A DNA stretch of 64,000 nucleotides from Methyloglobulus sp. (GTDB taxonomy: Bacteria; Pseudomonadota; Gammaproteobacteria; Methylococcales; Methylomonadaceae): assembly GCA_013141505.1 (NCBI GenBank), contig JABFQX010000020.1:1-64000 (forward strand). Reading direction: 5' to 3'. Under the pieces are notes generated by a model, which was given only the letters and a program-made list of their open reading frames with translations, ran no database searches and was not told where the DNA came from. Shown piece after piece: positions 1 through 64,000 of this stretch (its first letter is position 1; every line of letters begins with the position of its first letter). Position numbers and translations under genes: made by a program.

Positions 1-3000
1 CGTTCAAGGCCGGGGTGTACGTCCAGGTGCCGTTGCCGTTGTCGACCAACGTGCCTGAGCCTGAACTGATTGCCAAACCGGACGCGGTGAGGCCGTCGCC
101 GTCGATGTCGCTGGCGTTGCCGAGCAGTTCGGCTTGGCCGATGAGCCTTGCGCCGCTGTCCTCCAAGACCGGGCTTAGGGTGACGGGGCTGGTGGCCGGG
201 GCGTCGTTTATACGAAGTACGTTAATATCTCTAGTAGAAGCAGCACTAAAACTAGCGCCGTCATTAACTACAAATACAACGGTTCTAACATTGTTATCAG
301 GTTGCTCGCTCGTATTATAATAACCAACCGACCTTAGCGCAGCTTGGTAATTAGCCACTGATGTTGTGCCAGAAAGGGTAAGAATTCCTGTTCCACTGTT
401 CCAACTCCCAGTAATACCAAGTTGATTAGAAAAGGAAAGTACATCTTCTCCGCTACGATAAGAGAGTGGGTGTATTTGTACTGTTGCCCCAGTTAGGGTT
501 GTATTATCAACATCACTAACTGATATTGCACTATCGATAACAATTGAAAAATCATTCTCAGTATAGTTAACAGTAGTTACGCTCGTGGTAACAACTGGTG
601 CATCGTTGACGGCTGTAATATTTACGATTGTGCTACCTGATGCAGTTAACGCACCACCAGAACCTTGAGCACTTATATTGCCGTCGTTAAATACCCAATT
701 GATTTGTACGGACGCAGACGGCGTATCGCTTGTGTTGATGTAAGCGATCTGCTGCATTGCTTGATTAACTAACGCGTTGGTAGCGTTGGTGTTGAAAGTC
801 AGCACCAATGTACCGCCGGAATTGGTGGTTACAGTGCCGATGTTTAGACTGCTCACCGTAAGGTTACTACCTTGCGCCAACACTCCCAAAGAGCCAGTTT
901 CGGAAAACACGTCCTGTGCATTGGCTCCCCCGCTTCTAATCAGCGTAAGTATCGCACCATTGAAGTTGTTACTGTTCGTCAATTCGGCATCGAAGATCGT
1001 GACATCGGCATCCAACACTACCGCAGAGCCGCTTTCGATAAAGGAAGGCGTACCATTCAGATTGTTGAAGACCGGCTGATCGTTGACGGTTGAGGTTAGA
1101 TTTACTGTCCCGGTAGCTGTGTTGCTGGTGCCACCATCGCCATCATTGGCAACAACGGTGATCGTGCGTATACCCAGCGTGGGTGTATCGGATTGCGTGT
1201 TGTAAGTCACCGCCGCATACACTGCTTGCGCGCGGATCACAGTGGCATTGTTATTGAAGCTCACGACCAACGGCGCACCACCGGTACCGCCGCTCCAGGT
1301 ACCCACCGTTACACCCGACACCAACACGTCAGCACCGGACAACGAAACCCCACCCACAGCAAGCAAGAACAGCCGGTCGGTAGATTCGCCACCGACGCTG
1401 ATGCTGGCGGTGAGCGTTCCGCCCGAAAAGTCCGCACTGTTGATGTCGGTGATGGCGGCCACGCCGTAGAACGGGTTCGCGCCATTAGTTTCCGTAGCGA
1501 TCGCACTGCCGCCGTTGGTTAGCACCGGAGCGTCGTTTACCGCCGTAATATTGACCGTTGTGCTGCCGGTCGCAGCCAATACGCCACCAGTGCCTTGCGC
1601 TCCGCTATTGCCATCGCTAAAAGTCCAGTTGATTTGTACGCTGGCAGGAGGCGTATCACTGCTATTGCTGTAAGCAATCTGTTGCAATACGGAATTAACG
1701 CGTGCTTGCGTAGCATTGCTGTTAAAGGTCAATAATAATGTGCCATTGCTGTTGGTGATCACTGTGCCTACCGTTACGCCACCAACTACCAAATTACCGC
1801 CTTGGGTTAACGCGCTGAGTGTGCCGGTATCGGAGAAGATGTCTTGCGTGTTGGCACCGCCATTTCGGATTAAAGTTAAGGTCGCGCCGTTGTAATTGCT
1901 CAGCGATAATTCGCTATCGAAGATTTGTACATTGTTATCTAACACCACAGCAGCCCCGTTTTCGATAAAGGTGGGCGCGCCATCCAGGGTATTGGTGATG
2001 CTGCTTGTGTTAAATATAGGGTCAATGCTACCATCAGGAAGGTAACTAATTATGCCAAAGTCCCGATTACCACCAACGGTAGCGGTCACACCCGCTACGA
2101 TTCGCCCGTCTGACCTGACGGCTAAACCTTCGATGAATGAGCCGGTTGCAATATTTGTGGTGACTTTGCCGCCATTGCCAAAGCTGGTGTCCAATGTGCC
2201 GTTGACGTTGTAACGCACCAAGGTGCTATTGAACGATCCGTTATAACCTCCCAAAATAATTTTGCCGTCTGACTGAACCACCATGTCTACCGCGACATCC
2301 GAACCGCTGATATCGGTCAGGGCTTTTCCTGTACCGCTACCGAAAGTGGTATCCAATGTGCCGGTTGAGGTATATTTAACCAATGCAAAATCGCCAAAAC
2401 TAGAATAACCACTAACGAGTATCGTGCCATCACTGTTGACAACTACTGACCTACCGTAATCTGTTCCTCCCATATCGGTTTCTACTTTGCCGCTTAAGCC
2501 AAAACTGGTATCTACAGAACCGTTGCTGTTATAGCGCACCAGCACGAAATTGTTGTTTCCGGCACCTGCCATTAAAATTTTGCCGTCAGATTGCAGTGCA
2601 AGCGAATATCCTGAATCAGCTGCTACAGTGGCGTCGGTAGTGACTTTTCCGCCAGTACCAAAGGATGTATCAAGGCTGCCATCGCTATTTAACCGAGCCA
2701 GCGCAAAAAGGCTGTTACTCGTCCCGCCGATAATAATTTTGCCGTCTGGCTGCACAATTACGGTTTGCGTATCCTCCGTAGTACCGGCAAAATCGACCAT
2801 GACTTTGCCCGTCCCGGCAAAGTTGGTATCTAGGCTGCCATTCGTATTTAAACGAATCACCGCGAAGTCCATGCTGCTGCCATTATGACTTCTACCGGCA
2901 ACTATAATTTTGCCATCGGCTTGAATGGTTACGGCATAGGCTTCGTCTGTGCTACTGCCTACGCCGACGGTAACTTTGCCACCGGTGCCAAACGAAGTAT

Positions 3001-6000
3001 CTAAACTGCCGTCAACGTTGTAACGCACTATGGCAAAATCATCATTGCTGCCATTGGAAGCATAGCCAACGACGACTGTTTTACCGTCGGCTTGCACGGC
3101 CATTGCCCGCGCCCAATCATCTCCGGTGCCGATGGTCGTAGTGGCCGAACCGCTACCGGCATTAAAAGTAGGGGCATCATTGACCGAGTTGATTGTGACG
3201 GCGATATTACTGGTAGATTGGTATAAGTCGCCGGATAGCGCAGCGATTTCGCTTGCACCTAATGCCCGATTATAAATACGCACATCATCAATTTTGCCGT
3301 TGAAGTCGAAGTTGGTCGATCCATTGCCGTGCTTGCCAATAAAGCTATTGGTGCCTAAGGCATAGCTAATTGAATCGGTGGTGTTTAACGAACCTACCTG
3401 CACGCCATCGAGGTATAGTGCTGTCGCATTGCCGGCATCGTCGAAACTGAAAGCAACATGGTGCCAGCCTGTGCCCGCTAGCACTGTGTTGTAACTAGTG
3501 CCAACCCAAGTTGTACCGTTGTAATAGCCACCTAGGAGAGTGCCACCAGCGTCCAGGCGCAGCAATACGTTGTCGCCCAATGAGATTACATCGGAGCCAT
3601 TGGTGCCTGCGCTGGTTAGATTAACCCATGCGGCCAAGGTAACGTTGGCCGGATTATTAAAGGTGCTGTTAATCTGTACTGAACCGCCAGCACTACCTAG
3701 ACTCAACACTTGCCCGCGAGTACCGTCAGTGACTATAGTGGCATTGCCGATAAAACTGCCGTTTTCTGCGCTGCCTGTGCTTTGGTCGTTGGCATTGCCA
3801 TTAAACGGATAATAGCCTGTTAAATCGGCGGCCAGTTTACTGGTGACTTGCACATTCGCCGTGCCGTAGTAATTGGCAGACGGCGTGTAAGTCAAGCCGT
3901 TCAGGGCGTTATTGATGGCACTTTCTGCGCCTACCAAAATAATGCTGGTGCTGCCATTTGTGCCAGATAGCACTGTGATGCCGGTCGTTGATGCTAGCGT
4001 CAAAATACCATTGGTGGATGTCAATGTCACTTCCATACGGGTATCACTAGAAGTACTGTCAGTCACCGTTATGGCGTTACCGTTAGCGTTGGAAAAGACC
4101 AAAGCGGTATCTTCATTCACTACTTGGGTGGTGGAAGGCGCGGTGTTCAATGGCCCGACTGTTGTTGCAGGCAGATTCATCGAGAATTCTGAAGTTGACC
4201 CGTAATTGCCGCCGCCAAGGTTTACTGTAGCAGTCGCGCTGATGCGATCATTTGCGGCTACAGTAGCGGACATCGGCGCAAGATCGAAGTCAGCATGACC
4301 AGAAGCATTGGTAGTCACATCGACTGCGAATAAAAAGACACGACCTTCACCATGCCCGGTAGGGTCTTCGGTGCCTAGTGGATTGTTGAAAAACTCGAGT
4401 CTAAATGTGGTGTTAGCTGTAGAATCGATTGCACCTCTAATTGCAATTGTGTTGCTGGTTGTAGCCGCTGTATAAAGCACCGGAAAGTTTTGCAGATTAT
4501 TCGCACCGGAGTCAGCATCAAGATTTGCCGGTAAATCGTTAGTGGTTATGCTGTCCCAATTTAGATCAATACCCAGGCCGCCATTTTCGGTAATTACATT
4601 GCCTAAAACAGCATTATTAGTTGTTGCCGAATCTGCTATTGCAATCCCAGCTTGAGCATTAAATTTGATTGCATTACCGGCACTCGCTGCAGTGCCACCA
4701 ACCATATTGCCATTGGCACCGTTGAAGATATAAACGCCATTATTTGTATTGCCACGAGCCAATACGCCTGTGATGTCAGTACCGATGTAATTCCCGGCGA
4801 TTTTATTGCCTGTAACTTCGGCATTCGCAAGTGCGATACCGTTATAATTAGCTGAGATGATATTGCGTTCGTTCGCGTCGTTGCTGTTGTCGCTGTCAGT
4901 ACCGATGATGTTGCCAGTGACCGTAGCCGTTGTGCCACCGTTGTAAAAGTAGACACCGACCCCGGTATTGCCGACGACTGTTGTTCCATCCGCTCCCAAA
5001 CCGATAATGTTGCCTTGTACTTTATTGTTGGTGACACCGTTAGCAATAAGAATGCCTGTTACGTTGCCTGATATTACATTGCCCGCACCGGTTAAGCCGG
5101 AGCCGACACTATTACTCGAGGCTCCATTCCAAAATGATACCCCACCTTGTGAATTACCCAGTGCTACCAAACCGGTTACATCGGTACCAATGTAATTGCC
5201 CTGCACCATGTTATTCGTGGTGTCAACACCAATCATCTCGACACCGTACCAATTGTTGCCAGAGATAATGTTGCGTTCGGCTACATCGTTACTGCCATCG
5301 ACGTTAGTGCCGATGCGGTTATTGCTAGCACCGTCCGCCATGACTACGCCACTAGCACCGTCAATTTGCGCGCTGCCATTTACATCAATCGCGCCGGTAA
5401 TATCGGTACCGATATAGTTGCCGATGACCACGTTGCCGGTGGCTGAAGTACCGATAATGTTGATACCTGAAAGACCATTGCCGGAAATTATATTGCGGGC
5501 AGTTGCGGTGTTGCCGCCAATGACATTGTTTGCCGATTGCACATAAAGGCCATAACCGGCATTACCCAGTGCAGTGGTACCCGCCGCATTCAGGCCGATT
5601 AGGTTACCTGCAATCAAGGTTCCTGCCGCATTCGATCCAAGATCCAGTCCAGCCCCATTCACTGTGCCGCTAATAACGTTACCTTGACCGGCTAAGCTCC
5701 CGCCTATCGTACTACCAGCCGCATTTATATACATACCTAAATTGACGTTGCCAACAGCGGCAGTACCGGCAGCATTGGTGCCGATATAGTTGCCAAGGAT
5801 CTGGTTACCGGTGCTTGTCCCGTTACCTGTGTTGATTACTAGACCTACATTGGTATTGCCGGAAATAACGTTACGGTCAGCGGAACTCGCTCCGCCGATA
5901 ATGTTATTACTAGAATTCCAAATATTGATGCCCAACAGATTACCTGCGGCAGCCGTGCCGGTAGCAGTAAGCCCAAGCCAATTGCCTGCAATGGTATGAC

Positions 6001-9000
6001 CGCTGCTACTGTCAATATCAATAGCATTTCCCGTACAACTTTGGATGATTAGGCCGCGGATTGTGCTGCCATCAGCGCCAGCATAAAGTCGTATTCCGTG
6101 TTGCACGATCCCGCCGCCGTTAAGGACGACCACGGGGCTTCCGATGGCATAGTCGGGCTCGCTGCTCGCATTAATCACAACCGGACTGGTAATTGTCGGC
6201 AACATCGACGTAAGGTTAATGGTATGCGGCCCCGCACCAGTGATGTTGAAATAGATATAGTCCGGACCACCAACATTAGCGGTAGCGTTTGCGGCCAAAA
6301 TTGCTTCGCGCAGGGAAATGCCATCACCACCATCAGAGGCCACCAGATTAGCGATTGATGCTGTATTGCCGTTGATGTTATCGCTCAGATTGGTAACGAC
6401 CAGTGCGCCCACATGGACATTAATTGTATCCGTATCGCTTTGTGCGCTGCCGCCGGTATTACCTAAATCGTTAGTTGTTACTGTGAGTTGCTCCAAACCT
6501 CGATAGCCCGCAGTGGGGTTAAAGGTCACCCCACTATTTAAGACCGTGTTCAACGCACTTACCGTGCCGGAGTAAGTTAAGCTAGCACTGCCGTTCGCCC
6601 CGCTGACCAAGATTAGTCCCGTCGTATTGGCTAAAGTTAACGTACCGTTGCTGACCGAAAGTGTCACCTGTATCGGATTGCTGGCGGCATCGGCATCGGC
6701 TATCTGAATTGCATTGCCGCCCGCACCCGAAAAGGTGATAGCCGTGTTTAAGGCTGTATATCGATTGCCTGGAATCGTGTTAACCGGCGCATCATTGACC
6801 GGTGTCACTGTAACCCCAACCGTGTCGGTGTCGGTTAAGCTCAGGTCGGCTGCCAAGGTAGCCACTTCGGTGGCTGTAATCGCGCGGTCATAGATCCGAA
6901 AGTCATCCATTAACCCTAAAAACTCGCCATTGATCGCGCCGTTGTCGTATGCGCCGATATGCGTAGCGGTCTTACTATTGAGCGAAGAAATAAAGGCATT
7001 CGTCGTGGCTGAACCGACCACGAAAGTACGGCTGGCGGCAACGCCGTCGATATAAAGTTGATTACCCGAAGCGTTTACAGTGACTGCAACATGATGCCAG
7101 TTACCATCATTTACTATTGCGGTCGAATGCGTTTCAAGCACAGAAACATTCCCATCTACCACACTAAAACTAAGTTGACCGTTATTGACATAAAAAGAGA
7201 CAAAATTTTGTTGTGTTGCGCCGTCGCCGATATCGAAAATCGTGCGATCTCCGGTTGCAGTGGTCTTGATCCATGTTGCGAATGTGCCTTGAGAATAAGT
7301 GGCAAAAGTTGCTGTATGGGAGTTAAGGCTGACATAATCATCCGCACCATCGAGGTTCAATACTTGGCCACGTAGCCCATCATTAACGATATTGGCATTA
7401 CCCATCAACGTACCATTTTGTGCAGTGCCAGGTGCAACATCCTTAGCGTTGCCGTTGAAGGTATAGTGTGCTTGCAAGTTGGCATCAATATCCAGCGCAA
7501 CTAAGGTGTTGTCGCGAGAGCTTATGGTCAGCGTTGAACCGCCGCTGTAGTTGCTGGTAGGGATGTACGACAGGCCGTTCAATGCGGCGTTTATATCGAT
7601 GACCGTACCCCGGAAAGACATGGTGCTATCTGCTGTGCCATCACCTGTAGTAAAAGTAAGCCCGCCGATGCCTGATAAGGAGAGAGTACCATTCGTTACG
7701 GTCACGGTGACTTCAATGGGGTTGCTACCTGCATCGGCATCGGTGATAGCGATTTGGTTGCTGTTGCCCGATGAAAATATCAGCGCCGTGTCTTCGTTGG
7801 TAATCTGTGATCCAGGTACAGTATTTACTGGAACTACATATGAGGTAGGCGAAGCTTTCACTGATACCGCACCAATAGACCACTGAGCACCAAGGGCGGA
7901 CAATATTGATGCAGAGCCACTCATGGTTACAGAAGCCGCACCGGCTTCAGTTGATGAACTACCTAATGCCGATGTTAACAAAGAACTACTCGACCACTGA
8001 GAGGCTTGCCCAGCACCAACAGGGTCTGCTAGCGTATCAGTCCAAAATTGTGCATCAATCACTACATCACCCGGGGCACTTGCTACGGTGACAGAACCTG
8101 TTAAGTTCAACAAGAAAGTTGTACCACTATTACCAACAAAAGTGCCGGTAGGCGTAGACTGGTTGACACCATTAAATATTGACGCGCCAGCGGCTAAAGC
8201 GGTATTGCCTGATAGAGTTACAACAATATTTGCAGTTCCCACCGCCGGGTTTGCCAAAACCCAGATTTCAACAGCATGATTCCCTCCTTGACGACCAACT
8301 TGAGTCAAGGCCACACCACCATAGGTTACACTGTTTACATTTGACCCCAGATTGTCAATAGCGATTTCGACAAATAAAGCGCGGTTAACTCCAGAATTGA
8401 CGGTATGTGCCCAGGTCAAACTTGATGCATTAATGCTTGCCGCTGATGTTACGCTACCATTCGAAGTAACTGCCAGTACTTCCGTCCATTGGTTTTGAGC
8501 CGCTAAACTGATGGTGTTTTTTACTTCGATTGAGCCAGTTTGATATTCGAGATTCCAATCAGCCCCCTGTTTCGAACTGCCTGTATTATCTGTAGACGCT
8601 GCTATATCAACATTCGTCAATCCTGATAAATAATTGATAAAACTTTGGCCAAACTGGGTTTCTGCGACATTACAACCATAAATTAGAAAATCGCCATCTA
8701 CTGTAAACGCATCTCCCCAAGATTTTATCTGCGTCTGATATTGAGTCAGTGTCTGAAAATTTAATTGGTTATTACCGATGTCAATACTGCCATCACTGCC
8801 ATGCGATATTAAATGCACTGAATCCAAGTTTTGGCGGTGCGATAGGACATCGGTAATTTGAGCAATTCCGTCTTGGTTCCTATCCAGCAGTATTACTTCA
8901 AAATTCACACCTGTTTTCGCATGTGAGGTGATATCGGCAATTAGCGTTTGATAATCTTCAATATCGCTATCAACAAAAATGATTTCATCTTTGGTTTCGA

Positions 9001-9559
9001 CCTGAGACGGTACAAACGAGGAATTTATATCGAGTTCTGGTGATGTTAGTTCGCTGATTGAAGTTGTATCATTAATATTTGGCTGATTGACTAAGGTTTC
9101 ATCCGAAAGTTTTTCCTTAGTGGCTGACAAATCGGTTTCAAGCAAGAGCTCTTTATTTCCAATATTTGCAAGTTGGCTATCTTCATCCTTTTGATATCTA
9201 GTATCATCTTGCGTTTGCTTCAAAAACTGGGATGCATTGCCACCAACTTCTTCTGCAGTATTTATGTCAGGGTTATTTGCCGAAGAATCGGCTATTGCCA
9301 CTGAAATTAAAGAAGCATTTTGCTCAGGGTTTATAAGTTCAGCCGAACTGTCAGCATTAGGAATAGCCGTAAGGTCACTTGCAGTTTTGCTTTCAACAAC
9401 CGGTTCAATGTTGGCATCAACATTAATGACTGTTGCTTCGTTAGCTACAGGCTCTGGAGGGATAACACCTTCCGCACCGCCGGAAAATAATTGTCGTGAT
9501 TCCAGTTCCTCCAGAATAAACTTAGAGTTGTATCTTTGCTGCGGTGATTTCTTTTTCAT
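1..9559 (-). CDS. Giant LEPR-XLL/DUF4347 multi-repeat surface protein (3' end outside window)
   Basis: One frame is open from an ATG at 9559 to the left edge, giving at least 3,186 residues. I checked the frame near 9550, 8770, 6310, 3010, 1150 and 1. The N-terminus has a basic stretch followed by LEELESRQLFSGG (about residues 15-27), which resembles the LEPR-XLL motif of very long proteins. A DUF4347 domain follows (about 190-350, with HLISHGSDG and a later YGCNVAE). Next come two LamG/concanavalin-like domains (about 690-900 and 1900-2100), a right-handed beta-helix introduced by SLREAILAANA (about 1080-1670), delta-60 repeats (about 2130-2500) and cadherin-like modules ending at the edge in the typical GTWTYTPALN. 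There is no classical signal peptide, so export by an unusual route is likely. Role inferred: extracellular adhesin or matrix protein. The first upstream genes encode an HlyD adaptor and, further up, a SecA-like/M50/HlyD operon. Confidence 0.9.
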   Translation of the reverse strand, partial: MKKKSPQQRYNSKFILEELESRQLFSGGAEGVIPPEPVANEATVINVDANIEPVVESKTASDLTAIPNADSSAELINPEQNASLISVAIADSSANNPDINTAEEVGGNASQFLKQTQDDTRYQKDEDSQLANIGNKELLLETDLSATKEKLSDETLVNQPNINDTTSISELTSPELDINSSFVPSQVETKDEIIFVDSDIEDYQTLIADITSHAKTGVNFEVILLDRNQDGIAQITDVLSHRQNLDSVHLISHGSDGSIDIGNNQLNFQTLTQYQTQIKSWGDAFTVDGDFLIYGCNVAETQFGQSFINYLSGLTNVDIAASTDNTGSSKQGADWNLEYQTGSIEVKNTISLAAQNQWTEVLAVTSNGSVTSAASINASSLTWAHTVNSGVNRALFVEIAIDNLGSNVNSVTYGGVALTQVGRQGGNHAVEIWVLANPAVGTANIVVTLSGNTALAAGASIFNGVNQSTPTGTFVGNSGTTFLLNLTGSVTVASAPGDVVIDAQFWTDTLADPVGAGQASQWSSSSLLTSALGSSSTEAGAASVTMSGSASILSALGAQWSIGAVSVKASPTSYVVPVNTVPGSQITNEDTALIFSSGNSNQIAITDADAGSNPIEVTVTVTNGTLSLSGIGGLTFTTGDGTADSTMSFRGTVIDINAALNGLSYIPTSNYSGGSTLTISSRDNTLVALDIDANLQAHYTFNGNAKDVAPGTAQNGTLMGNANIVNDGLRGQVLNLDGADDYVSLNSHTATFATYSQGTFATWIKTTATGDRTIFDIGDGATQQNFVSFYVNNGQLSFSVVDGNVSVLETHSTAIVNDGNWHHVAVTVNASGNQLYIDGVAASRTFVVGSATTNAFISSLNSKTATHIGAYDNGAINGEFLGLMDDFRIYDRAITATEVATLAADLSLTDTDTVGVTVTPVNDAPVNTIPGNRYTALNTAITFSGAGGNAIQIADADAASNPIQVTLSVSNGTLTLANTTGLILVSGANGSASLTYSGTVSALNTVLNSGVTFNPTAGYRGLEQLTVTTNDLGNTGGSAQSDTDTINVHVGALVVTNLSDNINGNTASIANLVASDGGDGISLREAILAANATANVGGPDYIYFNITGAGPHTINLTSMLPTITSPVVINASSEPDYAIGSPVVVLNGGGIVQHGIRLYAGADGSTIRGLIIQSCTGNAIDIDSSSGHTIAGNWLGLTATGTAAAGNLLGINIWNSSNNIIGGASSADRNVISGNTNVGLVINTGNGTSTGNQILGNYIGTNAAGTAAVGNVNLGMYINAAGSTIGGSLAGQGNVISGTVNGAGLDLGSNAAGTLIAGNLIGLNAAGTTALGNAGYGLYVQSANNVIGGNTATARNIISGNGLSGINIIGTSATGNVVIGNYIGTDITGAIDVNGSAQIDGASGVVMADGASNNRIGTNVDGSNDVAERNIISGNNWYGVEMIGVDTTNNMVQGNYIGTDVTGLVALGNSQGGVSFWNGASSNSVGSGLTGAGNVISGNVTGILIANGVTNNKVQGNIIGLGADGTTVVGNTGVGVYFYNGGTTATVTGNIIGTDSDNSNDANERNIISANYNGIALANAEVTGNKIAGNYIGTDITGVLARGNTNNGVYIFNGANGNMVGGTAASAGNAIKFNAQAGIAIADSATTNNAVLGNVITENGGLGIDLNWDSITTNDLPANLDADSGANNLQNFPVLYTAATTSNTIAIRGAIDSTANTTFRLEFFNNPLGTEDPTGHGEGRVFLFAVDVTTNASGHADFDLAPMSATVAANDRISATATVNLGGGNYGSTSEFSMNLPATTVGPLNTAPSTTQVVNEDTALVFSNANGNAITVTDSTSSDTRMEVTLTSTNGILTLASTTGITVLSGTNGSTSIILVGAESAINNALNGLTYTPSANYYGTANVQVTSKLAADLTGYYPFNGNANDQSTGSAENGSFIGNATIVTDGTRGQVLSLGSAGGSVQINSTFNNPANVTLAAWVNLTSAGTNGSDVISLGDNVLLRLDAGGTLLGGYYNGTTWVGTSYNTVLAGTGWHHVAFSFDDAGNATALYLDGVQVGSLNTTDSISYALGTNSFIGKHGNGSTNFDFNGKIDDVRIYNRALGASEIAALSGDLYQSTSNIAVTINSVNDAPTFNAGSGSATTTIGTGDDWARAMAVQADGKTVVVGYASNGSNDDFAIVRYNVDGSLDTSFGTGGKVTVGVGSSTDEAYAVTIQADGKIIVAGRSHNGSSMDFAVIRLNTNGSLDTNFAGTGKVMVDFAGTTEDTQTVIVQPDGKIIIGGTSNSLFALARLNSDGSLDTSFGTGGKVTTDATVAADSGYSLALQSDGKILMAGAGNNNFVLVRYNSNGSVDTSFGLSGKVETDMGGTDYGRSVVVNSDGTILVSGYSSFGDFALVKYTSTGTLDTTFGSGTGKALTDISGSDVAVDMVVQSDGKIILGGYNGSFNSTLVRYNVNGTLDTSFGNGGKVTTNIATGSFIEGLAVRSDGRIVAGVTATVGGNRDFGIISYLPDGSIDPIFNTSSITNTLDGAPTFIENGAAVVLDNNVQIFDSELSLSNYNGATLTLIRNGGANTQDIFSDTGTLSALTQGGNLVVGGVTVGTVITNSNGTLLLTFNSNATQARVNSVLQQIAYSNSSDTPPASVQINWTFSDGNSGAQGTGGVLAATGSTTVNITAVNDAPVLTNGGSAIATETNGANPFYGVAAITDINSADFSGGTLTASISVGGESTDRLFLLAVGGVSLSGADVLVSGVTVGTWSGGTGGAPLVVSFNNNATVIRAQAVYAAVTYNTQSDTPTLGIRTITVVANDGDGGTSNTATGTVNLTSTVNDQPVFNNLNGTPSFIESGSAVVLDADVTIFDAELTNSNNFNGAILTLIRSGGANAQDVFSETGSLGVLAQGSNLTVSSLNIGTVTTNSGGTLVLTFNTNATNALVNQAMQQIAYINTSDTPSASVQINWVFNDGNISAQGSGGALTASGSTIVNITAVNDAPVVTTSVTTVNYTENDFSIVIDSAISVSDVDNTTLTGATVQIHPLSYRSGEDVLSFSNQLGITGSWNSGTGILTLSGTTSVANYQAALRSVGYYNTSEQPDNNVRTVVFVVNDGASFSAASTRDINVLRINDAPATSPVTLSPVLEDSGARLIGQAELLGNASDIDGDGLTASGLAISSGSGTLVDNGNGTWTYTPALN
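600..2000 (-). repeat. Two copies of a cadherin-like module
   Basis: The stretch at about 600-1090 is repeated with recognisable DNA identity at about 1540-2000, an offset of roughly 940 bp. A related but different module lies between them (1083-1540). The copies encode the same order of motifs in the giant protein, each opened by VNDAPV-like linkers. This shows growth of the gene by internal module duplication. Confidence 0.75.
2040..3170 (-). repeat. Delta-60 repeats within the giant gene
   Basis: About seven tandem units of roughly 53 codons each contain the motifs VQADGKIxVAG, FAxxRYNxxGSLDTSFG and TGKVxxD. This is the pattern known as delta-60 repeats, which are thought to form beta-propeller-like structures. 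Copies differ at many codons, so the array is old rather than newly expanded. Confidence 0.85.
4600..6000 (-). repeat. Beta-helix coil repeats within the giant gene
   Basis: Repeats of about 50 codons carry GNYIGTDxTG, a short NxxGV segment and RNIISGN/GNVISGN. They match right-handed parallel beta-helix coils. About ten units are readable. They are preceded by a SLREAI segment near 6310, as in the N-cap of CSLREA-type beta-helix proteins. Confidence 0.8.
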
Positions 9560-9735
9560 ACTAAAGACCTAGACCATAGAATCAATCAAATCTCAGTTAG
9601 CTCAGCGCATAACTACGACATCAGGTTAATTCTAGGTCACAATTAAAAGATTTTTTGGGGAAATACTCTCAAATATAGCGTTCCATTAACCAAAATATCT
9701 TTTCAAAAAAAGATTAATGGCTTAATAGCTTGTTA

Positions 9736-10635
9736 TTATTTGATATTGTCTGGTTGAAATGGGTTGATTTCTAAGGTTTTACTGTTTGATGAGGATGTGC
9801 CTAGCAAGGGAGGCGCTTGAAATTTAAAGACAGCGATGCAATTAACACCACCCACCAATTTATCTTCAGGATTGGGTAAGGCCATCCTTACCGAGAAACT
9901 GCCGCTTGCAGGATCGATAAGCTGATCAACTACGCTAACCGTTGCTTTAAATGAGGCGTTTGCAGGGCGTTCCGGGCGGATTTCAACATCCATACCTTTC
10001 TGAATTAAGCCGAAATATTCGGTTGGCGCGACAAGCTCCACGCGTAACGGATTCACCTGAGCCAATTTCATAATCGCCTTATCGGCAACTGACTCGCCAA
10101 TCATGGCATACCTATCAATGACAATGCCATCAATCGGACTTTTTATGGTTTTAAGTGCCAACTGAGCATTGGCTACCTCTAATTTCAGCGCTGCGGTTTT
10201 TTTTTGCTCTAGCGCTTTTGCCAATTCTGTTTGCGCTAAAGCCGCCTCTGTTTCAGCTTTATCCTTTTCACCTTTGGAGAGCGATCCGCGCTCATAAATA
10301 TTTTGTGAACGGGTGCGATTTCGTAGGGAAAATTCTAAATGCGCTTTTCGATTGGTTATCTCACTATTATTGGTCGCTTCATACCTTGCTTGCTTAGCTT
10401 TGGCAATTTCAACCGATGCTTCAAGTTGGGCAATAACCTGACCTTTGCTGACGTGGTCACCTTTGTCAACCCATACTTTTTCTAAGATGCCAGGCGCTGA
10501 ACTGCTGAGTTCGATGTACATTTCGGGTTTAACCATACAATCCAGCTCGGCGGCGATAACTACTTTTATAGCCATACAAATAAGTATAACTAAGCCAGTC
10601 GCCTGAATTTTTAAATAACACTTGTTTTTAAACAT
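9736..10635 (-). CDS. HlyD/RND-type periplasmic adaptor protein
   Basis: The 299-aa product begins with an N-terminal hydrophobic segment (about residues 10-29, ending AIKVVIAA) that acts as signal or anchor. It has a biotinyl-lipoyl-like half (APGILEKVWVDKGDHVSKGQVIAQL), a coiled-coil hairpin (about 75-150), the second lipoyl half (IKSPIDGIVIDRYAMIGESV) and a beta-barrel domain. This is the layout of membrane-fusion proteins that link an inner-membrane transporter to an outer-membrane channel. No ABC, RND or TolC gene is in the window. The gene lies 176 bp upstream of the giant gene on the same strand, so it probably serves that protein. It is separated from the SecA-like gene by 364 bp with a palindromic element. 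Confidence 0.85.
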   Translation of the reverse strand: MFKNKCYLKIQATGLVILICMAIKVVIAAELDCMVKPEMYIELSSSAPGILEKVWVDKGDHVSKGQVIAQLEASVEIAKAKQARYEATNNSEITNRKAHLEFSLRNRTRSQNIYERGSLSKGEKDKAETEAALAQTELAKALEQKKTAALKLEVANAQLALKTIKSPIDGIVIDRYAMIGESVADKAIMKLAQVNPLRVELVAPTEYFGLIQKGMDVEIRPERPANASFKATVSVVDQLIDPASGSFSVRMALPNPEDKLVGGVNCIAVFKFQAPPLLGTSSSNSKTLEINPFQPDNIK

Positions 10636-10818
10636 CTAATCTAAATCTATTCGATCAAAAATCATTTATGACAATATTAAAGCTATAAATAATATTAGCT
10701 TATATTTCGCACTTTCTTTGTGACAAACATCTTAAACATTACTTTTCGTCACGTCAGTTGGCTTTAAAATAATTACGCTATAAGAATTATAGCTCTGTAC
10801 ATGACAAAAAATATTCGG

Positions 10819-10890
10819 TGTCATTTCGAACGATAGTGAGAAATCTTAAGCCACTGAAGTTTAAGATTTCTCCCGTTGGTCGAAATGACA
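10819..10890. repeat. 72-bp imperfect palindromic element (MITE/REP-like)
   Basis: Two arms of 34 bp (10819-10852 and 10857-10890) are inverted copies of each other with few mismatches. Both ends read TGTCATTTCG on opposite strands, and both arms contain GAGAAATCTTAA. The element fills the middle of the 364-bp gap between the SecA-like gene and the HlyD adaptor gene. Such ends and size suggest a non-autonomous mobile repeat. The folded RNA could also act as a transcription or processing signal between the two genes. Confidence 0.75.
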
Positions 10891-10999
10891 AAAATACAAC
10901 CGATGTAACGCTTATTAAGTTTTTGTCGTATACATAGGAATTATTGTTAATATTTATCATGGTCTTATATAGAGCATATCTTTGGTTTACACTACTCAT

Positions 11000-12997
11000 T
11001 TACTCAAATTTGCCTGAAAAAGCTAATAACCGCGCCAAATGTTTATCATGCTCCATTACCTTTTTTCTGATCTGTCTTTGCTGCTTTTCTTTTATCATTT
11101 GCGGAAAACGCAATATCAGCCGCCCTAAAAATTCTGGGATAGGTTTTGTCCCAAAACAAAATGTTGCAAACACCTTAAGCATAGTTGCAGAATAAAATTG
11201 TTGTAGGGCAAAATCTTGCAATGACAAAATGGCTTCCGTACTGCCGGGATCGCCTTGTCGGGCACAGCGACCATAAAGCTGCCGGTCAATTCGTCTCGAA
11301 TCATTGCTATTTAAGGCGATAACATGCAACCCACCTAGTTCGCTAACGCCAAGTCCCAAGTTAATATCAGTACCCCGTCCTGCCATATTTGTCGCCACCG
11401 TGATGGCTTTTGGCTGTCCTGCTTTGGCAATTATTTCTGCTTCCTGTTTATCTTGTTTTGCATTTAGAGTTTGATGAGGATAGCCTGCTTCTTGTAACCA
11501 AGTGGCAACTTCTTCTGATTCTGCAACTGAAGCGGTACCGATTAAAACGGGACGGCCTTTCGTATAAAGTTCGGCAATTCGCTCAAGTAGAGCCTTGCGT
11601 TTAAGGTCTGCTGTTTGATAAATACGCTCTGGCATCATAATCATAAGCGACGGCTTGTGCGTCGACACCCTCATGGTCTGGAGTCCGTAAATATTGTGCA
11701 TTTCTGCCGAAACTTCTGCTAGCGTCCCGGAAGTACCGGCAAGATAGAGGTAGCGGCTAAAAAAGACTTGGTAACTGATCCGTGCCAAGGTTTCGCGTTG
11801 TTCGGAAATAAGGCAGCCTTCTTTCGCCTCAATCATCTGATGCAGGCCTTGTTCCCACGAACGATCTGCCATGATACGGCCAGTGAACTCATCGACGATC
11901 TGCACCTTATCGTCTTGCACCACATAATGTTTGCCTTTTTTGTAGAAAAAATCAGCGGTTAATGCTTTTTTTACCAAAAACTCCCGCTTGCGTTTGTTTT
12001 GCCAAAATTTGGGCAGTCCGTTAGCTTTGCTGGCTAATGTATCTTCACCTTGTTGGGTAAATTCAATTGACCGAACGTTAACATCGACAATAAAGTCATC
12101 ATTTATCATTAACAATGATGCCAAATACAAGGCATCGCTATAGATTTCCGGCGTTTCTTCGTTTGGTTTGGTCCGGGTGATGATTAAGGGTGTTTTAGCT
12201 TCATCAATAAGCACGCTATCGGCTTCATCAATCAAAGCAAAACATAAGCCCTTAAGTAATAATGGGTTAGCATTATCATTCGCTACTTCACGTTGAATTT
12301 GTTGGCATTGAAATTTAAGCAGACCGGCTTCTGTACCTATTGCTAACCGGTCACGAAGATAATCAAACGCAATTTGTTTATTGGTGGTATGTACGATATG
12401 ACATTGATAGGACATTAGGCGTTGTCCTTTTTCCATGCCATCAATAACCGCACCGCCCGTTAAACCAAGGCGTTGATAGAGCGGTTGCATGGTTTCGGCA
12501 TCGCGGCTTGCCAAATAGTCATTGGCGGTGATCACATGCACCGGAATGCCAGCCAGTGCCGCCGTGCATGCGGGCAGTGTAGTGGTTAAGGTTTTGCCTT
12601 CTCCAGTCGCCATTTCCGCTAACATGCCATTGATCATGAGCCAGCCACCAAACAATTGGGCATCAAAATGGCGCTTGCCTAATGCTCTACCTGCGGCTTC
12701 TTTAATCGTCGCAAAAGACTGTGCGATTAACGCGTCAGTCAGTCCACTACGGACCAGTTTTTCCCGTAACTGGAAAATTGATAAGGTTAAGGCTTCTTCA
12801 GAACACTGACTTAAATGAGCTTGATGCTGGTTTATTTTTTTGATCACAGTCGTTTGATCAAAGCGATTACCGCTAAAAAATTGCCGGATTTTTTCAAAAA
12901 AAACCGAAGCATTTTGTTCAAAGTCGGTTAATTCGCTTTCCTGCTTTTGCGGATAGCTACCAAACCGAAGCCCTGGTCGAAAAACGGCGTTAGACAT
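11000..12997 (-). CDS. SecA-like ATPase lacking the C-terminal scaffold region
   Basis: The 665-aa protein has the SecA motor core: Walker A ATGEGKTL (130-137), the DEAD box (257-260) followed by SVLIDEAKTPLI, a preprotein cross-linking domain with VDEFTGRIM and WEQGLHQMIEAKEG, and NBD2 with TNMAGRGTDI and GRCARQGDPGST. It stops about 70 residues after NBD2, whereas canonical SecA is about 900 aa with a helical scaffold, two-helix finger and zinc-binding tail. An accessory role rather than general SecYEG secretion is therefore likely. It overlaps the stop of the upstream M50/HlyD gene by 8 bp and has a GAGG ribosome site. I infer that it drives export of the giant protein encoded downstream. 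Confidence 0.85.
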   Translation of the reverse strand: MSNAVFRPGLRFGSYPQKQESELTDFEQNASVFFEKIRQFFSGNRFDQTTVIKKINQHQAHLSQCSEEALTLSIFQLREKLVRSGLTDALIAQSFATIKEAAGRALGKRHFDAQLFGGWLMINGMLAEMATGEGKTLTTTLPACTAALAGIPVHVITANDYLASRDAETMQPLYQRLGLTGGAVIDGMEKGQRLMSYQCHIVHTTNKQIAFDYLRDRLAIGTEAGLLKFQCQQIQREVANDNANPLLLKGLCFALIDEADSVLIDEAKTPLIITRTKPNEETPEIYSDALYLASLLMINDDFIVDVNVRSIEFTQQGEDTLASKANGLPKFWQNKRKREFLVKKALTADFFYKKGKHYVVQDDKVQIVDEFTGRIMADRSWEQGLHQMIEAKEGCLISEQRETLARISYQVFFSRYLYLAGTSGTLAEVSAEMHNIYGLQTMRVSTHKPSLMIMMPERIYQTADLKRKALLERIAELYTKGRPVLIGTASVAESEEVATWLQEAGYPHQTLNAKQDKQEAEIIAKAGQPKAITVATNMAGRGTDINLGLGVSELGGLHVIALNSNDSRRIDRQLYGRCARQGDPGSTEAILSLQDFALQQFYSATMLKVFATFCFGTKPIPEFLGRLILRFPQMIKEKQQRQIRKKVMEHDKHLARLLAFSGKFE

Positions 12998-15137
12998 TAA
13001 ACTGCCTCAGAAATGCTTGCCGGATGCGGCGATACCATTGTTTTGAAATGGCTTCACCGCCGTGATTGATGCGGACATAAGCACGCGTGCCCAATGGGGT
13101 ATTGGCATCTTTTGGCTTGATCGCTAGGTCAACCCAGAATATTTTCTGTAACGTCACCAAGTCTTTCGGCTGACTGGGGTCGATTTGTATTTTGCCGCCA
13201 CCGGTTGTCGCAAGTGCCGGACTAAACAGTTTATTGGTCGCTTCAGGAGTTAACCTGAGCAAAGTTGCATCAAGTTCGTCGTTGGGATGATTGCTGAGCC
13301 TAACTTTAATATCGGCAATTCGTCCGCGTAGTTGACCAATATTATCTTGGATCACTGCCATGCGAATGGTCGGTGGATAACCATCCCTTATATAACCGAT
13401 AACTTCACCATGATGAATGTATTGACCCGGTAAGTCATCCACATCGGGCAGGAGAATTTGCCCATCTTTGGCCGCTTTAATGGTCAACGTGCTAATTTTT
13501 CTATTGAGATGTTCGAGTTCTGATTGGGTGATGCGATATTCTTCTTTAACAATTTCAGCTTTAACCAGATTGGTTTCACGTTCGGCGCGGAACTGACTTT
13601 GTAATTCAATCAATTTAGCGCGGGCGATTCTGGCTTTAGTTTCCAACGTATCATCACTTAAGCGCACTACGACATCGCCTTTTTGGACAGGCTGGTTGCT
13701 TTTAACTTGCAATTCGCCGATAAAGCCATCGTATTCAGCTTTAATCAGTGCGTCATCTGGCAACCACACCACACCTTCGGTCACTGTATAAGCTGGGACG
13801 GGCATAAAACCAAATAAACCCACCGTTAACAGGCCGAGTGACATAGTAGTTAGTGCAGCACGATTCCTTTTTTTGCTCAAACTTGGATTTTTTAGGACAA
13901 ATGTTACTGCCTTATAGATCGGTAAAATAATTTGGATAGCGACCATCCAAAGCGCAAGCAATACTCCGATTGAGAAGAACTTATCGGTAATATAAACGCA
14001 GATGAACCAGAGAATGCTCAACCGATAGAACAATGAACTAATACTGTAAACAATAAACCAAAATGTTTCACCCGATGCGCTAACTGGCGTGGCGGCTTGG
14101 CTTAAGCCCAATAAATAGCGCTGAGAAAAATAACGCCAATATTGGCCTGAGCGTTGAAATAAGTTTGGTACGTCGATTGCATCGGCTAGCACGTAATAGC
14201 CGTCATACTTAAGCAAAGGATTACCGTTAAAAAACAAGGAGGATACGCCGCCAAGCAAAAAAACATTAAAGCCAATCGTTTGCAAAATGCCCGGTTGGGT
14301 GCTTAAAAACAGCAACAGACCCAATGCTGCCAAAAAGGTTTCAACCAAAATGCCCGCAGAACTGACCAATATGCGGTCATATTTATTGCGAAAGTTACTT
14401 GAACTCGATACGTTCACATAAGGTACGGGCATGAACAGCATGAAGTTGACACCCATTTCGTGGACTTCGCCGCCATGCAATTTGGTCGCGAAAGCATGAC
14501 CTAATTCATGAAGGATTTTTATAATCGGATAGAGAAAAAACAGGATTAAAAAGTTATCGGGTTCCAGCGCATTGATTTCAAAATGGTGGGTGATTTTCTC
14601 CCAATTTGTCCCGGCTTGAAGGCTGGTAAACACCATAAGTAGAAACCAGATAAGCCCGAGCCAGACGCTAAATACCCATGACACGTTGCCTATGTATTTC
14701 GCCAAAAAATCTTCCGGATCCCACAGCGGCACTTTTTGCGAAAGCGGGTTAATAAACTGCTGATTTATCTTGGTTTGATCGTGCCGACTCTGACGGTCAA
14801 AAAGCTCTTCAACATTAACAATGACATCAGTCTTGATTAAATCGGCGTTATAAAGTTGCCCCATCAATTGGATCATTTCTTCTTGCGTGGGCGCAAAATC
14901 GCCTAGTTGCTTAGCTAAAATATCGGCAATTTCTTGTAGGGTACGTTTGCCGTCAAGCTGGCCGATAAATTGATAAGCGGCTGGATTAAACCGGTGGTTA
15001 CGGCCATTGCTGGTGTCTTCGATGATATACCAAATTAACCCACGATAATCATGCCGGTGAATTTCGATATGACTATGCAGCTTAGGGCTAAGCTCTGCAA
15101 TACGATACCAATGCGGGCTGAATAAATTATCATTCAT
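12990..15137 (-). CDS. PqqD-like/M50 metalloprotease/HlyD chimeric membrane protein
   Basis: The 715-aa protein has a PqqD-like winged-helix region (about residues 30-110). It continues with a polytopic M50 site-2-protease core with HELGH at 210-214 and NPLLKYDGYY at 306-315 (N306, D312), both zinc-site motifs intact. More membrane segments follow to about 440, then a HlyD adaptor part (GFIGELQVKSNQPVQKGDVV, coiled coil 500-550, beta-barrel). Such PqqD-M50-HlyD proteins are known next to peptide-export genes. Function inferred: membrane-embedded protease/adaptor for secretion or maturation of a protein substrate. It sits 15 bp after the GAF/HlyD gene and overlaps the SecA-like gene. Confidence 0.85.
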   Translation of the reverse strand: MNDNLFSPHWYRIAELSPKLHSHIEIHRHDYRGLIWYIIEDTSNGRNHRFNPAAYQFIGQLDGKRTLQEIADILAKQLGDFAPTQEEMIQLMGQLYNADLIKTDVIVNVEELFDRQSRHDQTKINQQFINPLSQKVPLWDPEDFLAKYIGNVSWVFSVWLGLIWFLLMVFTSLQAGTNWEKITHHFEINALEPDNFLILFFLYPIIKILHELGHAFATKLHGGEVHEMGVNFMLFMPVPYVNVSSSSNFRNKYDRILVSSAGILVETFLAALGLLLFLSTQPGILQTIGFNVFLLGGVSSLFFNGNPLLKYDGYYVLADAIDVPNLFQRSGQYWRYFSQRYLLGLSQAATPVSASGETFWFIVYSISSLFYRLSILWFICVYITDKFFSIGVLLALWMVAIQIILPIYKAVTFVLKNPSLSKKRNRAALTTMSLGLLTVGLFGFMPVPAYTVTEGVVWLPDDALIKAEYDGFIGELQVKSNQPVQKGDVVVRLSDDTLETKARIARAKLIELQSQFRAERETNLVKAEIVKEEYRITQSELEHLNRKISTLTIKAAKDGQILLPDVDDLPGQYIHHGEVIGYIRDGYPPTIRMAVIQDNIGQLRGRIADIKVRLSNHPNDELDATLLRLTPEATNKLFSPALATTGGGKIQIDPSQPKDLVTLQKIFWVDLAIKPKDANTPLGTRAYVRINHGGEAISKQWYRRIRQAFLRQFNV

Positions 15138-15152
15138 TGCGCTAACCCCGTG

Positions 15153-16907
15153 TTATATCCACCAAGACCACAGCCACAGACGAAGCCAACTGATTATCTC
15201 ATGTGTCCAAATCCATAGAAAACTGCGATGCCCAACCGTGATTTTGCCGATACCTTCCATGCCTGGACGGAGTAAGTTTGGTGCTTTATCCAGACTGGCC
15301 TCGACCCGAAAAATATTCTTGTTATCCTCGGCTTTGGCAACTGCTGTGATTTTCTCGACGGTTAAGTTAAATTTTTGGTCAGGCAGGCTGGACAAGGCCA
15401 GTACGCCTTTTTGACCTTTATTGACATAAGAAATTGAACGTTCATTGACCTTAAGAATAATCCGATAACCTTCCAGCGGCGCAATTTTAAATAACATGTC
15501 GCCACGCTCCACCGGCGAACCTAATTTTTGGCTTAAATCGCCTTCAATCACCACACTATCGAAGGGCGCGGTCAGGGTGATTTTTTGCAGTTGTTGGCGA
15601 GTCAGTTCCATCTCGGCATTCGATTGGTCGATTTGGGCGCTGCTTACCCTGATTTTGACGAGATCGTTTGTGGAAAGTGCTTCGCGGTACTCCCGACGAA
15701 ATTTTTGCAGTTGGCCATTGAGTTTATTCAACTCAAGTTGTAATTCAGCGTCATCCAGCGTCGCCATCACCTCGCCGTTATGGACGGTATCACCCGCTCT
15801 GACTGACGCGGATAACAGGAATCCTTCAATAGGCGCGGCAATGATGCGTTGCATTTTACCTTCCAATACCGCATCGGCAGTGACTTGAAATTCACCTTGT
15901 AACAGGGCAGACGCCAATAACAAGCCGGCTAAACTCGCCAACATCAGTTTCATTTTAAGATGTTTAACACCAAATAGTTCGGTAAGTTTAGCTTTAAGCC
16001 ATTGCTTAATCTTTGTTAATGCACTGAGTTCTTGGCCTTTTTTTAACACTAAAAAAGGCGTTAACAACGATAGGGTTAACTTGCAAAGCCTCGCCGTTTC
16101 TAAGTCGAAAGGCTGCTCTTCATTTCTTAATAAAGTGACTGCACCAACAATCGTTTGGTTATCAATCATCGGTATGGTGAGCAATGAACCCGAGCCGAAT
16201 TTACGTGCTAATTCCTGATGTGCGCGTTGAATACTGCTGGTAACAGCATCGGGAAAGGTTATTAGGCAATCTTGCTCAATCGCTTCGTCCATCGCATCCG
16301 CAATTTTTTGGATAAAATTGGAGCGGTCGTCAAAATTAGCGCTATTGGATAACGCAACTACCTTACTGTGTTGGTTGGTCAATTCCCCTAACGCTACCTG
16401 TTCGCAATTGAACATCCGCGTCAATTCCGCAACCAGGCTAATCAGTGCTTTAGGGTAACTTTTTTGCTCAGTACAGGCCGCCAAGACATTGATGACCGAG
16501 ACATAAAAATCTTTGGGCTGATCTTCTTGATTGTTAGCTAACGTTAACCATAAACCGCTTTGCTTTAAAGTTGAGAAGATGTCGGCATGATATTCTTTAG
16601 GTGAGGCTTTTACCTTAACAACAATAAATCCTAATAATTCGGTTTTGAAGAAGACCGGCTGGGCGAAAAAATCGCAGAGACTTTGGTCAGTTTGCTGAAC
16701 ATTAAGGATGCTGATTTGCTCATTTTTTGCTATTGCATACTGAATGATTAAAGCAAAATCGTTGACATCATTCAAATCTTCCGGCCATTTTGCCAATGTC
16801 TGCAAACTTTGGCTTTTGCTATCCGGCAACACAAAAATGGCGGCTTGAACCCCCGTTATGGATTGACACAGAATAGTTAGCCAATGCTGGGCGAAATTCG
16901 ATTTCAT
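15153..16907 (-). CDS. GAF-domain/HlyD chimeric adaptor
   Basis: The 584-aa product has two GAF-like sensory regions facing the cytoplasm (about 1-130 and 140-300). One membrane span follows (about 328-345, LMLASLAGLLLASALL), then a periplasmic HlyD-type part with lipoyl halves (IEGFLLSASVRAGDTVHNGEVMATL and TLTAPFDSVVIEGDL), a coiled coil between them and a C-terminal beta-barrel. The tail is very rich in Trp (WLRLWLWSWWI). An AGGAAA ribosome site precedes the ATG, and the gap to the HDOD gene is 2 bp. It is probably the second adaptor subunit of the same secretion complex, with export coupled to a cytoplasmic ligand. Confidence 0.82.
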   Translation of the reverse strand: MKSNFAQHWLTILCQSITGVQAAIFVLPDSKSQSLQTLAKWPEDLNDVNDFALIIQYAIAKNEQISILNVQQTDQSLCDFFAQPVFFKTELLGFIVVKVKASPKEYHADIFSTLKQSGLWLTLANNQEDQPKDFYVSVINVLAACTEQKSYPKALISLVAELTRMFNCEQVALGELTNQHSKVVALSNSANFDDRSNFIQKIADAMDEAIEQDCLITFPDAVTSSIQRAHQELARKFGSGSLLTIPMIDNQTIVGAVTLLRNEEQPFDLETARLCKLTLSLLTPFLVLKKGQELSALTKIKQWLKAKLTELFGVKHLKMKLMLASLAGLLLASALLQGEFQVTADAVLEGKMQRIIAAPIEGFLLSASVRAGDTVHNGEVMATLDDAELQLELNKLNGQLQKFRREYREALSTNDLVKIRVSSAQIDQSNAEMELTRQQLQKITLTAPFDSVVIEGDLSQKLGSPVERGDMLFKIAPLEGYRIILKVNERSISYVNKGQKGVLALSSLPDQKFNLTVEKITAVAKAEDNKNIFRVEASLDKAPNLLRPGMEGIGKITVGHRSFLWIWTHEIISWLRLWLWSWWI

Positions 16908-16909
16908 CG

Positions 16910-17773
16910 CTAAATTTCCTGAGCGTATCTACGTACATTAGGCGGACGTAGCATTTCTAAGATGTTATCAATATTGCTATTAATATCGTTGCTTATAATT
17001 TCCGCAAAATTCTGGGGCAATTGGCTAAATAGTTGATTAGTTTTATTCAGTGGAATATTTAACATATCGCTATTAGGTTGTTCACAGAAACGATAGGCAA
17101 AATGCACAATGTCTGTCGCCGTCCGAAAATCAGTATGGCTTTGCTCAGGTGATAAATGATGTCCAATCACTTGCTGATAAACTTTGGGCAAATGCCATTG
17201 CCGCATGAGTTCCACGCCTAACTGGCAGTAATCAAACCCAAAATGCTCACGTTCAATGTCAGCAATCGGTTGATTCAGGTCTTGGCTTTGTTGCAGGGCG
17301 GTTAGCATTAAATCAGGTGCCTTGATAAACATGGCAACGTGCCCTATATTCACCAATAAGCCTAAACTGAAATAGCGGTTATTGGCAGGTAATCGGCATA
17401 ATCGGGCGATACGTCGTGAAGCAATTCCGCATTTAATGCCATGCCGCCAAAAATCGTCAAAATTCAATAGGTGTTCGGGAATATTGTAAAAAGTACGCAT
17501 ACATAAGCTACTGAGCAATAGGTCATGGAGCTGAATGATGCCGATTAGGCTAATGGCTTCATAAAGATCTTTCGCTTGCCGGTTAAACCCGAAAAACTCG
17601 CTATTGGCAATCCGCACGATTCGGATAGACAACATCGAATCCATCTTAATAAGATTTTCGTAATCGTCGATTTTAGCTTGGGGGTTTCCCATCAGTTTTC
17701 TGATTTTCTGATAGATATCCGGCATCGATATTTTCTCAGCTAAATCACAGATGAATTCGTGGGTAGCCTTCAT
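16910..17773 (-). CDS. HDOD domain protein
   Basis: The roughly 287-aa product matches the HDOD fold throughout: an N-terminal helix region with MDSMLSIRIVRIANSEFFGF, a middle segment DFWRHGIKCGIASRRIARL, and NIGHVAMFIK where HD phosphodiesterases keep catalytic His-Asp. HDOD proteins lack HD catalysis and act in signalling or regulation. A GTG lies directly before the ATG; I prefer the ATG at 17773 because of the AGG spacing. It is the first gene of the tight operon that continues into the GAF/HlyD gene, so a regulatory role for the secretion genes is plausible. Confidence 0.82.
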   Translation of the reverse strand: MKATHEFICDLAEKISMPDIYQKIRKLMGNPQAKIDDYENLIKMDSMLSIRIVRIANSEFFGFNRQAKDLYEAISLIGIIQLHDLLLSSLCMRTFYNIPEHLLNFDDFWRHGIKCGIASRRIARLCRLPANNRYFSLGLLVNIGHVAMFIKAPDLMLTALQQSQDLNQPIADIEREHFGFDYCQLGVELMRQWHLPKVYQQVIGHHLSPEQSHTDFRTATDIVHFAYRFCEQPNSDMLNIPLNKTNQLFSQLPQNFAEIISNDINSNIDNILEMLRPPNVRRYAQEI

Positions 17774-18217
17774 CACGTTTACCTAAAATAGGCTGTTTCA
17801 ATAGACGCGTAAAGTGGATGGATCATTTAGACGGGCTTTCGATTTTAGTAGACAATAACGTTCCAATCTGAAGATACGGCCTATTTTCAATTAAGTTTTA
17901 ATAGAAAATACCTGCCTGCATTTTTAATAACTTCAGTTTTGGGTTCGCCTCAAGTATAGACTAAAAAAGCTTTGATAAACCTGACCTAAAATTAGTCGCT
18001 TTATTTATAGCGACAAATCAGATTTTGCGACTGAAAACAACTCAAGTTCCCAGAAAAATCCGCCTGCAACGACTGATCTCTCTAGTTGCATTGAGTATTG
18101 GATGGATAACTGTGCGGTTAGTTGGATGTGGTAACGGATTTATTGCCTCTATTATTACTTCAGCACAATATTAATAAGCAGAAAAACGCCTTAATATTGT
18201 TACGCTCAATAGCATTC
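17774..18217. other. Intergenic stretch, no gene recognised
   Basis: These 444 bases separate the HDOD operon from the short HDOD-like gene. The DNA is AT-rich and has stops in all frames. The leader and promoter of the operon must lie here, but I see no convincing paired -35/-10 or hairpin. Confidence 0.5.
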
Positions 18218-18562
18218 TTAAATAGTCGCCAGCATTTTTAAACCAAGCCCTACGTTAAAATAACTGAACATTGGATTGGTTATCTTAGGTGATTTTACCG
18301 AAGCTTTAAGTGGTGCTATGGCTAACTCGTCCAAGAGCAACTCACACACCTGCCCAATTCCGAGAAGGTTAATTGCCCAGCCAATATCATCAACTTTTTC
18401 TTCAAGTCCAACCAATGGGCTGTTGGCAATTTTTAAGACAAAAGCACTCATTTTAGGATTGTTTTTTACGGATTCACCTATTTCCTCAATATTTGAATTT
18501 GGATTTTCCAATACGTCTCTTAACATGGCACTGCTATCTTGAACGGTAATAAAAGTTTTCAT
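18218..18562 (-). CDS. Short HDOD-like protein
   Basis: The 114-aa product aligns only with the first part of an HDOD domain: NNPKMSAFVLKIANSPLVGL followed by IGWAINLLGIGQVCELLLDEL, parallel to the same segment in the 287-aa HDOD gene downstream. A GGAG ribosome site lies about 9 bases before the ATG at 18562, so translation is likely. The C-terminal two thirds of a normal HDOD domain is absent. It may be a truncated paralogue or a small regulator that competes with the larger protein. Confidence 0.6.
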   Translation of the reverse strand: MKTFITVQDSSAMLRDVLENPNSNIEEIGESVKNNPKMSAFVLKIANSPLVGLEEKVDDIGWAINLLGIGQVCELLLDELAIAPLKASVKSPKITNPMFSYFNVGLGLKMLATI

Positions 18563-19137
18563 ACTATAACTCCAAACATAAATGGTTTTTATCTTGAGCC
18601 GATTTTCTAAGTCGGTGCCTTTTCATACCACTCATAACAATTGCCTGTTTTTCATGTTGCCGTTATGAAAGTATGAAATCTAACTTCTGCCATAAATAAA
18701 GCACTAGCCGTGCCAGTTATTAAAGAATTACAGTTTTGACTTAACAAATGTGACAACACTCTAAATATGCCAACACCTATTTTTTAAAGAGCTTTAAAAG
18801 TGTGATGCACATCAGGTTCCATAGGCTATAAAAAATTTATCAGCTTAATTAAATATCTTCTTAAATTATGAAACGTGGCATTAATTGACAAAAAATGTCA
18901 GATCCGAACGACAAGATGGGTACGCTTGTAGGAATTAGTGTTGAATTTTTGCAAGAAACTGCGTGAGAATGAGGATTTAACTTTGAAGTTAAATCCTCCA
19001 AAGCATAAGCCCATACAGCTTTACAATTTTGATATTGAACTACAGGATGGTTGTTGAGGCATTTTCCACGCACCTTACCCAATAGCTGATGTCGCCAAAA
19101 ACAGCCTTTAATTACTCAAATTAGCGCGTGGAATCTA
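18563..19137. other. Intergenic stretch with one perfect hairpin
   Basis: These 575 AT-rich bases lie between topA and the short HDOD-like gene. A 73-codon open frame at 18861-19082 has no recognisable motif or good ribosome site and I do not call it a gene. The one clear structure is the 28-bp palindrome at 18971-18998. Confidence 0.5.
18971..18998. repeat. Perfect 13-bp inverted repeat
   Basis: GAGGATTTAACTT, a TG spacer and AAGTTAAATCCTC form a perfect hairpin with 13-bp arms. No T-run follows on either strand, so it is not a standard intrinsic terminator. It lies 140 bp after the topA stop. Confidence 0.65.
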
Positions 19138-21462
19138 TCAAGCCGCCGTTTCCTTGGGGCCTTGGACATCGGCAGGATCGCCTTCATAAGGCGTGGCATA
19201 TTTGCAGTCTTTTTGCGGACAGACTTTTTCCACACCACGGGATTTGGTTTGTTTGACTACCAGGATAGGCCAAGCGCATTCCGGGCAGCTTTCATGAATC
19301 GGCGCGTCCCAAAGCGCGTAGCTGCATTTAGGATATCCGGAACAAGAATAAAATATTTTGCCTTTGCTTGATTTACGCTTAAGGATACTGCCTTTTTTGC
19401 ACTGCGGACATTCGACTTTTGTATCCTGTGGCTTTTCCAACGGCTCTATATGTTTGCACTTGGGGTAGCCGCTACATCCGATAAACTTGCCATACTTACC
19501 AACTTTAAATACCAAAGGCGATTCACATTCAGGGCAAACACGACCTTCTACGGTCTGTGGCGTGGTGCTTGTGGCGGCATCGTCATTCAAATTACGGGTG
19601 TACGAGCATTCTGGGTAGTTGGTGCAACCGATAAAGCGTCCATTTCGTCCAAGACGAATAGATAAGGGGCTATTACAGAGTGGACATTTTTCGTCAATGG
19701 CTTCCTGGGTAACATCTTTACGTTGAACTTGCGCTTCTTTTTCAATGATTAAGTTGCTAAATGGCTTCCAGAACTTAGTCATAAGCGGAATCCAATCCTG
19801 CTCGCCGCGAGATACTGCGTCCAGTTCATCTTCCAGGTTGGCGGTAAAATCGTAGTCTACATATTTGGTGAAATGTTCGGTCAGGAATTTGTTGACGATC
19901 CTGCCGACATCAGTCGGGTAGAAGCGTTTGGTTTCCAGGGTGACGTATTCACGGTTTTGTAAGGTCGATATGATCGACGCATACGTGGACGGACGGCCTA
20001 TGCCGTGTTCTTCTAAGGATTTGACCAAACTGGCTTCGCCGTAACGCGGCGGCGGTTCGGTAAAATGTTGTCCGGCAACGACATCGTTGAGTTTAACCGG
20101 ACGCCCTTCTTCCATGTCGGGTAAAAAACTTTCTTTATCGTCGCTTTCTTTGCTGTCGTCCTTACCTTCCAGATAAACCGCCATGAAACCCGGTTTGGCG
20201 ATACTGGAACCCGTCGCCCTGAACACATGTTTGCCATCAGCACAGCTTAAATCAACAGCCACCAGATTAAGCACGGCGTGGGTCATTTGGCAGGCGATGG
20301 TACGTTTCCAGATTAAATCGTAGAGTTTAAACTGTTCTACGCTGAGATGGTCTTTGATCTGATTCGGTAGATAACGCGGGTTGGTTGGCCGTATCGCCTC
20401 GTGCGCTTCCTGAGCGTTCTTCGATTTTGTCTTAAATAGCCGGGGTTCTTTGGGCACATTGTCTGCACCGTAGGTTTCCGCAATCAAAGTACGGATTTCC
20501 TGTACCGCATCCACAGACAAATTCACGGAATCGGTACGCATATAGGTTATCAAACCGGCGGCTTCTCCACCTATGTCGATGCCTTCATACAATTGCTGGG
20601 CGACCATCATCGTGCGCTTGGTGGTGAAACCCAATTTACGTGAGGCTTCTTGCTGCAAGGTTGAAGTGATGAACGGCGGCGCAGGATTGCGGTTTTGTTG
20701 CTTTTTCTCCAGTTTGCTGACGATTAACTGACCGTCGGCCGCATCCAATAACGCTTGTTTGGTTTGTTCTGCGCTGTCACCGTCTGTAATGCTGAATTGG
20801 TTAAGCTTTTCACCATTGAAATGTGTCAGTTTGGCTTTAAAATTCTGCTCTTTCGCGGTTAAAGCGGCATCAATCGTCCAGTATTCACGGGTCTTGAAGG
20901 CTTCAATTTCCAACTCGCGTTCGACAATCATCCGTAAAGCCGGACTTTGTACGCGGCCTGCGGACAAGCCCCGACGGATTTTTTTCCACAACAGTGGCGA
21001 GAGCTTGAAGCCCACCAGATAATCTAATGCCCGCCGTGCCTGTTGGGCATTGATTAAGTTGGTGGCGAGCTGTTCGGGGTGAGCAATAGCTTCCGTGACG
21101 GCTTTTTTGGTAATCTCATGGAATACGACCCGATGCACGGGCTTATCTTTGATTAAATTCTTTTCCTTGAGCAGTTCGTATAAATGCCAGCTTATGGCTT
21201 CGCCTTCGCGGTCAGGGTCGGTCGCGAGATATAAGGCATCAGCGGCTTTTAGCGCCTTACTAATGGTTTGCACATGTTTCTGATTACGCTCAATCAGCTC
21301 ATATTTCATGGCAAAATTGTTATCGGGATCAACCGCACCTTCCTTAGGGACAAGGTCGCGAACGTGACCATAGGAGGCCAGCACATGGAAGTCTTTGCCC
21401 AAATACTTCTCAATGGTTTTGGCTTTGGCAGGGGATTCTACAATAACGAGGTTCTTGCTCAT
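19138..21462 (-). CDS. topA: DNA topoisomerase I
   Basis: The 774-aa type IA topoisomerase relaxes negatively supercoiled DNA by cleaving one strand through a covalent tyrosine. It has the Toprim domain (VESPAKAKTIEKYLG near residue 8 and TDPDREGE at 81-88) and the active-site Tyr307 in YMRTDS. The C-terminus has four Cys4 or Cys-rich zinc-ribbon repeats (CPLCN, CPECES, CPQCKK, CPECAW). Length is normal for the family. It follows smg and dprA on the same strand, an arrangement common in gammaproteobacteria. Confidence 0.97.
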   Translation of the reverse strand: MSKNLVIVESPAKAKTIEKYLGKDFHVLASYGHVRDLVPKEGAVDPDNNFAMKYELIERNQKHVQTISKALKAADALYLATDPDREGEAISWHLYELLKEKNLIKDKPVHRVVFHEITKKAVTEAIAHPEQLATNLINAQQARRALDYLVGFKLSPLLWKKIRRGLSAGRVQSPALRMIVERELEIEAFKTREYWTIDAALTAKEQNFKAKLTHFNGEKLNQFSITDGDSAEQTKQALLDAADGQLIVSKLEKKQQNRNPAPPFITSTLQQEASRKLGFTTKRTMMVAQQLYEGIDIGGEAAGLITYMRTDSVNLSVDAVQEIRTLIAETYGADNVPKEPRLFKTKSKNAQEAHEAIRPTNPRYLPNQIKDHLSVEQFKLYDLIWKRTIACQMTHAVLNLVAVDLSCADGKHVFRATGSSIAKPGFMAVYLEGKDDSKESDDKESFLPDMEEGRPVKLNDVVAGQHFTEPPPRYGEASLVKSLEEHGIGRPSTYASIISTLQNREYVTLETKRFYPTDVGRIVNKFLTEHFTKYVDYDFTANLEDELDAVSRGEQDWIPLMTKFWKPFSNLIIEKEAQVQRKDVTQEAIDEKCPLCNSPLSIRLGRNGRFIGCTNYPECSYTRNLNDDAATSTTPQTVEGRVCPECESPLVFKVGKYGKFIGCSGYPKCKHIEPLEKPQDTKVECPQCKKGSILKRKSSKGKIFYSCSGYPKCSYALWDAPIHESCPECAWPILVVKQTKSRGVEKVCPQKDCKYATPYEGDPADVQGPKETAA

Positions 21463-21502
21463 GCGGTCAAAAATGCAAGCTGTTCAAATAGTTTAGTAAA
21501 CG

Positions 21503-21970
21503 TTAATTTAAATACGTAGGTATGAGGTCATATACGATATCTTCCATTCTGGAAAAGGCCATTTCTTCATCCGGTTGGCTGAGCAAAACCAGCAGCACTA
21601 TCCACTTGAGTTTTTCCATGGAGATTTCTTCATCTTCCAACGCTAATGCCCGATCAATGACGAGTTCCCGATTAGCTGAGTTCAATATACCACTGCGTTC
21701 AAGAAATAAGATGAGGTCGCGGCATTCCAGATCTAGCTTGGCATTTTCTTCATGGCTGAAAATGCGGAAAGATGAAGAAACAGTCGGTCTTATGCTCCGT
21801 TGCAGGTTGAGGGATTCAAGCCAAATAAAGGCTTTGTCCACCTCCGCTTGTTCAAAACCCGCCGTCAGCAACTCAGTCCTGACATCATCACTGTCTGGAA
21901 GAATTTCAAGTTCATCCTCCATGTAGTGTTCGAAAAGATACATCAGGACATCAAAAATAGTTTCTTTCAT
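21503..21970 (-). CDS. smg: Smg family protein (DUF494)
   Basis: The 155-aa acidic protein begins MKETIFDVLMYLFEHYMED and has the even distribution of Glu and Asp typical of Smg. The biochemical role of Smg is not established, but it is conserved between dprA and topA or def in gammaproteobacteria. Only 12 bp separate it from the dprA stop, and topA starts 40 bp further on, so the three are probably cotranscribed. Confidence 0.92.
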   Translation of the reverse strand: MKETIFDVLMYLFEHYMEDELEILPDSDDVRTELLTAGFEQAEVDKAFIWLESLNLQRSIRPTVSSSFRIFSHEENAKLDLECRDLILFLERSGILNSANRELVIDRALALEDEEISMEKLKWIVLLVLLSQPDEEMAFSRMEDIVYDLIPTYLN

Positions 21971-21982
21971 AGTCTCTCAGGT

Positions 21983-23089
21983 TTATCTCAAACGGGTATA
22001 GGTACTTCCAGCATTGGCCTCAATATAGCCTTGAAGCTCCAGAATCAGCAACATTGAAGAAATTACTTCAACAGAATTGCCAGACTCTTCAACCAGTTTG
22101 TCGATGGCTGTTGGGCTGAACATGACGCGATTCAATAGTGTTTGTTGCTCTAGGTCAAGCGTTGTTTGCAGGGTTTCCGAGGAAATTTTCTCATCTTGTT
22201 GAAAGTATTGATGAAATTCCTCAAGAATATCCTCGGTCGTTTCGACCAGTTTAGCACCTTCCCTAATCAACGCGTTGCAGCCCCGTGCCAACGGATTGTG
22301 GATGGATCCTGGAATGGCAAACACTTCGCGGTTTTGCTCCAACGCCATCCTCGCGGTTATCAGCGAACCACTCTGCTTGGCGGCCTCCACGACCAACAAG
22401 CCTTGGCATAGCCCACTGATGATACGGTTTCGTCTTGGAAAATGGTTCGCTTTTGCCAAGGTACCGGGCGGAAATTCACTCACCATCGCGCCAGTTTTGA
22501 CGATTTCAGTCGCTAATTCAAGATGTCGCGCCGGATACACACGATCCAATCCTGTTCCAGCAACCGCAATCGTATAGCCTTTCGCTTTTAACGCGCCCTG
22601 ATGGCTGGCGGCATCAATACCCAAAGCCAAACCGCTAGTGATGACAAAGCCATATTGGCTTAGCGTAAGGGCGAAAGCCGTGGCTGTTTCTATGCCTAAT
22701 GTGGAAGGGTTACGGCTACCGACAATGGCAATTTGCGGGTGCGACAACAAGTCGGGATTACCACGGACAAACAGCAAGGGCGGCGGGTCGGAAATTTCCT
22801 TGAGTTGATCCGGGTAGCGACTATCCTCAAGCGTAAGAACATAATTATTGTTTTGCCCTAGCCATTCGAGGTCAGTATCAACAATCGACCAATCAGGGTT
22901 TTTAATGGCTTGGATAATGTCGCTTTTTAAACCTAAAGCAGAAAGTGCTGCGTTAGATTCTGAAAATAACTGTGCAGGGGTATGGATTTCAAGGAGTTTA
23001 AGGAAAGTCCTGCCGCCCACGCCTGGCGTACGCAATAACGCAAGCCAGTATTTGATGTCGTCGTTGTCGATTTTGGCGGGAGTTTTCAG
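21983..23089 (-). CDS. dprA: DNA-processing protein DprA
   Basis: DprA binds single-stranded DNA and loads RecA during natural transformation. The Rossmann-like core is clear: AIVGSRNPSTLG, TSGLALGIDAASHQGAL, AVAGTGLDRVYP, FPRRNRIISGL and a C-terminal winged helix. The conserved start segment IDNDDIKYWLALLRTPGVGG is in frame upstream of the first usual start codon (TTG, 23035), so I extend the gene to CTG at 23089. That CTG overlaps the stop TGA of the tsaP-like gene. This gives about 369 codons, the normal DprA length. The start codon is uncertain because no ATG, GTG or TTG precedes the conserved segment in frame. Confidence 0.88.
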   Translation of the reverse strand: MKTPAKIDNDDIKYWLALLRTPGVGGRTFLKLLEIHTPAQLFSESNAALSALGLKSDIIQAIKNPDWSIVDTDLEWLGQNNNYVLTLEDSRYPDQLKEISDPPPLLFVRGNPDLLSHPQIAIVGSRNPSTLGIETATAFALTLSQYGFVITSGLALGIDAASHQGALKAKGYTIAVAGTGLDRVYPARHLELATEIVKTGAMVSEFPPGTLAKANHFPRRNRIISGLCQGLLVVEAAKQSGSLITARMALEQNREVFAIPGSIHNPLARGCNALIREGAKLVETTEDILEEFHQYFQQDEKISSETLQTTLDLEQQTLLNRVMFSPTAIDKLVEESGNSVEVISSMLLILELQGYIEANAGSTYTRLR

Positions 23090-24222
23090 GGCGTCTGGAC
23101 TTTATCAAGGACACGAATGCCCTGCGAAGCCCTCATAACCAATGCGTAGCTGACGCGTTCAAATGGGCGAAAAACCATCAAAGTGCCAGCCTTTTCATCG
23201 GGCAGTTTTACCGCATCATTCTTAACAACGCTGTAGCTATCTCTACTGACTCTGCCTCGGCTGTAAATATCAAGCTCATGTCCCGGCATCAAGCCGTCCT
23301 GAGTGCCTTTGTCGATGACAACAACATTATATTTACCGACCTGGGTCACACCATCCAGTACGCTTATTATGTTGCCTTTGATGCTTTCTTCAGGCGGCCT
23401 GGGAAAATAATTTAACGTGAACTGTTCTTCTGGTTTAGGCATGATGCGGTCGCCCAAAATAATCTCGCCTTTCGATTTTTCGACGACAATTGTCGCAGGG
23501 TCGCCTTCCTGCTCTAGCGTTGCATCTGCAACATACTTGGCTTCATAGCCCAGAACTTCGCCGGTAAGCGGACTTTTGAAGGTGTCGCCCGGACGATAGA
23601 GCGTGTAGGTCATGCTTTGTGGCTCGATGATGGAGCGAACGTACAGTTTATCGCCGCTTGCCGCTATAAGATGCTCGCCGGCAAAATCGACAACATACGG
23701 AGCAGCATTCAGTTCATTGGCACTGACCACTTTCGGCGATGTCAGAAATTTTGCGATAGTCTCGGTGGGTATCAGTTTAATCGCCTGCTTCACACTGGTT
23801 TCACGGATGCAGGGCGAGAGCTTACCACCTTGCGCTTGGGCAAAACTGGTGCGACCATTATGGATGTCTTCTTCGCTGACTACACAGTTGTCGCTGGACG
23901 GGAAGCCACCATACGCTAAATTAGCATCGCTTCCTTGCGAAAAGCTCAATCGGGGCTTGCCGTCGACTACTGAAAAATAAACCGTCTGCCCTGGATAGAT
24001 TAAATGCGGATTTTTGATTTGCGAGTTGTAACTCCAAAGTTCCGGCCACTGGCTGGGGTGGTTTAAGAATTTTCCGGAAATATCCCACAGGGTATCGCCT
24101 TCAACAACCGTGTATTGATTGGGATGCGCGGGGTTGATTGATAATTCACCTGCTTCGTTGGCGTACACTGATGCCGCAACGAATAAAGAAACTATACATC
24201 CTGAAAGTGTTCTAAAAACCAT
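23086..24222 (-). CDS. tsaP: LysM-domain protein, TsaP-like
   Basis: The 378-aa product has a signal peptide (residues 1-21, ending SVYA) and a LysM peptidoglycan-binding domain (about 37-84, YTVVEGDTLWDISGKFL to IYPGQTVYF). A longer C-terminal region contains GHELDIYSRG. LysM proteins at this locus next to dprA and def in pseudomonads are TsaP, which anchors the type IV pilus secretin to peptidoglycan. The symbol rests on domain layout and gene order, not on a search. It is transcribed away from def, and its stop overlaps the presumed dprA start. Confidence 0.8.
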   Translation of the reverse strand: MVFRTLSGCIVSLFVAASVYANEAGELSINPAHPNQYTVVEGDTLWDISGKFLNHPSQWPELWSYNSQIKNPHLIYPGQTVYFSVVDGKPRLSFSQGSDANLAYGGFPSSDNCVVSEEDIHNGRTSFAQAQGGKLSPCIRETSVKQAIKLIPTETIAKFLTSPKVVSANELNAAPYVVDFAGEHLIAASGDKLYVRSIIEPQSMTYTLYRPGDTFKSPLTGEVLGYEAKYVADATLEQEGDPATIVVEKSKGEIILGDRIMPKPEEQFTLNYFPRPPEESIKGNIISVLDGVTQVGKYNVVVIDKGTQDGLMPGHELDIYSRGRVSRDSYSVVKNDAVKLPDEKAGTLMVFRPFERVSYALVMRASQGIRVLDKVQTP

Positions 24223-24321
24223 AGTTTAGTCCTGTGGTGCCTTTATTTAATCATTATGAATTCAAAGTTTAGATGAATTCATATAGAATTCCAGTATTAA
24301 GTAATTATAGTGGAGAGTTTG

Positions 24322-24828
24322 TTGAGCATTTTAACTATTCTCGAATTTCCTGACGACCGGCTAAGAAAAAAAGCCGTCGAAGTCAAGGCGGTTGATGGGA
24401 AAGTCAAAAAACTGGTCGATGACATGTTGGAAACCATGTACCAAGCCAAAGGGGTCGGCTTGGCTGCAACCCAGGTCAATGTTCAGCAACGCATTGTCGT
24501 TATCGATGTCAGCGAAGAGAAAGATAACCCTTTGTGCTTGATTAATCCAGAAATTATTGTGAAAGAAGGTACGGAGGAATCCGAAGAAGGTTGTTTGTCT
24601 GTACCGGGTTTTTTTGAAAAGGTAACGCGGGCTGAACGCATTAAGGTCAAGGCTTTAAACAAGGAAGGGCAGCCTTTCGAACTGGATGCCGATGATTTGT
24701 TGGCCGTATGCATTCAACACGAACTGGATCACCTGGAAGGCAAGCTATTCGTTGATTATATATCATCCCTTAAACGGCAACGGATCAAAAAAAAGCTGGA
24801 GAAAATCCACAAACAGGAACAGAGCTGA
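24322..24828 (+). CDS. def: Peptide deformylase
   Basis: The enzyme removes the formyl group from nascent N-termini. All three metal-site motifs are present: [17 protein letters not shown] and [10 protein letters not shown] start at TTG 24322, giving [14 protein letters not shown], the normal family N-terminus, with GGAGAG 7 bases upstream. A GTG at 24310 would overlap that ribosome site. Length is 168 aa. It is followed after 2 bp by fmt, the usual pairing of deformylase with formyltransferase. Confidence 0.96.
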
Positions 24829-24830
24829 AC

Positions 24831-25754
24831 ATGCGTATTATTTTTGCGGGAACGCCCGAATTTGCTGTTCCCAGCTTAAGCATGTTGCTGGAATCCACGC
24901 ATGAAGTTTGTGCTGTTTACACACAGCCAGACCGCCCCGCTGGCAGAGGGCGCAAGCTTCAGCCTAGCCCGGTCAAACAACTGGCGATCAATGCGGGAAT
25001 TCCTGTATTTCAACCAACGAGCCTAAAACCGGAAGAAAATTTACAGCAATTACGAGATTTAAAACCGGATCTCATGATTGTTGTTGCCTATGGCATGATC
25101 CTTCCGCAAACCGCCCTCGATATACCAAAATTTGGCTGTATCAATGTCCACGGTTCATTATTGCCGCGCTGGCGTGGCGCAGCGCCTATCCAACGGGCAT
25201 TGATGTCGGGCGACAAAGAAACCGGTATCACCATTATGCGTATCATCCATAAACTGGATGCGGGTGATATGCTGCATAAGGAAGGCTATCTGATAAATGC
25301 CAACGATACATCGGGCATTTTATTCGACAAATTAGCCGTTCTTGGCGCGACCGGATTGGCGAAAGTTCTCGCTCAAATGGAATCTGGCTCGTTGCAAGCC
25401 CAACAACAGGACGAAACCTTAGTTACTTATGCGGAAAAATTGACCAAAAACGAAGCCACGCTGGACTGGTCTCAACCCGCAGAACAACTGGATAGAAACA
25501 TACGCGGCCTCAACCCCTGGCCGGTAGCGCAGACGCTTTTCAACGATCAGGCATTAAGAATTTGGCGGGCTGAAACGGTGCTATCTGAGGTCAATATTGA
25601 ACCGGGTAGTGTTTTGGCTACCAGCAAAACGCTGGATGTTGGCACTGGAAAAGGTTTGTTGCGTCTGCTTGAAGTGCAGCTTCCAGGTGGCAAGCCGATG
25701 TCCATCCAGGCTTTTTTAAATTCTCATCCTAGCAATGGCTTAAAACTGGGATGA
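24831..25754 (+). CDS. fmt: Methionyl-tRNA formyltransferase
   Basis: The 307-aa enzyme transfers a formyl group from 10-formyl-tetrahydrofolate to Met-tRNA. The hydrolase-type core has [16 protein letters not shown] at the start, [18 protein letters not shown] with the catalytic Asn/His region, and [13 protein letters not shown]. The C-terminal OB-like tRNA-binding domain begins near residue 205. It lies between def and rsmB in a plus-strand operon with gaps of 2 and 7 bp. Confidence 0.97.
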
Positions 25755-25761
25755 TGATATT

Positions 25762-27048
25762 TTGAATACTCGATGGCTTGCCGCCCGTGTACTTACTTGT
25801 GTTATACAAGATGGACACTCTTTAACTGTAGCGCTAGATAATGCTTTAAAAAAAATTGACTCCAGCCAGGATCGGGCATTTGTACAAGCGATTTGTTACG
25901 GTGTCTGCCGGTATTATCATCGCCTAGATTTCATCTTGAGCAAACTCATCGACAAACCTTTGAAAGATATTGAAGTCAAAGCGCTGATCATGATCGGCCT
26001 GTACCAACTGGCCTATATGCGTGTTAAGCACCATGCCGCCGTTTCGGAAACCGTACAGGCTGCACGGCATACACCATGGGCAAGAGGGTTGATTAATGCC
26101 CTGCTCAGAAACTATTTAAGAAAGCAGGATGAACTTGAAAGCCAGGCAGACAGCATAAAAACAGCTTCCGTCAGCCATCCTGAGTGGTTGATCAAGCATT
26201 TGCAAAACGATTGGCCGGAACAGGCCGAAACACTGCTATCTGAAAATAACCAGCAACCTCCTATGGCATTGCGTATCAATCGGCAAAAAACCAGCAGGGA
26301 AAACTATCTCAAACTATTAGCAACGCAAGACATAGCGGCACAAGCGATTAGTTTTTGCCCTGCCGGGATTCTCCTCAATAAACCGGTATCGGTTGATGCA
26401 TTACCGCATTTCGCCCAAGGTTGGGTTTCTGTACAAGACAGCGCCGCGCAACTAGCAGCACAGTTGCTCGACGTGCAGCCAGGGCAGCGGGTTCTGGATG
26501 TCTGCGCGGCACCAGGCGGCAAAACCGCGCATATTCTTGAGCTGCAACCTGACCTCAAGGAATTGGTTGCCGTCGATATTGATGCTAACAGAATGCAGAG
26601 GGTCAAAGACAATCTTGAACGTTTGGCGTTAACCGCCACGCTGCTTGTTGCCGATGCTGCCAATACCCCGGCTTGGTCGGACGGCACACTATTTGACCGT
26701 ATTTTGCTGGATGCACCGTGTTCCGCAACCGGGGTTATTCGCCGTCATCCCGACATAAAAATATTGAGACGCCCTGACGATATTGCCGCATTAATTGCTG
26801 TGCAAAGCGCCCTGTTAAAGGCTATCTGGCCATTGTTGGCATCAGGTGGAATTTTGCTATATGCAACATGTTCGGTATTAAAACAGGAAAATGAACAGCA
26901 AATTGAAGGCTTTTTATCAATGCATGATAATGCGATAGAATTACCCATTACTGCCCAATGGGGCATCTCAAGCACTGTTGGCCGCCAGGTTATGACAGGT
27001 CAATCATCAATGGACGGCTTTTATTATGCGATTATCGCTAAACGCTAA
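25762..27048 (+). CDS. rsmB: 16S rRNA (cytosine-967-C5)-methyltransferase
   Basis: The 428-aa protein has an N-terminal NusB-like RNA-binding domain (about 1-140) and a SAM-dependent methyltransferase domain with VLDVCAAPGGKTAHIL. The two conserved cysteines are in LLDAPCSATGVIRRHPDIK and LLYATCSVLKQENE. Translation starts with TTG. The reading frame overlaps the next gene by 23 bp, indicating coupling. It is the standard neighbour of def and fmt. Confidence 0.96.
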   Translation: MNTRWLAARVLTCVIQDGHSLTVALDNALKKIDSSQDRAFVQAICYGVCRYYHRLDFILSKLIDKPLKDIEVKALIMIGLYQLAYMRVKHHAAVSETVQAARHTPWARGLINALLRNYLRKQDELESQADSIKTASVSHPEWLIKHLQNDWPEQAETLLSENNQQPPMALRINRQKTSRENYLKLLATQDIAAQAISFCPAGILLNKPVSVDALPHFAQGWVSVQDSAAQLAAQLLDVQPGQRVLDVCAAPGGKTAHILELQPDLKELVAVDIDANRMQRVKDNLERLALTATLLVADAANTPAWSDGTLFDRILLDAPCSATGVIRRHPDIKILRRPDDIAALIAVQSALLKAIWPLLASGGILLYATCSVLKQENEQQIEGFLSMHDNAIELPITAQWGISSTVGRQVMTGQSSMDGFYYAIIAKR

Positions 27049-27613
27049 GTCGCTGATACTAGGGGTGCTGATGGTATTTCTGATGCCTGTCTGCGCTTAT
27101 CCTGAAATATCCGGTTCCGATACACCTGACGTTAAGGTATTAACTGCAGAAACCATCCTATCCGGCAATGATTATATCCTCAATGCCAACATCGATTTCC
27201 AACTGAGCCATAAAGCAACCGAAGCCTTACGAAATGGCGTGCCTTTGTTCTGGACATATCAATTTAAAGTCGAAGAACAAAATAACTTGCTTTGGAATAC
27301 GACGCTGATAGAAAAGAGCTTTATGTATCGTATTCAATATCATGCTTTATTGAACATGTACCGGGTAAGAAATGAAAGCTACGGCACAGTTGAAAACTTT
27401 TCCACATTGCAAGCCGCTTTAGATATGCTATCGACATTGCAGGATTTCCACCTGATAGAAAAAGCTAGCATCGACGAAAACAAAAACCACGTGGTCGGCA
27501 TCAAAATAACCTTTGAGCGTGATGCCCTGCCCCTGCCTTTACGCCCCGTCGCTTATCTTAGCCCGCAATGGTATCTATCCAGTGACTGGTATTTATGGCC
27601 GTTAAAAAAATAA
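27026..27613 (+). CDS. DUF4390 family secreted protein
   Basis: The 195-aa product has a signal peptide (MRLSLNAKSLILGVLMVFLMPVCAYP) and the features of DUF4390: ANIDFQLSHKATEALRNGVPLFWTYQF and a C-terminal LSPQWYLSSDWYLWPLK. The function is unknown. The gene commonly precedes the NtrY-type kinase in this operon. Here it overlaps rsmB by 23 bp and the kinase gene by 19 bp, so all are probably cotranslated. Confidence 0.88.
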   Translation: MRLSLNAKSLILGVLMVFLMPVCAYPEISGSDTPDVKVLTAETILSGNDYILNANIDFQLSHKATEALRNGVPLFWTYQFKVEEQNNLLWNTTLIEKSFMYRIQYHALLNMYRVRNESYGTVENFSTLQAALDMLSTLQDFHLIEKASIDENKNHVVGIKITFERDALPLPLRPVAYLSPQWYLSSDWYLWPLKK

Positions 27614-29784
27614 AATTGCCGGCCTGGGGCTCTGTAGCCATACTGTTTGGCTTGATTTTGCTGTCCCTGCAATTGATGAGTTCAGCCCAGCAGGAATCAT
27701 CAAAGCTAAGCGCCATGTCTTCATGGCTTTTACTGATTAATGCCGTGGGCTCAGTGATCTTATTGGGCTTGGTCGGGGCTAATATCTATTCCTTGGTTCG
27801 GCAATTAAAAAAACGTGAGGCCGGCTCAAAGCTCACGACTCGGATGATGTCCTTGTTTGTTTTGCTGGCCTTAGCGCCCGCCGCCATCGTTTTTTTCTTT
27901 TCCATGCAGTTTCTGCATCAAGGCATTAACAGCTGGTTTAAACTGGAAATAGACAAGGCGTTGGAAGATGCGCTGGAACTGAGCCAATCTTCGCTGGATC
28001 AGCGAATGCGTTGGCATCTCAGGCAGACCCAACAATTGGCCGAAAACCTGGATTATTCTTCCGAAGCCATGGCGACTTTGGAAATTGAAAATTTGCTGAT
28101 GCTGTCTGGTGCTTCCGAAGTGACGCTTTTTTCAAAACAAGGTCATATTATCGCTTCCAGCAGCATTAATCCCGGCGATATATTGCCTAGCTTACCCGAT
28201 GAGGATATTCGTCTACAACTCCAGCACCGATCTGAATACGTGGCTTTAGCGCCTATTAGGGACGATCAACTGATGATCCGCGCTATAGTTGTCATCAAAG
28301 GACAAGAACCGCAATATTTGCAGGCACTTTATCCAGTCCCGGTAAGAATCGCCGATTTGGCTGATTCTGTTGAATTTGCTTTTGTCCGGTATAAAGAAAT
28401 TTCTTATTTAAGGAATTCTCTAAAAAGGAGCTTTTCTTTAACCTTATCGCTCGTGCTATTGATGAGCTTGCTAGCGGCAATTTGGGTGGCGTTTATCAGC
28501 ATCCGCCATATTGTCGCGCCGGTAAAAAGCCTGGTCAAAGGCACACAGGCGGTCGCGTCCGGGCTTTATGACCAACAGTTGCCAGTGACCGCACAAGATG
28601 ATTTGGGCTTTCTTGTGGAGTCTTTCAATATCATGACGCGCCGTATTGCCGAGGCGCGCGACGAAATCCGGCGAACCGGTTTTGAAGTTGAAAACCAACG
28701 TGCTTACCTGGAAACAATCCTGGCAAATTTAACGGCGGGCGTGATCAGTTTTGATGCGGATTACAAAATTCGCACGACCAATCAGGCGGCTTACCGGATC
28801 TTTCATATTCACGTCAGCCATTTTGTCGGCCAAACCTTGTTGGAACTGGTAGATATTTACAAAGATTTGGCGGAACCCTTAAAGTCAATCCAGCGCCTAT
28901 TGGAACAAGCTGATGATATTTGGCAGCAGCGCATCGCATTTTTAGGCCCGAATGGCCGTCAGGAATTATTGTGCCGAGGTACCCCGCTGTTCTCGCAGGA
29001 AGGTGTGAGAGTCGGCGCGGTTGTTGTTTTTGACGATGTTACCGATTTAATCCAGGCGCAGAAAAGTGCGGCTTGGGGTGAGGTGGCAAGGCGGCTGGCG
29101 CATGAAATCAAAAACCCACTGACACCTATACAGCTCTCTGCCGAACGTTTGCAAGTAAAACTGGCAACAAAACTGGATACCAGCGATGCCGAAATGCTAC
29201 AAAAATCAACCCGAACCATCGTACAACAAGTTGAAGCACTGAAAGAAATGGTGGATGATTTTTCTGAGTACGCCAAACCTGCCAAAAAACAGGCAACTGA
29301 TGTAGACTTGCCTGCATTAGTGCAGGAGGTGTTAGCATTGTATCCAATAAAGCCAGGCGTAAAATTTAAGACTGACTTTGACGTAGGTTTGATGATAAAA
29401 GGCGATCCGGTCAGCATCAGGCAGGTTGTCCATAATCTGGTCATTAATGCTTTGGAAGCCATTAGTGATGATGGACTCATTGAAATCAGCCTTTATCGTG
29501 TCCAAAAAAATTACGCCGATTTTATCGAAATGGCTTTTTATGACGATGGCCCTGGTATTAATGAAGAGCAAATTGAACAAATTTTCGAGCCTTATGTCAC
29601 CACCAAAGCCAAAGGCACCGGACTGGGTTTGGCGATTGTAAAAAAAATTATTGAAGAACATGGCGGGTCTATCTGGGTTGATACCCGCCGCCGGCCATCA
29701 GGGATGGCGGAAGTATCGCAACCGGAAGGGAACCGATGCGACAAAGTGGGAGCTGGATTTATCATTCAACTCCCGGCCGTTTAA
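27595..29784 (+). CDS. ntrY: NtrY-like sensor histidine kinase
   Basis: The 729-aa kinase has two N-terminal membrane spans, a third near residue 85 and a fourth near 280 that frame a periplasmic sensor region. HAMP (about 300-355), PAS (about 375-480) and HisKA with His503 in RRLAHEIKNPLTP follow. The ATPase domain has NLVINALEAI, DDGPGI and GTGLGLAIVKK. NtrY-type kinases respond to nitrogen or redox signals. It starts inside the end of the DUF4390 gene and is followed after 18 bp by its response regulator. Confidence 0.93.
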   Translation: MAVKKIKLPAWGSVAILFGLILLSLQLMSSAQQESSKLSAMSSWLLLINAVGSVILLGLVGANIYSLVRQLKKREAGSKLTTRMMSLFVLLALAPAAIVFFFSMQFLHQGINSWFKLEIDKALEDALELSQSSLDQRMRWHLRQTQQLAENLDYSSEAMATLEIENLLMLSGASEVTLFSKQGHIIASSSINPGDILPSLPDEDIRLQLQHRSEYVALAPIRDDQLMIRAIVVIKGQEPQYLQALYPVPVRIADLADSVEFAFVRYKEISYLRNSLKRSFSLTLSLVLLMSLLAAIWVAFISIRHIVAPVKSLVKGTQAVASGLYDQQLPVTAQDDLGFLVESFNIMTRRIAEARDEIRRTGFEVENQRAYLETILANLTAGVISFDADYKIRTTNQAAYRIFHIHVSHFVGQTLLELVDIYKDLAEPLKSIQRLLEQADDIWQQRIAFLGPNGRQELLCRGTPLFSQEGVRVGAVVVFDDVTDLIQAQKSAAWGEVARRLAHEIKNPLTPIQLSAERLQVKLATKLDTSDAEMLQKSTRTIVQQVEALKEMVDDFSEYAKPAKKQATDVDLPALVQEVLALYPIKPGVKFKTDFDVGLMIKGDPVSIRQVVHNLVINALEAISDDGLIEISLYRVQKNYADFIEMAFYDDGPGINEEQIEQIFEPYVTTKAKGTGLGLAIVKKIIEEHGGSIWVDTRRRPSGMAEVSQPEGNRCDKVGAGFIIQLPAV

Positions 29785-29802
29785 TGTTGACGCGTAAAGA
29801 CT

Positions 29803-31161
29803 ATGAATGAGCAACCTCGACTATTAGTGGTAGATGATGAACCGGAAATTCGCCGCTTGGTATGCGAAATTCTTGAAGATGAGGGGTATCGCGTCAGCAC
29901 CGCTGAAAATGCGACGGAAGCGAGGACGTTAAAACATTCGCTAAACCCGCATTTGATTTTGCTGGATATTTGGATGCCTGATACCGACGGCATCAGTTTA
30001 TTGAAAGAATGGGTGTCAGAAGATTCTTTGTTGTGCCCTGTCGTTATGATGTCCGGTCACGGTTCCGTAGAATCTGCTGTCGAAGCCACCAAACTTGGCG
30101 CATATGATTTCCTCGAAAAACCCTTATCCCTGGCAAAATTATTGCTGATTGTGGCAAGAGCCCTGGAAGCCAGCAACTTGCAAAGGGAAAATGCCGGACT
30201 TAAGCAGCAACTGGTGACCGATATAGAACCGATAGGCAAAAGTGCAGCGGTTGCCCGTACCAAAGACCAGTTAAAACGTCTGGCGCAACATGATGCCAGA
30301 GTATTATTCGTCGGTGAAGCGGGGGCCGGCAAAGAGTTGTATGCCCGCTATTTGCATAATAACAGTGCCCGACGAGAAGGGTCATTCGTTGATGTCGCAG
30401 TGGGAAGTATCTCATCCGAAAATGCGGCCGTCGAATTTTTTGGTAAGGAAAATGCGGGTAAGGTTTTTCCTGGATTATTGGAACGGGCAAATAGGGGGAC
30501 GCTGTTTTTAAGCGAAATCGCCGGTATGGATCAGGAGACCCAACTCAGATTGCTCAGTGCCCTGGCTTCCAGCTCATTTCTACGGGTCGGCGGCGGGGAG
30601 CCTGTGCGGGTTGATGTACGAGTATTGGCCTCCACTCGAATCGACTTGGCCGATGAAGTCAGGTCAGGACGGTTTCGTCAGGATCTTTACTATTTATTGA
30701 ATGAAGTCACGCTGGAAATCCCCCCGCTCAGGGAACACAGCGAAGACATTCCTGGCTTACTGGCCTTTTACGTGGACTATTTCGTCAGCCATGATAAGTT
30801 GCCATTCAGGAAGTTTTCTATGGCAACGCAGAATTATTTACGCAATTACAGTTGGCGAGGCAATGTCAGGGAATTGAAAAATCTGGTTCAACGCTTAATG
30901 ATTCTAGGCGTGGGCGAGGAAATTGAGATGGATGAAGTCAAATCCGCCTTAGGTACCGGTATAAGCGACTCCTTACCATCAATCTCGGTGCCTGACTTTT
31001 ATAATCTGCCATTAAAAGATGCCAGAGATCAATTTGAGAAAGCCTATCTCGAGTATCATTTTGAGCAATCGGGGGGGAGTGTGGCAAAATTATCAGCCGC
31101 CGTTGGAATTGAACGAACCCATCTTTACCGTAAGCTACATTCCTTGAACATCAAGTTGTAA
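29803..31161 (+). CDS. ntrX: NtrX-like response regulator with degenerate sigma-54 domain
   Basis: The 452-aa protein has a receiver domain with phospho-acceptor Asp55 (LLDIWMPDTDG), an AAA+ domain and a Fis-type helix-turn-helix (IERTHLYRKLHSLNI). The Walker A loop GEAGAGKE is kept. The sigma-54-contact GAFTGA loop is replaced by AGKVFPG, and the Walker B motif reads TLFLSE instead of the usual DE. So it is unlikely to activate sigma-54 RNA polymerase, as known for many NtrX proteins. It probably acts as a DNA-binding regulator only. Confidence 0.92.
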   Translation: MNEQPRLLVVDDEPEIRRLVCEILEDEGYRVSTAENATEARTLKHSLNPHLILLDIWMPDTDGISLLKEWVSEDSLLCPVVMMSGHGSVESAVEATKLGAYDFLEKPLSLAKLLLIVARALEASNLQRENAGLKQQLVTDIEPIGKSAAVARTKDQLKRLAQHDARVLFVGEAGAGKELYARYLHNNSARREGSFVDVAVGSISSENAAVEFFGKENAGKVFPGLLERANRGTLFLSEIAGMDQETQLRLLSALASSSFLRVGGGEPVRVDVRVLASTRIDLADEVRSGRFRQDLYYLLNEVTLEIPPLREHSEDIPGLLAFYVDYFVSHDKLPFRKFSMATQNYLRNYSWRGNVRELKNLVQRLMILGVGEEIEMDEVKSALGTGISDSLPSISVPDFYNLPLKDARDQFEKAYLEYHFEQSGGSVAKLSAAVGIERTHLYRKLHSLNIKL

Positions 31162-31171
31162 ATAAATTAAC

Positions 31172-31200
31172 TTGATAAAAACATAAAGGTTTAGTAGAAT
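31172..31200 (+). promoter_or_regulatory. Predicted sigma-70 promoter of rplM-rpsI
   Basis: TTGATA (31172-31177) and TAGAAT (31195-31200) are spaced by exactly 17 bases and lie about 43 bp upstream of the rplM start. They fall just after the ntrX stop, in the place expected for the ribosomal-protein operon promoter. Confidence 0.7.
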
Positions 31201-31242
31201 TCCCGCTCTTTTATTCAGCCTTTACAGCAAGACAAAGTAACG

Positions 31243-31671
31243 ATGAAAACATTTAGTGCAAAGCCTGCAGAAGTTAGGCGTGAATGGTATGTGGTAGACG
31301 CAGAAGGTAAGACCTTAGGCCGTTTGGCTTCTGAGATTGCACTTCGCCTTCGTGGCAAGCACAAGCCTGAATATACGCCTCATGTCGACACCGGAGATTA
31401 CATCATTGTTGTGAATGCTGAAAAAATCGGCGTTACTGGCACCAAAGAAAAAGATAAATTGTATCAGCATCACACCGGGTACATTGGTAACCTTAAGACT
31501 GTCAACTTAGGCAAATTAAGAAAAACCTTTCCTGACCGTATCCTTAACACGGCAGTCAAAGGCATGTTACCCAAAAATCCATTGGGGCGTGCAATGTTCA
31601 AGAAATTAAAAGTGTATGCTGGCCCAGCACACGACCATCAGGCTCAACAGCCTAAAGTTTTAGACATTTAA
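31243..31671 (+). CDS. rplM: 50S ribosomal protein L13
   Basis: The 142-aa protein matches L13 over its full length: [54 protein letters not shown] and [20 protein letters not shown]. It is an early-assembly large-subunit protein. It forms the usual operon with rpsI, 11 bp downstream. Confidence 0.98.
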
Positions 31672-31682
31672 GCAGGAAGACC

Positions 31683-32075
31683 ATGGCTACAGCTCAGTAT
31701 TATGGAACAGGTCGCCGTAAATGTGCGATTGCACGCGTTTACGCAACCAAAGGTACCGGAAAAATAACCGTCAACGCAAAGCCGATTGAAGATTATTTCG
31801 GACGTAAGACAGACCAAATGGTATCGCGTCAACCACTTGAGTGTGTTGAAATGGAATCCAAGTTCGATGTCAACGTGATTGTTAAAGGTGGCGGCCCTTC
31901 TGGTCAAGCCGGAGCCATTCGTCATGGCTTGTCTCGCGCACTCATGGAATATGACGAAGCGTTGCGGCCTGCGCTGAGAAAAGCAGGTTACGTAACACGC
32001 GACTCTCGTATTGTTGAACGTAAGAAAATCGGCTTGCACAAAGCTAGAAAACGCCCACAGTACTCAAAACGCTAA
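31683..32075 (+). CDS. rpsI: 30S ribosomal protein S9
   Basis: The 130-aa protein has the S9 features [35 protein letters not shown] and the basic tail [14 protein letters not shown] whose end reaches the P-site tRNA. It is the last gene of the operon and is closed by the hairpin at 32091-32128. Confidence 0.98.
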
Positions 32076-32090
32076 GCGTTTACTGTTCAA

Positions 32091-32128
32091 AAAAAGGCCT
32101 GTGTTCTTGCGAACACAGGCCTTTTTTG
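32091..32128 (+). terminator. Intrinsic terminator after rpsI
   Basis: A 17-bp perfect stem (AAAAAAGGCCTGTGTTC and its complement) with a TTGC loop is followed by a T-run on the plus strand. The A-run on the other side could also terminate minus-strand transcription. Confidence 0.95.
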
Positions 32129-32219
32129 TTTCTATTGTATAACGCAATTACAAAGTATAGATTCAGCCTTTTAAGGTTTGGATCTTTCTTACCCAAAAGC
32201 ACAAGACCGAACCTATTAA

Positions 32220-32903
32220 TTATTGGACTTTTGCTGTAACGCTATTAAATACCAAATCTTCAAGGAAATTGATTATTTGATAGGCATCCTTATCCCGCCC
32301 GAAATCAGTCAAAGACGGAAGGTTGTTCATGAAAAAATTCTGGAAATGCGCCATTTCGATAATGGTCGAAGCCAGTGATTTTGGATAAGCGTAGGCGGGA
32401 TTGCATTCCAAAATGATGTCGGCAATGTGTGCGCACAAATCTTTATAAGGTTTGAACAGTCGGTCTTTATTATCTTCAGTCACCCTTCGGGTCAAGTAAG
32501 TTTTGGAACCTTCGGTAATAATAATCTGATGCAGCAGGCTTTCGTCGACATAACTGGTGCTCAGGTCGTCCTCCACTGTCGTCGCGAGTAACTGGATGAT
32601 CATTTTAAGTTTGACCACCGGATCGCTAATGTTGTTGGTGCGATAAGTCACCTGATATTCCAGCCAAGTCCAGTACCACGCCACAATGTAGATCAACAAG
32701 CGGTGCTTGTTTTCGAAATAACGGTACACTCCAGCTTCTGTCGTACCGATAGTCTCGGCCAATTTTTTAAACGTGAACGCTTCAAAGCCATGTTGATGGA
32801 TCATTTCGATGCTGTGCATGATGATCTTCCTGCCCAGCTCCGATTGTTCCGGGTTCTTGAGAAATAGCTTCTCGTTCATTTTTATCTGTAATTCGATTTC
32901 CAC
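32220..32903 (-). CDS. TetR family transcriptional regulator
   Basis: The 227-aa product has a TetR-type N-terminal DNA-binding domain: MIHQHGFEAFTFKKLAETIGTTEAGVYRYFENKHRLL. The rest is an unrelated helical ligand domain. The GTG at 32903 is favoured as start because AAAGGTGA is well placed. It is divergent from the SulP and carbonic-anhydrase genes with about 165 bp between, so it probably controls that bicarbonate-uptake operon and itself. The ligand is unknown. Confidence 0.87.
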   Translation of the reverse strand: MEIELQIKMNEKLFLKNPEQSELGRKIIMHSIEMIHQHGFEAFTFKKLAETIGTTEAGVYRYFENKHRLLIYIVAWYWTWLEYQVTYRTNNISDPVVKLKMIIQLLATTVEDDLSTSYVDESLLHQIIITEGSKTYLTRRVTEDNKDRLFKPYKDLCAHIADIILECNPAYAYPKSLASTIIEMAHFQNFFMNNLPSLTDFGRDKDAYQIINFLEDLVFNSVTAKVQ

Positions 32904-32997
32904 CTTGAGTTCACCTTTCAGCTAAATAACTTTTAGGGATAAGCTTGTTAGAAATAATTATATAGCTATCTCAAAAAAAATATTTACAATCATTATT

Positions 32998-33012
32998 GAT
33001 AGTATTACTATC
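32998..33012. promoter_or_regulatory. Palindromic operator candidate
   Basis: GATAGTA-T-TACTATC is a perfect 15-bp palindrome in the divergent region between the TetR gene and the SulP gene, about 57 bp before the SulP start. It is the best candidate for the TetR binding site. A TTGATA hexamer at 32996 overlaps it, but I see no clean -10 at 17 bases. Confidence 0.5.
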
Positions 33013-33068
33013 TTTCTCAATGCTATTGCTTATATTGACTATTTGTATTTTTGCTATGGAAGAAACAC

Positions 33069-34598
33069 ATGTTTAGAGAGATCAAGTACGACCTTCCTGC
33101 CAGCATCGTGGTGTTTTTTGTTGCTGTGCCTCTGTGTTTAGGGATTGCGCTGGCTTCCGGCGCACCGTTATTTGCCGGAATTATTGCTGGAGTTATCGGC
33201 GGTATTGTCGTCGGCCTTGCCAGCGGCTCCGCTTTGGGAGTAAGTGGCCCCGGAAATGGCTTGACGATTCTGGTATTGACCTCAATCGCAGCATTGGATG
33301 GCTCATGGCAAGCGTTTTTAACTGCCGTGGTCTTGGCAGGCATCATGCAATTCCTGCTTGGATATTTTGAAGCCGGTTTCATCGCTTATTTTTTCCCATC
33401 CTCGGTTATCAAAGGTATGTTGGCCGGTATTGGACTGTTGATTATCCTTAAACAAATTCCCCACGCCTTAGGTTACGACAAGAATGTCGAAGGCGATTTC
33501 TCATTTTTTCAGGAAGACGGTGAAACCACGATATCAGCATTAACCAGCGCGCTTGAAGTATTTACGCCCGGTGCAGTGCTGATTTCGATTATATCAATTG
33601 CCATCCTTATATTTTGGGAAGTTTTCCTGATAAAACGGTATCGAATCTTTCAAGTCATTCAAGGTTCGTTGGTTTCCATCATGCTTGGTATTGCGTTGAA
33701 TTATAGCTATCAACAAGACTGGTTAAATTTAACGTTATCCCCCGATCAATTGGTAAACATTCCCGTTCCTAAAGACATCGGTGACTTTTTCGGGCAATTC
33801 ACGTTTCCTGATTTTTCTGCGCTTGCCCGTGTCGAGGCTTGGAAAGCGGCGGTATTGATTACCATTATCGCCAGCCTGGAGACTTTGTTAAGCGTTGAGG
33901 CTGCAGACCGATTAGATCCTCATAAACGCACAACACCACCTAATCGCGAGCTGATGGCACAGGGTTTAGGCAATATCTTGTCCGGTTTGTGCGGCGGTTT
34001 GCCGATTACCCAGGTAATTGTAAGAAGTTCGGTTAATATTTCCTTCGGCGCGAAAACAAAGCTTTCGGCGATATTACATGGCATGTTTATCTTGGTCAGC
34101 GCGATCACGTTGGCTGAACTACTTAACATGATCCCGCTCGCCAGTCTGGCGGCCATATTAATCGTTGTTGGTTACAAGTTGACCCGTCCAGCACTCTACA
34201 TGGAAATGTACCGTTTGGGTTGGGAACAATTTATCCCCTTTATGGCGACAATCATCGGTATGGCGACGACGGATTTATTAAAAGGGATAACCATAGGAAT
34301 GGTCTTTGGTATCTTTTTTACCTTACGCCAAAGTTATTACAACTCACACACTTGGAACGACGCGGTGACCTCGGATGAAGGGCGTGAGATCCACCATATC
34401 GTCTTGGCGGAAGAACTGTCATTTTTCACCAAAGCCAGTTTGCTCAATACGCTGAGCAAAATACCCAAAAATGCGAATGTAATTATTGATGCCTCCAAAA
34501 CCAAATCCATCGCTTTTGATGTTTTGCAACTCATTAAGGAATATAAGCTGAGTGCGAAAACCAAGAATATCCACGTTGAAACCATCAATATTGCTTAA
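33069..34598 (+). CDS. SulP family anion transporter, probable bicarbonate transporter
   Basis: The 509-aa inner-membrane protein has the SulP signature (DLPASIVVFFVAVPLCLGIALASGAPLFAGIIAGVIGG), many membrane spans up to about residue 440 and a short C-terminal STAS-like domain (VIIDASKTKSIAFDVL). I start at ATG 33069 (MFREIKYDLP, with GGAAG 6 bases upstream) rather than at an upstream TTG. SulP proteins next to a carbonic anhydrase usually carry bicarbonate or sulfate with sodium or protons. The adjacent beta-carbonic anhydrase supports bicarbonate here. Confidence 0.9.
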   Translation: MFREIKYDLPASIVVFFVAVPLCLGIALASGAPLFAGIIAGVIGGIVVGLASGSALGVSGPGNGLTILVLTSIAALDGSWQAFLTAVVLAGIMQFLLGYFEAGFIAYFFPSSVIKGMLAGIGLLIILKQIPHALGYDKNVEGDFSFFQEDGETTISALTSALEVFTPGAVLISIISIAILIFWEVFLIKRYRIFQVIQGSLVSIMLGIALNYSYQQDWLNLTLSPDQLVNIPVPKDIGDFFGQFTFPDFSALARVEAWKAAVLITIIASLETLLSVEAADRLDPHKRTTPPNRELMAQGLGNILSGLCGGLPITQVIVRSSVNISFGAKTKLSAILHGMFILVSAITLAELLNMIPLASLAAILIVVGYKLTRPALYMEMYRLGWEQFIPFMATIIGMATTDLLKGITIGMVFGIFFTLRQSYYNSHTWNDAVTSDEGREIHHIVLAEELSFFTKASLLNTLSKIPKNANVIIDASKTKSIAFDVLQLIKEYKLSAKTKNIHVETINIA

Positions 34599-34622
34599 TT
34601 CATTTTCCAACAGGAGATCATC

Positions 34623-35306
34623 ATGAAAACCTTAACTAAAGAACTTCAAGCTGCAATTACACCTAAAATGGCGCTGGACTTGTTGAAAAAAGGCAATGAC
34701 CGATTTGTTAACAATCTTAAGGTTAACCGTAACCTGCTAGGGCAGGCCAATGAAACGTCAGATGGTCAACATCCGTTCGCAGTGATTTTAAGCTGCATTG
34801 ATTCACGCACATCGGCTGAACTTATTTTCGACCAAGGGCTGGGCGATATTTTCAGCATTCGCATCGCTGGTAACATTATTAATGAAGATATTTTAGGCAG
34901 CATGGAATTCGCCTGTAAGGTCGCGGGTGCAAAAATCATTGTGGTGCTAGGGCACACCAAATGCGGCGCAGTTCGCGGTGCTTGTGACCATGTCGAAATG
35001 GGCAATCTGACGACCCTGCTCTCAAAAATTCAACCGGCGGTTTATGACGAAAAATCCGAAACCGTAAATAGAAGCTCGAACAATCCCGCATTCGTCGAAA
35101 AAGTTGCCAAGATAAATGTCAAACGTACCGTAAATGCCATTATTGAGCGCAGCCCGATATTAAAAGAAATGGTTGAAGACAGATCAATTGGCATAGTTAG
35201 CGGTAGCTACGATGTCGGCAACGGCGAGGTAGTATTTTATGAAGATAAGTCAATGTTTTATATGCCATATTCAGAAAACAACAAACAGGCAATTAAGTTA
35301 AGTTAA
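34623..35306 (+). CDS. Beta-carbonic anhydrase
   Basis: The 227-aa enzyme hydrates CO2 to bicarbonate. Zinc ligands are Cys58 and the CIDSR motif (Asp60, Arg62), His111 and Cys114 in GHTKCGA. An AGGAG ribosome site precedes it by about 7 bases. It follows the SulP gene after 24 bp and precedes a small membrane-protein gene after 38 bp. The three probably form an operon for supplying bicarbonate to carboxylation reactions. Confidence 0.95.
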   Translation: MKTLTKELQAAITPKMALDLLKKGNDRFVNNLKVNRNLLGQANETSDGQHPFAVILSCIDSRTSAELIFDQGLGDIFSIRIAGNIINEDILGSMEFACKVAGAKIIVVLGHTKCGAVRGACDHVEMGNLTTLLSKIQPAVYDEKSETVNRSSNNPAFVEKVAKINVKRTVNAIIERSPILKEMVEDRSIGIVSGSYDVGNGEVVFYEDKSMFYMPYSENNKQAIKLS

Positions 35307-35344
35307 GTTAAAAACCAAATACCTTACCCCGCCTGGAGGTAGTC

Positions 35345-35755
35345 ATGTTAGTAAACGAAGATTTTTTGAAAGTAAGATTTCCAACTAAAAGCAATAAAAT
35401 GCTTTATCTGGTATTGGTGATCTTAGTTACGCTTTTATTTTTTGGCGATAGTGTGCTGCTGTTTACAGGCCATTGCCTTTACTTGGTTTTCGAGTTTGTC
35501 GCTTCCTTAACAGAGCATTGGCTACAAGCGATATTTAATTTGACTAAACAGCAAGCACAGATCGTATTTTTTTATCTGTTTGCGGCAATAGTTGGTTATA
35601 TTACCTGGACATTGTCGAAAAAAATTTATAAAAAAACACAGCAGGTTTGCATTTCCGTTCATTGTCGAACTAAGCAAAGAATGGAAAGGGTGAATTGGTC
35701 ACAATTAATTTTTTTGTTCACGATCTTTGGTACGTTTATATTGACATTAACTTAA
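35345..35755 (+). CDS. Small membrane protein of the SulP-carbonic anhydrase operon
   Basis: I do not recognise the 136-aa product as a named family. It has three hydrophobic segments: about residues 22-50, 70-92 (FFYLFAAIVGYITWTL) and 118-136. Short basic linkers separate them. GGAGG lies 5 bases before the ATG, so translation should be strong. The position after the carbonic anhydrase suggests an accessory role in the transporter module. Confidence 0.75.
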   Translation: MLVNEDFLKVRFPTKSNKMLYLVLVILVTLLFFGDSVLLFTGHCLYLVFEFVASLTEHWLQAIFNLTKQQAQIVFFYLFAAIVGYITWTLSKKIYKKTQQVCISVHCRTKQRMERVNWSQLIFLFTIFGTFILTLT

Positions 35756-35813
35756 GATCGTACGCACAAGAACGGTGTTCCTTTCGGTTGGACAAGAATT
35801 GAAACTGTCTTGA

Positions 35814-36242
35814 CTAAACCCCTGCCACAAACCCCGCAGCCTCTATACCCGCAATCGCACAACGCTCATCCTGCTCAGATGAATCGCCGCTAATACCAAC
35901 CGAACCGATAATATTATTGCCTTTATCCCGAATCAATACCCCGCCAGGAACTGGCATGATTTTTCCGTCGGCAATGCCAATCAAAGCATTCATAAAATCC
36001 GGGCGATGCTCGGCTACTGCCGCAAGGCTTCGTGAAGAAATGCCCATGTTAACGGCCCCCCATGCTTTAGCCGTGGCTATTTGCTGCCTGATCATTGTTG
36101 CCCCATCCTCTCGTTGCAAAGCCTTCAGATGACCTGCTTCGTCAAGCACCACCACAGTCAGCGGCGCCATATTCAAAGATCTTGCTTTTTGGGTAGCCGC
36201 ATTGATGATTTTATTCGCTTTTTCAAGGGTAAGTGGTGTCAT
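35814..36242 (-). CDS. GlcG/HbpS family protein (DUF336)
   Basis: The 142-aa product matches GlcG/HbpS-like proteins: LDEAGHLKALQREDGATMIRQQIATAKAWGA, GGVLIRDKGNNIIGSVGISGDSSEQDERCA. Some members bind heme or corrinoid cofactors, others have no known function. It converges with the small membrane-protein gene and has no operon partner. Confidence 0.9.
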   Translation of the reverse strand: MTPLTLEKANKIINAATQKARSLNMAPLTVVVLDEAGHLKALQREDGATMIRQQIATAKAWGAVNMGISSRSLAAVAEHRPDFMNALIGIADGKIMPVPGGVLIRDKGNNIIGSVGISGDSSEQDERCAIAGIEAAGFVAGV

Positions 36243-36505
36243 TAATCGAACTCTTGTTTGTTAATGTTATGGTCAATAAAATTCCGAACCAACTATGTGC
36301 TCTTGGTATATGGAAATATGAAAAATTTCAGGATGTCATGCACATATCAGCCAAAGGTTGCATCAATAAAAAGTAATCATTTTTATCGTTAACACAATTT
36401 GCCCTTTCCGGCGGAACCCCTGAATTAAATAATGAGTTTATCATAACCTTCAATAATGTGAATCCATTCAAAACTACGCCGTCTGGAAGTCGGTTAGATA
36501 CTTAA

Positions 36506-37123
36506 GGGCATCTCTAATAATTCCCCCGATTTCCCGTGATTTTGCATATCCCGGAATAACGACGAAATGCGATAATAAGGCAACCCCACCAAAACCTATT
36601 CAGCCCATGAAACCACCCTGCCAACCCGGATTATTCGATGTCGAAGAACGTGCCGCGCAACTGACCGACATGGGCGATCCCTTGGTGGGCCTGAAGGCGC
36701 GGATAGACTGGGAGGCGTTTCGGCCTGGCCTCGTTCGGGTGCATGACAAGGAGAGGAAGAGCAATGCGGGGGCCAAACCCTTCGACGTGGTGCTGATGTT
36801 CAAGGTGCTGGTGCTCCAGCATCTGCACAACCTGTCGGATGATGGTATCGAATACCAGATCCGTGACCGTTTCAGTTTCATGCGCTTTTTGGGCTTGCAA
36901 CTGGAAGGTCGCGTCCCCGATGCCAAAACCGTCTGGTTGTTTCGGGATCGGCTTAAGGCCTTGGGTTTGGTCGAGGTGTTGTTTGCCCGTTTTCACCAAC
37001 AACTGGCAAAGCAAGGCTATATTGCCCAGGCTGGGCAAATAGTCGATGCCACCTTTGTCGAAGTGCCACGGCAACGCAATAGCCGTGAAGAAAACGCCCA
37101 GATCAAAGCCGGTGAAGTCCCGC
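36506..37123 (+). mobile_element. Truncated IS5-like insertion sequence
   Basis: A probable left end starts at 36506 (GGGCATCTCTAATAATTCC) just after TTAA, which fits the YTAR target of IS5 elements. The transposase gene starts at 36607. The element stops abruptly at about 37121-37125, where the sequence switches to an outer-membrane protein gene on the other strand. No right end is present, so the copy is a dead remnant. Confidence 0.75.
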
Positions 37124-37146
37124 CAGACCAGGTATCCTGTAAATAA
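36607..37146 (+). pseudogene. IS5 family transposase, 3' half missing
   Basis: The first 172 residues are clear IS5-type transposase: LFDVEERAAQLTDMGDPL, FDVVLMFKVLVLQHLHNLSDDGIEYQIRDRFSFMRFLGL, PDAKTVWLFRDRL and the first catalytic segment QIVDATFVEVPRQRN. After AQIKAGEVP the frame reads into flanking DNA and stops at 37146. The remaining catalytic Asp and Glu are lost, so it is inactive. Confidence 0.88.
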
Positions 37147-37517
37147 TTGAACGCAAATTTAACCTGGTCGCTCAGGGTTACGCGGGCACTGCCATGTGCG
37201 CTATCTACTTCAATGGGGTTGCGGTAACTGGGCAGCTTGAGCTTTATTTCTTTGTTCGAAGGGTATTCATAAAACGTGTAGAGAATATCCCCCTGGTCAC
37301 GTTTGCCTTCCTGATAATGGCTGTACTGGAAATCGACACTGTCTTCATCGGCTGCATCTGCTGCGGGATACAACACTCCCGGCAATACCATTGCTGCCGC
37401 TGTTAAAGCTTTAATTGGTGAAGCTTTAAACCCAATTTGTCGTAGAGCGCATGTGATTTTTTCGGAAGATGAGTGCATTATTTTTGTTAGACACGCAGCC
37501 GCATAAAAATTTTTCAT
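37124..37517 (-). pseudogene. N-terminal remnant of a DUF3570 outer-membrane protein
   Basis: From ATG 37517 the first 131 codons match the N-terminus of the intact paralogue at 37585-40335, for example VDFQYSHYQEGKRD, NPIEVDSAHGSARVTL and FAFNYLQDTWSG. The match ends at the IS5 junction near 37124, and the frame then runs through the transposase antisense to 37017. A signal-peptide-like stretch (ALTAAAMVLPGVLYPAADA) is kept. It is a tandem duplicate whose C-terminal part was removed with the IS right half. Confidence 0.85.
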
Positions 37518-37584
37518 GAAAATCTAATACCCTTATTTTTATAAAACTTGATTTTTTGTATTGCATTTAAAGTCTTTAGATGCC

Positions 37585-40335
37585 TTAAAATCCATAACTC
37601 CAGGTGAAGTTCAACGCACCATCGCGGTCAAGCTGGTAGCCGTTGTAGTCGGTATGGAGGGGTTGCAGCCACTCGAACTTGAGGGTGTTGCCAACAAATG
37701 CACCGCTGGGGATGGTGACGTTTATGCCAAGACCGAGATCAACATACTGACCGCCGTAGTTGGATGTATTGTCGAATGGGCCGACATGGGTTGGCGTATA
37801 AGGATAGCCATAGCTATCATCTATGATTGGCGGATAATCACCGCGAATACTATCTTGCCAGGTGTACACGCCACGCACGGTGGTTGCCAGCCAGTTTGTC
37901 CAGTGATAACCGCCCCAAACGCTGCTTTGAAAGCTGTCGCCAAAGGCAAAATTGGAACTGTTACTGCCTTCAAGCCGTAACGTTCCAGTTACTTGCGTAC
38001 CCCATGAAAAATCATCCACATTTCCTGTATACGTCAGGCTGGGTTTGAAATCCCAAGTGCCGCTGCCGAGTTGCATGCCATAATGGATAAAAGCTGGATA
38101 GGGATTGGTGTTCGTTTTTCTCAGCATGACCTGATTGTCGCCGGTCGGTGCGGTACCGCCCAAGCTTAAGGTGATATGATGTTGAGGATGGTCGAACAAC
38201 TTGAACAGCGCATACAAACCCGTATCGCCAACGCCCCCGGTTTGGTGGCTATGAACAGCGCCGCCGTGGTTGTGACCATGGCCGACATGTTCCACAAGCG
38301 GAATCATGTTCATTTCCATATCCACCCATTGCGGCATCAGCATGACCGACAGCCAATCCGTGGGCGCATACATAAGGTCAAGCATGTGCATAGCCATGGT
38401 CATTTGCTTGGGCGCGACCATGCACTCTTGGTCACCGCAAGCATTGAACCTGACTTCATCCGGCGTTACCGCTTGGCTTCCTAGAAGCATATCTCCGGCT
38501 TGTTCGTTCCTCATGTAGCGGTAGCCAACCATAAAATCGCCGGATTTTTCAAGGGCGTGGTCAAACATCACACCTGCCGGAGAATTCGAGTGTTGATGAT
38601 TGTGGCTAGCATGTAGGCTATCGCCCGAACCAGCCACAGCATCTAGGTTAATCTTAAGCGCAACGTTGGCGACCCAGAAATCGAAATCGGCGAACTTGCC
38701 TTCACCGCCGCCTAACTTAAGCCCTCCTTGGTGGGTGTAATATTCAAAGCCCGTTTCAAGGCTCACGCCTTTGCTGAATTGTTTACTGACGGTTACCCCG
38801 CCGCTTAAGGTGCCGAAGCCGGACAATCGCTGGTCGCTGGAATAAATTTCGGGTAATTTTTTGATGTATCGTCCCGGTACGATGACTTCCCCGGTTTCCT
38901 GGTTATAAACGTCTTCTTGATATAGCTCAAAGAAAACAGGCGCATAAAAATCCGCGCTGGATTGAGAGTAATACCGAAATCTGGGGGTCACCATCCAACC
39001 TGAACTCAGGGGTTGCACCCAATCCGCTTCAAAGGTGTGGGCATGGATGCCCCAATCGTCGTGCGTGAAGCGGTAATCAAAATGCAAGGCAGCATCGAAG
39101 GGTTCAAAGTACTGGTTATAACCAATAGCCCAGTTAAGTTGGTTGCGTTCGTCGGGGCGAATTTCCAACGTACTGTAACGACCTGCTTGAAATGGTTTAT
39201 TGGCTTGAATTACTTCTGTAGAACCAGAAGCAGATATTACACTGACGAGCTTATATGGATTGCCTAAGTACCCTGTGCTTCGGGTATAGCCCATGTTGAG
39301 TTCTAATGCCGCATCCTTGTTGAGCACTTGGGTCAGACCAAGTTGGGTGCTCCAGTCTTGGCGATTACCCCGTAAGATTGCACTAGTCAGACTAAATTGA
39401 CCGTTTTCTCGAAATTGATAAGTACTGTCGATTTCACCGGCGGAAACCAACGGATTCTTCGGTACAATTTTGAAGATCGTGTTTCCAGAAGAATCTTCAG
39501 AACTGTCTAAGTATGAGTTATCGTACTTAGTAGTATCAAAAAATTGCAGCCCGTCAGGATCCAATGTGGCAAAGGTATCGCTGTTGGTATAACTTAGGCC
39601 TAGGTTCACTGTTGTTTGTTTCTGGTTGAAATCCATCCGCCCGCCCAGGTTGACAAAGCGGGATTCGTAATCGTTTTCCACTGAAATGCCGCCACCGACA
39701 TCCACAGCCGCTTCGTCCCATTCATAACTGAGCTTGAAATCACCTTGTTTACGGGTTTCCGGCGACGCGTAGGACAAAGTGTGGACGAGTTTATTATTCT
39801 TACTTCCCGGAATTATTTGTCCAGTCGTAGAGTCAGGCCCTCCATGTTGATAGATGTTAAGGTTCTTATCCAAGAAAAACTGAACTTGATCCTTGGCAAG
39901 TGGCGATGCCCCGATTATTATCCCGGCTGAAGAATCCGGCTTGGTATACCGGAACACCGGTCTATTGCTCCCTGAACCTAAAGGAGCGGTTGAGATGGGC
40001 GTTGCACCAGACCAAGTGTCCTGCGTGTAATTGAAGGCGAACTTGATGCGCTCAGTCAGGGTAAACCTGCCGCTGCCGTGGGTGCTGTCCACTTCGATAG
40101 GGTTGAGCTTGTTCGGTAGTTTTGTTGAATAAAACCCGCCATTAAAATCATAAGCCAAACCGGAAATATCCCGCTTGCCTTCCTGGTAATGGCTGTATTG
40201 AAAATCCACGCCGTCGTCTTCGGCGGCATAGGCGGTTGGCTGCAATAAGCCGGGTAAGATTAAGGCAGCATTAGTTAAGGTGAATAAGGATGTTGATGTA
40301 CCGTTTATTCGACCGGTTTTTTTTGGACGTGTCAT
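37585..40335 (-). CDS. DUF3570 outer-membrane protein fused to a second His/Met-rich barrel
   Basis: The 916-aa product has a signal peptide (about residues 1-38, cleavage after AYA) and a DUF3570-type barrel (about 39-560, with VDFQYSHYQEGKRD). It is joined by a His-rich linker (HASHNHQHS) to a second barrel of about 300 residues with HVGHGHNHGG, MTMAMHMLDLMY and DMEMNMI segments, ending in an aromatic residue (WSYGF) as outer-membrane proteins do. DUF3570 function is not established. The His and Met clusters suggest copper or another soft metal. A palindromic operator lies just upstream at 40361-40382. Confidence 0.82.
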   Translation of the reverse strand: MTRPKKTGRINGTSTSLFTLTNAALILPGLLQPTAYAAEDDGVDFQYSHYQEGKRDISGLAYDFNGGFYSTKLPNKLNPIEVDSTHGSGRFTLTERIKFAFNYTQDTWSGATPISTAPLGSGSNRPVFRYTKPDSSAGIIIGASPLAKDQVQFFLDKNLNIYQHGGPDSTTGQIIPGSKNNKLVHTLSYASPETRKQGDFKLSYEWDEAAVDVGGGISVENDYESRFVNLGGRMDFNQKQTTVNLGLSYTNSDTFATLDPDGLQFFDTTKYDNSYLDSSEDSSGNTIFKIVPKNPLVSAGEIDSTYQFRENGQFSLTSAILRGNRQDWSTQLGLTQVLNKDAALELNMGYTRSTGYLGNPYKLVSVISASGSTEVIQANKPFQAGRYSTLEIRPDERNQLNWAIGYNQYFEPFDAALHFDYRFTHDDWGIHAHTFEADWVQPLSSGWMVTPRFRYYSQSSADFYAPVFFELYQEDVYNQETGEVIVPGRYIKKLPEIYSSDQRLSGFGTLSGGVTVSKQFSKGVSLETGFEYYTHQGGLKLGGGEGKFADFDFWVANVALKINLDAVAGSGDSLHASHNHQHSNSPAGVMFDHALEKSGDFMVGYRYMRNEQAGDMLLGSQAVTPDEVRFNACGDQECMVAPKQMTMAMHMLDLMYAPTDWLSVMLMPQWVDMEMNMIPLVEHVGHGHNHGGAVHSHQTGGVGDTGLYALFKLFDHPQHHITLSLGGTAPTGDNQVMLRKTNTNPYPAFIHYGMQLGSGTWDFKPSLTYTGNVDDFSWGTQVTGTLRLEGSNSSNFAFGDSFQSSVWGGYHWTNWLATTVRGVYTWQDSIRGDYPPIIDDSYGYPYTPTHVGPFDNTSNYGGQYVDLGLGINVTIPSGAFVGNTLKFEWLQPLHTDYNGYQLDRDGALNFTWSYGF

Positions 40336-40360
40336 TGGGTATCCCTTTTTTTATTTTGCA

Positions 40361-40382
40361 AATGATAGTGTGCATTATCATT
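40361..40382. promoter_or_regulatory. 22-bp palindromic operator before the DUF3570 gene
   Basis: The arms AATGATA and TATCATT are perfect inverted copies around an 8-base core, 26 bp before the ATG at 40335. The half-sites resemble Fur or Zur sites, but the spacing is longer than a canonical Fur box by about 3 bases. A metal-responsive regulator is inferred. Confidence 0.5.
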
Positions 40383-40887
40383 TTTGATTATGTGAGGGCT
40401 TGCTTACATTGGCTTTCATAAGCCGAACTTATATTTTATTAAGCAAAATTTATGCCATTAAAACCAAAGCCCGTATTTGTGAGCTTTACAGGTGGATAAA
40501 CGGTTTGGGGGAGATAAAAGGTAGGGCATATGACACACCAATTGGGTGATATGACCCATTTTTGGATAAACATCGGTTGCTAGGTGTGGCAAGCTCAGCG
40601 AATTATTAGAAAACCAGCTGTTCTTTAACCTATTTGTATGCTTTTTTTGTGGATTAATGGCTGATATAACGCGGTTGGATGAGAATAGGGGAAAATTTGG
40701 ATAAGGCAATATATCGTCCGTATCATCAGGTGGTTAAAAACTGCGTCATATCGCGCAGTTTAATAACAAAAAAAGCGACGGGTGAAACAATGCCCAGCAC
40801 ACTAAACTTGAAATTGCCTTGCACAATCAAGCCTGCGCTAGGCTGGTGGGTATAATCGAGGAAAAGTGGTTGACCTTAGGGCTTAAG
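40383..40887. other. Intergenic stretch, no gene recognised
   Basis: Apart from the operator and the terminator-like hairpin at 40736-40761 I find nothing coding. An 83-codon open frame at 40458-40709 lacks motifs and a ribosome site. Confidence 0.5.
40736..40761 (-). terminator. Probable intrinsic terminator after the 1,386-aa membrane protein
   Basis: On the minus strand AAACTGCG, an 8-base loop and CGCAGTTT form a stem followed by a run of five T (complement of 40736-40740). It lies about 127 bp downstream of the stop codon at 40888. Confidence 0.6.
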
Positions 40888-43800
40888 CTATTTTTTATCA
40901 GTAGCCGGATTAACACTCAGCGGTTTTATTTTTTCCGGCTTTTTATGCCACAGACCGTTGGCGGAAAAACATTGCCAGCCCCATTTCAACCAGTTAAGTA
41001 AGGCTGCTGCCAGCCAGAAAGACCACGCCAGCATCAATAATCTGTAAGTTATGATCGGAACCGAAACAACAGTCGCCTGCGGTAAAGTTGACGGACTGCG
41101 GTCTTGGTACCATTTAAGGCTGTAGTCAGAAGATTGGTTGCCTATGATTTGCATGTCGGGTGATCCGCCTAATAAACCTTGTTCCACCGCAAACACCAGT
41201 ATGCCCAGGGACATGACGGTAAACAGCCCGATTATGACTTGTACAAGATTAAAATACCTGTAGCTATTGTCAGCTTGACGCGAACGCCAACCCAGCAACA
41301 TTAACCAGGCGACAACAAACGTGGCAGCCAGCATAGGCACTTGGCTTAAACCCACCAGCAATAACAACCAATGCCAGCCCTTTAATGGCGATAACGGCAT
41401 TTTCCCTAAGCCGGTCGCCAGGATGACAATCACTATCAACATGCCCCAAAACAATACCGCTGGACCTAACTTTGGCCCCCACACAAACAACGCCCAGCGG
41501 TCTTGACCCAACCGGATGTTTAACGTGGTATTGACGCTGGCTTGGCCTAAATCGAGCTGCGGTGATTGGATCAACGTGGTAATGGCTTTCGGCTCCTGCC
41601 AACTCAAGGTGATGTCTTGTTTGCCGGAATTGACGGGCAAGGTCAGTTTTCTTCCGTCTTGCCGTAGTGGCAATGTTTGCCCGTTGATTGCCACGGCTTG
41701 CAGTACCGCACCTTCCGGCAAGGTCAGCGTGTGCTGTGTACCCTGCGAACTCCTGAGCGTCATGTTCAAGTCAGCATCCAGCGAGCGTTTGCCCGGCCTG
41801 ATCGCTAATTGGCTATTGTCTATCGTCAGGATTTGCCCTTCACCAGTTTTTGGCCGCGTTATCTGCAAAGCCATCTTTTCGCCCGGCCACGGATGCCATT
41901 CCGGTAGCCATTGCGCGTCGTTGTTCATATGGATCAGGGCGATACCATTGCTCTCAACATGCCAGATGGGGCTGACATCCGCTTTCCAAACTTCAATCCA
42001 CTGCGGTGTGTCTTCGGCAGAAAAAATAATTTTATCGCCTTTTTGCAGGGTCGATTCCCAATGCAAATGCGTTTGTTGGGCGGGCATATTCACTTCAATC
42101 TTACCATTTTTTACATAGATGCCAGGCGTAGTGACCGATTCCCCGGGTAACACGGGAACCTCCAATGCTATCGCTGAGTCTGCTGGCGAGAGCCTTATGA
42201 TTTCGGTACTGACCCGCCAATCCAAGCCCAATTGTACGCTGCGTTCAACTCTGACAAAAGGCGGTAAAAGACCGGGAGCAAGGGTCGTACCTTTGGCGAT
42301 TTCGGCTGTTTGGCTTGTCCGGTTGAATTGCAGTTGATTGTCAACTTCGCCATTGTCCTGAATGCCACTGACTTGCCAACCGCTACGTTCGATAGCAACC
42401 CGGTTAGGCTTTAACGGCAACGGCAAGGCAAATGAAGCAAGTTGCGGCACTGCGCCACGCAGGACAACCTGATGCTCGCCTATGGGCAGATTAATCCATA
42501 AACCATTGCCATCCCGGTACAGACCTTGCGCGGGTTTGCCATCCGCACTGACCTGATTGGGAAACCACTGGTCATAAGCTGAAGGCAAGGGTACATTAAC
42601 TGATTGCTGGACATGTATTTGCAAGTTGATCGCCATCACCTTATCGTTTATTGACACCTGCATCTGCGGTATTTGGGCGCATTTTGGCAAACAGTCCGGT
42701 GCTTCCGATAAGCGGGTTTTCAGTTCATCCAATACCTCTTTGCTTGGGAAATCCGCATAGGTTTTTTGTGTCGGCATTGCCAGCAGTGGGATGAGTAAAA
42801 ACCACACCATCGCCGGTACAGTCGATCTAGACAGGAATTTTAATTTTCCAGCCAATCCAAACATCAATAAAGCCAGTAAGCTCACCGAAGCCACGCGCAC
42901 GAAGTTTAACAGCAGCTTCAATGACGGCGGTAGATACCATAAACGTACTTGCTGGTCGGCATTCACCGAACCGTTCCAGGATAGATGCACCTTGCGCCAC
43001 TGCCATTGCGGCAAACCGGGGCCAGTTTGTACTTTGGCATCGGGGTCGTAGCGGCTAAAATCTTCTTTGCCCTCATACGCGGAAGATTGGCTTACAGAAT
43101 CACTGTAATATTTTCCTCTCTTTGCTGGTGCCATTGACGGTGCTTCTGGTTTAGCTAATTCTTGTTCATGCAACATTTGTGTTGCTTCAGCATTGGCGCT
43201 TTCGGACTGGCACTGTGGACAATCTTGGTTAATCATTGCCGGGGCGCTCGCAGGAGTTGCCACCCCTTTTCCAGGATTCATTTCATTAATTGCGTAAGAG
43301 GGATCTGTCCAATAGTTTTCTAATTGAGGATAAAGCCCGGTTCGCAACTGGTTGACCATAAACGGGACTGTGATCAAGACCAAAACCAGCCAAAATGCCT
43401 TTAGATACAGTGCAATTGCGGTCAGAAATTTGCCTTGTGGTAGAACTTTTATCAATGCCGTTGCCGCTAAAATATTTAACCAAACATACTGAGGCGCGTC
43501 TGGCTCATGCCAAATCAAGACTAGCGTTAGCAGGGCAAAGAATCCCCACAAACGCCCGAACAAACGGCTGGTCGCCAAGGCGGCAATCAACACCAAAAAT
43601 AAGTCCAGCAACGTCCAGCGAGCGATCCAGCTGTCCGGCACATTATCCACCCCGGCGGCGGCGAGTAAACTCCAACCCGGCGGCAAATTCAACTCTGCGT
43701 TGACCTGCTTAAAACTTTGTTCCCAACCTACCGCGCTGATTGCCCGGATGTTGGCCACTGTGCGGCTATCGGCAGCTAGGGAAATATTGCCTTTCCCGAC

Positions 43801-45048
43801 TTCCACGCCTTGTTTGCCGCTTCCTGGCCGCAACGTAATCAACTGGCTTGCGCCATCCAGACTGACTTGACCTAGCTGGGTTTCCGGTAAAGCATCCAAC
43901 CGCCAGCCTTTGGTCATTTTGCCGTTGATGGTGTCGTGGACGGTATAGGCTTCACCATCGAAATCCAGCCATAATTTACGGTTGAGCGTGAGTTGGTTCG
44001 GCTCAGGATCAGGATCGCCCCGTCGAATCACTTTCAAGGCCATGCTCTCGCCCTGCTTGATGGTATAGGTTGGCAAGTGCCGCCATTCATCAGGCGTGTT
44101 AGTTTGGCTGGCATCAATGGCTTGCAATTTTTCCACCTCAACCACACGCAAGTCAGGGCGGGCTTCAAACACCCAGATTTCCGAACTGGGCCAGCCTAGA
44201 TCAGGTGCAGCGTCACTCGCCTTCAAAAGCATAGCATTGTTTTCTTTAGTGCTTCTGGCTTCAATATCCAACTGCCAATGCCCAGGGCGCACCTGAACCA
44301 GCAATTGTCCATCGGGTTCAATACGCGCCGGCAGCGGGCTTTGCAAACTCAGTGGGATAAATTCATCAAGGACAGGCTTGGGCAGCTTGACTTCACGCTG
44401 TTCGCCGGAGACTTCCAGCACCAAGCGTGTCTTCACCTGCATAGGAACATCATCGGTGATTTTCCTGAACACCTGAATATCCAAGCTGTTTTGGACATTC
44501 GCCAATTTTTTTTTGCCTAACTCGTTTTCAGTCAACCAAAGTTGTCCATCCTTGATGCTGGGCAGGACAATGTTAGTGCCGTTGACAGCTAGGAAAATCA
44601 ACCCAGTGTCGGCAGGTATGTTCAGGCTTTCCGGTATCGCCGTCCAGAAAAAATCACCCTTGAGCTTGTAGGTGCCTGCCCCAAGTTTAATGGCAGGCAA
44701 TCCGTTTCGTTCCAGCACCGATGCGGGTTTGGAATTGACCGTTACATTCTGCGGCCAGTTTTTTGAGTCGCCCGGCAAAGTAATCCAGCTTTCCTTGTAA
44801 ACAGTCCAATCAATTGCAAATTTGCCTGTTGTGGCAGTAAATTCAAGATTTAATTGCGTCGGCCAACTACAGCGTTTTTGTTCAAAACTGTTATAGATAA
44901 AGGGGCAATCTAACTGCGGCTGATCCGCCAATACCCAACCGATCCAAGGCTTCAGTGGTTCTGGAACTTGCTGCAGCGTAATTGCCCGAACATTGGCATA
45001 ACCCACGAACAAAATACCAACCAGAATAAACCTGAATGTAGATTTCAT
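40888..45048 (-). CDS. Large polytopic membrane protein of unknown function
   Basis: I do not recognise a named family. I start at ATG 45048 (MKSTFRFILVGILFVGYANVRA, a signal peptide) because GGAGG lies 7 bases upstream; an upstream ATG would add 32 residues without a signal. The 1,386-aa product has a periplasmic beta-rich part (about 23-480), about five membrane spans (490-590), a linker with CPQC, and two spans near 725 and 760. A second periplasmic part (about 790-1180) follows, then four or five spans and a basic C-terminus. The two periplasmic parts look like diverged copies (each with a Pro-rich PxGxxxWPxxVxxxGKPA-like segment followed by GLP/GLW and a GxxxL strand). It is probably an envelope protein. 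Confidence 0.8.
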   Translation of the reverse strand: MKSTFRFILVGILFVGYANVRAITLQQVPEPLKPWIGWVLADQPQLDCPFIYNSFEQKRCSWPTQLNLEFTATTGKFAIDWTVYKESWITLPGDSKNWPQNVTVNSKPASVLERNGLPAIKLGAGTYKLKGDFFWTAIPESLNIPADTGLIFLAVNGTNIVLPSIKDGQLWLTENELGKKKLANVQNSLDIQVFRKITDDVPMQVKTRLVLEVSGEQREVKLPKPVLDEFIPLSLQSPLPARIEPDGQLLVQVRPGHWQLDIEARSTKENNAMLLKASDAAPDLGWPSSEIWVFEARPDLRVVEVEKLQAIDASQTNTPDEWRHLPTYTIKQGESMALKVIRRGDPDPEPNQLTLNRKLWLDFDGEAYTVHDTINGKMTKGWRLDALPETQLGQVSLDGASQLITLRPGSGKQGVEVGKGNISLAADSRTVANIRAISAVGWEQSFKQVNAELNLPPGWSLLAAAGVDNVPDSWIARWTLLDLFLVLIAALATSRLFGRLWGFFALLTLVLIWHEPDAPQYVWLNILAATALIKVLPQGKFLTAIALYLKAFWLVLVLITVPFMVNQLRTGLYPQLENYWTDPSYAINEMNPGKGVATPASAPAMINQDCPQCQSESANAEATQMLHEQELAKPEAPSMAPAKRGKYYSDSVSQSSAYEGKEDFSRYDPDAKVQTGPGLPQWQWRKVHLSWNGSVNADQQVRLWYLPPSLKLLLNFVRVASVSLLALLMFGLAGKLKFLSRSTVPAMVWFLLIPLLAMPTQKTYADFPSKEVLDELKTRLSEAPDCLPKCAQIPQMQVSINDKVMAINLQIHVQQSVNVPLPSAYDQWFPNQVSADGKPAQGLYRDGNGLWINLPIGEHQVVLRGAVPQLASFALPLPLKPNRVAIERSGWQVSGIQDNGEVDNQLQFNRTSQTAEIAKGTTLAPGLLPPFVRVERSVQLGLDWRVSTEIIRLSPADSAIALEVPVLPGESVTTPGIYVKNGKIEVNMPAQQTHLHWESTLQKGDKIIFSAEDTPQWIEVWKADVSPIWHVESNGIALIHMNNDAQWLPEWHPWPGEKMALQITRPKTGEGQILTIDNSQLAIRPGKRSLDADLNMTLRSSQGTQHTLTLPEGAVLQAVAINGQTLPLRQDGRKLTLPVNSGKQDITLSWQEPKAITTLIQSPQLDLGQASVNTTLNIRLGQDRWALFVWGPKLGPAVLFWGMLIVIVILATGLGKMPLSPLKGWHWLLLLVGLSQVPMLAATFVVAWLMLLGWRSRQADNSYRYFNLVQVIIGLFTVMSLGILVFAVEQGLLGGSPDMQIIGNQSSDYSLKWYQDRSPSTLPQATVVSVPIITYRLLMLAWSFWLAAALLNWLKWGWQCFSANGLWHKKPEKIKPLSVNPATDKK

Positions 45049-45411
45049 ATCTTGCCTCCATGACGCATTGGCTGAGTGCGGGTAGTTAATTAAAAACGGG
45101 TAAGTTAAACTGACCAACATGCAAGAATTGAAGCTTTCCGGCAATATGACCGATTTTCCAATAGGCCGACAACTTTTGGTGTGGCATCTTAGTAATTTAT
45201 CTAAGGCGGCTTCATTATACGGCTTAGTGAATTTTTATCGAAGGCTTGTGTGATACCGCCAATGATGAGTTTCAGGGCTTTTGATTTTCGCGTTTAATTT
45301 TGTCTTTGGCTTTAATTCACCTAAGCACTTCAAATCTAATAGCGTCTAGTGGTATATTGGCTTCGTAAAAAATGCGCTTTGCGCGCACTAATAATAATGG
45401 GGAGTAACACA
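45049..45411. other. Intergenic region between divergent genes
   Basis: These 363 bases separate the membrane-protein gene (minus) and petA (plus). Both promoters must be here. A TATATT at about 45353 could be the petA -10, but no good -35 matches it. A GC-rich hairpin (TGCGCTTTGCGCGCA) lies at about 45372-45386 shortly before the petA ribosome site. Confidence 0.4.
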
Positions 45412-46011
45412 ATGAATAATGAAGGCGTCGACGAATCCAAGCGCCAGTTTTTGACTTCGGCACTGACCGTAGTTGGCGCTGTCGGCACGGGATATTTGGC
45501 TGTCCCTTTTCTGGCCCAAATGCAACCTAGCGTTAAAACGATGGCCGCAGGCGCGCCCGTGCAAGTTGATATTAGCAAAATGGAATCCGGGCAATTGCTG
45601 CGGGTTGCTTGGCGGGGCAAGCCGGTTTGGGTTCTTAACCGAACACCTGCCGCTTTGGAAACATTGAAATCATTGGACAGCCAGCTCAGCGATCCACTGT
45701 CCAACGACTCAATCCAGCCGGCTAACAGCAAAAATCCTGTTCGCTCAATCAAGCCGGAAATTTTTGTCACTTTGGGCTTGTGTACGCATTTAGGCTGCTC
45801 CCCTACATTTCGCCCGGAAATTGCACCCAACGATCTTGGCCCTGACTGGAAAGGTGGCTTCTTCTGCCCTTGTCACGGCTCACGGTTTGATCTGGCTGGT
45901 CGCGTTTACAGTGGCGTACCTGCCCCGACCAACCTTGAAATACCACCCTACGAATATTTGACGGACACTCTCATCTTGATAGGTGACGAAGGCAAGGGAG
46001 CAAAAGCATGA
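45412..46011 (+). CDS. petA: Ubiquinol-cytochrome c reductase iron-sulfur subunit (Rieske)
   Basis: The 199-aa protein starts [34 protein letters not shown], a Tat-like N-terminus with one membrane anchor. I chose ATG 45412 because of GGGGAG upstream. The [2Fe-2S] ligands are in CTHLGC and CPCHGS. It transfers electrons from ubiquinol to cytochrome c1 in the bc1 complex. The stop overlaps the petB start by 4 bases. Confidence 0.97.
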
Positions 46012-47420
46012 AAACGACTCGTTTAACAACTTGCGCCAACTGGTTCCTTGATCGTTTCCCTCTGACCAAGCTCTGGAATGAGCACATGGCACATTATTAC
46101 GCGCCCAAAAATTTTAATTTCTGGTATTTCTTCGGCTCTTTAGCGTTGATGGTTTTGGTTAACCAAATCCTCACCGGCATTTTGTTGACGATGAATTACA
46201 AGCCGGATGCCCAGCTTGCTTTCGACTCGGTTGAGTACATCATGCGCGATGTCAATTGGGGCTGGTTGGTGCGTTATATGCACTCGACAGGGGCTTCTGC
46301 ATTTTTCATTGTCATCTATCTACATATGTTCAGGGGCTTGATCTACGGCTCTTACAAACATCCTCGGGAATTGATCTGGATTTTCGGCATGTTGCTTTTC
46401 CTGGCACTCATGGCGGAAGCCTTCATGGGCTATTTGTTGCCTTGGGGACAGATGTCTTACTGGGGCGCACAGGTTATTATCTCTTTGTTCAGTGCCATCC
46501 CTATCGTAGGTGATGATTTGTCTCTCTGGATTCGGGGTGATTATGTTGTCTCTGATGCCACCTTAAACCGCTTTTTCGCATTTCATGTGATTGCGGTGCC
46601 GTTAGCGTTGGTCATGTTGGTTTTTCTGCATATTGTTGCTTTACATGAAGTCGGCTCCAACAATCCTGATGGCGTGGAAATAAAAAAATACAAAGACAAA
46701 GAGGGCATTCCTTTAGATGGCATTCCTTTTCACCCTTACTACACTGTTAAAGATCTCGTTGGCGTAGGCGTGTTTCTGATTTTTTTCGCCACCATTATTT
46801 TCTACCTGCCTGAAGTGGGCGGCTTTTTCCTTGAGGCTGACAACTTTGTCCCAGCCGACCCAATGAAAACGCCTGAACATATCGCACCGCTTTGGTACTT
46901 TACGCCTTTTTACGCCATTCTTAGGGCGGTGCCTGATAAGTTTGCCGGAGTTATAGCCATGTTTGGCTCCATCGCCGTGCTGTTTTTGTTGCCGTGGCTA
47001 GATCGTAGCCCAGTAAAGTCGGTACGCTACCGCGGCAGTATCTTTAAAAAAGCACTGGCTCTGTTCGTGGTCAGCTTTGTCGCTCTAGGTTACTTGGGCA
47101 CCCAGCCAGCTACGCCTTCGGCAACTCAATTTGCACGGTTCTTCTCTCTGATTTATTTTGGCTTTTTCCTCCTTATGCCGATTTATACGCGTTGGGAGAA
47201 AGCCAAACCGGTACCAAGCCGCTTGACCAAGCCGCTGAGCGCCGTTGAGCTGATTCCCGCTTTGAGAGCTGCTTTAAATGAGATGACGGTAGCTGCTCCG
47301 ATTCAAGGCCATCAGAGCCATACTTTTATCGGTTCTGAGTTTCGTAGAAAGCCCAACCCCGAGGGCATACGCAATGTTCTCGTTCGTTTAGCAAAAAAAA
47401 TAAAAGCGAGCTTTGACTAA
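46008..47420 (+). CDS. petB: Cytochrome b of the bc1 complex
   Basis: The 470-aa integral protein has the b-type heme helices ([21 protein letters not shown] and [26 protein letters not shown]), the Qo-site PEW equivalent in the [10 protein letters not shown] region, and eight or more membrane spans. It is the ubiquinol-oxidising core of complex III. It has a hydrophilic C-terminal extension of about 60 residues ([17 protein letters not shown]) after the last span. Confidence 0.97.
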
Positions 47421-47422
47421 TC

Positions 47423-48148
47423 ATGAAGACTATCATACTCTCAATCCTGCTCCTGGTTCTGTCGCAAGGTGTATTCGCTGGAGAAGGCGTTGACTTGCAG
47501 CAGGCTAATATTGATCCTGAAGACCGTGCGTCAATTCTTCATGGTGCGAAAAACTTTGTGACTTACTGTTTAGGTTGCCATTCCCTTAAGCACATTCGCT
47601 ATCAGCGGATTGCTCAGGATTTACGAATTGACGAAATGAAAGTGCTTGCCGATGTGGCTCCACAAGGCGCTTCGATGTATGACCCCATGCATTCGGCTAT
47701 GAATGCCCATGACTCCAACAAATGGTTCGGTATCCAACCACCGGACTTGTCGCTGATTGCTCGTTCCAGAAACCCGGACTGGCTATACACCTATCTGAAA
47801 AGTTTTTATGCTGACCCCAAAAAACCGCTAGGCACCAATAACTTGGTTTTCAAAGATGTTGGTATGCCTAACGTATTTTGGCAGGTACAGGGAGAACAAC
47901 ACGCCAAATTAAAACTTGGCGACGACGGCAATGAGACAATTGATGAGCTCGAACTCGTCGAACCCGGTACATTGTCGGAACAGGAGTTTGATATATTGGT
48001 CACTGATCTGGTTAATTTTCTGGCTTATGTCGGCGAACCCGTCAAACAAGATAGAGAACGTATAGGCAAATATGTCATTTTCTATTTAATCATGTTCTTA
48101 GTAATTGCTTACTTACTTAAAAAAGAGTACTGGAAAGACGTTCACTGA
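47423..48148 (+). CDS. petC: Cytochrome c1
   Basis: The 241-aa protein has a signal peptide (1-19), the heme-binding CLGCH (Cys49, Cys52, His53), the axial Met in VGMPNVFWQ and a C-terminal membrane anchor (YVIFYLIMFLVIAYLLKKEYWKDVH). It passes electrons to soluble cytochrome c. It is the third gene of petABC. Confidence 0.97.
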   Translation: MKTIILSILLLVLSQGVFAGEGVDLQQANIDPEDRASILHGAKNFVTYCLGCHSLKHIRYQRIAQDLRIDEMKVLADVAPQGASMYDPMHSAMNAHDSNKWFGIQPPDLSLIARSRNPDWLYTYLKSFYADPKKPLGTNNLVFKDVGMPNVFWQVQGEQHAKLKLGDDGNETIDELELVEPGTLSEQEFDILVTDLVNFLAYVGEPVKQDRERIGKYVIFYLIMFLVIAYLLKKEYWKDVH

Positions 48149-48238
48149 ACACTGAACCCAAGAAACAAGGATGTTTCTTAGGTGTTCATCGACATTTAGT
48201 CCTTAATATAACAAACCACAAATAATCCTTCGCTTACA

Positions 48239-48247
48239 TGCTATAAT
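48239..48247 (+). promoter_or_regulatory. Extended -10 promoter candidate for sspA
   Basis: TGC TATAAT at 48239-48247 is a consensus extended -10 about 46 bp before the sspA start. No good -35 is needed for such promoters and none is seen. Confidence 0.55.
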
Positions 48248-48293
48248 GCCGCTATTTTAACCGCCCCATATTCGTGTAAAGAGGTTGTTATTT

Positions 48294-48929
48294 GTGGCAA
48301 ATATTTTTTCCCGTAGGTCAGTCATGACTCTTTTTTCCCCGCCCGCTTGTCCGCTAAGCCATTCCGCCCGTTTCGTCTTGCATGAGAAGGCCATTGTTTC
48401 GGAAGTTGAATTTTACGATCCAAACGATCCGCCTGAAGAATTGCTGGAACTCAATCCGACCGGCATTTCACCCACACTGGTAGAAAGGGATCTGGTGCTT
48501 TATGACTCGCGTATCATCATGGAATATCTTGATGAGCGCTTTCCACACCCCCCCCTTCACCAGATGGATCCTGTTTCGCGGGCAAGTGCGCGCATGATCA
48601 TTAAGCGTATCGATCAGGATTGGTATCCATTACTGAATGAAATATTGCTGAACGGCGAAAAGAAATCCGTGCGTGCAAAAAAATTACTTAGAGAAGGGCT
48701 GATTGCGGCATCGCCAATCTTTTCGGATCGACCTTTTTTCATGAGCGAAGAATTTTCTCTGATTGATTGCACGATTGCACCGTTATTATGGCGATTACCT
48801 TCCATAGGGATTGATATCAGCACACCAAACGATGCCATCACCAATTACGCACAACGTATTTTCAGCCGTCCTGCTTTCAAGAGCAGCCTTAGCGAGGTTG
48901 AAAGTGAAATGGGCGACATTCCTCGATGA
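48294..48929 (+). CDS. sspA: Stringent starvation protein A
   Basis: The 211-aa glutathione-S-transferase-like protein binds RNA polymerase and alters transcription in stress. It starts with GTG (ANIFSRRSVMTLFSPPACPLSHSARFV), with GAGG 9 bases upstream; a TTG at 48285 overlaps less well. Family residues include GISPTLVERDLVLYDSRIIMEYLDERFPHPPL. It overlaps sspB by 4 bases and follows petABC, a common order in proteobacteria. Confidence 0.94.
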   Translation: MANIFSRRSVMTLFSPPACPLSHSARFVLHEKAIVSEVEFYDPNDPPEELLELNPTGISPTLVERDLVLYDSRIIMEYLDERFPHPPLHQMDPVSRASARMIIKRIDQDWYPLLNEILLNGEKKSVRAKKLLREGLIAASPIFSDRPFFMSEEFSLIDCTIAPLLWRLPSIGIDISTPNDAITNYAQRIFSRPAFKSSLSEVESEMGDIPR

Positions 48930-49306
48930 CACCGCTCAAACCGTACCTGATCCGCTCTGTCTATGAGTGGATCGTTGATAATGATTTAACGCCTCATCTT
49001 CTGGTGAATGCCAATAATAATCAAGGTACGTTGCCTACAAACTATATCGAAGACGGCAAGATCGTCTTAAATCTCAGGCCCCAAGCCATACAAGGGCTTT
49101 CGCTGGGTAATGATGTCATCGAGTTTAACGCCAAATTCAGCGGTAAACCCATGCAAATAGCGGCATCAGTCAATGCGGTTATGGCCATTTACGCAAAAGA
49201 AAACGGTAAAGGCTTGGTTTTCGACCAAGAAAATGACGGCGGCGATGCCCCCCCTCCGCCGGAAAAGCAAGCACCCAGCAAACCTAGTTTACGAATTGTT
49301 AAATAA
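48926..49306 (+). CDS. sspB: ClpXP adaptor SspB
   Basis: The 126-aa protein has the SspB substrate-binding domain (KPYLIRSVYEWIVDNDLTPHLLV, YIEDGKIVLNLRPQAI, LGNDVIEFNAKFSG), an acidic flexible linker and a C-terminal ClpX-docking tail (PSLRIVK). It delivers ssrA-tagged proteins to ClpXP. Confidence 0.95.
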   Translation: MTPLKPYLIRSVYEWIVDNDLTPHLLVNANNNQGTLPTNYIEDGKIVLNLRPQAIQGLSLGNDVIEFNAKFSGKPMQIAASVNAVMAIYAKENGKGLVFDQENDGGDAPPPPEKQAPSKPSLRIVK

Positions 49307-49392
49307 ACTAGGGTAAAGCGTTACAGGATTTGTTCCCACGCCGGAGCGGCACTGCCATTGATTTAATTATTATTTTCAATAAGATACATGTG

Positions 49393-49418
49393 GATTGGGC
49401 TGACAAGGAAGCCCAATC
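49393..49418. repeat. Hairpin repeat, possible bidirectional terminator
   Basis: GATTGGGCT and AGCCCAATC form a 9-bp stem with an 8-base loop, between convergent genes. There is no clear T-run. The GATTGGGCT/GCCCAATC pattern looks like a dispersed palindromic repeat of the kind found in many bacterial genomes. Confidence 0.5.
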
Positions 49419-49465
49419 TACGCACTATATATTTCTAGTCCGCAAAACCAGAATCTTAAGCGTAT

Positions 49466-49945
49466 TTATAGCCCCAATTCACTTAAACCTGGGTGGTCAT
49501 CAGGACGGCGACCCAACGGCCAGTGGAACTTGCGTTCAGATTCGTTGATCGGCAAATCATTGATGCTGGCATAGCGAAATTCCATCAAGCCGTTGGCATC
49601 AAACTGCCAATTCTCGTTGCCATGCGAACGAAACCATTGGACTGAATCATCATGCCATTCGTAAGCAAAACGCACGGCGATGCGGTTGCCATCAAACGCC
49701 CATAATTCTTTAATCAGCCGATAATCTAATTCCCGCGCCCATTTACGGATTAAAAATTCTACGATTTGAGTTCGGCCACGTGGAAATTCGGCTCGATTGC
49801 GCCATTGGCTATCGGGCGTGTAGACCAACGATACCCGTTGTGGATCTCGGCTATTCCAACCATCTTCTGCCATGCGTACTTTTTGGATGGCTGTTTCACG
49901 GGTAAAGGGTGGCAGAGGCGGACGGGCTTCAAGCGTGCTGTTCAT
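49466..49945 (-). CDS. DUF1348 (NTF2/SnoaL-like) family protein
   Basis: The 159-aa product matches the DUF1348 pattern: [97 protein letters not shown] and IHD-like NDLPI. I start at ATG 49945 with GGAG 7 bases upstream. The fold is an alpha-beta barrel; the reaction is unknown. Confidence 0.9.
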
Positions 49946-50013
49946 GGTAATTCTCCATTTGCAAATTAAGGGCGGTAAAGGCATGTTTTACAAAAAAATT
50001 AGCGTTCATTAGT

Positions 50014-50613
50014 CTAAACCTGTAACTGTTCACGTAGCCGCTTATTTTCTTCCAGCAAGGGCTGAAGCGGTCTATCCACTTCGGCTTCGGAATATCGGAG
50101 AGTGATGTGCTGGGGAAATTCCATTCAATGGCTTCAATCTAGACGACGATACCGCGTTCTAGCCGCGCACGGTAATCGTGGCATCTCTAGTTGAGCATTC
50201 AACTCAAGGTCGTCAACCTCATGAATAATACGGGCAATACCCCAAAGCTTAAGACGGCGGCGGTTGGGGTAATCCATCAAAATGAGCGAGACACGCGGAT
50301 TGGCACTCAAGTTGCCCACACTGAGATACTGCCGGTTGCCCCTAAAATCAGCGAAGCCAATCGTACGATTATCCAGCACGCGAATAAATCCGGGCGGGCC
50401 GCCACGATGCTGGACGTAAGGCCAGTCGTTTTCCGAAATGGTCGCCATATAAAAACTGTCCCGAGCGGCAATAAACTCGGCTTCCAATACACCTAGCTCA
50501 TTGCGCGGGTTATCCGACAATTCAAAACGGCGATTGTGTTCGCGGCTACCGTAGCGCGTTTGAGCCGCTTTTACGCTGTCGGTGAAGCTAATCTCTGCAA
50601 AGGCACTTGGCAT
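50014..50613 (-). pseudogene. Pyridoxamine 5'-phosphate oxidase-like flavoprotein, decayed 3' end
   Basis: The first 143 codons (AEISFTDSVKAAQTRYGSREHNR to IARIIHEVDDLELNAQLEMP) are a normal FMN-binding split-barrel protein. The C-terminal part is readable only by correcting three lesions: an extra base at 50178, a TAG at 50139-50141 and a missing base near 50113. The restored text reads DYRARLERGIVV, IEAIEWNFPQHITLRYSEAEV and ends at TAG 50014. As it stands the frame stops at 50134 with an unrelated tail. Confidence 0.85.
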
Positions 50614-50675
50614 GGCATACCTCCTAAAAAAGACGCTGATGGCATATACACCACCAGCTATTTGAACAATTTATG

Positions 50676-51056
50676 TTAGAACGTTAGGATCGTTGTGCCA
50701 AATTTTAGTAATTTCCCGAAACTTGCTAAACCTGACGTACCAGGAATAGGATTTTCCTTGATCAGATCGAAACCACAGACAGTGGCCTCTTCAGTCGCAC
50801 CAAAAAAATCGGCACAGCCGCAAGATACGCCAGTGACATTGCCTTTTACCGATTCAAAAAGCCCGTGCAACGGATGGTCTTTTTGGGTGATAAGGCCAAC
50901 CCACCTTGTGCCTGTTCCCTGAAAGATAATTGATACATCCCCACCCCGTTGCTTAATGTCATAAGCGGCTGCCAGGCCATTAAAAGCCCGGCCTAATGCT
51001 TCATCGCCGCCATTTGTTGGGTCTGATAAAATAATAATGGCTGTTTTGTTCATCAT
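50676..51056 (-). CDS. DsrE family protein
   Basis: The 126-aa product (MMNKTAIIILSDPTNGGDEALGRAFNGLAAAYDIKQRGGDVSIIFQG) has the DsrE/DsrF-like alpha-beta core. One conserved Cys pair lies in SCGCADFFGA. The ATG at 51056 has GAGGAA upstream. It is divergent from a TetR gene, and both share a compact promoter-operator region, so it is the likely target of that regulator. The substrate is unknown; sulfur handling is only a family guess. Confidence 0.82.
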   Translation of the reverse strand: MMNKTAIIILSDPTNGGDEALGRAFNGLAAAYDIKQRGGDVSIIFQGTGTRWVGLITQKDHPLHGLFESVKGNVTGVSCGCADFFGATEEATVCGFDLIKENPIPGTSGLASFGKLLKFGTTILTF

Positions 51057-51082
51057 GAATTCCTCGTGTAAGATTAAATGCA

Positions 51083-51133
51083 AATATACGGAACGTTCGG
51101 TACAATGACAATTTAACGAACGTTCCGTATAAT
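51083..51133. promoter_or_regulatory. Two face-to-face promoters with two GAACGTTC operators
   Basis: Plus strand: ATGACA (51105-51110), 17-base spacer and TATAAT (51128-51133) toward the TetR gene. Minus strand: TTGTCA (51111-51106), 17-base spacer and TATATT (51088-51083) toward the DsrE gene. Each spacer contains the palindrome GAACGTTC (51091-51098 and 51118-51125). Binding of the TetR product there would block both promoters. The TetR ATG at 51132 lies inside the -10 and is excluded as start. Confidence 0.75.
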
Positions 51134-51161
51134 GTCAACCTTATTTTTGATGGGCGCATTT

Positions 51162-51728
51162 ATGGCATTGCAAACAATTGACAACGACACCCTGGCAGAA
51201 TCGCTGTTTGAAATATTCCGCAGTTGCGGGTATGAAGGCACCACCATTTCACAGTTGTCGGAATCGACAGGCCTCAAGAAATCCAGCCTTTACCATCGTT
51301 TCCCCGCCGGGAAGGATGATATGGTCAAGGCTGTTGTGGCTTATGTCAGCGGACAATTGCACCAACATGTGATTGAGCCATTATTGGATAGCCATGTATC
51401 GCCAGAACAGCGCTTTAGCAATATGTTAGTAACCATTAAAGCCTTTTATAGCGACGGGCAAAAAAACTGTTTACTGAATGCGCTAACGCTTGGTAATGGC
51501 TTGGATGAAATCAAAGCATTGCTTGTTAAAGATTACAAGTCTTGGTTAGCGGCCCTAATTCAATTGTCCAAAGGAGCGGGGATGAATCAACAAGAAGCAG
51601 AAGTGAAATCAGAACATTTTTTAATCGCGGTTGAAGGGGCGCTGGTTATTCAACGCTTAACCAATAATCCGCAGACGTTTGAAAACTGTATGGACTATGA
51701 GCAAAAACACTTTTTCCATACGGTTTAA
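51162..51728 (+). CDS. TetR family transcriptional regulator
   Basis: The 188-aa product has a TetR-type HTH (LFEIFRSCGYEGTTISQLSESTGLKKSSLYHRFPAGKDDMVKAVV). I use ATG 51162 (MALQTIDND); earlier ATGs are inside or too near the predicted -10 at 51128-51133. It is the likely repressor acting on the GAACGTTC palindromes. Confidence 0.9.
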   Translation: MALQTIDNDTLAESLFEIFRSCGYEGTTISQLSESTGLKKSSLYHRFPAGKDDMVKAVVAYVSGQLHQHVIEPLLDSHVSPEQRFSNMLVTIKAFYSDGQKNCLLNALTLGNGLDEIKALLVKDYKSWLAALIQLSKGAGMNQQEAEVKSEHFLIAVEGALVIQRLTNNPQTFENCMDYEQKHFFHTV

Positions 51729-51778
51729 GCATTTATGTAAGGCTTGGTTTTTTGTTCGGCATGGATAAAGGATAAACA

Positions 51779-52168
51779 ATGGCTCAAATAAAAATTTACG
51801 GTATTAAAGAAAAACTAGCTCCAGTCCGAATGCTTTTGTCGGATGTTATCCATGAATGCGTGATGGAAGCGTTACAATTTCCAGCCGACAAAAGGGCGCA
51901 CCGTTTTTTCTTAATGGATAAGGAAAATTTCCTCTATCCTGAAGGTCCCACGGATGCTTACACGATCATAGAAATAACCATGATTGAAAGCCGCTCTGTC
52001 GAGGCGAAGAAAAAGTTGATTCGGCTACTTTTCGACAACATCCGGGACAAAGTCAACATTCAGCATCAAGATGTCGAAATATGTATCTACGAAAGTCCAG
52101 CATGCAACTGGGGCTTTCGTGGTATGCATGGTGACGAAGTTCAGTTAAATTACAAAATCAATGTCTGA
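51779..52168 (+). CDS. Tautomerase family protein
   Basis: The 129-aa product (AQIKIYGIKEKLAPVRMLLSDVIHECVMEALQFPADKRAHRFF) resembles 4-oxalocrotonate tautomerase-like proteins of the Tautomerase_2 type. After removal of Met the first residue is Ala, not the catalytic Pro of classical tautomerases, so activity is uncertain. It lies 50 bp after the TetR gene. Confidence 0.82.
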   Translation: MAQIKIYGIKEKLAPVRMLLSDVIHECVMEALQFPADKRAHRFFLMDKENFLYPEGPTDAYTIIEITMIESRSVEAKKKLIRLLFDNIRDKVNIQHQDVEICIYESPACNWGFRGMHGDEVQLNYKINV

Positions 52169-52179
52169 TTGGAATGACT

Positions 52180-52719
52180 ATGAATGTTGATACCTTCCGC
52201 ACAGCCAATAGCCCTGACATTGAGGCGATAGTTAAACTTGTCAACAGCGCGTATCGTCCAGCTTCTGGCGTTTCCGGCTGGACACATGAAGCTGAATTGG
52301 TTTCCGGTGACAGAATTAACGTCGATCAAGTCAAGGAAATAATAGCAAAGCGAAACTCAGTTATTCTAGTTGGCCTTAAAGGCTCAGAAGTTGTTGCTTG
52401 CGTCCATGTCGAAAAACACGGTAACAATAGCCACATTGGCATGCTTGCGGTTAAGCCATTGCTGCAAGGGACTGGATTTGGGAAACAAATGCTTGCCTAT
52501 GCTGAGACATATGCGAGAGAGGAATTCGGTTCAGTAAAATTTGTCATGTTTGTCTTATCATTAAGGAACGAACTGATAGCCTTCTACCAAAGGCGCGGGT
52601 ATCAGAAAACAGGCGACATAACGGACTATCCTTTGTCGGCAGGGGCGGGCACACCAAAACATGCCGACTTGAAAGTCGAGGCTTTGGAAAAACGACACAA
52701 TAACAATCAAATGGGATAG
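52180..52719 (+). CDS. GNAT family acetyltransferase
   Basis: The roughly 179-aa product has the GNAT acetyl-CoA site: HIGMLAVKPLLQGTGFGKQMLAYAETYA and FVLSLRNELIAFYQRRGYQKTGD. The second of two close ATGs (52180) is better spaced from TGGA. It begins 11 bases after the tautomerase gene. The substrate is unknown. Confidence 0.87.
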   Translation: MNVDTFRTANSPDIEAIVKLVNSAYRPASGVSGWTHEAELVSGDRINVDQVKEIIAKRNSVILVGLKGSEVVACVHVEKHGNNSHIGMLAVKPLLQGTGFGKQMLAYAETYAREEFGSVKFVMFVLSLRNELIAFYQRRGYQKTGDITDYPLSAGAGTPKHADLKVEALEKRHNNNQMG

Positions 52720-52766
52720 TGGTTCAAAGTTATAAATAATAAATTTGCCTTAGCACATTGCCAGAT

Positions 52767-53546
52767 ATGAAAATCAAACAATACCAAGTAGATGCTTTTG
52801 CAAACCGAGTATTCGAAGGCAATCCGGCGGCGGTATGTCCGCTGGAACACTGGTTGGATGATGGATTGCTGCAAGCCATCGCAGAGGAAAATAACTTGTC
52901 CGAAACGGCGTTTTTTGTACCATCGGAAAAGGGTTTCAAGCTACGTTGGTTTACGCCAGTAAAGGAAGTTGACCTGTGCGGTCACGCAACTCTGGCTACG
53001 GCACATGTGATTTTCGAGATTCTGGGTTACCCGAAACACGTCATTACCTTTGAATCACGTAGCGGCGAGTTAATGGTAGAAAAAAAGGGGCGGTTATTGG
53101 AAATGAATTTTCCAGCTTGTCCGCCTTCACCTTGTGGGATACCGGAAAACTTGATTCAAGCCCTTGGCCATCAACCTATTGAAGTGTTTACGGCAGACGA
53201 TTACATGGCAGTATTCGGCCATGAAGAAATAATTCGTTCCATCTCGCCTAATCAAACCCTGCTAAGCCAATTAGATTTGCTGGGTGTTATCATCACCGCA
53301 CCGGGAGTGGAAGTTGATTTTGTCAGCCGTTTCTTTGCCCCTAAGTACGGCATTCCTGAAGACCCTGCTACTGGTTCTGCCCATTGCATACTTGCGCCTT
53401 ATTGGGCGAAAAAATTGGGTAAGGACATCCTGACCGCCAAACAACTTTCCAAACGGGGCGGCAGTATTACTTGTGAGCTTAAAGACAACCGTGTGCTGCT
53501 TTCGGGCTGTGCGGTTACGTTTATGGAGGCGGAAATTTCCGTCTAA
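52767..53546 (+). CDS. PhzF family isomerase/epimerase-like protein
   Basis: The 259-aa product has the PhzF features: IKQYQVDAFANRVFEGNPAAVC, the conserved Glu in NNLSETAFFVP, DLCGHATLATAHVIF and DPATGSAHCILAPYW. The family catalyses isomerisations near a carboxylate in several pathways; the substrate here is unknown. ATG 52767 fits the family better than an upstream TTG. Confidence 0.92.
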   Translation: MKIKQYQVDAFANRVFEGNPAAVCPLEHWLDDGLLQAIAEENNLSETAFFVPSEKGFKLRWFTPVKEVDLCGHATLATAHVIFEILGYPKHVITFESRSGELMVEKKGRLLEMNFPACPPSPCGIPENLIQALGHQPIEVFTADDYMAVFGHEEIIRSISPNQTLLSQLDLLGVIITAPGVEVDFVSRFFAPKYGIPEDPATGSAHCILAPYWAKKLGKDILTAKQLSKRGGSITCELKDNRVLLSGCAVTFMEAEISV

Positions 53547-53559
53547 TTGGGAAATATTG

Positions 53560-53961
53560 ATGAATCCGATTAAAGGAAATTGTCTCTGTGGTGCGATTAG
53601 CTATAAGTTAACAAGCGATCCGCAGTTATCATTTATGTGCCAATGCAGGCAATGCCAAAGAATTACCGGCACAGGCCATTCGGTTGAGTTTGTTATGCCG
53701 AGTCAAAAGGCCAACATTTCTGGTGAACTTAAGTTTTACGAAATGGTTTCAGATAATGGCAATACCGTCAGTAGCGGTTTTTGCCCTACGTGTGGGAATC
53801 CGGTTTTGAAAAAATCATCCGGTTATCCAGGGCTGCTGTTTTTTCATGCCGCAACCTTGGATAACCCCAGTTTGTTTAAGCCCCAGAAAGTTTTTTGGCA
53901 TGCAAGCCATCAACCGTGGGATTATGTTGATCCTGGCCTTGAAATGAAGGATAAAACGTAA
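53560..53961 (+). CDS. GFA family (glutathione-dependent formaldehyde-activating-like) protein
   Basis: The 133-aa protein has the zinc-binding cysteines of the GFA fold: CLCGAISY, CQCRQCQRITGTGHS and CPTCGNPV. It starts at ATG 53560, 13 bp after the phzF-like stop. Most members have no proven formaldehyde role, although formaldehyde handling would suit a methylotroph. Confidence 0.92.
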   Translation: MNPIKGNCLCGAISYKLTSDPQLSFMCQCRQCQRITGTGHSVEFVMPSQKANISGELKFYEMVSDNGNTVSSGFCPTCGNPVLKKSSGYPGLLFFHAATLDNPSLFKPQKVFWHASHQPWDYVDPGLEMKDKT

Positions 53962-54037
53962 TCATGCTCTCCATGATAAGACTTCAACCTTATCCAGAAG
54001 TTGTTGGTTAGCGATCTCTTAACAGTGAAATACACCT

Positions 54038-54688
54038 ATGTATATCCCAACCCATTTTGAACAACCCAATATCGAAGCCCTGCACGGACTGATTCGTAGT
54101 CGTCAGTTGGCCACGTTGGTTACGCTGTCGTCAACAGGCATTAACGCAAATCATATTCCCTTGCATCTTTCAGCGCAGCCCGCGCCGTTCGGTACGTTAC
54201 AAGGCCATGTCGCCCGCGCCAACCCAATCTTGAACGACTTGAACTCTGTAAGCGAAGTGTTGGCCATCTTCCACGGTCCGGACGCTTACATTAGCCCGTC
54301 CTGGTATGCGACCAAGCAGGAGACGGGAAAAGTTGTGCCCACCTGGAATTACACGATTGTGCATGCTTACGGTTCCCTTCGCATCATTGATGACGCCACG
54401 TGGATTCGTAGCCAACTTGAAGCGCTTACTAACCATAATGAAGCGGCTTTTCCTGAGCAGTGGGCAGTTTCAGATGCGCCGCATGACTTTACCGAAAAGC
54501 TGATCGAAGCGATAGTCGGTGTTGAAATTGTGATTACGCGACTCGATGGCAAGTGGAAGGTCAGCCAAAACCAACCGGATAAAAACCAGGCTAGCGTGAT
54601 ACAAGGGCTGAGTGAAAGTGGACAAAGTGACGGGTTAACAATGGCTGAATTGGTTAAAGCAGGGGTAAAACCTTCAAGTTCAATTTGA
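54038..54688 (+). CDS. FMN-binding negative transcriptional regulator-like protein (PaiB family)
   Basis: The 216-aa product begins MYIPTHFEQPNIEALHGLIRSRQLATLVTL, with GPDAYISPSWYATKQETGKVVPTWNYTIVHAYG in the middle, as in PaiB-type split-barrel flavin proteins. The role is uncertain; the original member lowers expression of degradative enzymes. Confidence 0.9.
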   Translation: MYIPTHFEQPNIEALHGLIRSRQLATLVTLSSTGINANHIPLHLSAQPAPFGTLQGHVARANPILNDLNSVSEVLAIFHGPDAYISPSWYATKQETGKVVPTWNYTIVHAYGSLRIIDDATWIRSQLEALTNHNEAAFPEQWAVSDAPHDFTEKLIEAIVGVEIVITRLDGKWKVSQNQPDKNQASVIQGLSESGQSDGLTMAELVKAGVKPSSSI

Positions 54689-54719
54689 GCGTCGATTACT
54701 CACAAATAGGGGATTTCAA

Positions 54720-55181
54720 TTGAAAAATTTAGAATCTATAGATGCTGAAAACACTTACCAAGTATTTGATTGGCTTTGGACTTCCGGGCAATTATCGGAG
54801 CGGGACATTCTCGACTTACCGGCGTTGGGTATTGACGTGGTAATCAATCTTGCTTTGCCTACCTCATCCCCGGCCCTACCGGGAGAAGCTGAATTGGTCA
54901 CTCGGCAAGGTCTGGTCTATATACAAATCCCCGTTGAATGGGAAAAGCCTATGCCTGAACAATTTTCCCAATTCGTCGGAACGCTTAAGGCTTTCGAGGG
55001 GCATAACATTTGGGTACATTGCGCCAAAAATATGCGGGTGTCTGCTTTTATCTATCTGTATCGCAGGCTCATTCTGTCCGAGAATAAGGAAGATGCTTCC
55101 TTTCCAATGCGAGAGATATGGACTCCCAATGAAACGTGGCGGGCTTTCATCAACACTATTTGTAACAAAGTTCCAACATGA
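54720..55181 (+). CDS. Protein tyrosine phosphatase-like protein with CX4R loop
   Basis: The 153-aa product has the dual-specificity phosphatase fold (WLWTSGQLSERDILDLPALGIDVVINLAL). The P-loop reads HCAKNMR, that is Cys-X4-Arg rather than the canonical Cys-X5-Arg, so activity is doubtful. It starts with TTG behind AGGGGA. Its stop overlaps the next gene start (ATGA). Confidence 0.8.
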   Translation: MKNLESIDAENTYQVFDWLWTSGQLSERDILDLPALGIDVVINLALPTSSPALPGEAELVTRQGLVYIQIPVEWEKPMPEQFSQFVGTLKAFEGHNIWVHCAKNMRVSAFIYLYRRLILSENKEDASFPMREIWTPNETWRAFINTICNKVPT

Positions 55182-55630
55182 AAGCTATTCGCCAAGCCAC
55201 TGTTTCTGATCTTGATGCGCTGGCCTGTCTTTTTGACGGCTACAGGCAGTTCTATGGGCGTACCAGTGACGTACCGGCTGCACGTCAATTTTTGCTGGAT
55301 CGGTTCAATAATGGCGAGTCCACTGTGTTTGTTGCGCTTATAGATGGAAAGCCAGCAGGATTTGCTCAGCTATACCCCAGTTTTTCGTCAGTTTCTATGG
55401 CAAGGACGTTCATATTGAATGATTTATGCGTAACGCCATCGGCAAGACGGCTGGGATTAGCCAGCGCATTGCTTCAAAAAGCGGCTGAATATGCCAAACA
55501 ACGTGGAGCTGTTCGCCTAACGCTATCAACGGCAATTACTAATGAGTCCGCTCAGGCCTTGTACCAATCCCAAGGATGGCAGAAAGATGAGCAATTTTTC
55601 GTCTACCACTTCGCCACCAACGTGGAATAG
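55178..55630 (+). CDS. GNAT family acetyltransferase
   Basis: The 150-aa protein has the GNAT acetyl-CoA motif LNDLCVTPSARRLGLASALLQKAAEYAKQRGAVRLTLSTA and the C-terminal ALYQSQGWQKDEQF. It is translationally coupled to the phosphatase-like gene by a 4-base overlap. Confidence 0.92.
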   Translation: MKAIRQATVSDLDALACLFDGYRQFYGRTSDVPAARQFLLDRFNNGESTVFVALIDGKPAGFAQLYPSFSSVSMARTFILNDLCVTPSARRLGLASALLQKAAEYAKQRGAVRLTLSTAITNESAQALYQSQGWQKDEQFFVYHFATNVE

Positions 55631-55677
55631 CTCAAAGCCTTTTCTATAACTTTAAAAATGATGCTGAAATCGGATAT

Positions 55678-56364
55678 TCAAAGCATCCCCCTATCAATAC
55701 CTTTGAAGACCGCTTGCACCCGGTCACGTACGCCCAATTTGGAAAGAATACTGGAGACATGATTTTTTACCGTACCTTCCGTTGTACCCAGGGCATTAGC
55801 GATTTCCATATTGTTATAACCGCCGGCGATCAGGGCAAGCACCTCAATTTCTCGTGGTGTTAATGGAAAGGGGAAGCCGAGGCTATCAAAATCGTGGTCA
55901 ATGTTTTTGATAGCATCCAGTGTACGTTCTGTCAGTGAATGTATTTCCGCACCGTACGCTTGATCCACCCAAAAAATCAAGGCTGTTAAGGGCAAGTTTT
56001 GCACAACAATCCAGATAACAGCGGCACGCGCGGGCAGCACCAGCGGAATTTCGGCGGCAACAATATAGATCAAATCCGAATTGATCGTGAAAGCAGCAAT
56101 GGCCTGACTGCTAAGCAACAACAGGGGTAGCCAATCCAGCGATTGCACGGCAATGTTACGGGTGTTAAACCAAAAAGCTGGGCCGAAACCCAAAAATACC
56201 ATGACTTCTAAATACCAAGGGAGCAGATGCTTAGCTGCCTCATAGGGTTGTGACGGTAGCAAAATTTGTATACCCAGCATAAACCAGTACAACATGACCG
56301 TGACGCGCAGCAAGGTTACAGTAGAAGTTTTGCTTAAAGCCGATTGTTTTGTCGTAGTTGTCAT
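55678..56364 (-). CDS. Membrane-anchored LuxR-type transcriptional regulator
   Basis: The 228-aa protein has about five hydrophobic segments in its first 140 residues and a C-terminal LuxR/NarL HTH (LTPREIEVLALIAGGYNNMEIANALGTTEGTVKNHVSSILSKLGVRDRVQAV). No kinase or receiver domain is present. It may sense a membrane signal and bind DNA from the membrane. It converges with the GNAT gene. Confidence 0.85.
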   Translation of the reverse strand: MTTTTKQSALSKTSTVTLLRVTVMLYWFMLGIQILLPSQPYEAAKHLLPWYLEVMVFLGFGPAFWFNTRNIAVQSLDWLPLLLLSSQAIAAFTINSDLIYIVAAEIPLVLPARAAVIWIVVQNLPLTALIFWVDQAYGAEIHSLTERTLDAIKNIDHDFDSLGFPFPLTPREIEVLALIAGGYNNMEIANALGTTEGTVKNHVSSILSKLGVRDRVQAVFKGIDRGML

Positions 56365-56423
56365 TATTGCTTCGCCTTTTGCACAGGTACGGCATCATAG
56401 CCGATTCATTGGGCGTTGTCGTA

Positions 56424-56460
56424 TGCCGAAAGTCATGCTTATTACCCATGACTTTCGGCA
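56424..56460. repeat. 14-bp perfect hairpin upstream of the membrane LuxR gene
   Basis: TGCCGAAAGTCATG and its complement flank a 9-base loop. It lies 60 bp upstream of the LuxR-type gene and 68 bp upstream of the Lon-like fragment. No T-run follows. It could be an operator for a dimeric regulator or a mobile repeat. Confidence 0.6.
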
Positions 56461-56527
56461 CATGTTTTAAGTAGGCTTACCTTTATAATGCAGCAAATTC
56501 GCTTATTAATTGCATGAGATACCCTTT

Positions 56528-57184
56528 ATGGCAAAGCACACAAAATTAGAAATCTCCCCAGCTGATTTAATCATCCCAGTATTGCCTCTGCGGGATGTGG
56601 TGGTTTACCCACACATGGAAATACCGCTGTTTGTGGGCAGGGAGAAATCCATCGTTGCGCTGGATGCCGCGATGCGTGAAGACAAACAAGTATTGCTGGT
56701 CACTCAAAAACAAGCAGAAATTGATGATCCTGAATTTGCTGACCTTTACAGTACTGGTACGTTGGCGAATATTATACAGATGTCGGAGTTGCCTGAAGAT
56801 GCGGTGAAGGTCTTGGTTGAGGGCAGTGAACGATGCCGTGTTGACAGCTATATCGAAAGCGAAGGCTATTTCGCGGCACGCGTGCGAATAGTCACGGATG
56901 AGATAACCCTTACGCAGCAGGAGCAGAAGGTATTGCGGCGCACGCTGATAAGTTGTTTCGACCAGTATGTGACGTTAAACTCCAAAGTTCCGCCGGAAGT
57001 CTTAAATTCACTGGCAGGCATTAATGACCTGAGTTGTTTAGTCGATACGATAGCGGCGGGCATGGCCTTGAAAATAGAAGATCAGCAAAGTTTACTGGAT
57101 ATGGCTAATGTTGCTGAGCGTTTGGAAGCATTGATGACCCTGATGAAAGGAGAGGTGGATTTGCTGGAAATTGAGAAGAATTAG
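56528..57184 (+). CDS. Lon protease N-terminal domain, orphan
   Basis: The 218-aa product is close to the Lon substrate-binding N-domain only: LIIPVLPLRDVVVYPHMEIPLFVGREKSIVALDAAMREDKQVLLVTQK through MANVAERLEALMTLMKGEVDLLEIEK, followed by Asn and stop. The AAA+ and protease domains of the usual 780-aa enzyme are missing. It is either a truncated duplicate or a small protein that competes for Lon substrates. ATG 56528 fits the Lon start better than the TTG at 56510. Confidence 0.85.
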   Translation: MAKHTKLEISPADLIIPVLPLRDVVVYPHMEIPLFVGREKSIVALDAAMREDKQVLLVTQKQAEIDDPEFADLYSTGTLANIIQMSELPEDAVKVLVEGSERCRVDSYIESEGYFAARVRIVTDEITLTQQEQKVLRRTLISCFDQYVTLNSKVPPEVLNSLAGINDLSCLVDTIAAGMALKIEDQQSLLDMANVAERLEALMTLMKGEVDLLEIEKN

Positions 57185-57271
57185 CCAAATGTTGGGTTGC
57201 AGTAAGCCGCACCTCAGCGAGTTTTTGGGCTATGGTGCATTTCCCTATCACGATAATTTCAGAGGTATCCC

Positions 57272-57481
57272 ATGAAAATACAGCTATCAACAATTAACTT
57301 ACTTATTATCCTATCTCTTGTTGGCTGCACGGAATATCCAGCTTATAGTGTCGGCCAAGCATGGCACGACAACCTATGTGAAAATATTGCGGATTCTGAG
57401 GAACGTAAACGTTGTATTTCCGATGCCGAAAAACCCTATGAGGACTACAAAAGGCAAACCGATGAAGCGACGGGAAAATGA
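57272..57481 (+). CDS. Small predicted lipoprotein
   Basis: The 69-aa product has a lipoprotein signal (MKIQLSTINLLIILSLVGC with the lipobox LVGC) and a short charged mature part with two more cysteines (NLCENIADSEERKRCISD). AGAGG lies 8 bases upstream of the ATG. No family is recognised. Outer-membrane anchoring is likely because Thr follows the lipobox Cys. Confidence 0.7.
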   Translation: MKIQLSTINLLIILSLVGCTEYPAYSVGQAWHDNLCENIADSEERKRCISDAEKPYEDYKRQTDEATGK

Positions 57482-57609
57482 TATTAAAGGGATTTATTAG
57501 TTGAAGCCTTATTTAAAACAGGGTTGAAAGTTAAGCTCATTGTTGATTAGTAATCCTATTTAGCAACAATTACGATCACCTGTCTCCACCCACATACTAA
57601 GGGACATCT

Positions 57610-59391
57610 ATGAAAGCGCAAATTAGCTTGTTACTGGGATTGGTTTTTTTATTATCCGGCTGCGCCAGTACGCCACCGATTAAGCCTGATACCATTCAAC
57701 CCGACGACTACAGCTATTTAAAAACCTACCTCACTTGGCTGATTGAAGATCAAATGGCAGGCCAAGAGGTTGAAGGCTTGAGCATTGCCGTGGTGGACGA
57801 TCAGCATGTCGTGTGGGCGCAAGGTTTCGGCTATGCCGATACTGCCAATAAAACTCCTGCGACACCGGAAACAATCTATCGGGCCGGCTCCATTTCCAAG
57901 CTGTTTACCGATACGCTGGTGATGCAGTTGGCGGGACAAGGTAAGTTGGATATTGATAAGCCCCTGCAAACTTACCTGCCTGATTTTTCGATTAAAAGCC
58001 GCTTTACCAATGCCGCACCGATTACGCCGCGCAATATCATGACCCATCATTCCGGCTTACCGGGTGATGTCGGTAGGGGCATGTGGACGAAAAACCCTGC
58101 GCCGTTTAACCAACTTGTCAGCCAGCTTAAAGATGAGTACGTCGCCTATGCGCCAAACACTATCTGGTCGTACTCAAATTTAGGCATTACGCTGTTGGGT
58201 GCGATGCTGCAAGAAACTACGGGCGAAGATTTTAACCACTATGCCGAGCGGCAATTGTTAAAACCATTAGGCATGAATAGGGCGGCATTTTCTTCGGGAA
58301 TTGAAGGTAAATTTGCCGCCAAAGCCTATAAAAATCATGAAGAAAAACGTGAAGTACCGCTACGCGATACGCCTGCCGGGGGTTTAAACGCGAATGTCTT
58401 GGACATGAGCCAGTTTATGAAGATGGTGTTTGCCGACGGCAAAGCGAATGGCCGTCAAATCCTCAAGCCGGAAACCCTAAAGGAAATGTTGCGTCCGCAA
58501 AACAAGGCTGTGGCACTGGATGCCGGTTTCCAAATCGGCCTAGGCTGGATGTTACGTAATAATCAAAGCATTGGAACGATAGCCGAACACGGCGGTGCTA
58601 CCTTGTATCATAGAAGCCAGCTTAGCGTGTTACCCCAGCATAAACTAGGTGTGATAGTTTCCACAAATTCGCCACCCACAGGCGATTTGCTTAGCAAACT
58701 CACCAATACCGCCTTAAAACTGGCGCTAGCCATAAAAGCCGGCAAGCAAATACCGATTGATGACGATCAGCCGGCAATTACCACCCGGTCACTGAACGCG
58801 CAAGAGCAAATTCTGGGCGCAGGGCAGTATGCAACATCGGCAGGCTATGTAAAATTAACGCCAGAAGGTGATTCGTTGACCACCGAGGTCGATGGACACA
58901 GTATTGATTTGGTAGCCAGGGACGACGGTAACTATGGTATCCGTTACAAGCTGCTGGGGTTGTTTGCGATAGAACCGGACGAACTCACTCAATTCAGCCT
59001 ATCGTTAAAAAATATTTTGGGGCATGATCTGGCGTTAGGGCATTACCAAAACCAAAGCTTCGTTTTCGGCGAAAAAATCAAACCCGTGCCGATCTCTCAG
59101 TCTTGGCGCAATCGCCTTGGACAATACGAGATCATCAACCTTACCCAAGGCGAAGCGTTGGTGCCCGAAAAATGCGCCTTAAAAGAGCAAGATGGTTTTT
59201 TGATGTTGGAGTATTCAATCCCTACCTTTGATATTAATAACTTGTCGTTGCCCATTGCACCGGCGTCAGATAAGGAAGCGACCATACTTGGGCAAGGTCG
59301 GGGAATGCAGGAAACCGTGCGCATTGTTAATGTGGAGGGTAAGGACTTTATTGCTTATTCGGGGTATTTGTTGCGAAAGAAACAGGACTGA
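57610..59391 (+). CDS. Class C beta-lactamase-related serine hydrolase lipoprotein
   Basis: The 593-aa product is a predicted lipoprotein (lipobox LSGC near residue 18). The catalytic Ser94 and Lys97 lie in GSISK, the second motif in SYSNLG and the third in EHGG. The beta-lactamase/penicillin-binding-like domain covers about 40-380; a C-terminal beta-rich extension follows. The family includes D-aminopeptidases and esterases; resistance function is not implied. Confidence 0.92.
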   Translation: MKAQISLLLGLVFLLSGCASTPPIKPDTIQPDDYSYLKTYLTWLIEDQMAGQEVEGLSIAVVDDQHVVWAQGFGYADTANKTPATPETIYRAGSISKLFTDTLVMQLAGQGKLDIDKPLQTYLPDFSIKSRFTNAAPITPRNIMTHHSGLPGDVGRGMWTKNPAPFNQLVSQLKDEYVAYAPNTIWSYSNLGITLLGAMLQETTGEDFNHYAERQLLKPLGMNRAAFSSGIEGKFAAKAYKNHEEKREVPLRDTPAGGLNANVLDMSQFMKMVFADGKANGRQILKPETLKEMLRPQNKAVALDAGFQIGLGWMLRNNQSIGTIAEHGGATLYHRSQLSVLPQHKLGVIVSTNSPPTGDLLSKLTNTALKLALAIKAGKQIPIDDDQPAITTRSLNAQEQILGAGQYATSAGYVKLTPEGDSLTTEVDGHSIDLVARDDGNYGIRYKLLGLFAIEPDELTQFSLSLKNILGHDLALGHYQNQSFVFGEKIKPVPISQSWRNRLGQYEIINLTQGEALVPEKCALKEQDGFLMLEYSIPTFDINNLSLPIAPASDKEATILGQGRGMQETVRIVNVEGKDFIAYSGYLLRKKQD

Positions 59392-59549
59392 AATAAAGGA
59401 GCGATTGCATATTTTCTAAGTGGAAAAGTTTGGCTCGATTGATGAATCGAGTTATTCATCTTAAGGTAATAGCCTAAATGTAGCCCTCGCCATGCGCCAA
59501 ACAGTGATCAAGGTTAGCTTGCTTGATTTGTCCTACCACCAGGTGTTAA

Positions 59550-60295
59550 TCGTCACAGATTCGATTAAGGCCTACGCTAAAACGCTGGATACTTGTGGTA
59601 AGTGTATCGGCGTTATTCCACTTGCTCATCTTGTTCGGTGTTAACTTTGAATTTTCGACAGCTCAGCATAACCCGCAAATCACGGGAACATCTATCGAAG
59701 TGGTTTTACTTAAAACACCCCTGAAAACAAAACCGATAACTGAGAGAATAGAAGCCGCTACACAAATGCCAATTCCAACCAACAAGCGGTATTTAAAAAA
59801 CGCTAATACCACGTCTTCCTCAAAAAAAGATACGGCAATACTGCCACGGAAGACTCAAGAAAAAAATGTTAATAAATTAACTGCGGGGGGGGGCTGCCTG
59901 GACAAAACAAAGGGATAGGTAACATCGTCGACAAAAATGAAGCAGGGCAACGGCCTAAACCTGACTGGAACAATATTGCCAAAGAGGTCATTCGCGAAAA
60001 TTTTGACAAAGAAACAGTACGAAATCAGCGGCAAGGTGAATTATGGTTGAAATCTCCGTCAGTCATGTACGGCAAACCGAGAGATTTTTTCTATAAACAA
60101 GATAAGCGGGCTATGCTAGCAGATACTGACGAATCAAAAAGGAAGGGCATATTTCCAAAAAAAGTGAAACACTCAGGAATTGGCTTAAATTTTGGTAAAA
60201 AATGTTTTCTAGGTTTCAAAGCCGTGGACGAACATGACCTAGAATCGGGCGACAGTAATATCGGTTCGTCTATACCGTTCAGTTGTAATTTCTGA
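59550..60295 (+). pseudogene. TonB-like protein interrupted at a G9 tract
   Basis: The first part (LKRWILVVSVSALFHLLILFGVNFEF then TGTSIEVVLL) is a TonB-like N-terminal membrane anchor and start of a Pro/Lys-rich region. At the G9 tract (59885-59893) the frame ends 25 bases later. With ten or seven G the frame would continue open to 60295 (NIVDKNEAG, DWNNIAKEVIREN, SIPFSCNF). No usual start codon precedes the membrane segment in frame; GTG 59595 is inside it. It is either a decayed gene or a phase-variable one. Confidence 0.7.
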
Positions 60296-60333
60296 TAACA
60301 GCGAGCTTGGGAGTTTCTGCGTATCAAATGGCA

Positions 60334-61047
60334 TTACCAAACCTCCCCAAACGGGCGGACTTCAATCTCGGAAGACCAGGTTGAAGAAGGTTGTTGAGTA
60401 AGGTTAAAAACCACCTCGGCTATATCATCTGGCTGAACGAAGTAGTTGTCAGATTTCTCAGGCATCATCTTACGAGTGCTTGGGGTATCCACAACGCCGT
60501 CAATAATAACCGTTGCCACATGTACGGCTGAAAGGCCTAAATGCCGTGCCATCGATTCGGCTAGGCTTCTCTGAGCCGCTTTAGCGGGTGCAAAGGCCGC
60601 TGTTTTGGCGCCTCCGCGACGCGATGCCGTTGCACCAATAAAGATGATGTTTCCCAGCCGGTTTTTCTTCATTACTGGGATAACTTGTTGTGATACCAGG
60701 AGCGAGCCAAGGGCATTGACCCGCCAGCTTTGTTCAAACTCTTCCGGCGTGATTTCTTCAACAGATTTCCAGATACCTGCACCGGCATTAAAAATTAAGG
60801 TATTAACATCTCCCATTTCATGGTGAATGGATGAAAATACTCGCTCGACTGAAGCTGCATCCGTCACATCACACGCATAAGCTCTGGAGCCATTTATTTC
60901 TTTTGCAAGGGTATTCGTATAATCGATCTGACGAGCCAATAAGGCTACCTGATAACCCGCCAAGCCGAATCGTCGAGCGAAAGCAGCGCCATTGCCAGGC
61001 CCTACACCGATCACTACGCAGACTGGTTGTTTAGGTTGGTCTTTCAT
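60334..61047 (-). CDS. SDR family oxidoreductase with Phe in place of catalytic Tyr
   Basis: The 237-aa protein has the SDR cofactor motif GVGPGNGAAFARRF, FNAGAG and the usual Asn, Ser-equivalent and Lys. The Tyr-x3-Lys catalytic motif reads FAPAK, so the Tyr is Phe. Reductase activity may therefore be altered. It is the last gene of the five-gene minus-strand cluster, 3 bp after the GST gene. Confidence 0.9.
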   Translation of the reverse strand: MKDQPKQPVCVVIGVGPGNGAAFARRFGLAGYQVALLARQIDYTNTLAKEINGSRAYACDVTDAASVERVFSSIHHEMGDVNTLIFNAGAGIWKSVEEITPEEFEQSWRVNALGSLLVSQQVIPVMKKNRLGNIIFIGATASRRGGAKTAAFAPAKAAQRSLAESMARHLGLSAVHVATVIIDGVVDTPSTRKMMPEKSDNYFVQPDDIAEVVFNLTQQPSSTWSSEIEVRPFGEVW

Positions 61048-61050
61048 TGT

Positions 61051-61692
61051 TTATTGTTTCCAATGAGGTGGGAAAGTTTTAGTAAAGTAAGGCAGTTGCT
61101 CAAACTGCACCATAAATCCAGCCAACTTTGCACCAATAAGATCGCCTACACCAAGTTGAGGTTTACGTTGGTCGATACGCTTTAGTAAAGCCAGCAAAGG
61201 ATAGATTGTAAAGTCCGCTGCCGAGATTGTACCGGCAAAGAACTGGCTATGCAGGACATTTTCAAAGTAATCCAAGTGGTGGCTTAACTCATTAAAAGCC
61301 GTCGAGATTACAACAGGATCGCTATCCTCATTGTCATTTAGTAAGGTCAGCTCCATCAATCGCCGTACTGCCGGATACAGGTAGCTATTGGCTTCCGCCG
61401 ATAACCGACGTACGATTGCACGGTCTCGAATAGTTGATGGGAACACCGGAAAATCAGGATAACGCTCTTCCAAATATTCCACGATGGTTGATGCTTCCCA
61501 TAAGGCAAAACCATCATCGACTAATGCAGGTACTTTACCGTGCGGGTTGATGGCTAGATAACCTGGCCGTTTCAATTCACCATTCTGTAGTGTCAGCAAA
61601 TTAAATTCATAGGGCAGTTGTTTGTGTTCCAGAACCAGCCAAACATTCCATGAAAAAGGCGATCCTGAACCGTAATAAAATTGGATACTCAT
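61051..61692 (-). CDS. Glutathione S-transferase family protein
   Basis: The 213-aa protein has the GST N-terminal thioredoxin-like fold with GSPFSWNVWLVLEHKQLPYE, NPHGKVPALVDDGFALWEASTIVEYLEERYP and a C-terminal helical domain with DFTIYPLLALLKRID. It is probably a detoxifying or isomerising enzyme, cotranscribed with SDR and MAPEG. Confidence 0.93.
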   Translation of the reverse strand: MSIQFYYGSGSPFSWNVWLVLEHKQLPYEFNLLTLQNGELKRPGYLAINPHGKVPALVDDGFALWEASTIVEYLEERYPDFPVFPSTIRDRAIVRRLSAEANSYLYPAVRRLMELTLLNDNEDSDPVVISTAFNELSHHLDYFENVLHSQFFAGTISAADFTIYPLLALLKRIDQRKPQLGVGDLIGAKLAGFMVQFEQLPYFTKTFPPHWKQ

Positions 61693-61722
61693 GTGTTATT
61701 CATTCTGAAAGTAATAGGCGAT

Positions 61723-62127
61723 TTAAACTGCGCCCAATATTGTCGTTACTAATGCCATTTGGCAGATAAATCCGACCACAAAGGCAAGCGTACGAATGAC
61801 GGGGATAGCCGCAACGTAAGCGAGGACATGAATTAACCGCGCAATAAAATAGATCAAGCAAACTGTTGCTGTCATTGAGGTGCTTATCCCTGCAAAATGG
61901 ATCACCAAAGCCAACGGTGCGAAGAGAGCTAGATTCTCAATAGCGTTGGCATGAGCCCGCATCAACCTTTCAGCCCACAAGGCCTTTGGTTTTAACGGTG
62001 GCGGCTTAAGGGCAGCCCAAGCACCGATCTCAATAATACGATTGACAATAACCGGCACCCAAAAAAGGGCTGTCATCAAAATGGTTGCTGTTAGCCAATA
62101 AATTTCAGGAGTAATGATACCCGGCAT
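61723..62127 (-). CDS. MAPEG family membrane protein
   Basis: The 134-aa protein has four membrane spans and the MAPEG motif ERLMRAHANAIENLALFAPLAL, as in microsomal-type glutathione transferases. It lies next to a soluble GST gene, which supports glutathione-dependent chemistry. Confidence 0.93.
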   Translation of the reverse strand: MPGIITPEIYWLTATILMTALFWVPVIVNRIIEIGAWAALKPPPLKPKALWAERLMRAHANAIENLALFAPLALVIHFAGISTSMTATVCLIYFIARLIHVLAYVAAIPVIRTLAFVVGFICQMALVTTILGAV

Positions 62128-62179
62128 AGCTTTACCTTTATGAAGTTGTTTAGTTGAAGGCAGTGAATGGACTGGTCAA

Positions 62180-62674
62180 TTAACCAGCCTGCACAGCCTG
62201 TTGATATGCCTCAAGCAATTTAGGGTCATCGATGGAACCGTGATGATGAATTTGCCGCCAACCAACGTCCGCGCCAAACCACTGGACAATACGGCTGGTT
62301 CGAATGGCAAGGGCTAAGGTTTGATTATTCAGGGCAAACTCACCGTACTCTCGCCCGGCGAAGACAATCATGTTTTCAGTCTCGAATTCAACGATGTCGT
62401 CCAGTTCAACCCAGACTGATGCCGTCCCTGAGAACACCCGGCTATAGAGGGCAGCAATTGGCTCGTATCCCCGCAAGATGCCACCTAATGGATTATTTAA
62501 CTGGATAAGATCATGCTCTGCCCAGACCTGTTTCAACACGATCAAATCACGATGGTTGAAAGCATAATAAAACGACTCCACCAACAGCCTTGCCCCGGTT
62601 ATTCCGGGCTCTCTGATACCATCAATCCTGTTTCCGGAAGTGCGACCATAATGACGTTGAGAATGCTTAATCAT
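62180..62674 (-). CDS. SnoaL/NTF2-like protein
   Basis: The 164-aa product has the features of SnoaL-like proteins: LVESFYYAFNHRDLIVLKQVWAEHD, NNPLGGILRGYEPIAALYSRVFSG and GWRQIHHHGSID. It overlaps the upstream membrane-protein gene by 4 bases. The reaction is unknown. Confidence 0.87.
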   Translation of the reverse strand: MIKHSQRHYGRTSGNRIDGIREPGITGARLLVESFYYAFNHRDLIVLKQVWAEHDLIQLNNPLGGILRGYEPIAALYSRVFSGTASVWVELDDIVEFETENMIVFAGREYGEFALNNQTLALAIRTSRIVQWFGADVGWRQIHHHGSIDDPKLLEAYQQAVQAG

Positions 62675-63354
62675 GCTTGCTGCACCTGAACAGTTGCATG
62701 ATCCTTACTCAGTAGTTTCCAGATAGAAACAAGATGGAACCACAGCCAAAGCGGTGCCGGAAGGAAAACCGCATACATCATGGCATGGTGCGGCGTTATG
62801 GTTGGAAGCAGGATTAAAGCAAGTGTACTGGCAACTATTAAAATATCGGCCATGCCAAAAATATTGGCAAACCATGCCCGACGGACTTCATCCGTATGGG
62901 TAGCAAAACTAAAAGCCGCAATCAAGCCAAAGAAACCGGCGGCAATATGCGTCCAGCCATCCAGTATGCCAAAAGTCAGTGGCAATCCGCCCAAACTGGC
63001 CTGCATGAGAAAATTCGCCCCAAAGAGTACCCGGATACCTTGCAATAAAAGTAGTTGCTGCTGACTTAGGGCTAACAGTTTTGAACGAATTGTCGTGACA
63101 AAAAACAGCAAAGCCCAGACCGCACCGACTGCAATAATGACAATCGCCAGAAAAGCTACTCCTGAAATATCTTCCGGAAACAGACTTTTGGTTGAAAGAC
63201 CAAGGTGCAACAGCCCAAGCCAGGCTAACAGGCCTATGCCAATACCAATTGGTAATTTACTTTTCAACTCTCCTAGTGAGATAACCCATAGTGTGTAAAC
63301 AATCATTATCAGATCGAGAAAAACGGCAACGCCGGTATTGGTAAACTCAGACAT
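62671..63354 (-). CDS. Polytopic membrane protein of unknown function
   Basis: The 227-aa product has about seven membrane spans and no motif that I recognise. It is the first gene of the five-gene minus-strand cluster and is divergent from the AraC-type regulator. Confidence 0.8.
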   Translation of the reverse strand: MSEFTNTGVAVFLDLIMIVYTLWVISLGELKSKLPIGIGIGLLAWLGLLHLGLSTKSLFPEDISGVAFLAIVIIAVGAVWALLFFVTTIRSKLLALSQQQLLLLQGIRVLFGANFLMQASLGGLPLTFGILDGWTHIAAGFFGLIAAFSFATHTDEVRRAWFANIFGMADILIVASTLALILLPTITPHHAMMYAVFLPAPLWLWFHLVSIWKLLSKDHATVQVQQA

Positions 63355-63419
63355 ATTGAGAACTCCTTAAATAACTGTTATGGTGATACACAGAATAACA
63401 ACGTAAATCAATAGTAACA

Positions 63420-64000
63420 ATGACCGAATCTACCAATATTTATGCTGAAACTATCGATTTAGAAGATAATTTATGCGTATTGAGCGATGTGCTTAATTCC
63501 CTGCGGATCAGTGGCAGCATCCTTTTAAATGAGGATTATGTTCCACCTTGGGGAATTTCAATTCCTAACGCCAATAAATTAGGGCAGCTATTAAAAGCTA
63601 AGCGGGATGAGCAAGTTGTGGCATTTCATCTGGTAAAGCGGGGATATGTTGAACTAACCCCTGAAGGCTCCGATTCGATCCTCATTGAAGCGGGAGAAAT
63701 GGCTATCTGCTTTGGCGGCGGCGCACATCGTTTATCGCAAGATTGCAATCAAGAAGCCGTGTCGGTAGAAACCCTGCTCCAGAAAGGCAACAATCCATTT
63801 AAACCAATTTCAGGAAACAAGGTACGGAGCACTTCGCTGATATGCGGCGTTTTTATGACGCGAAATATTGAACTCAATCCGCTGTTTTCGGCATTGCCTG
63901 CAATATTACATTCGTCGGTATTTCATCCTGGCACGCTGCATAATTTGCCAGGCGTAGTAGACTGGATAAGCAAAGAAGCCGAGCAAACAACCCGCTGTAC
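63420..64000 (+). CDS. AraC family regulator, N-terminal part (cut by window edge)
   Basis: From ATG 63420 the frame is open to the edge (about 193 codons). The text has the cupin-type ligand domain of AraC-type regulators: LNSLRISGSILLNEDYVPPWGISIPN, AGEMAICFGGGAHRLSQ, TSLICGVF and LPAILHSSVFHP. The HTH is expected beyond the edge. It is divergent from the membrane protein/SnoaL/MAPEG/GST/SDR cluster by 65 bp and probably controls it. Confidence 0.85.
   Translation, partial: MTESTNIYAETIDLEDNLCVLSDVLNSLRISGSILLNEDYVPPWGISIPNANKLGQLLKAKRDEQVVAFHLVKRGYVELTPEGSDSILIEAGEMAICFGGGAHRLSQDCNQEAVSVETLLQKGNNPFKPISGNKVRSTSLICGVFMTRNIELNPLFSALPAILHSSVFHPGTLHNLPGVVDWISKEAEQTTRC

Follow-up and report, generated by a model that had tools for sequence, protein, structure and literature searches.

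A gene cluster of Methyloglobulus that looks like an undescribed leader-recognising export machine for giant proteins

How might a bacterium handle a protein of thousands of residues that starts without an ordinary signal peptide? In a 64,000-nucleotide stretch of Methyloglobulus DNA (the window), a giant gene of this kind shares its strand with genes for an HDOD protein, two HlyD-type adaptors, an M50 protease-adaptor fusion and a SecA-like ATPase, which an earlier note had read as a dedicated export pathway. We found that interpretation partly supported: the link between giant and protease, the fold and the motifs held, but the roles given to DUF4347, to HDOD and to a universal SecA-like motor did not. 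The cluster looks like an undescribed leader-recognising export machine, and text searches of the open-access literature found no description of such an exporter. The operon probably encodes a dedicated machine that would export and process giant surface proteins with LEPR-XLL leaders.

The gene set and its neighbours

All six genes lay on the minus strand, each where the earlier note had placed it (Table 1). Comparable sets were found in many genomes, of several phyla going by record titles, and this recurrence argues that the set is not a product of chance. The tight operon described before is real for the first four genes (HDOD, GAF-HlyD, M50 and SecA-like; separated by 2 and 15 bp or, in one case, overlapping by 8 bp), but does not extend to the free HlyD and giant genes, which have spacers of 364 and 176 bp upstream. 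The window starts with the first base of an 88.8-kb contig, where the giant gene is cut. By Pfam and NCBIfam, the giant consists of the leader, DUF4347, LamG, delta-60/DUF5122 and cadherin-like repeats.

Table 1. Features of the locus, in window positions.
Feature	Position	Strand	Description
Giant gene	2..9559	-	3,186 codons or more, open at contig end
DUF4347 domain	8474..8983	-	predicted caspase-like (clan CD) fold, conserved His and Cys
LEPR-XLL-type leader motif LEELESRQLFSGG	9476..9514	-	giant residues 16-28
Free HlyD/RND-type periplasmic adaptor	9736..10635	-	299 aa; Pfam/NCBIfam HlyD
Perfect inverted repeat, 12 bp	10838..10872	-	between SecA-like and free HlyD genes
SecA-like ATPase	11000..12997	-	665 aa, C-terminally truncated relative to SecA
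RRE(PqqD)-M50-HlyD fusion	12990..15137	-	715 aa; relatives keep all zinc-site residues
RRE-like domain of M50 protein	14823..15092	-	residues 16-105, predicted fold; proposed leader reader
GAF-HlyD adaptor	15153..16907	-	584 aa; Pfam/NCBIfam GAF and HlyD
HDOD protein, probable regulator	16910..17776	-	Pfam/NCBIfam HDOD

GAF-HlyD relatives were present in 54 of the best-scoring 80 named loci. The window's operon contains no TolC gene; TolC-type genes clustered in 8 group-1-type loci and, separately, in 8 group-2 loci (groups as defined below), and a gene tested from either set proved to be OEP. The HDOD gene, probably regulatory as had been suggested, is not a core part, because HDOD genes clustered in only 11 of the 123 loci compared.

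LEPR-XLL leaders and their coupling to the M50-HlyD gene

The LEPR-XLL-like motif noted earlier was present near the giant's N-terminus, but the NCBI LEPR-XLL model NF012209 did not match there, and PF07595 (Planc_extracel) matched weakly (E 0.25, residues 15-27). On the N-termini of nine relatives NF012209 matched 9/9, seven of them above cut-off, and relatives' leaders read LEELESRQLFSGG in Methylomonas LW13 and LEELETRQLFSDG in Methyloglobulus. It is by homology to these relatives only that the window leader is of the LEPR-XLL type. The LW13 relative is complete at 3,323 aa, and the longest leader-bearing frame among the genomes named for M50 loci had 14,414 codons. The leader pattern matched 41 of 74 large ORFs (at least 900 aa, or cut DUF4347 proteins) against 6 of 834 others. 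The leader alignment has 86 rows, of which two are clearly spurious (L075 and L183, 698 aa), and three or more giants enter it twice (L183/L259, L202/L248 and L214/L244); its E and R are conserved by construction, since the search pattern fixes both.

The claim that the giant has no ordinary signal peptide agrees with hydropathy: none of 65 LEPR N-termini reached a 13-residue mean of 2.0, compared with 39 of 61 free HlyDs (a crude scale, not SignalP), so on this measure the LEPR N-termini lack the hydrophobic signal peptide of general Sec substrates. We also considered a double-glycine leader of the C39 kind, which SGG resembles, and rejected it, as SAD is commoner than SGG and no C39 peptidase-ABC fusion domain occurs in the six window proteins.

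The earlier note had proposed co-occurrence across genomes as a check. Among 369 gammaproteobacterial genomes, 56 had an M50-HlyD gene and 34 matched the LEPR model; 30 of these 34 also had M50, with 5.2 expected (P = 2e-24, kinship ignored), and the count keeps four matches without M50 that include two probable chance frames of 99 and 168 aa (G120 and G237). LEPR giants are thus tied to the M50-HlyD operon far beyond chance. All 19 genomes of this set with a SecA-like gene (E ≤ 1e-125) likewise carried M50; the class-wide search used that threshold only and a looser one was confined to 36 M50-positive genomes, so diverged copies may exist in M50-less genomes. Exceptions to the coupling ran both ways. 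G076, G123, G245 and G286 had LEPR without detected M50, and G213 had a 7,373-codon LEPR frame and no M50 match. Fourteen M50 genomes had neither a LEPR-model nor a DUF4347 match; one of them, G008 (75% complete), also has a SecA-like gene, and another, G306, does hold a LEPR giant. Among named genomes, which were chosen for M50 loci, the LEPR model matched 17 of 19; the 80 loci with names scored highest in a longer list and lean to group 1, and 20 served for this check. In the class of Bradyrhizobium the model matched 5 of 215 genomes, including only 2 of the 11 M50 genomes in that sample, and three of the other M50 genomes showed a D-type leader by eye.

The coupling follows the leader and not DUF4347, which had been taken as part of it. 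DUF4347 (alignment A2, 59 of 62 domains found) did share genomes with M50 in 35 of 46 cases, with 7.0 expected (369 gammaproteobacterial genomes, kinship ignored). LEPR leaders, however, were on the DUF4347 giants of 33 of 34 readable M50-positive genomes versus 3 of 11 M50-negative ones, and the remaining eight M50-negative giants start with a signal-peptide-like segment or have no leader. Of the 11 DUF4347 proteins shown without LEPR, eight are in M50-less genomes; the others are L152 (G077) and L131 and L132 (G323), whose genomes are M50-positive and both have another LEPR protein. Conversely, LEPR giants without DUF4347 adjoin M50 in G053 (L141, L092), G295 (L099) and G306 (L103). On these two grounds DUF4347 was rejected as the coupling element; it is a frequent passenger of the giants.

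Leaders fell into two classes, ending ..SAD/SGG (S) and ..DGA (D), and the Methyloglobulus genome has both. We divided M50 proteins into groups 1 and 2 at a score of 160 bits to P0003, a division by score and not by tree. In same-locus rows, group-1 M50s accompanied 33 S leaders (one row spurious) and one A leader, while group-2 M50s accompanied D leaders in 3/3, with seven more group-2 cases D by eye. Leader class therefore largely sorts with M50 subfamily. The sorting blurs in the middle, where M50s of about 226 bits occurred with an S leader (G284) as well as with a D leader (G177).

The M50 fusion and the SecA-like ATPase

The zinc site (HExxH and N-P-D) was invariant in all 33 M50 proteins of alignment A1, which also includes the intermediates L096-L100, and the H, E, H, N and D were kept in 11/11 group-2 proteins. 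PF02163 (M50) scored 27.4 on the window protein (cut-off 27.2), and the predicted fold of its C-terminal part matches MacA (Z 14.9). The architecture proposed for this protein, an M50 protease joined to an HlyD adaptor, is therefore borne out, with the active site intact and the adaptor MacA-like by prediction. The closest NCBI protease models are those of RiPP maturation (daptide, epipeptide); NF041824, for the daptide intramembrane metalloprotease, gave 123.8 bits against a cut-off of 300. We saw no gene for a dedicated inner-membrane channel in the operon, and among its products the M50 protein alone is clearly polytopic.

The N-terminal domain had been named PqqD; by sequence the Pfam PqqD match reaches 20.1 bits, below the 23.4 cut-off, and the likeness to leader-binding domains had been missed. 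Its predicted fold matched the TbiB1-leader complex 5v1v (Z 10.4 over 86 residues) and the lasso B1-leader complex 6jx3 (Z 10.3), and other chains scored alike (8hkr, Z 10.5; 7vzu, Z 10.2). The domain is thus predicted to be a winged-helix, RRE-type leader-binding fold, and in this model no other clue says as much about how the leader may be read. PqqD matched 8 of the 33 proteins in A1 and none of 11 group-2 proteins, so we make no RRE assignment for group 2.

Pfam and NCBIfam gave SecA_DEAD, SecA_PP_bind and P-loop_SecA domains for the SecA-like ATPase, short of the full SecA set: its match to SecA covers residues 26-603 (7xha numbering), and the protein itself stops at residue 665. The missing part is the one that holds the two-helix finger and scaffold, and the C-tail is absent too. 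As the earlier note described, the C-terminal scaffold is lacking; the truncation is conserved, with SecA ATPase motifs kept and the chain ending 76-91 residues past GRxxRQG in 66 measured proteins. The genome's full-length SecA is encoded elsewhere (a 917-codon frame). None of four SecA2 models tested reached its cut-off (506.9 against 1085, 448.1 against 930, 410.3 against 725 and 372.2 against 1100), and we noticed no SecY in the recurring neighbour genes. As a general or obligatory motor, the SecA-like protein did not stand up, because its gene is absent from several M50 carriers. G052, G094, G190, G206, G290 and G350 have GAF-HlyD/M50 genes but only SecA frames of 881-943 codons, and of the 29 named loci with good flanks 6 lacked the gene, as did the group-2 loci read; it is present in most but not all lineages. 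G060, which also falls in the blurred middle of the class sorting with an M50 of 151 bits, carries both GAF-HlyD and a SecA-like gene that has diverged.

A candidate export machine and its rivals

In the machine that we propose, the LEPR-XLL leader would replace the hydrophobic signal peptide on the giant, and the RRE domain of the M50 fusion would read it as RiPP enzymes read their leaders. The intramembrane metalloprotease part might then process or gate the leader, and the HlyD/MacA-like parts of the M50 protein, GAF-HlyD and the free HlyD could together build a conduit across the periplasm that leads to a TolC-type channel of the outer membrane. The scaffold-less SecA-like ATPase would give the push in most lineages, including the Methyloglobulus one.

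Several known systems share features with this arrangement. Type I secretion (HlyB-HlyD-TolC and the large T1SS adhesins) also has HlyD-type adaptors, giant repeat proteins and, as in some of our loci, a TolC-type partner, but in the window's operon, whose proteins have no ABC domain in Pfam or NCBIfam, M50 and SecA-like proteins take the engine's place. Unlike in type I secretion, the leader is N-terminal, and the closest complete giant, that of LW13, has no GGxGxD repeats (9-18 in giant pieces of six alphaproteobacterial loci, 0 in a seventh, L194; the window giant is cut). Peptidase-containing ABC transporters and NHLP bacteriocin exporters combine an N-terminal leader, a dedicated protease and an HlyD adaptor, as here, whereas in this operon an M50 intramembrane metalloprotease stands in for C39, an ABC transporter is lacking and the putative substrates have thousands of residues. 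RiPP proteases of the daptide and epipeptide kind act under leader guidance and share the M50 fold, but the present protein differs in its fused HlyD and putative giant substrates. Tripartite exporters are described as energised by ABC, RND or MFS transporters (PMC8277102); if a protease-adaptor fusion together with a trimmed SecA does take the transporter's place, it would be a new type of engine and would account for the way in which some bacteria deal with their largest proteins.

The motif LExLExRxLL is similar in the Planc_extracel (PF07595) and LEPR-XLL (NF012209) leaders. According to PMC8567305, the Planctomycete consensus RRLxxExLExRxLLA is thought to be an export signal, and this Planctomycete surface signal was reported in 2004. 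The literature passages covered describe no machinery for either leader; a candidate is now proposed here. The proposal ties NCBI's curated leader model, and with it the similar signal of Planctomycetes, to a concrete, deletable gene set, so that a long-standing gap, including the Planctomycete machinery, becomes testable. The machine may also explain the related Planctomycete export tag. We put at about even the chance that this is a new secretion class, with RiPP-style leader reading for proteins of up to ~14,000 residues, an RRE-M50-HlyD protein, SecA-type drive in most lineages and an HlyD/TolC conduit, and that the Planctomycete motif is the same leader, served by a relative of this machinery.

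The giants could instead leave by another route (Sec with an unusual signal, or type I genes elsewhere), with the operon only processing, tethering or releasing them, much as LapD/LapG and exosortases act on proteins exported by other systems. M50s are primarily proteases, the zinc-site residues belong to a small set of invariant columns, and the SecA-like gene can be missing. In a number of giants of the S class, that of LW13 included, the C-terminus also has a conserved hydrophobic hairpin with a charged tail after it, possibly an inner-membrane anchor that an M50 could cut. Yet transport is what the three HlyD/MacA-type adaptor parts, the SecA-type ATPase and, at some loci, TolC-type genes suggest, and the coupling is carried by an N-terminal leader without a strong hydrophobic core, with a predicted leader-reading fold on the same M50 protein; we hold this route to be unlikely. 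We regard as rather improbable a variant of accessory Sec, in which SecA2 with SecY2 exports serine-rich adhesins: the SecA-like protein would drive the giants through SecYEG and M50-HlyD would act later in the periplasm. Giving a second SecA to giant surface proteins is common to both systems, the ATPase motifs are retained, no other inner-membrane channel was seen and carriers without the SecA-like gene keep full-length SecA; against it, the chain ends 76-91 residues past GRxxRQG without the finger and scaffold part, even the best SecA2 score falls far below cut-off, the giants have no signal peptide and HlyD parts are present.

That the operon exports some other cargo, for example a small leader peptide product, with the giant a neighbour by chance, would fit the RiPP-maturation character of the nearest protease models, but is scarcely credible given the coupling to LEPR giants, far above chance and largely by leader class. 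In clusters of ORFs of at least 110 codons, the sole small recurring neighbour gene was DUF3467.

Co-occurrence of the leader and the M50-HlyD protein

Relatives of the window's PqqD-M50-HlyD protein (P0003; E ≤ 1e-10) were found in 56 of 369 gammaproteobacterial genomes (each a single species, sampled evenly across the class), DUF4347 in 46, matches to the LEPR-XLL leader model NF012209 in 34 and the SecA-like protein (E ≤ 1e-125) in 19. M50 and LEPR occurred together in 30 genomes against 5.2 expected (Fisher p = 2e-24), and M50 and DUF4347 in 35 against 7.0 expected (p = 7e-25), in statistics that ignore kinship. M50 was also present in all 19 SecA-like genomes; the earlier note's expectation that leader, SecA-like ATPase and M50-HlyD gene co-occur was thus borne out. 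A looser search of 36 other M50 genomes of interest yielded extra SecA-like frames in G053, G060, G240, G258, G303 and G366.

It is the leader, not DUF4347, that accompanies M50, because the LEPR motif lay on a DUF4347 protein in 33 of the 35 DUF4347 genomes with M50 versus 3 of the 11 without. The 33 include G323 through locus L101, its loci L131 and L132 being without LEPR; outside them are G193, where the protein is cut, and G077, where LEPR is on another protein (L269) than the DUF4347 protein. The remaining eight M50-less DUF4347 proteins start with a signal-peptide-like segment (five) or directly with the domain (three), and LEPR giants without DUF4347 adjoin M50 in G053, G295 and G306. 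The candidate export system for a LEPR-XLL/DUF4347 giant, as previously proposed, is therefore linked to the leader and not to DUF4347. For the predicted fold of the DUF4347 domain itself, the top match was Tce1 (9qpe, Z 13.1), followed by a SAVED-CHAT filament (8tl0, Z 9.9). Across 59 sequences the Cys of YGC never varied and the His of SHG hardly did; the domain may act as a protease, either on its own protein or at the surface.

Scanning named genomes with the M50 alignment gave at least 589 confirmed relatives, and the best 80 of these were analysed. Their record names were Gamma-, Beta- and Alphaproteobacteria, deltaproteobacterial/Desulfobulbaceae and others, including one Omnitrophota, one Rokubacteria and one Nitrospira MAG. 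SecA-like genes accompanied 59 of the 80, GAF-HlyD 54 and free HlyD 40 (23, 23 and 18 of the 29 loci whose two flanks are each 7 kb or longer). The LEPR model, run on 19 genomes from 20 loci picked among the 80, matched in 17 of these genomes, which had been chosen for M50 loci. Methylomonas LW13 and G386 gave no match; the LW13 giant nevertheless carries LEELESRQLFSGG. One of the 17, G370 (Methyloglobulus), matched in a 69-aa frame that may be chance, and its giant has LEELETRQLFSDG. The longest open frame at LEPR matches in the 19 genomes was 14,414 codons (Roseateles); Bradyrhizobium DOA9 had a LEPR frame of 9,838 codons, whose end is expected some 2 kb upstream of the M50 gene, leaving space for a GAF-HlyD gene. 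Among 215 genomes drawn evenly from the class of DOA9, 5 had LEPR matches (in four, the frame has 32-610 codons), 11 had M50 relatives and two had both.

The operon and its two probable enzymes

As the earlier note had them, all six genes (HDOD, GAF-HlyD, PqqD-M50-HlyD, SecA-like, free HlyD, giant; domains by Pfam and NCBIfam) lie on the minus strand of the window, and the giant gene overruns the contig end. Spacing is tight among the first four genes (2 bp, 15 bp, then an 8-bp overlap); the free HlyD and giant genes are preceded by 364 and 176 bp, and the 364-bp gap contains a 12-bp perfect inverted repeat. Methyloglobulus morosus has the identical order (HDOD, GAF-HlyD, M50, SecA-like, HlyD, giant), and LW13 a similar operon with two HDOD genes and a divergent, complete giant of 3,323 aa.

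The M50 protease has probably been kept active, because H210, E211, H214, N304, N306, P307 and D312 were invariant in 33 aligned M50 sequences (group 1 plus intermediates). In its AlphaFold model (mean pLDDT 86), an N-terminal domain of three strands and three helices is joined by a membrane region of helices and by an adaptor, which matches MacA among solved structures (9qgy, Z 14.9). The predicted N-terminal domain matched two RREs solved with leader, that of TbiB1 over 86 residues (5v1v, Z 10.4) and that of lasso B1 over 84 residues (6jx3, Z 10.3); two further chains reached similar scores on this domain (8hkr, 10.5; 7vzu, 10.2). PqqD was recognised by sequence in 8 of the 33 aligned proteins and 0 of 11 group-2 members, so the RRE assignment is weaker by sequence than by predicted fold.

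The alignment of the SecA-like protein with SecA (7xha being the best PDB match) covers residues 26-603 of the latter, and the protein ends shortly beyond; the full SecA of the window's genome, G000, is a 917-codon frame elsewhere. Among 72 complete copies below 760 aa, Walker A and DExD patterns were each kept in 70, GRG[TS]D in 64 and a strict arginine-finger pattern in 50, and the distance from GRxxRQG to the C-terminus was 76-91 residues in all 66 proteins measured. Because the motifs are kept and the end is uniform, these are very likely ATPases with a conserved truncation, in agreement with the suggested lack of the C-terminal scaffold. SecA-like is a common but replaceable part, since it was not found in the M50 genomes G052, G094, G190, G206, G290 and G350 (completeness 93-100%), whose sole SecA frames are 881-943 codons.

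Leader classes and M50 subfamilies

In 86 N-terminal rows (two spurious, some giants double, E and R required by the pattern used for the search), the leader consensus was [LFI]-E-x-L-E-P-R-[IL]-L-[LF]-S-A-D, mostly behind a basic stretch. A 13-residue hydropathy of 2.0 was reached by 0 of 65 LEPR N-termini versus 39 of 61 free HlyD proteins. Of ten N-termini tested, nine matched NF012209 and seven of these exceeded its cut-off; the window's own was the one without a match. Planc_extracel (PF07595) matched two of five, both below cut-off and at the leader (L141, E 0.0016; window, E 0.25).

M50-HlyD proteins were divided at 160 bits to P0003 into groups 1 and 2. Group 2 is accompanied by HlyD genes and by a gene for a TolC-type lipoprotein (cluster in 8 loci; confirmed as OEP in L056), and no SecA-like gene was found in the loci examined (L056, L101-L114; some short). 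Its giants have LEPRxxFDGA-like (D class) leaders. Same-locus pairs gave 33 S-class (..SAD/SGG) leaders, one row spurious, and one A leader for group 1, and D leaders in 3 of 3 for group 2, with seven further D cases by eye (G056, G303, G279, G224 and, from Bradyrhizobium's class, G420, G549, G478). Intermediates blur this sorting: at about 226 bits G284 has an S and G177 a D leader, and the G060 M50, at 151 bits, is accompanied by GAF-HlyD and by a SecA-like gene that has diverged (L100). Both groups occur in G000: group 1 with the SGG leader of the window, and a group-2 set (C88) with two LLFDGA giants (C25, C39).

Proposed route and neighbouring genes

We propose that the leader would be bound by the RRE domain of the M50 protein and processed or gated by M50, that the SecA-like motor, where present, would push the chain, and that the adaptors would lead to a TolC-type channel. 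The engines of tripartite exporters are given in a review abstract as ABC, RND and MFS (PMC8277102); the proposed exporter would add another kind. In the open-access full text searched, no description of the gene set was found; LEPR-XLL is named there in two papers, one of them on a giant Vibrio protein (PMC10868602).

In a subset of S-class giants the C-terminus consists of a hydrophobic hairpin, which bears a DPLPIL-like motif, and a charged tail. This ending was seen at 9 of 1,216 ORF ends and on the LW13 giant, and L087 is similar by eye. The hairpin may anchor the chain in the inner membrane once the N-terminus is out, which would give a tethered surface fibre. Because of this possible anchor, a reading in which the giants exit by another route and the operon merely processes, tethers or releases them, as a release protease, keeps some weight, though we consider it unlikely. 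The hairpin resembles GLSxGYxxWLLRxGxLxSSxLxxxPxWxxxDPLPIL before the charged tail (L064, L066, L099, L144, L150, L153, L193, L201, L202; LW13 giant, L290).

Small genes between giant and GAF-HlyD formed a cluster of 8 loci; both scanned (L209, L184) were DUF3467, which may serve the giant as a chaperone. Another neighbour cluster, of 12 loci (L231, L195, L206, L090 and others), was SapC, an S-layer linked family, in both scanned (L231, L195). Large membrane sensors adjoin giants in L193 and similarly in L064, L066, L086, L151 and L153; GGDEF and EAL domains in the L193 protein suggest c-di-GMP control.

Coordinates of features in the window and at other loci
Location	Feature	Remark
Window 8474-8983	DUF4347 of giant	Predicted caspase-like clan CD fold, pLDDT 94
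Window 18218-18562	114-codon HDOD fragment	Upstream of operon's HDOD gene; LW13 has two HDOD genes before GAF-HlyD
Window 36607-37146 and 37017-37517	DUF772 transposase-domain fragment overlapping truncated DUF3570 gene	
Window 37585-40335	Full relative of truncated DUF3570 gene	Follows it
G000:C88 (L056)	TolC-type lipoprotein, two HlyD-like genes, M50-HlyD	Group-2 set
G000:C25 (L057), C39 (L058)	Two giants with LLFDGA-type leader	Same genome as set on C88
G213:C57 near 21725 (L261)	7,373-codon LEPR frame	No M50-HlyD match in genome; clearest exception to coupling
L209:8327-8662; L184:7676-8044; L217:561-947; L235:8407-8829	Small gene of about 110-140 codons	Between giant and GAF-HlyD
L193:7565-10543	Large membrane sensor protein
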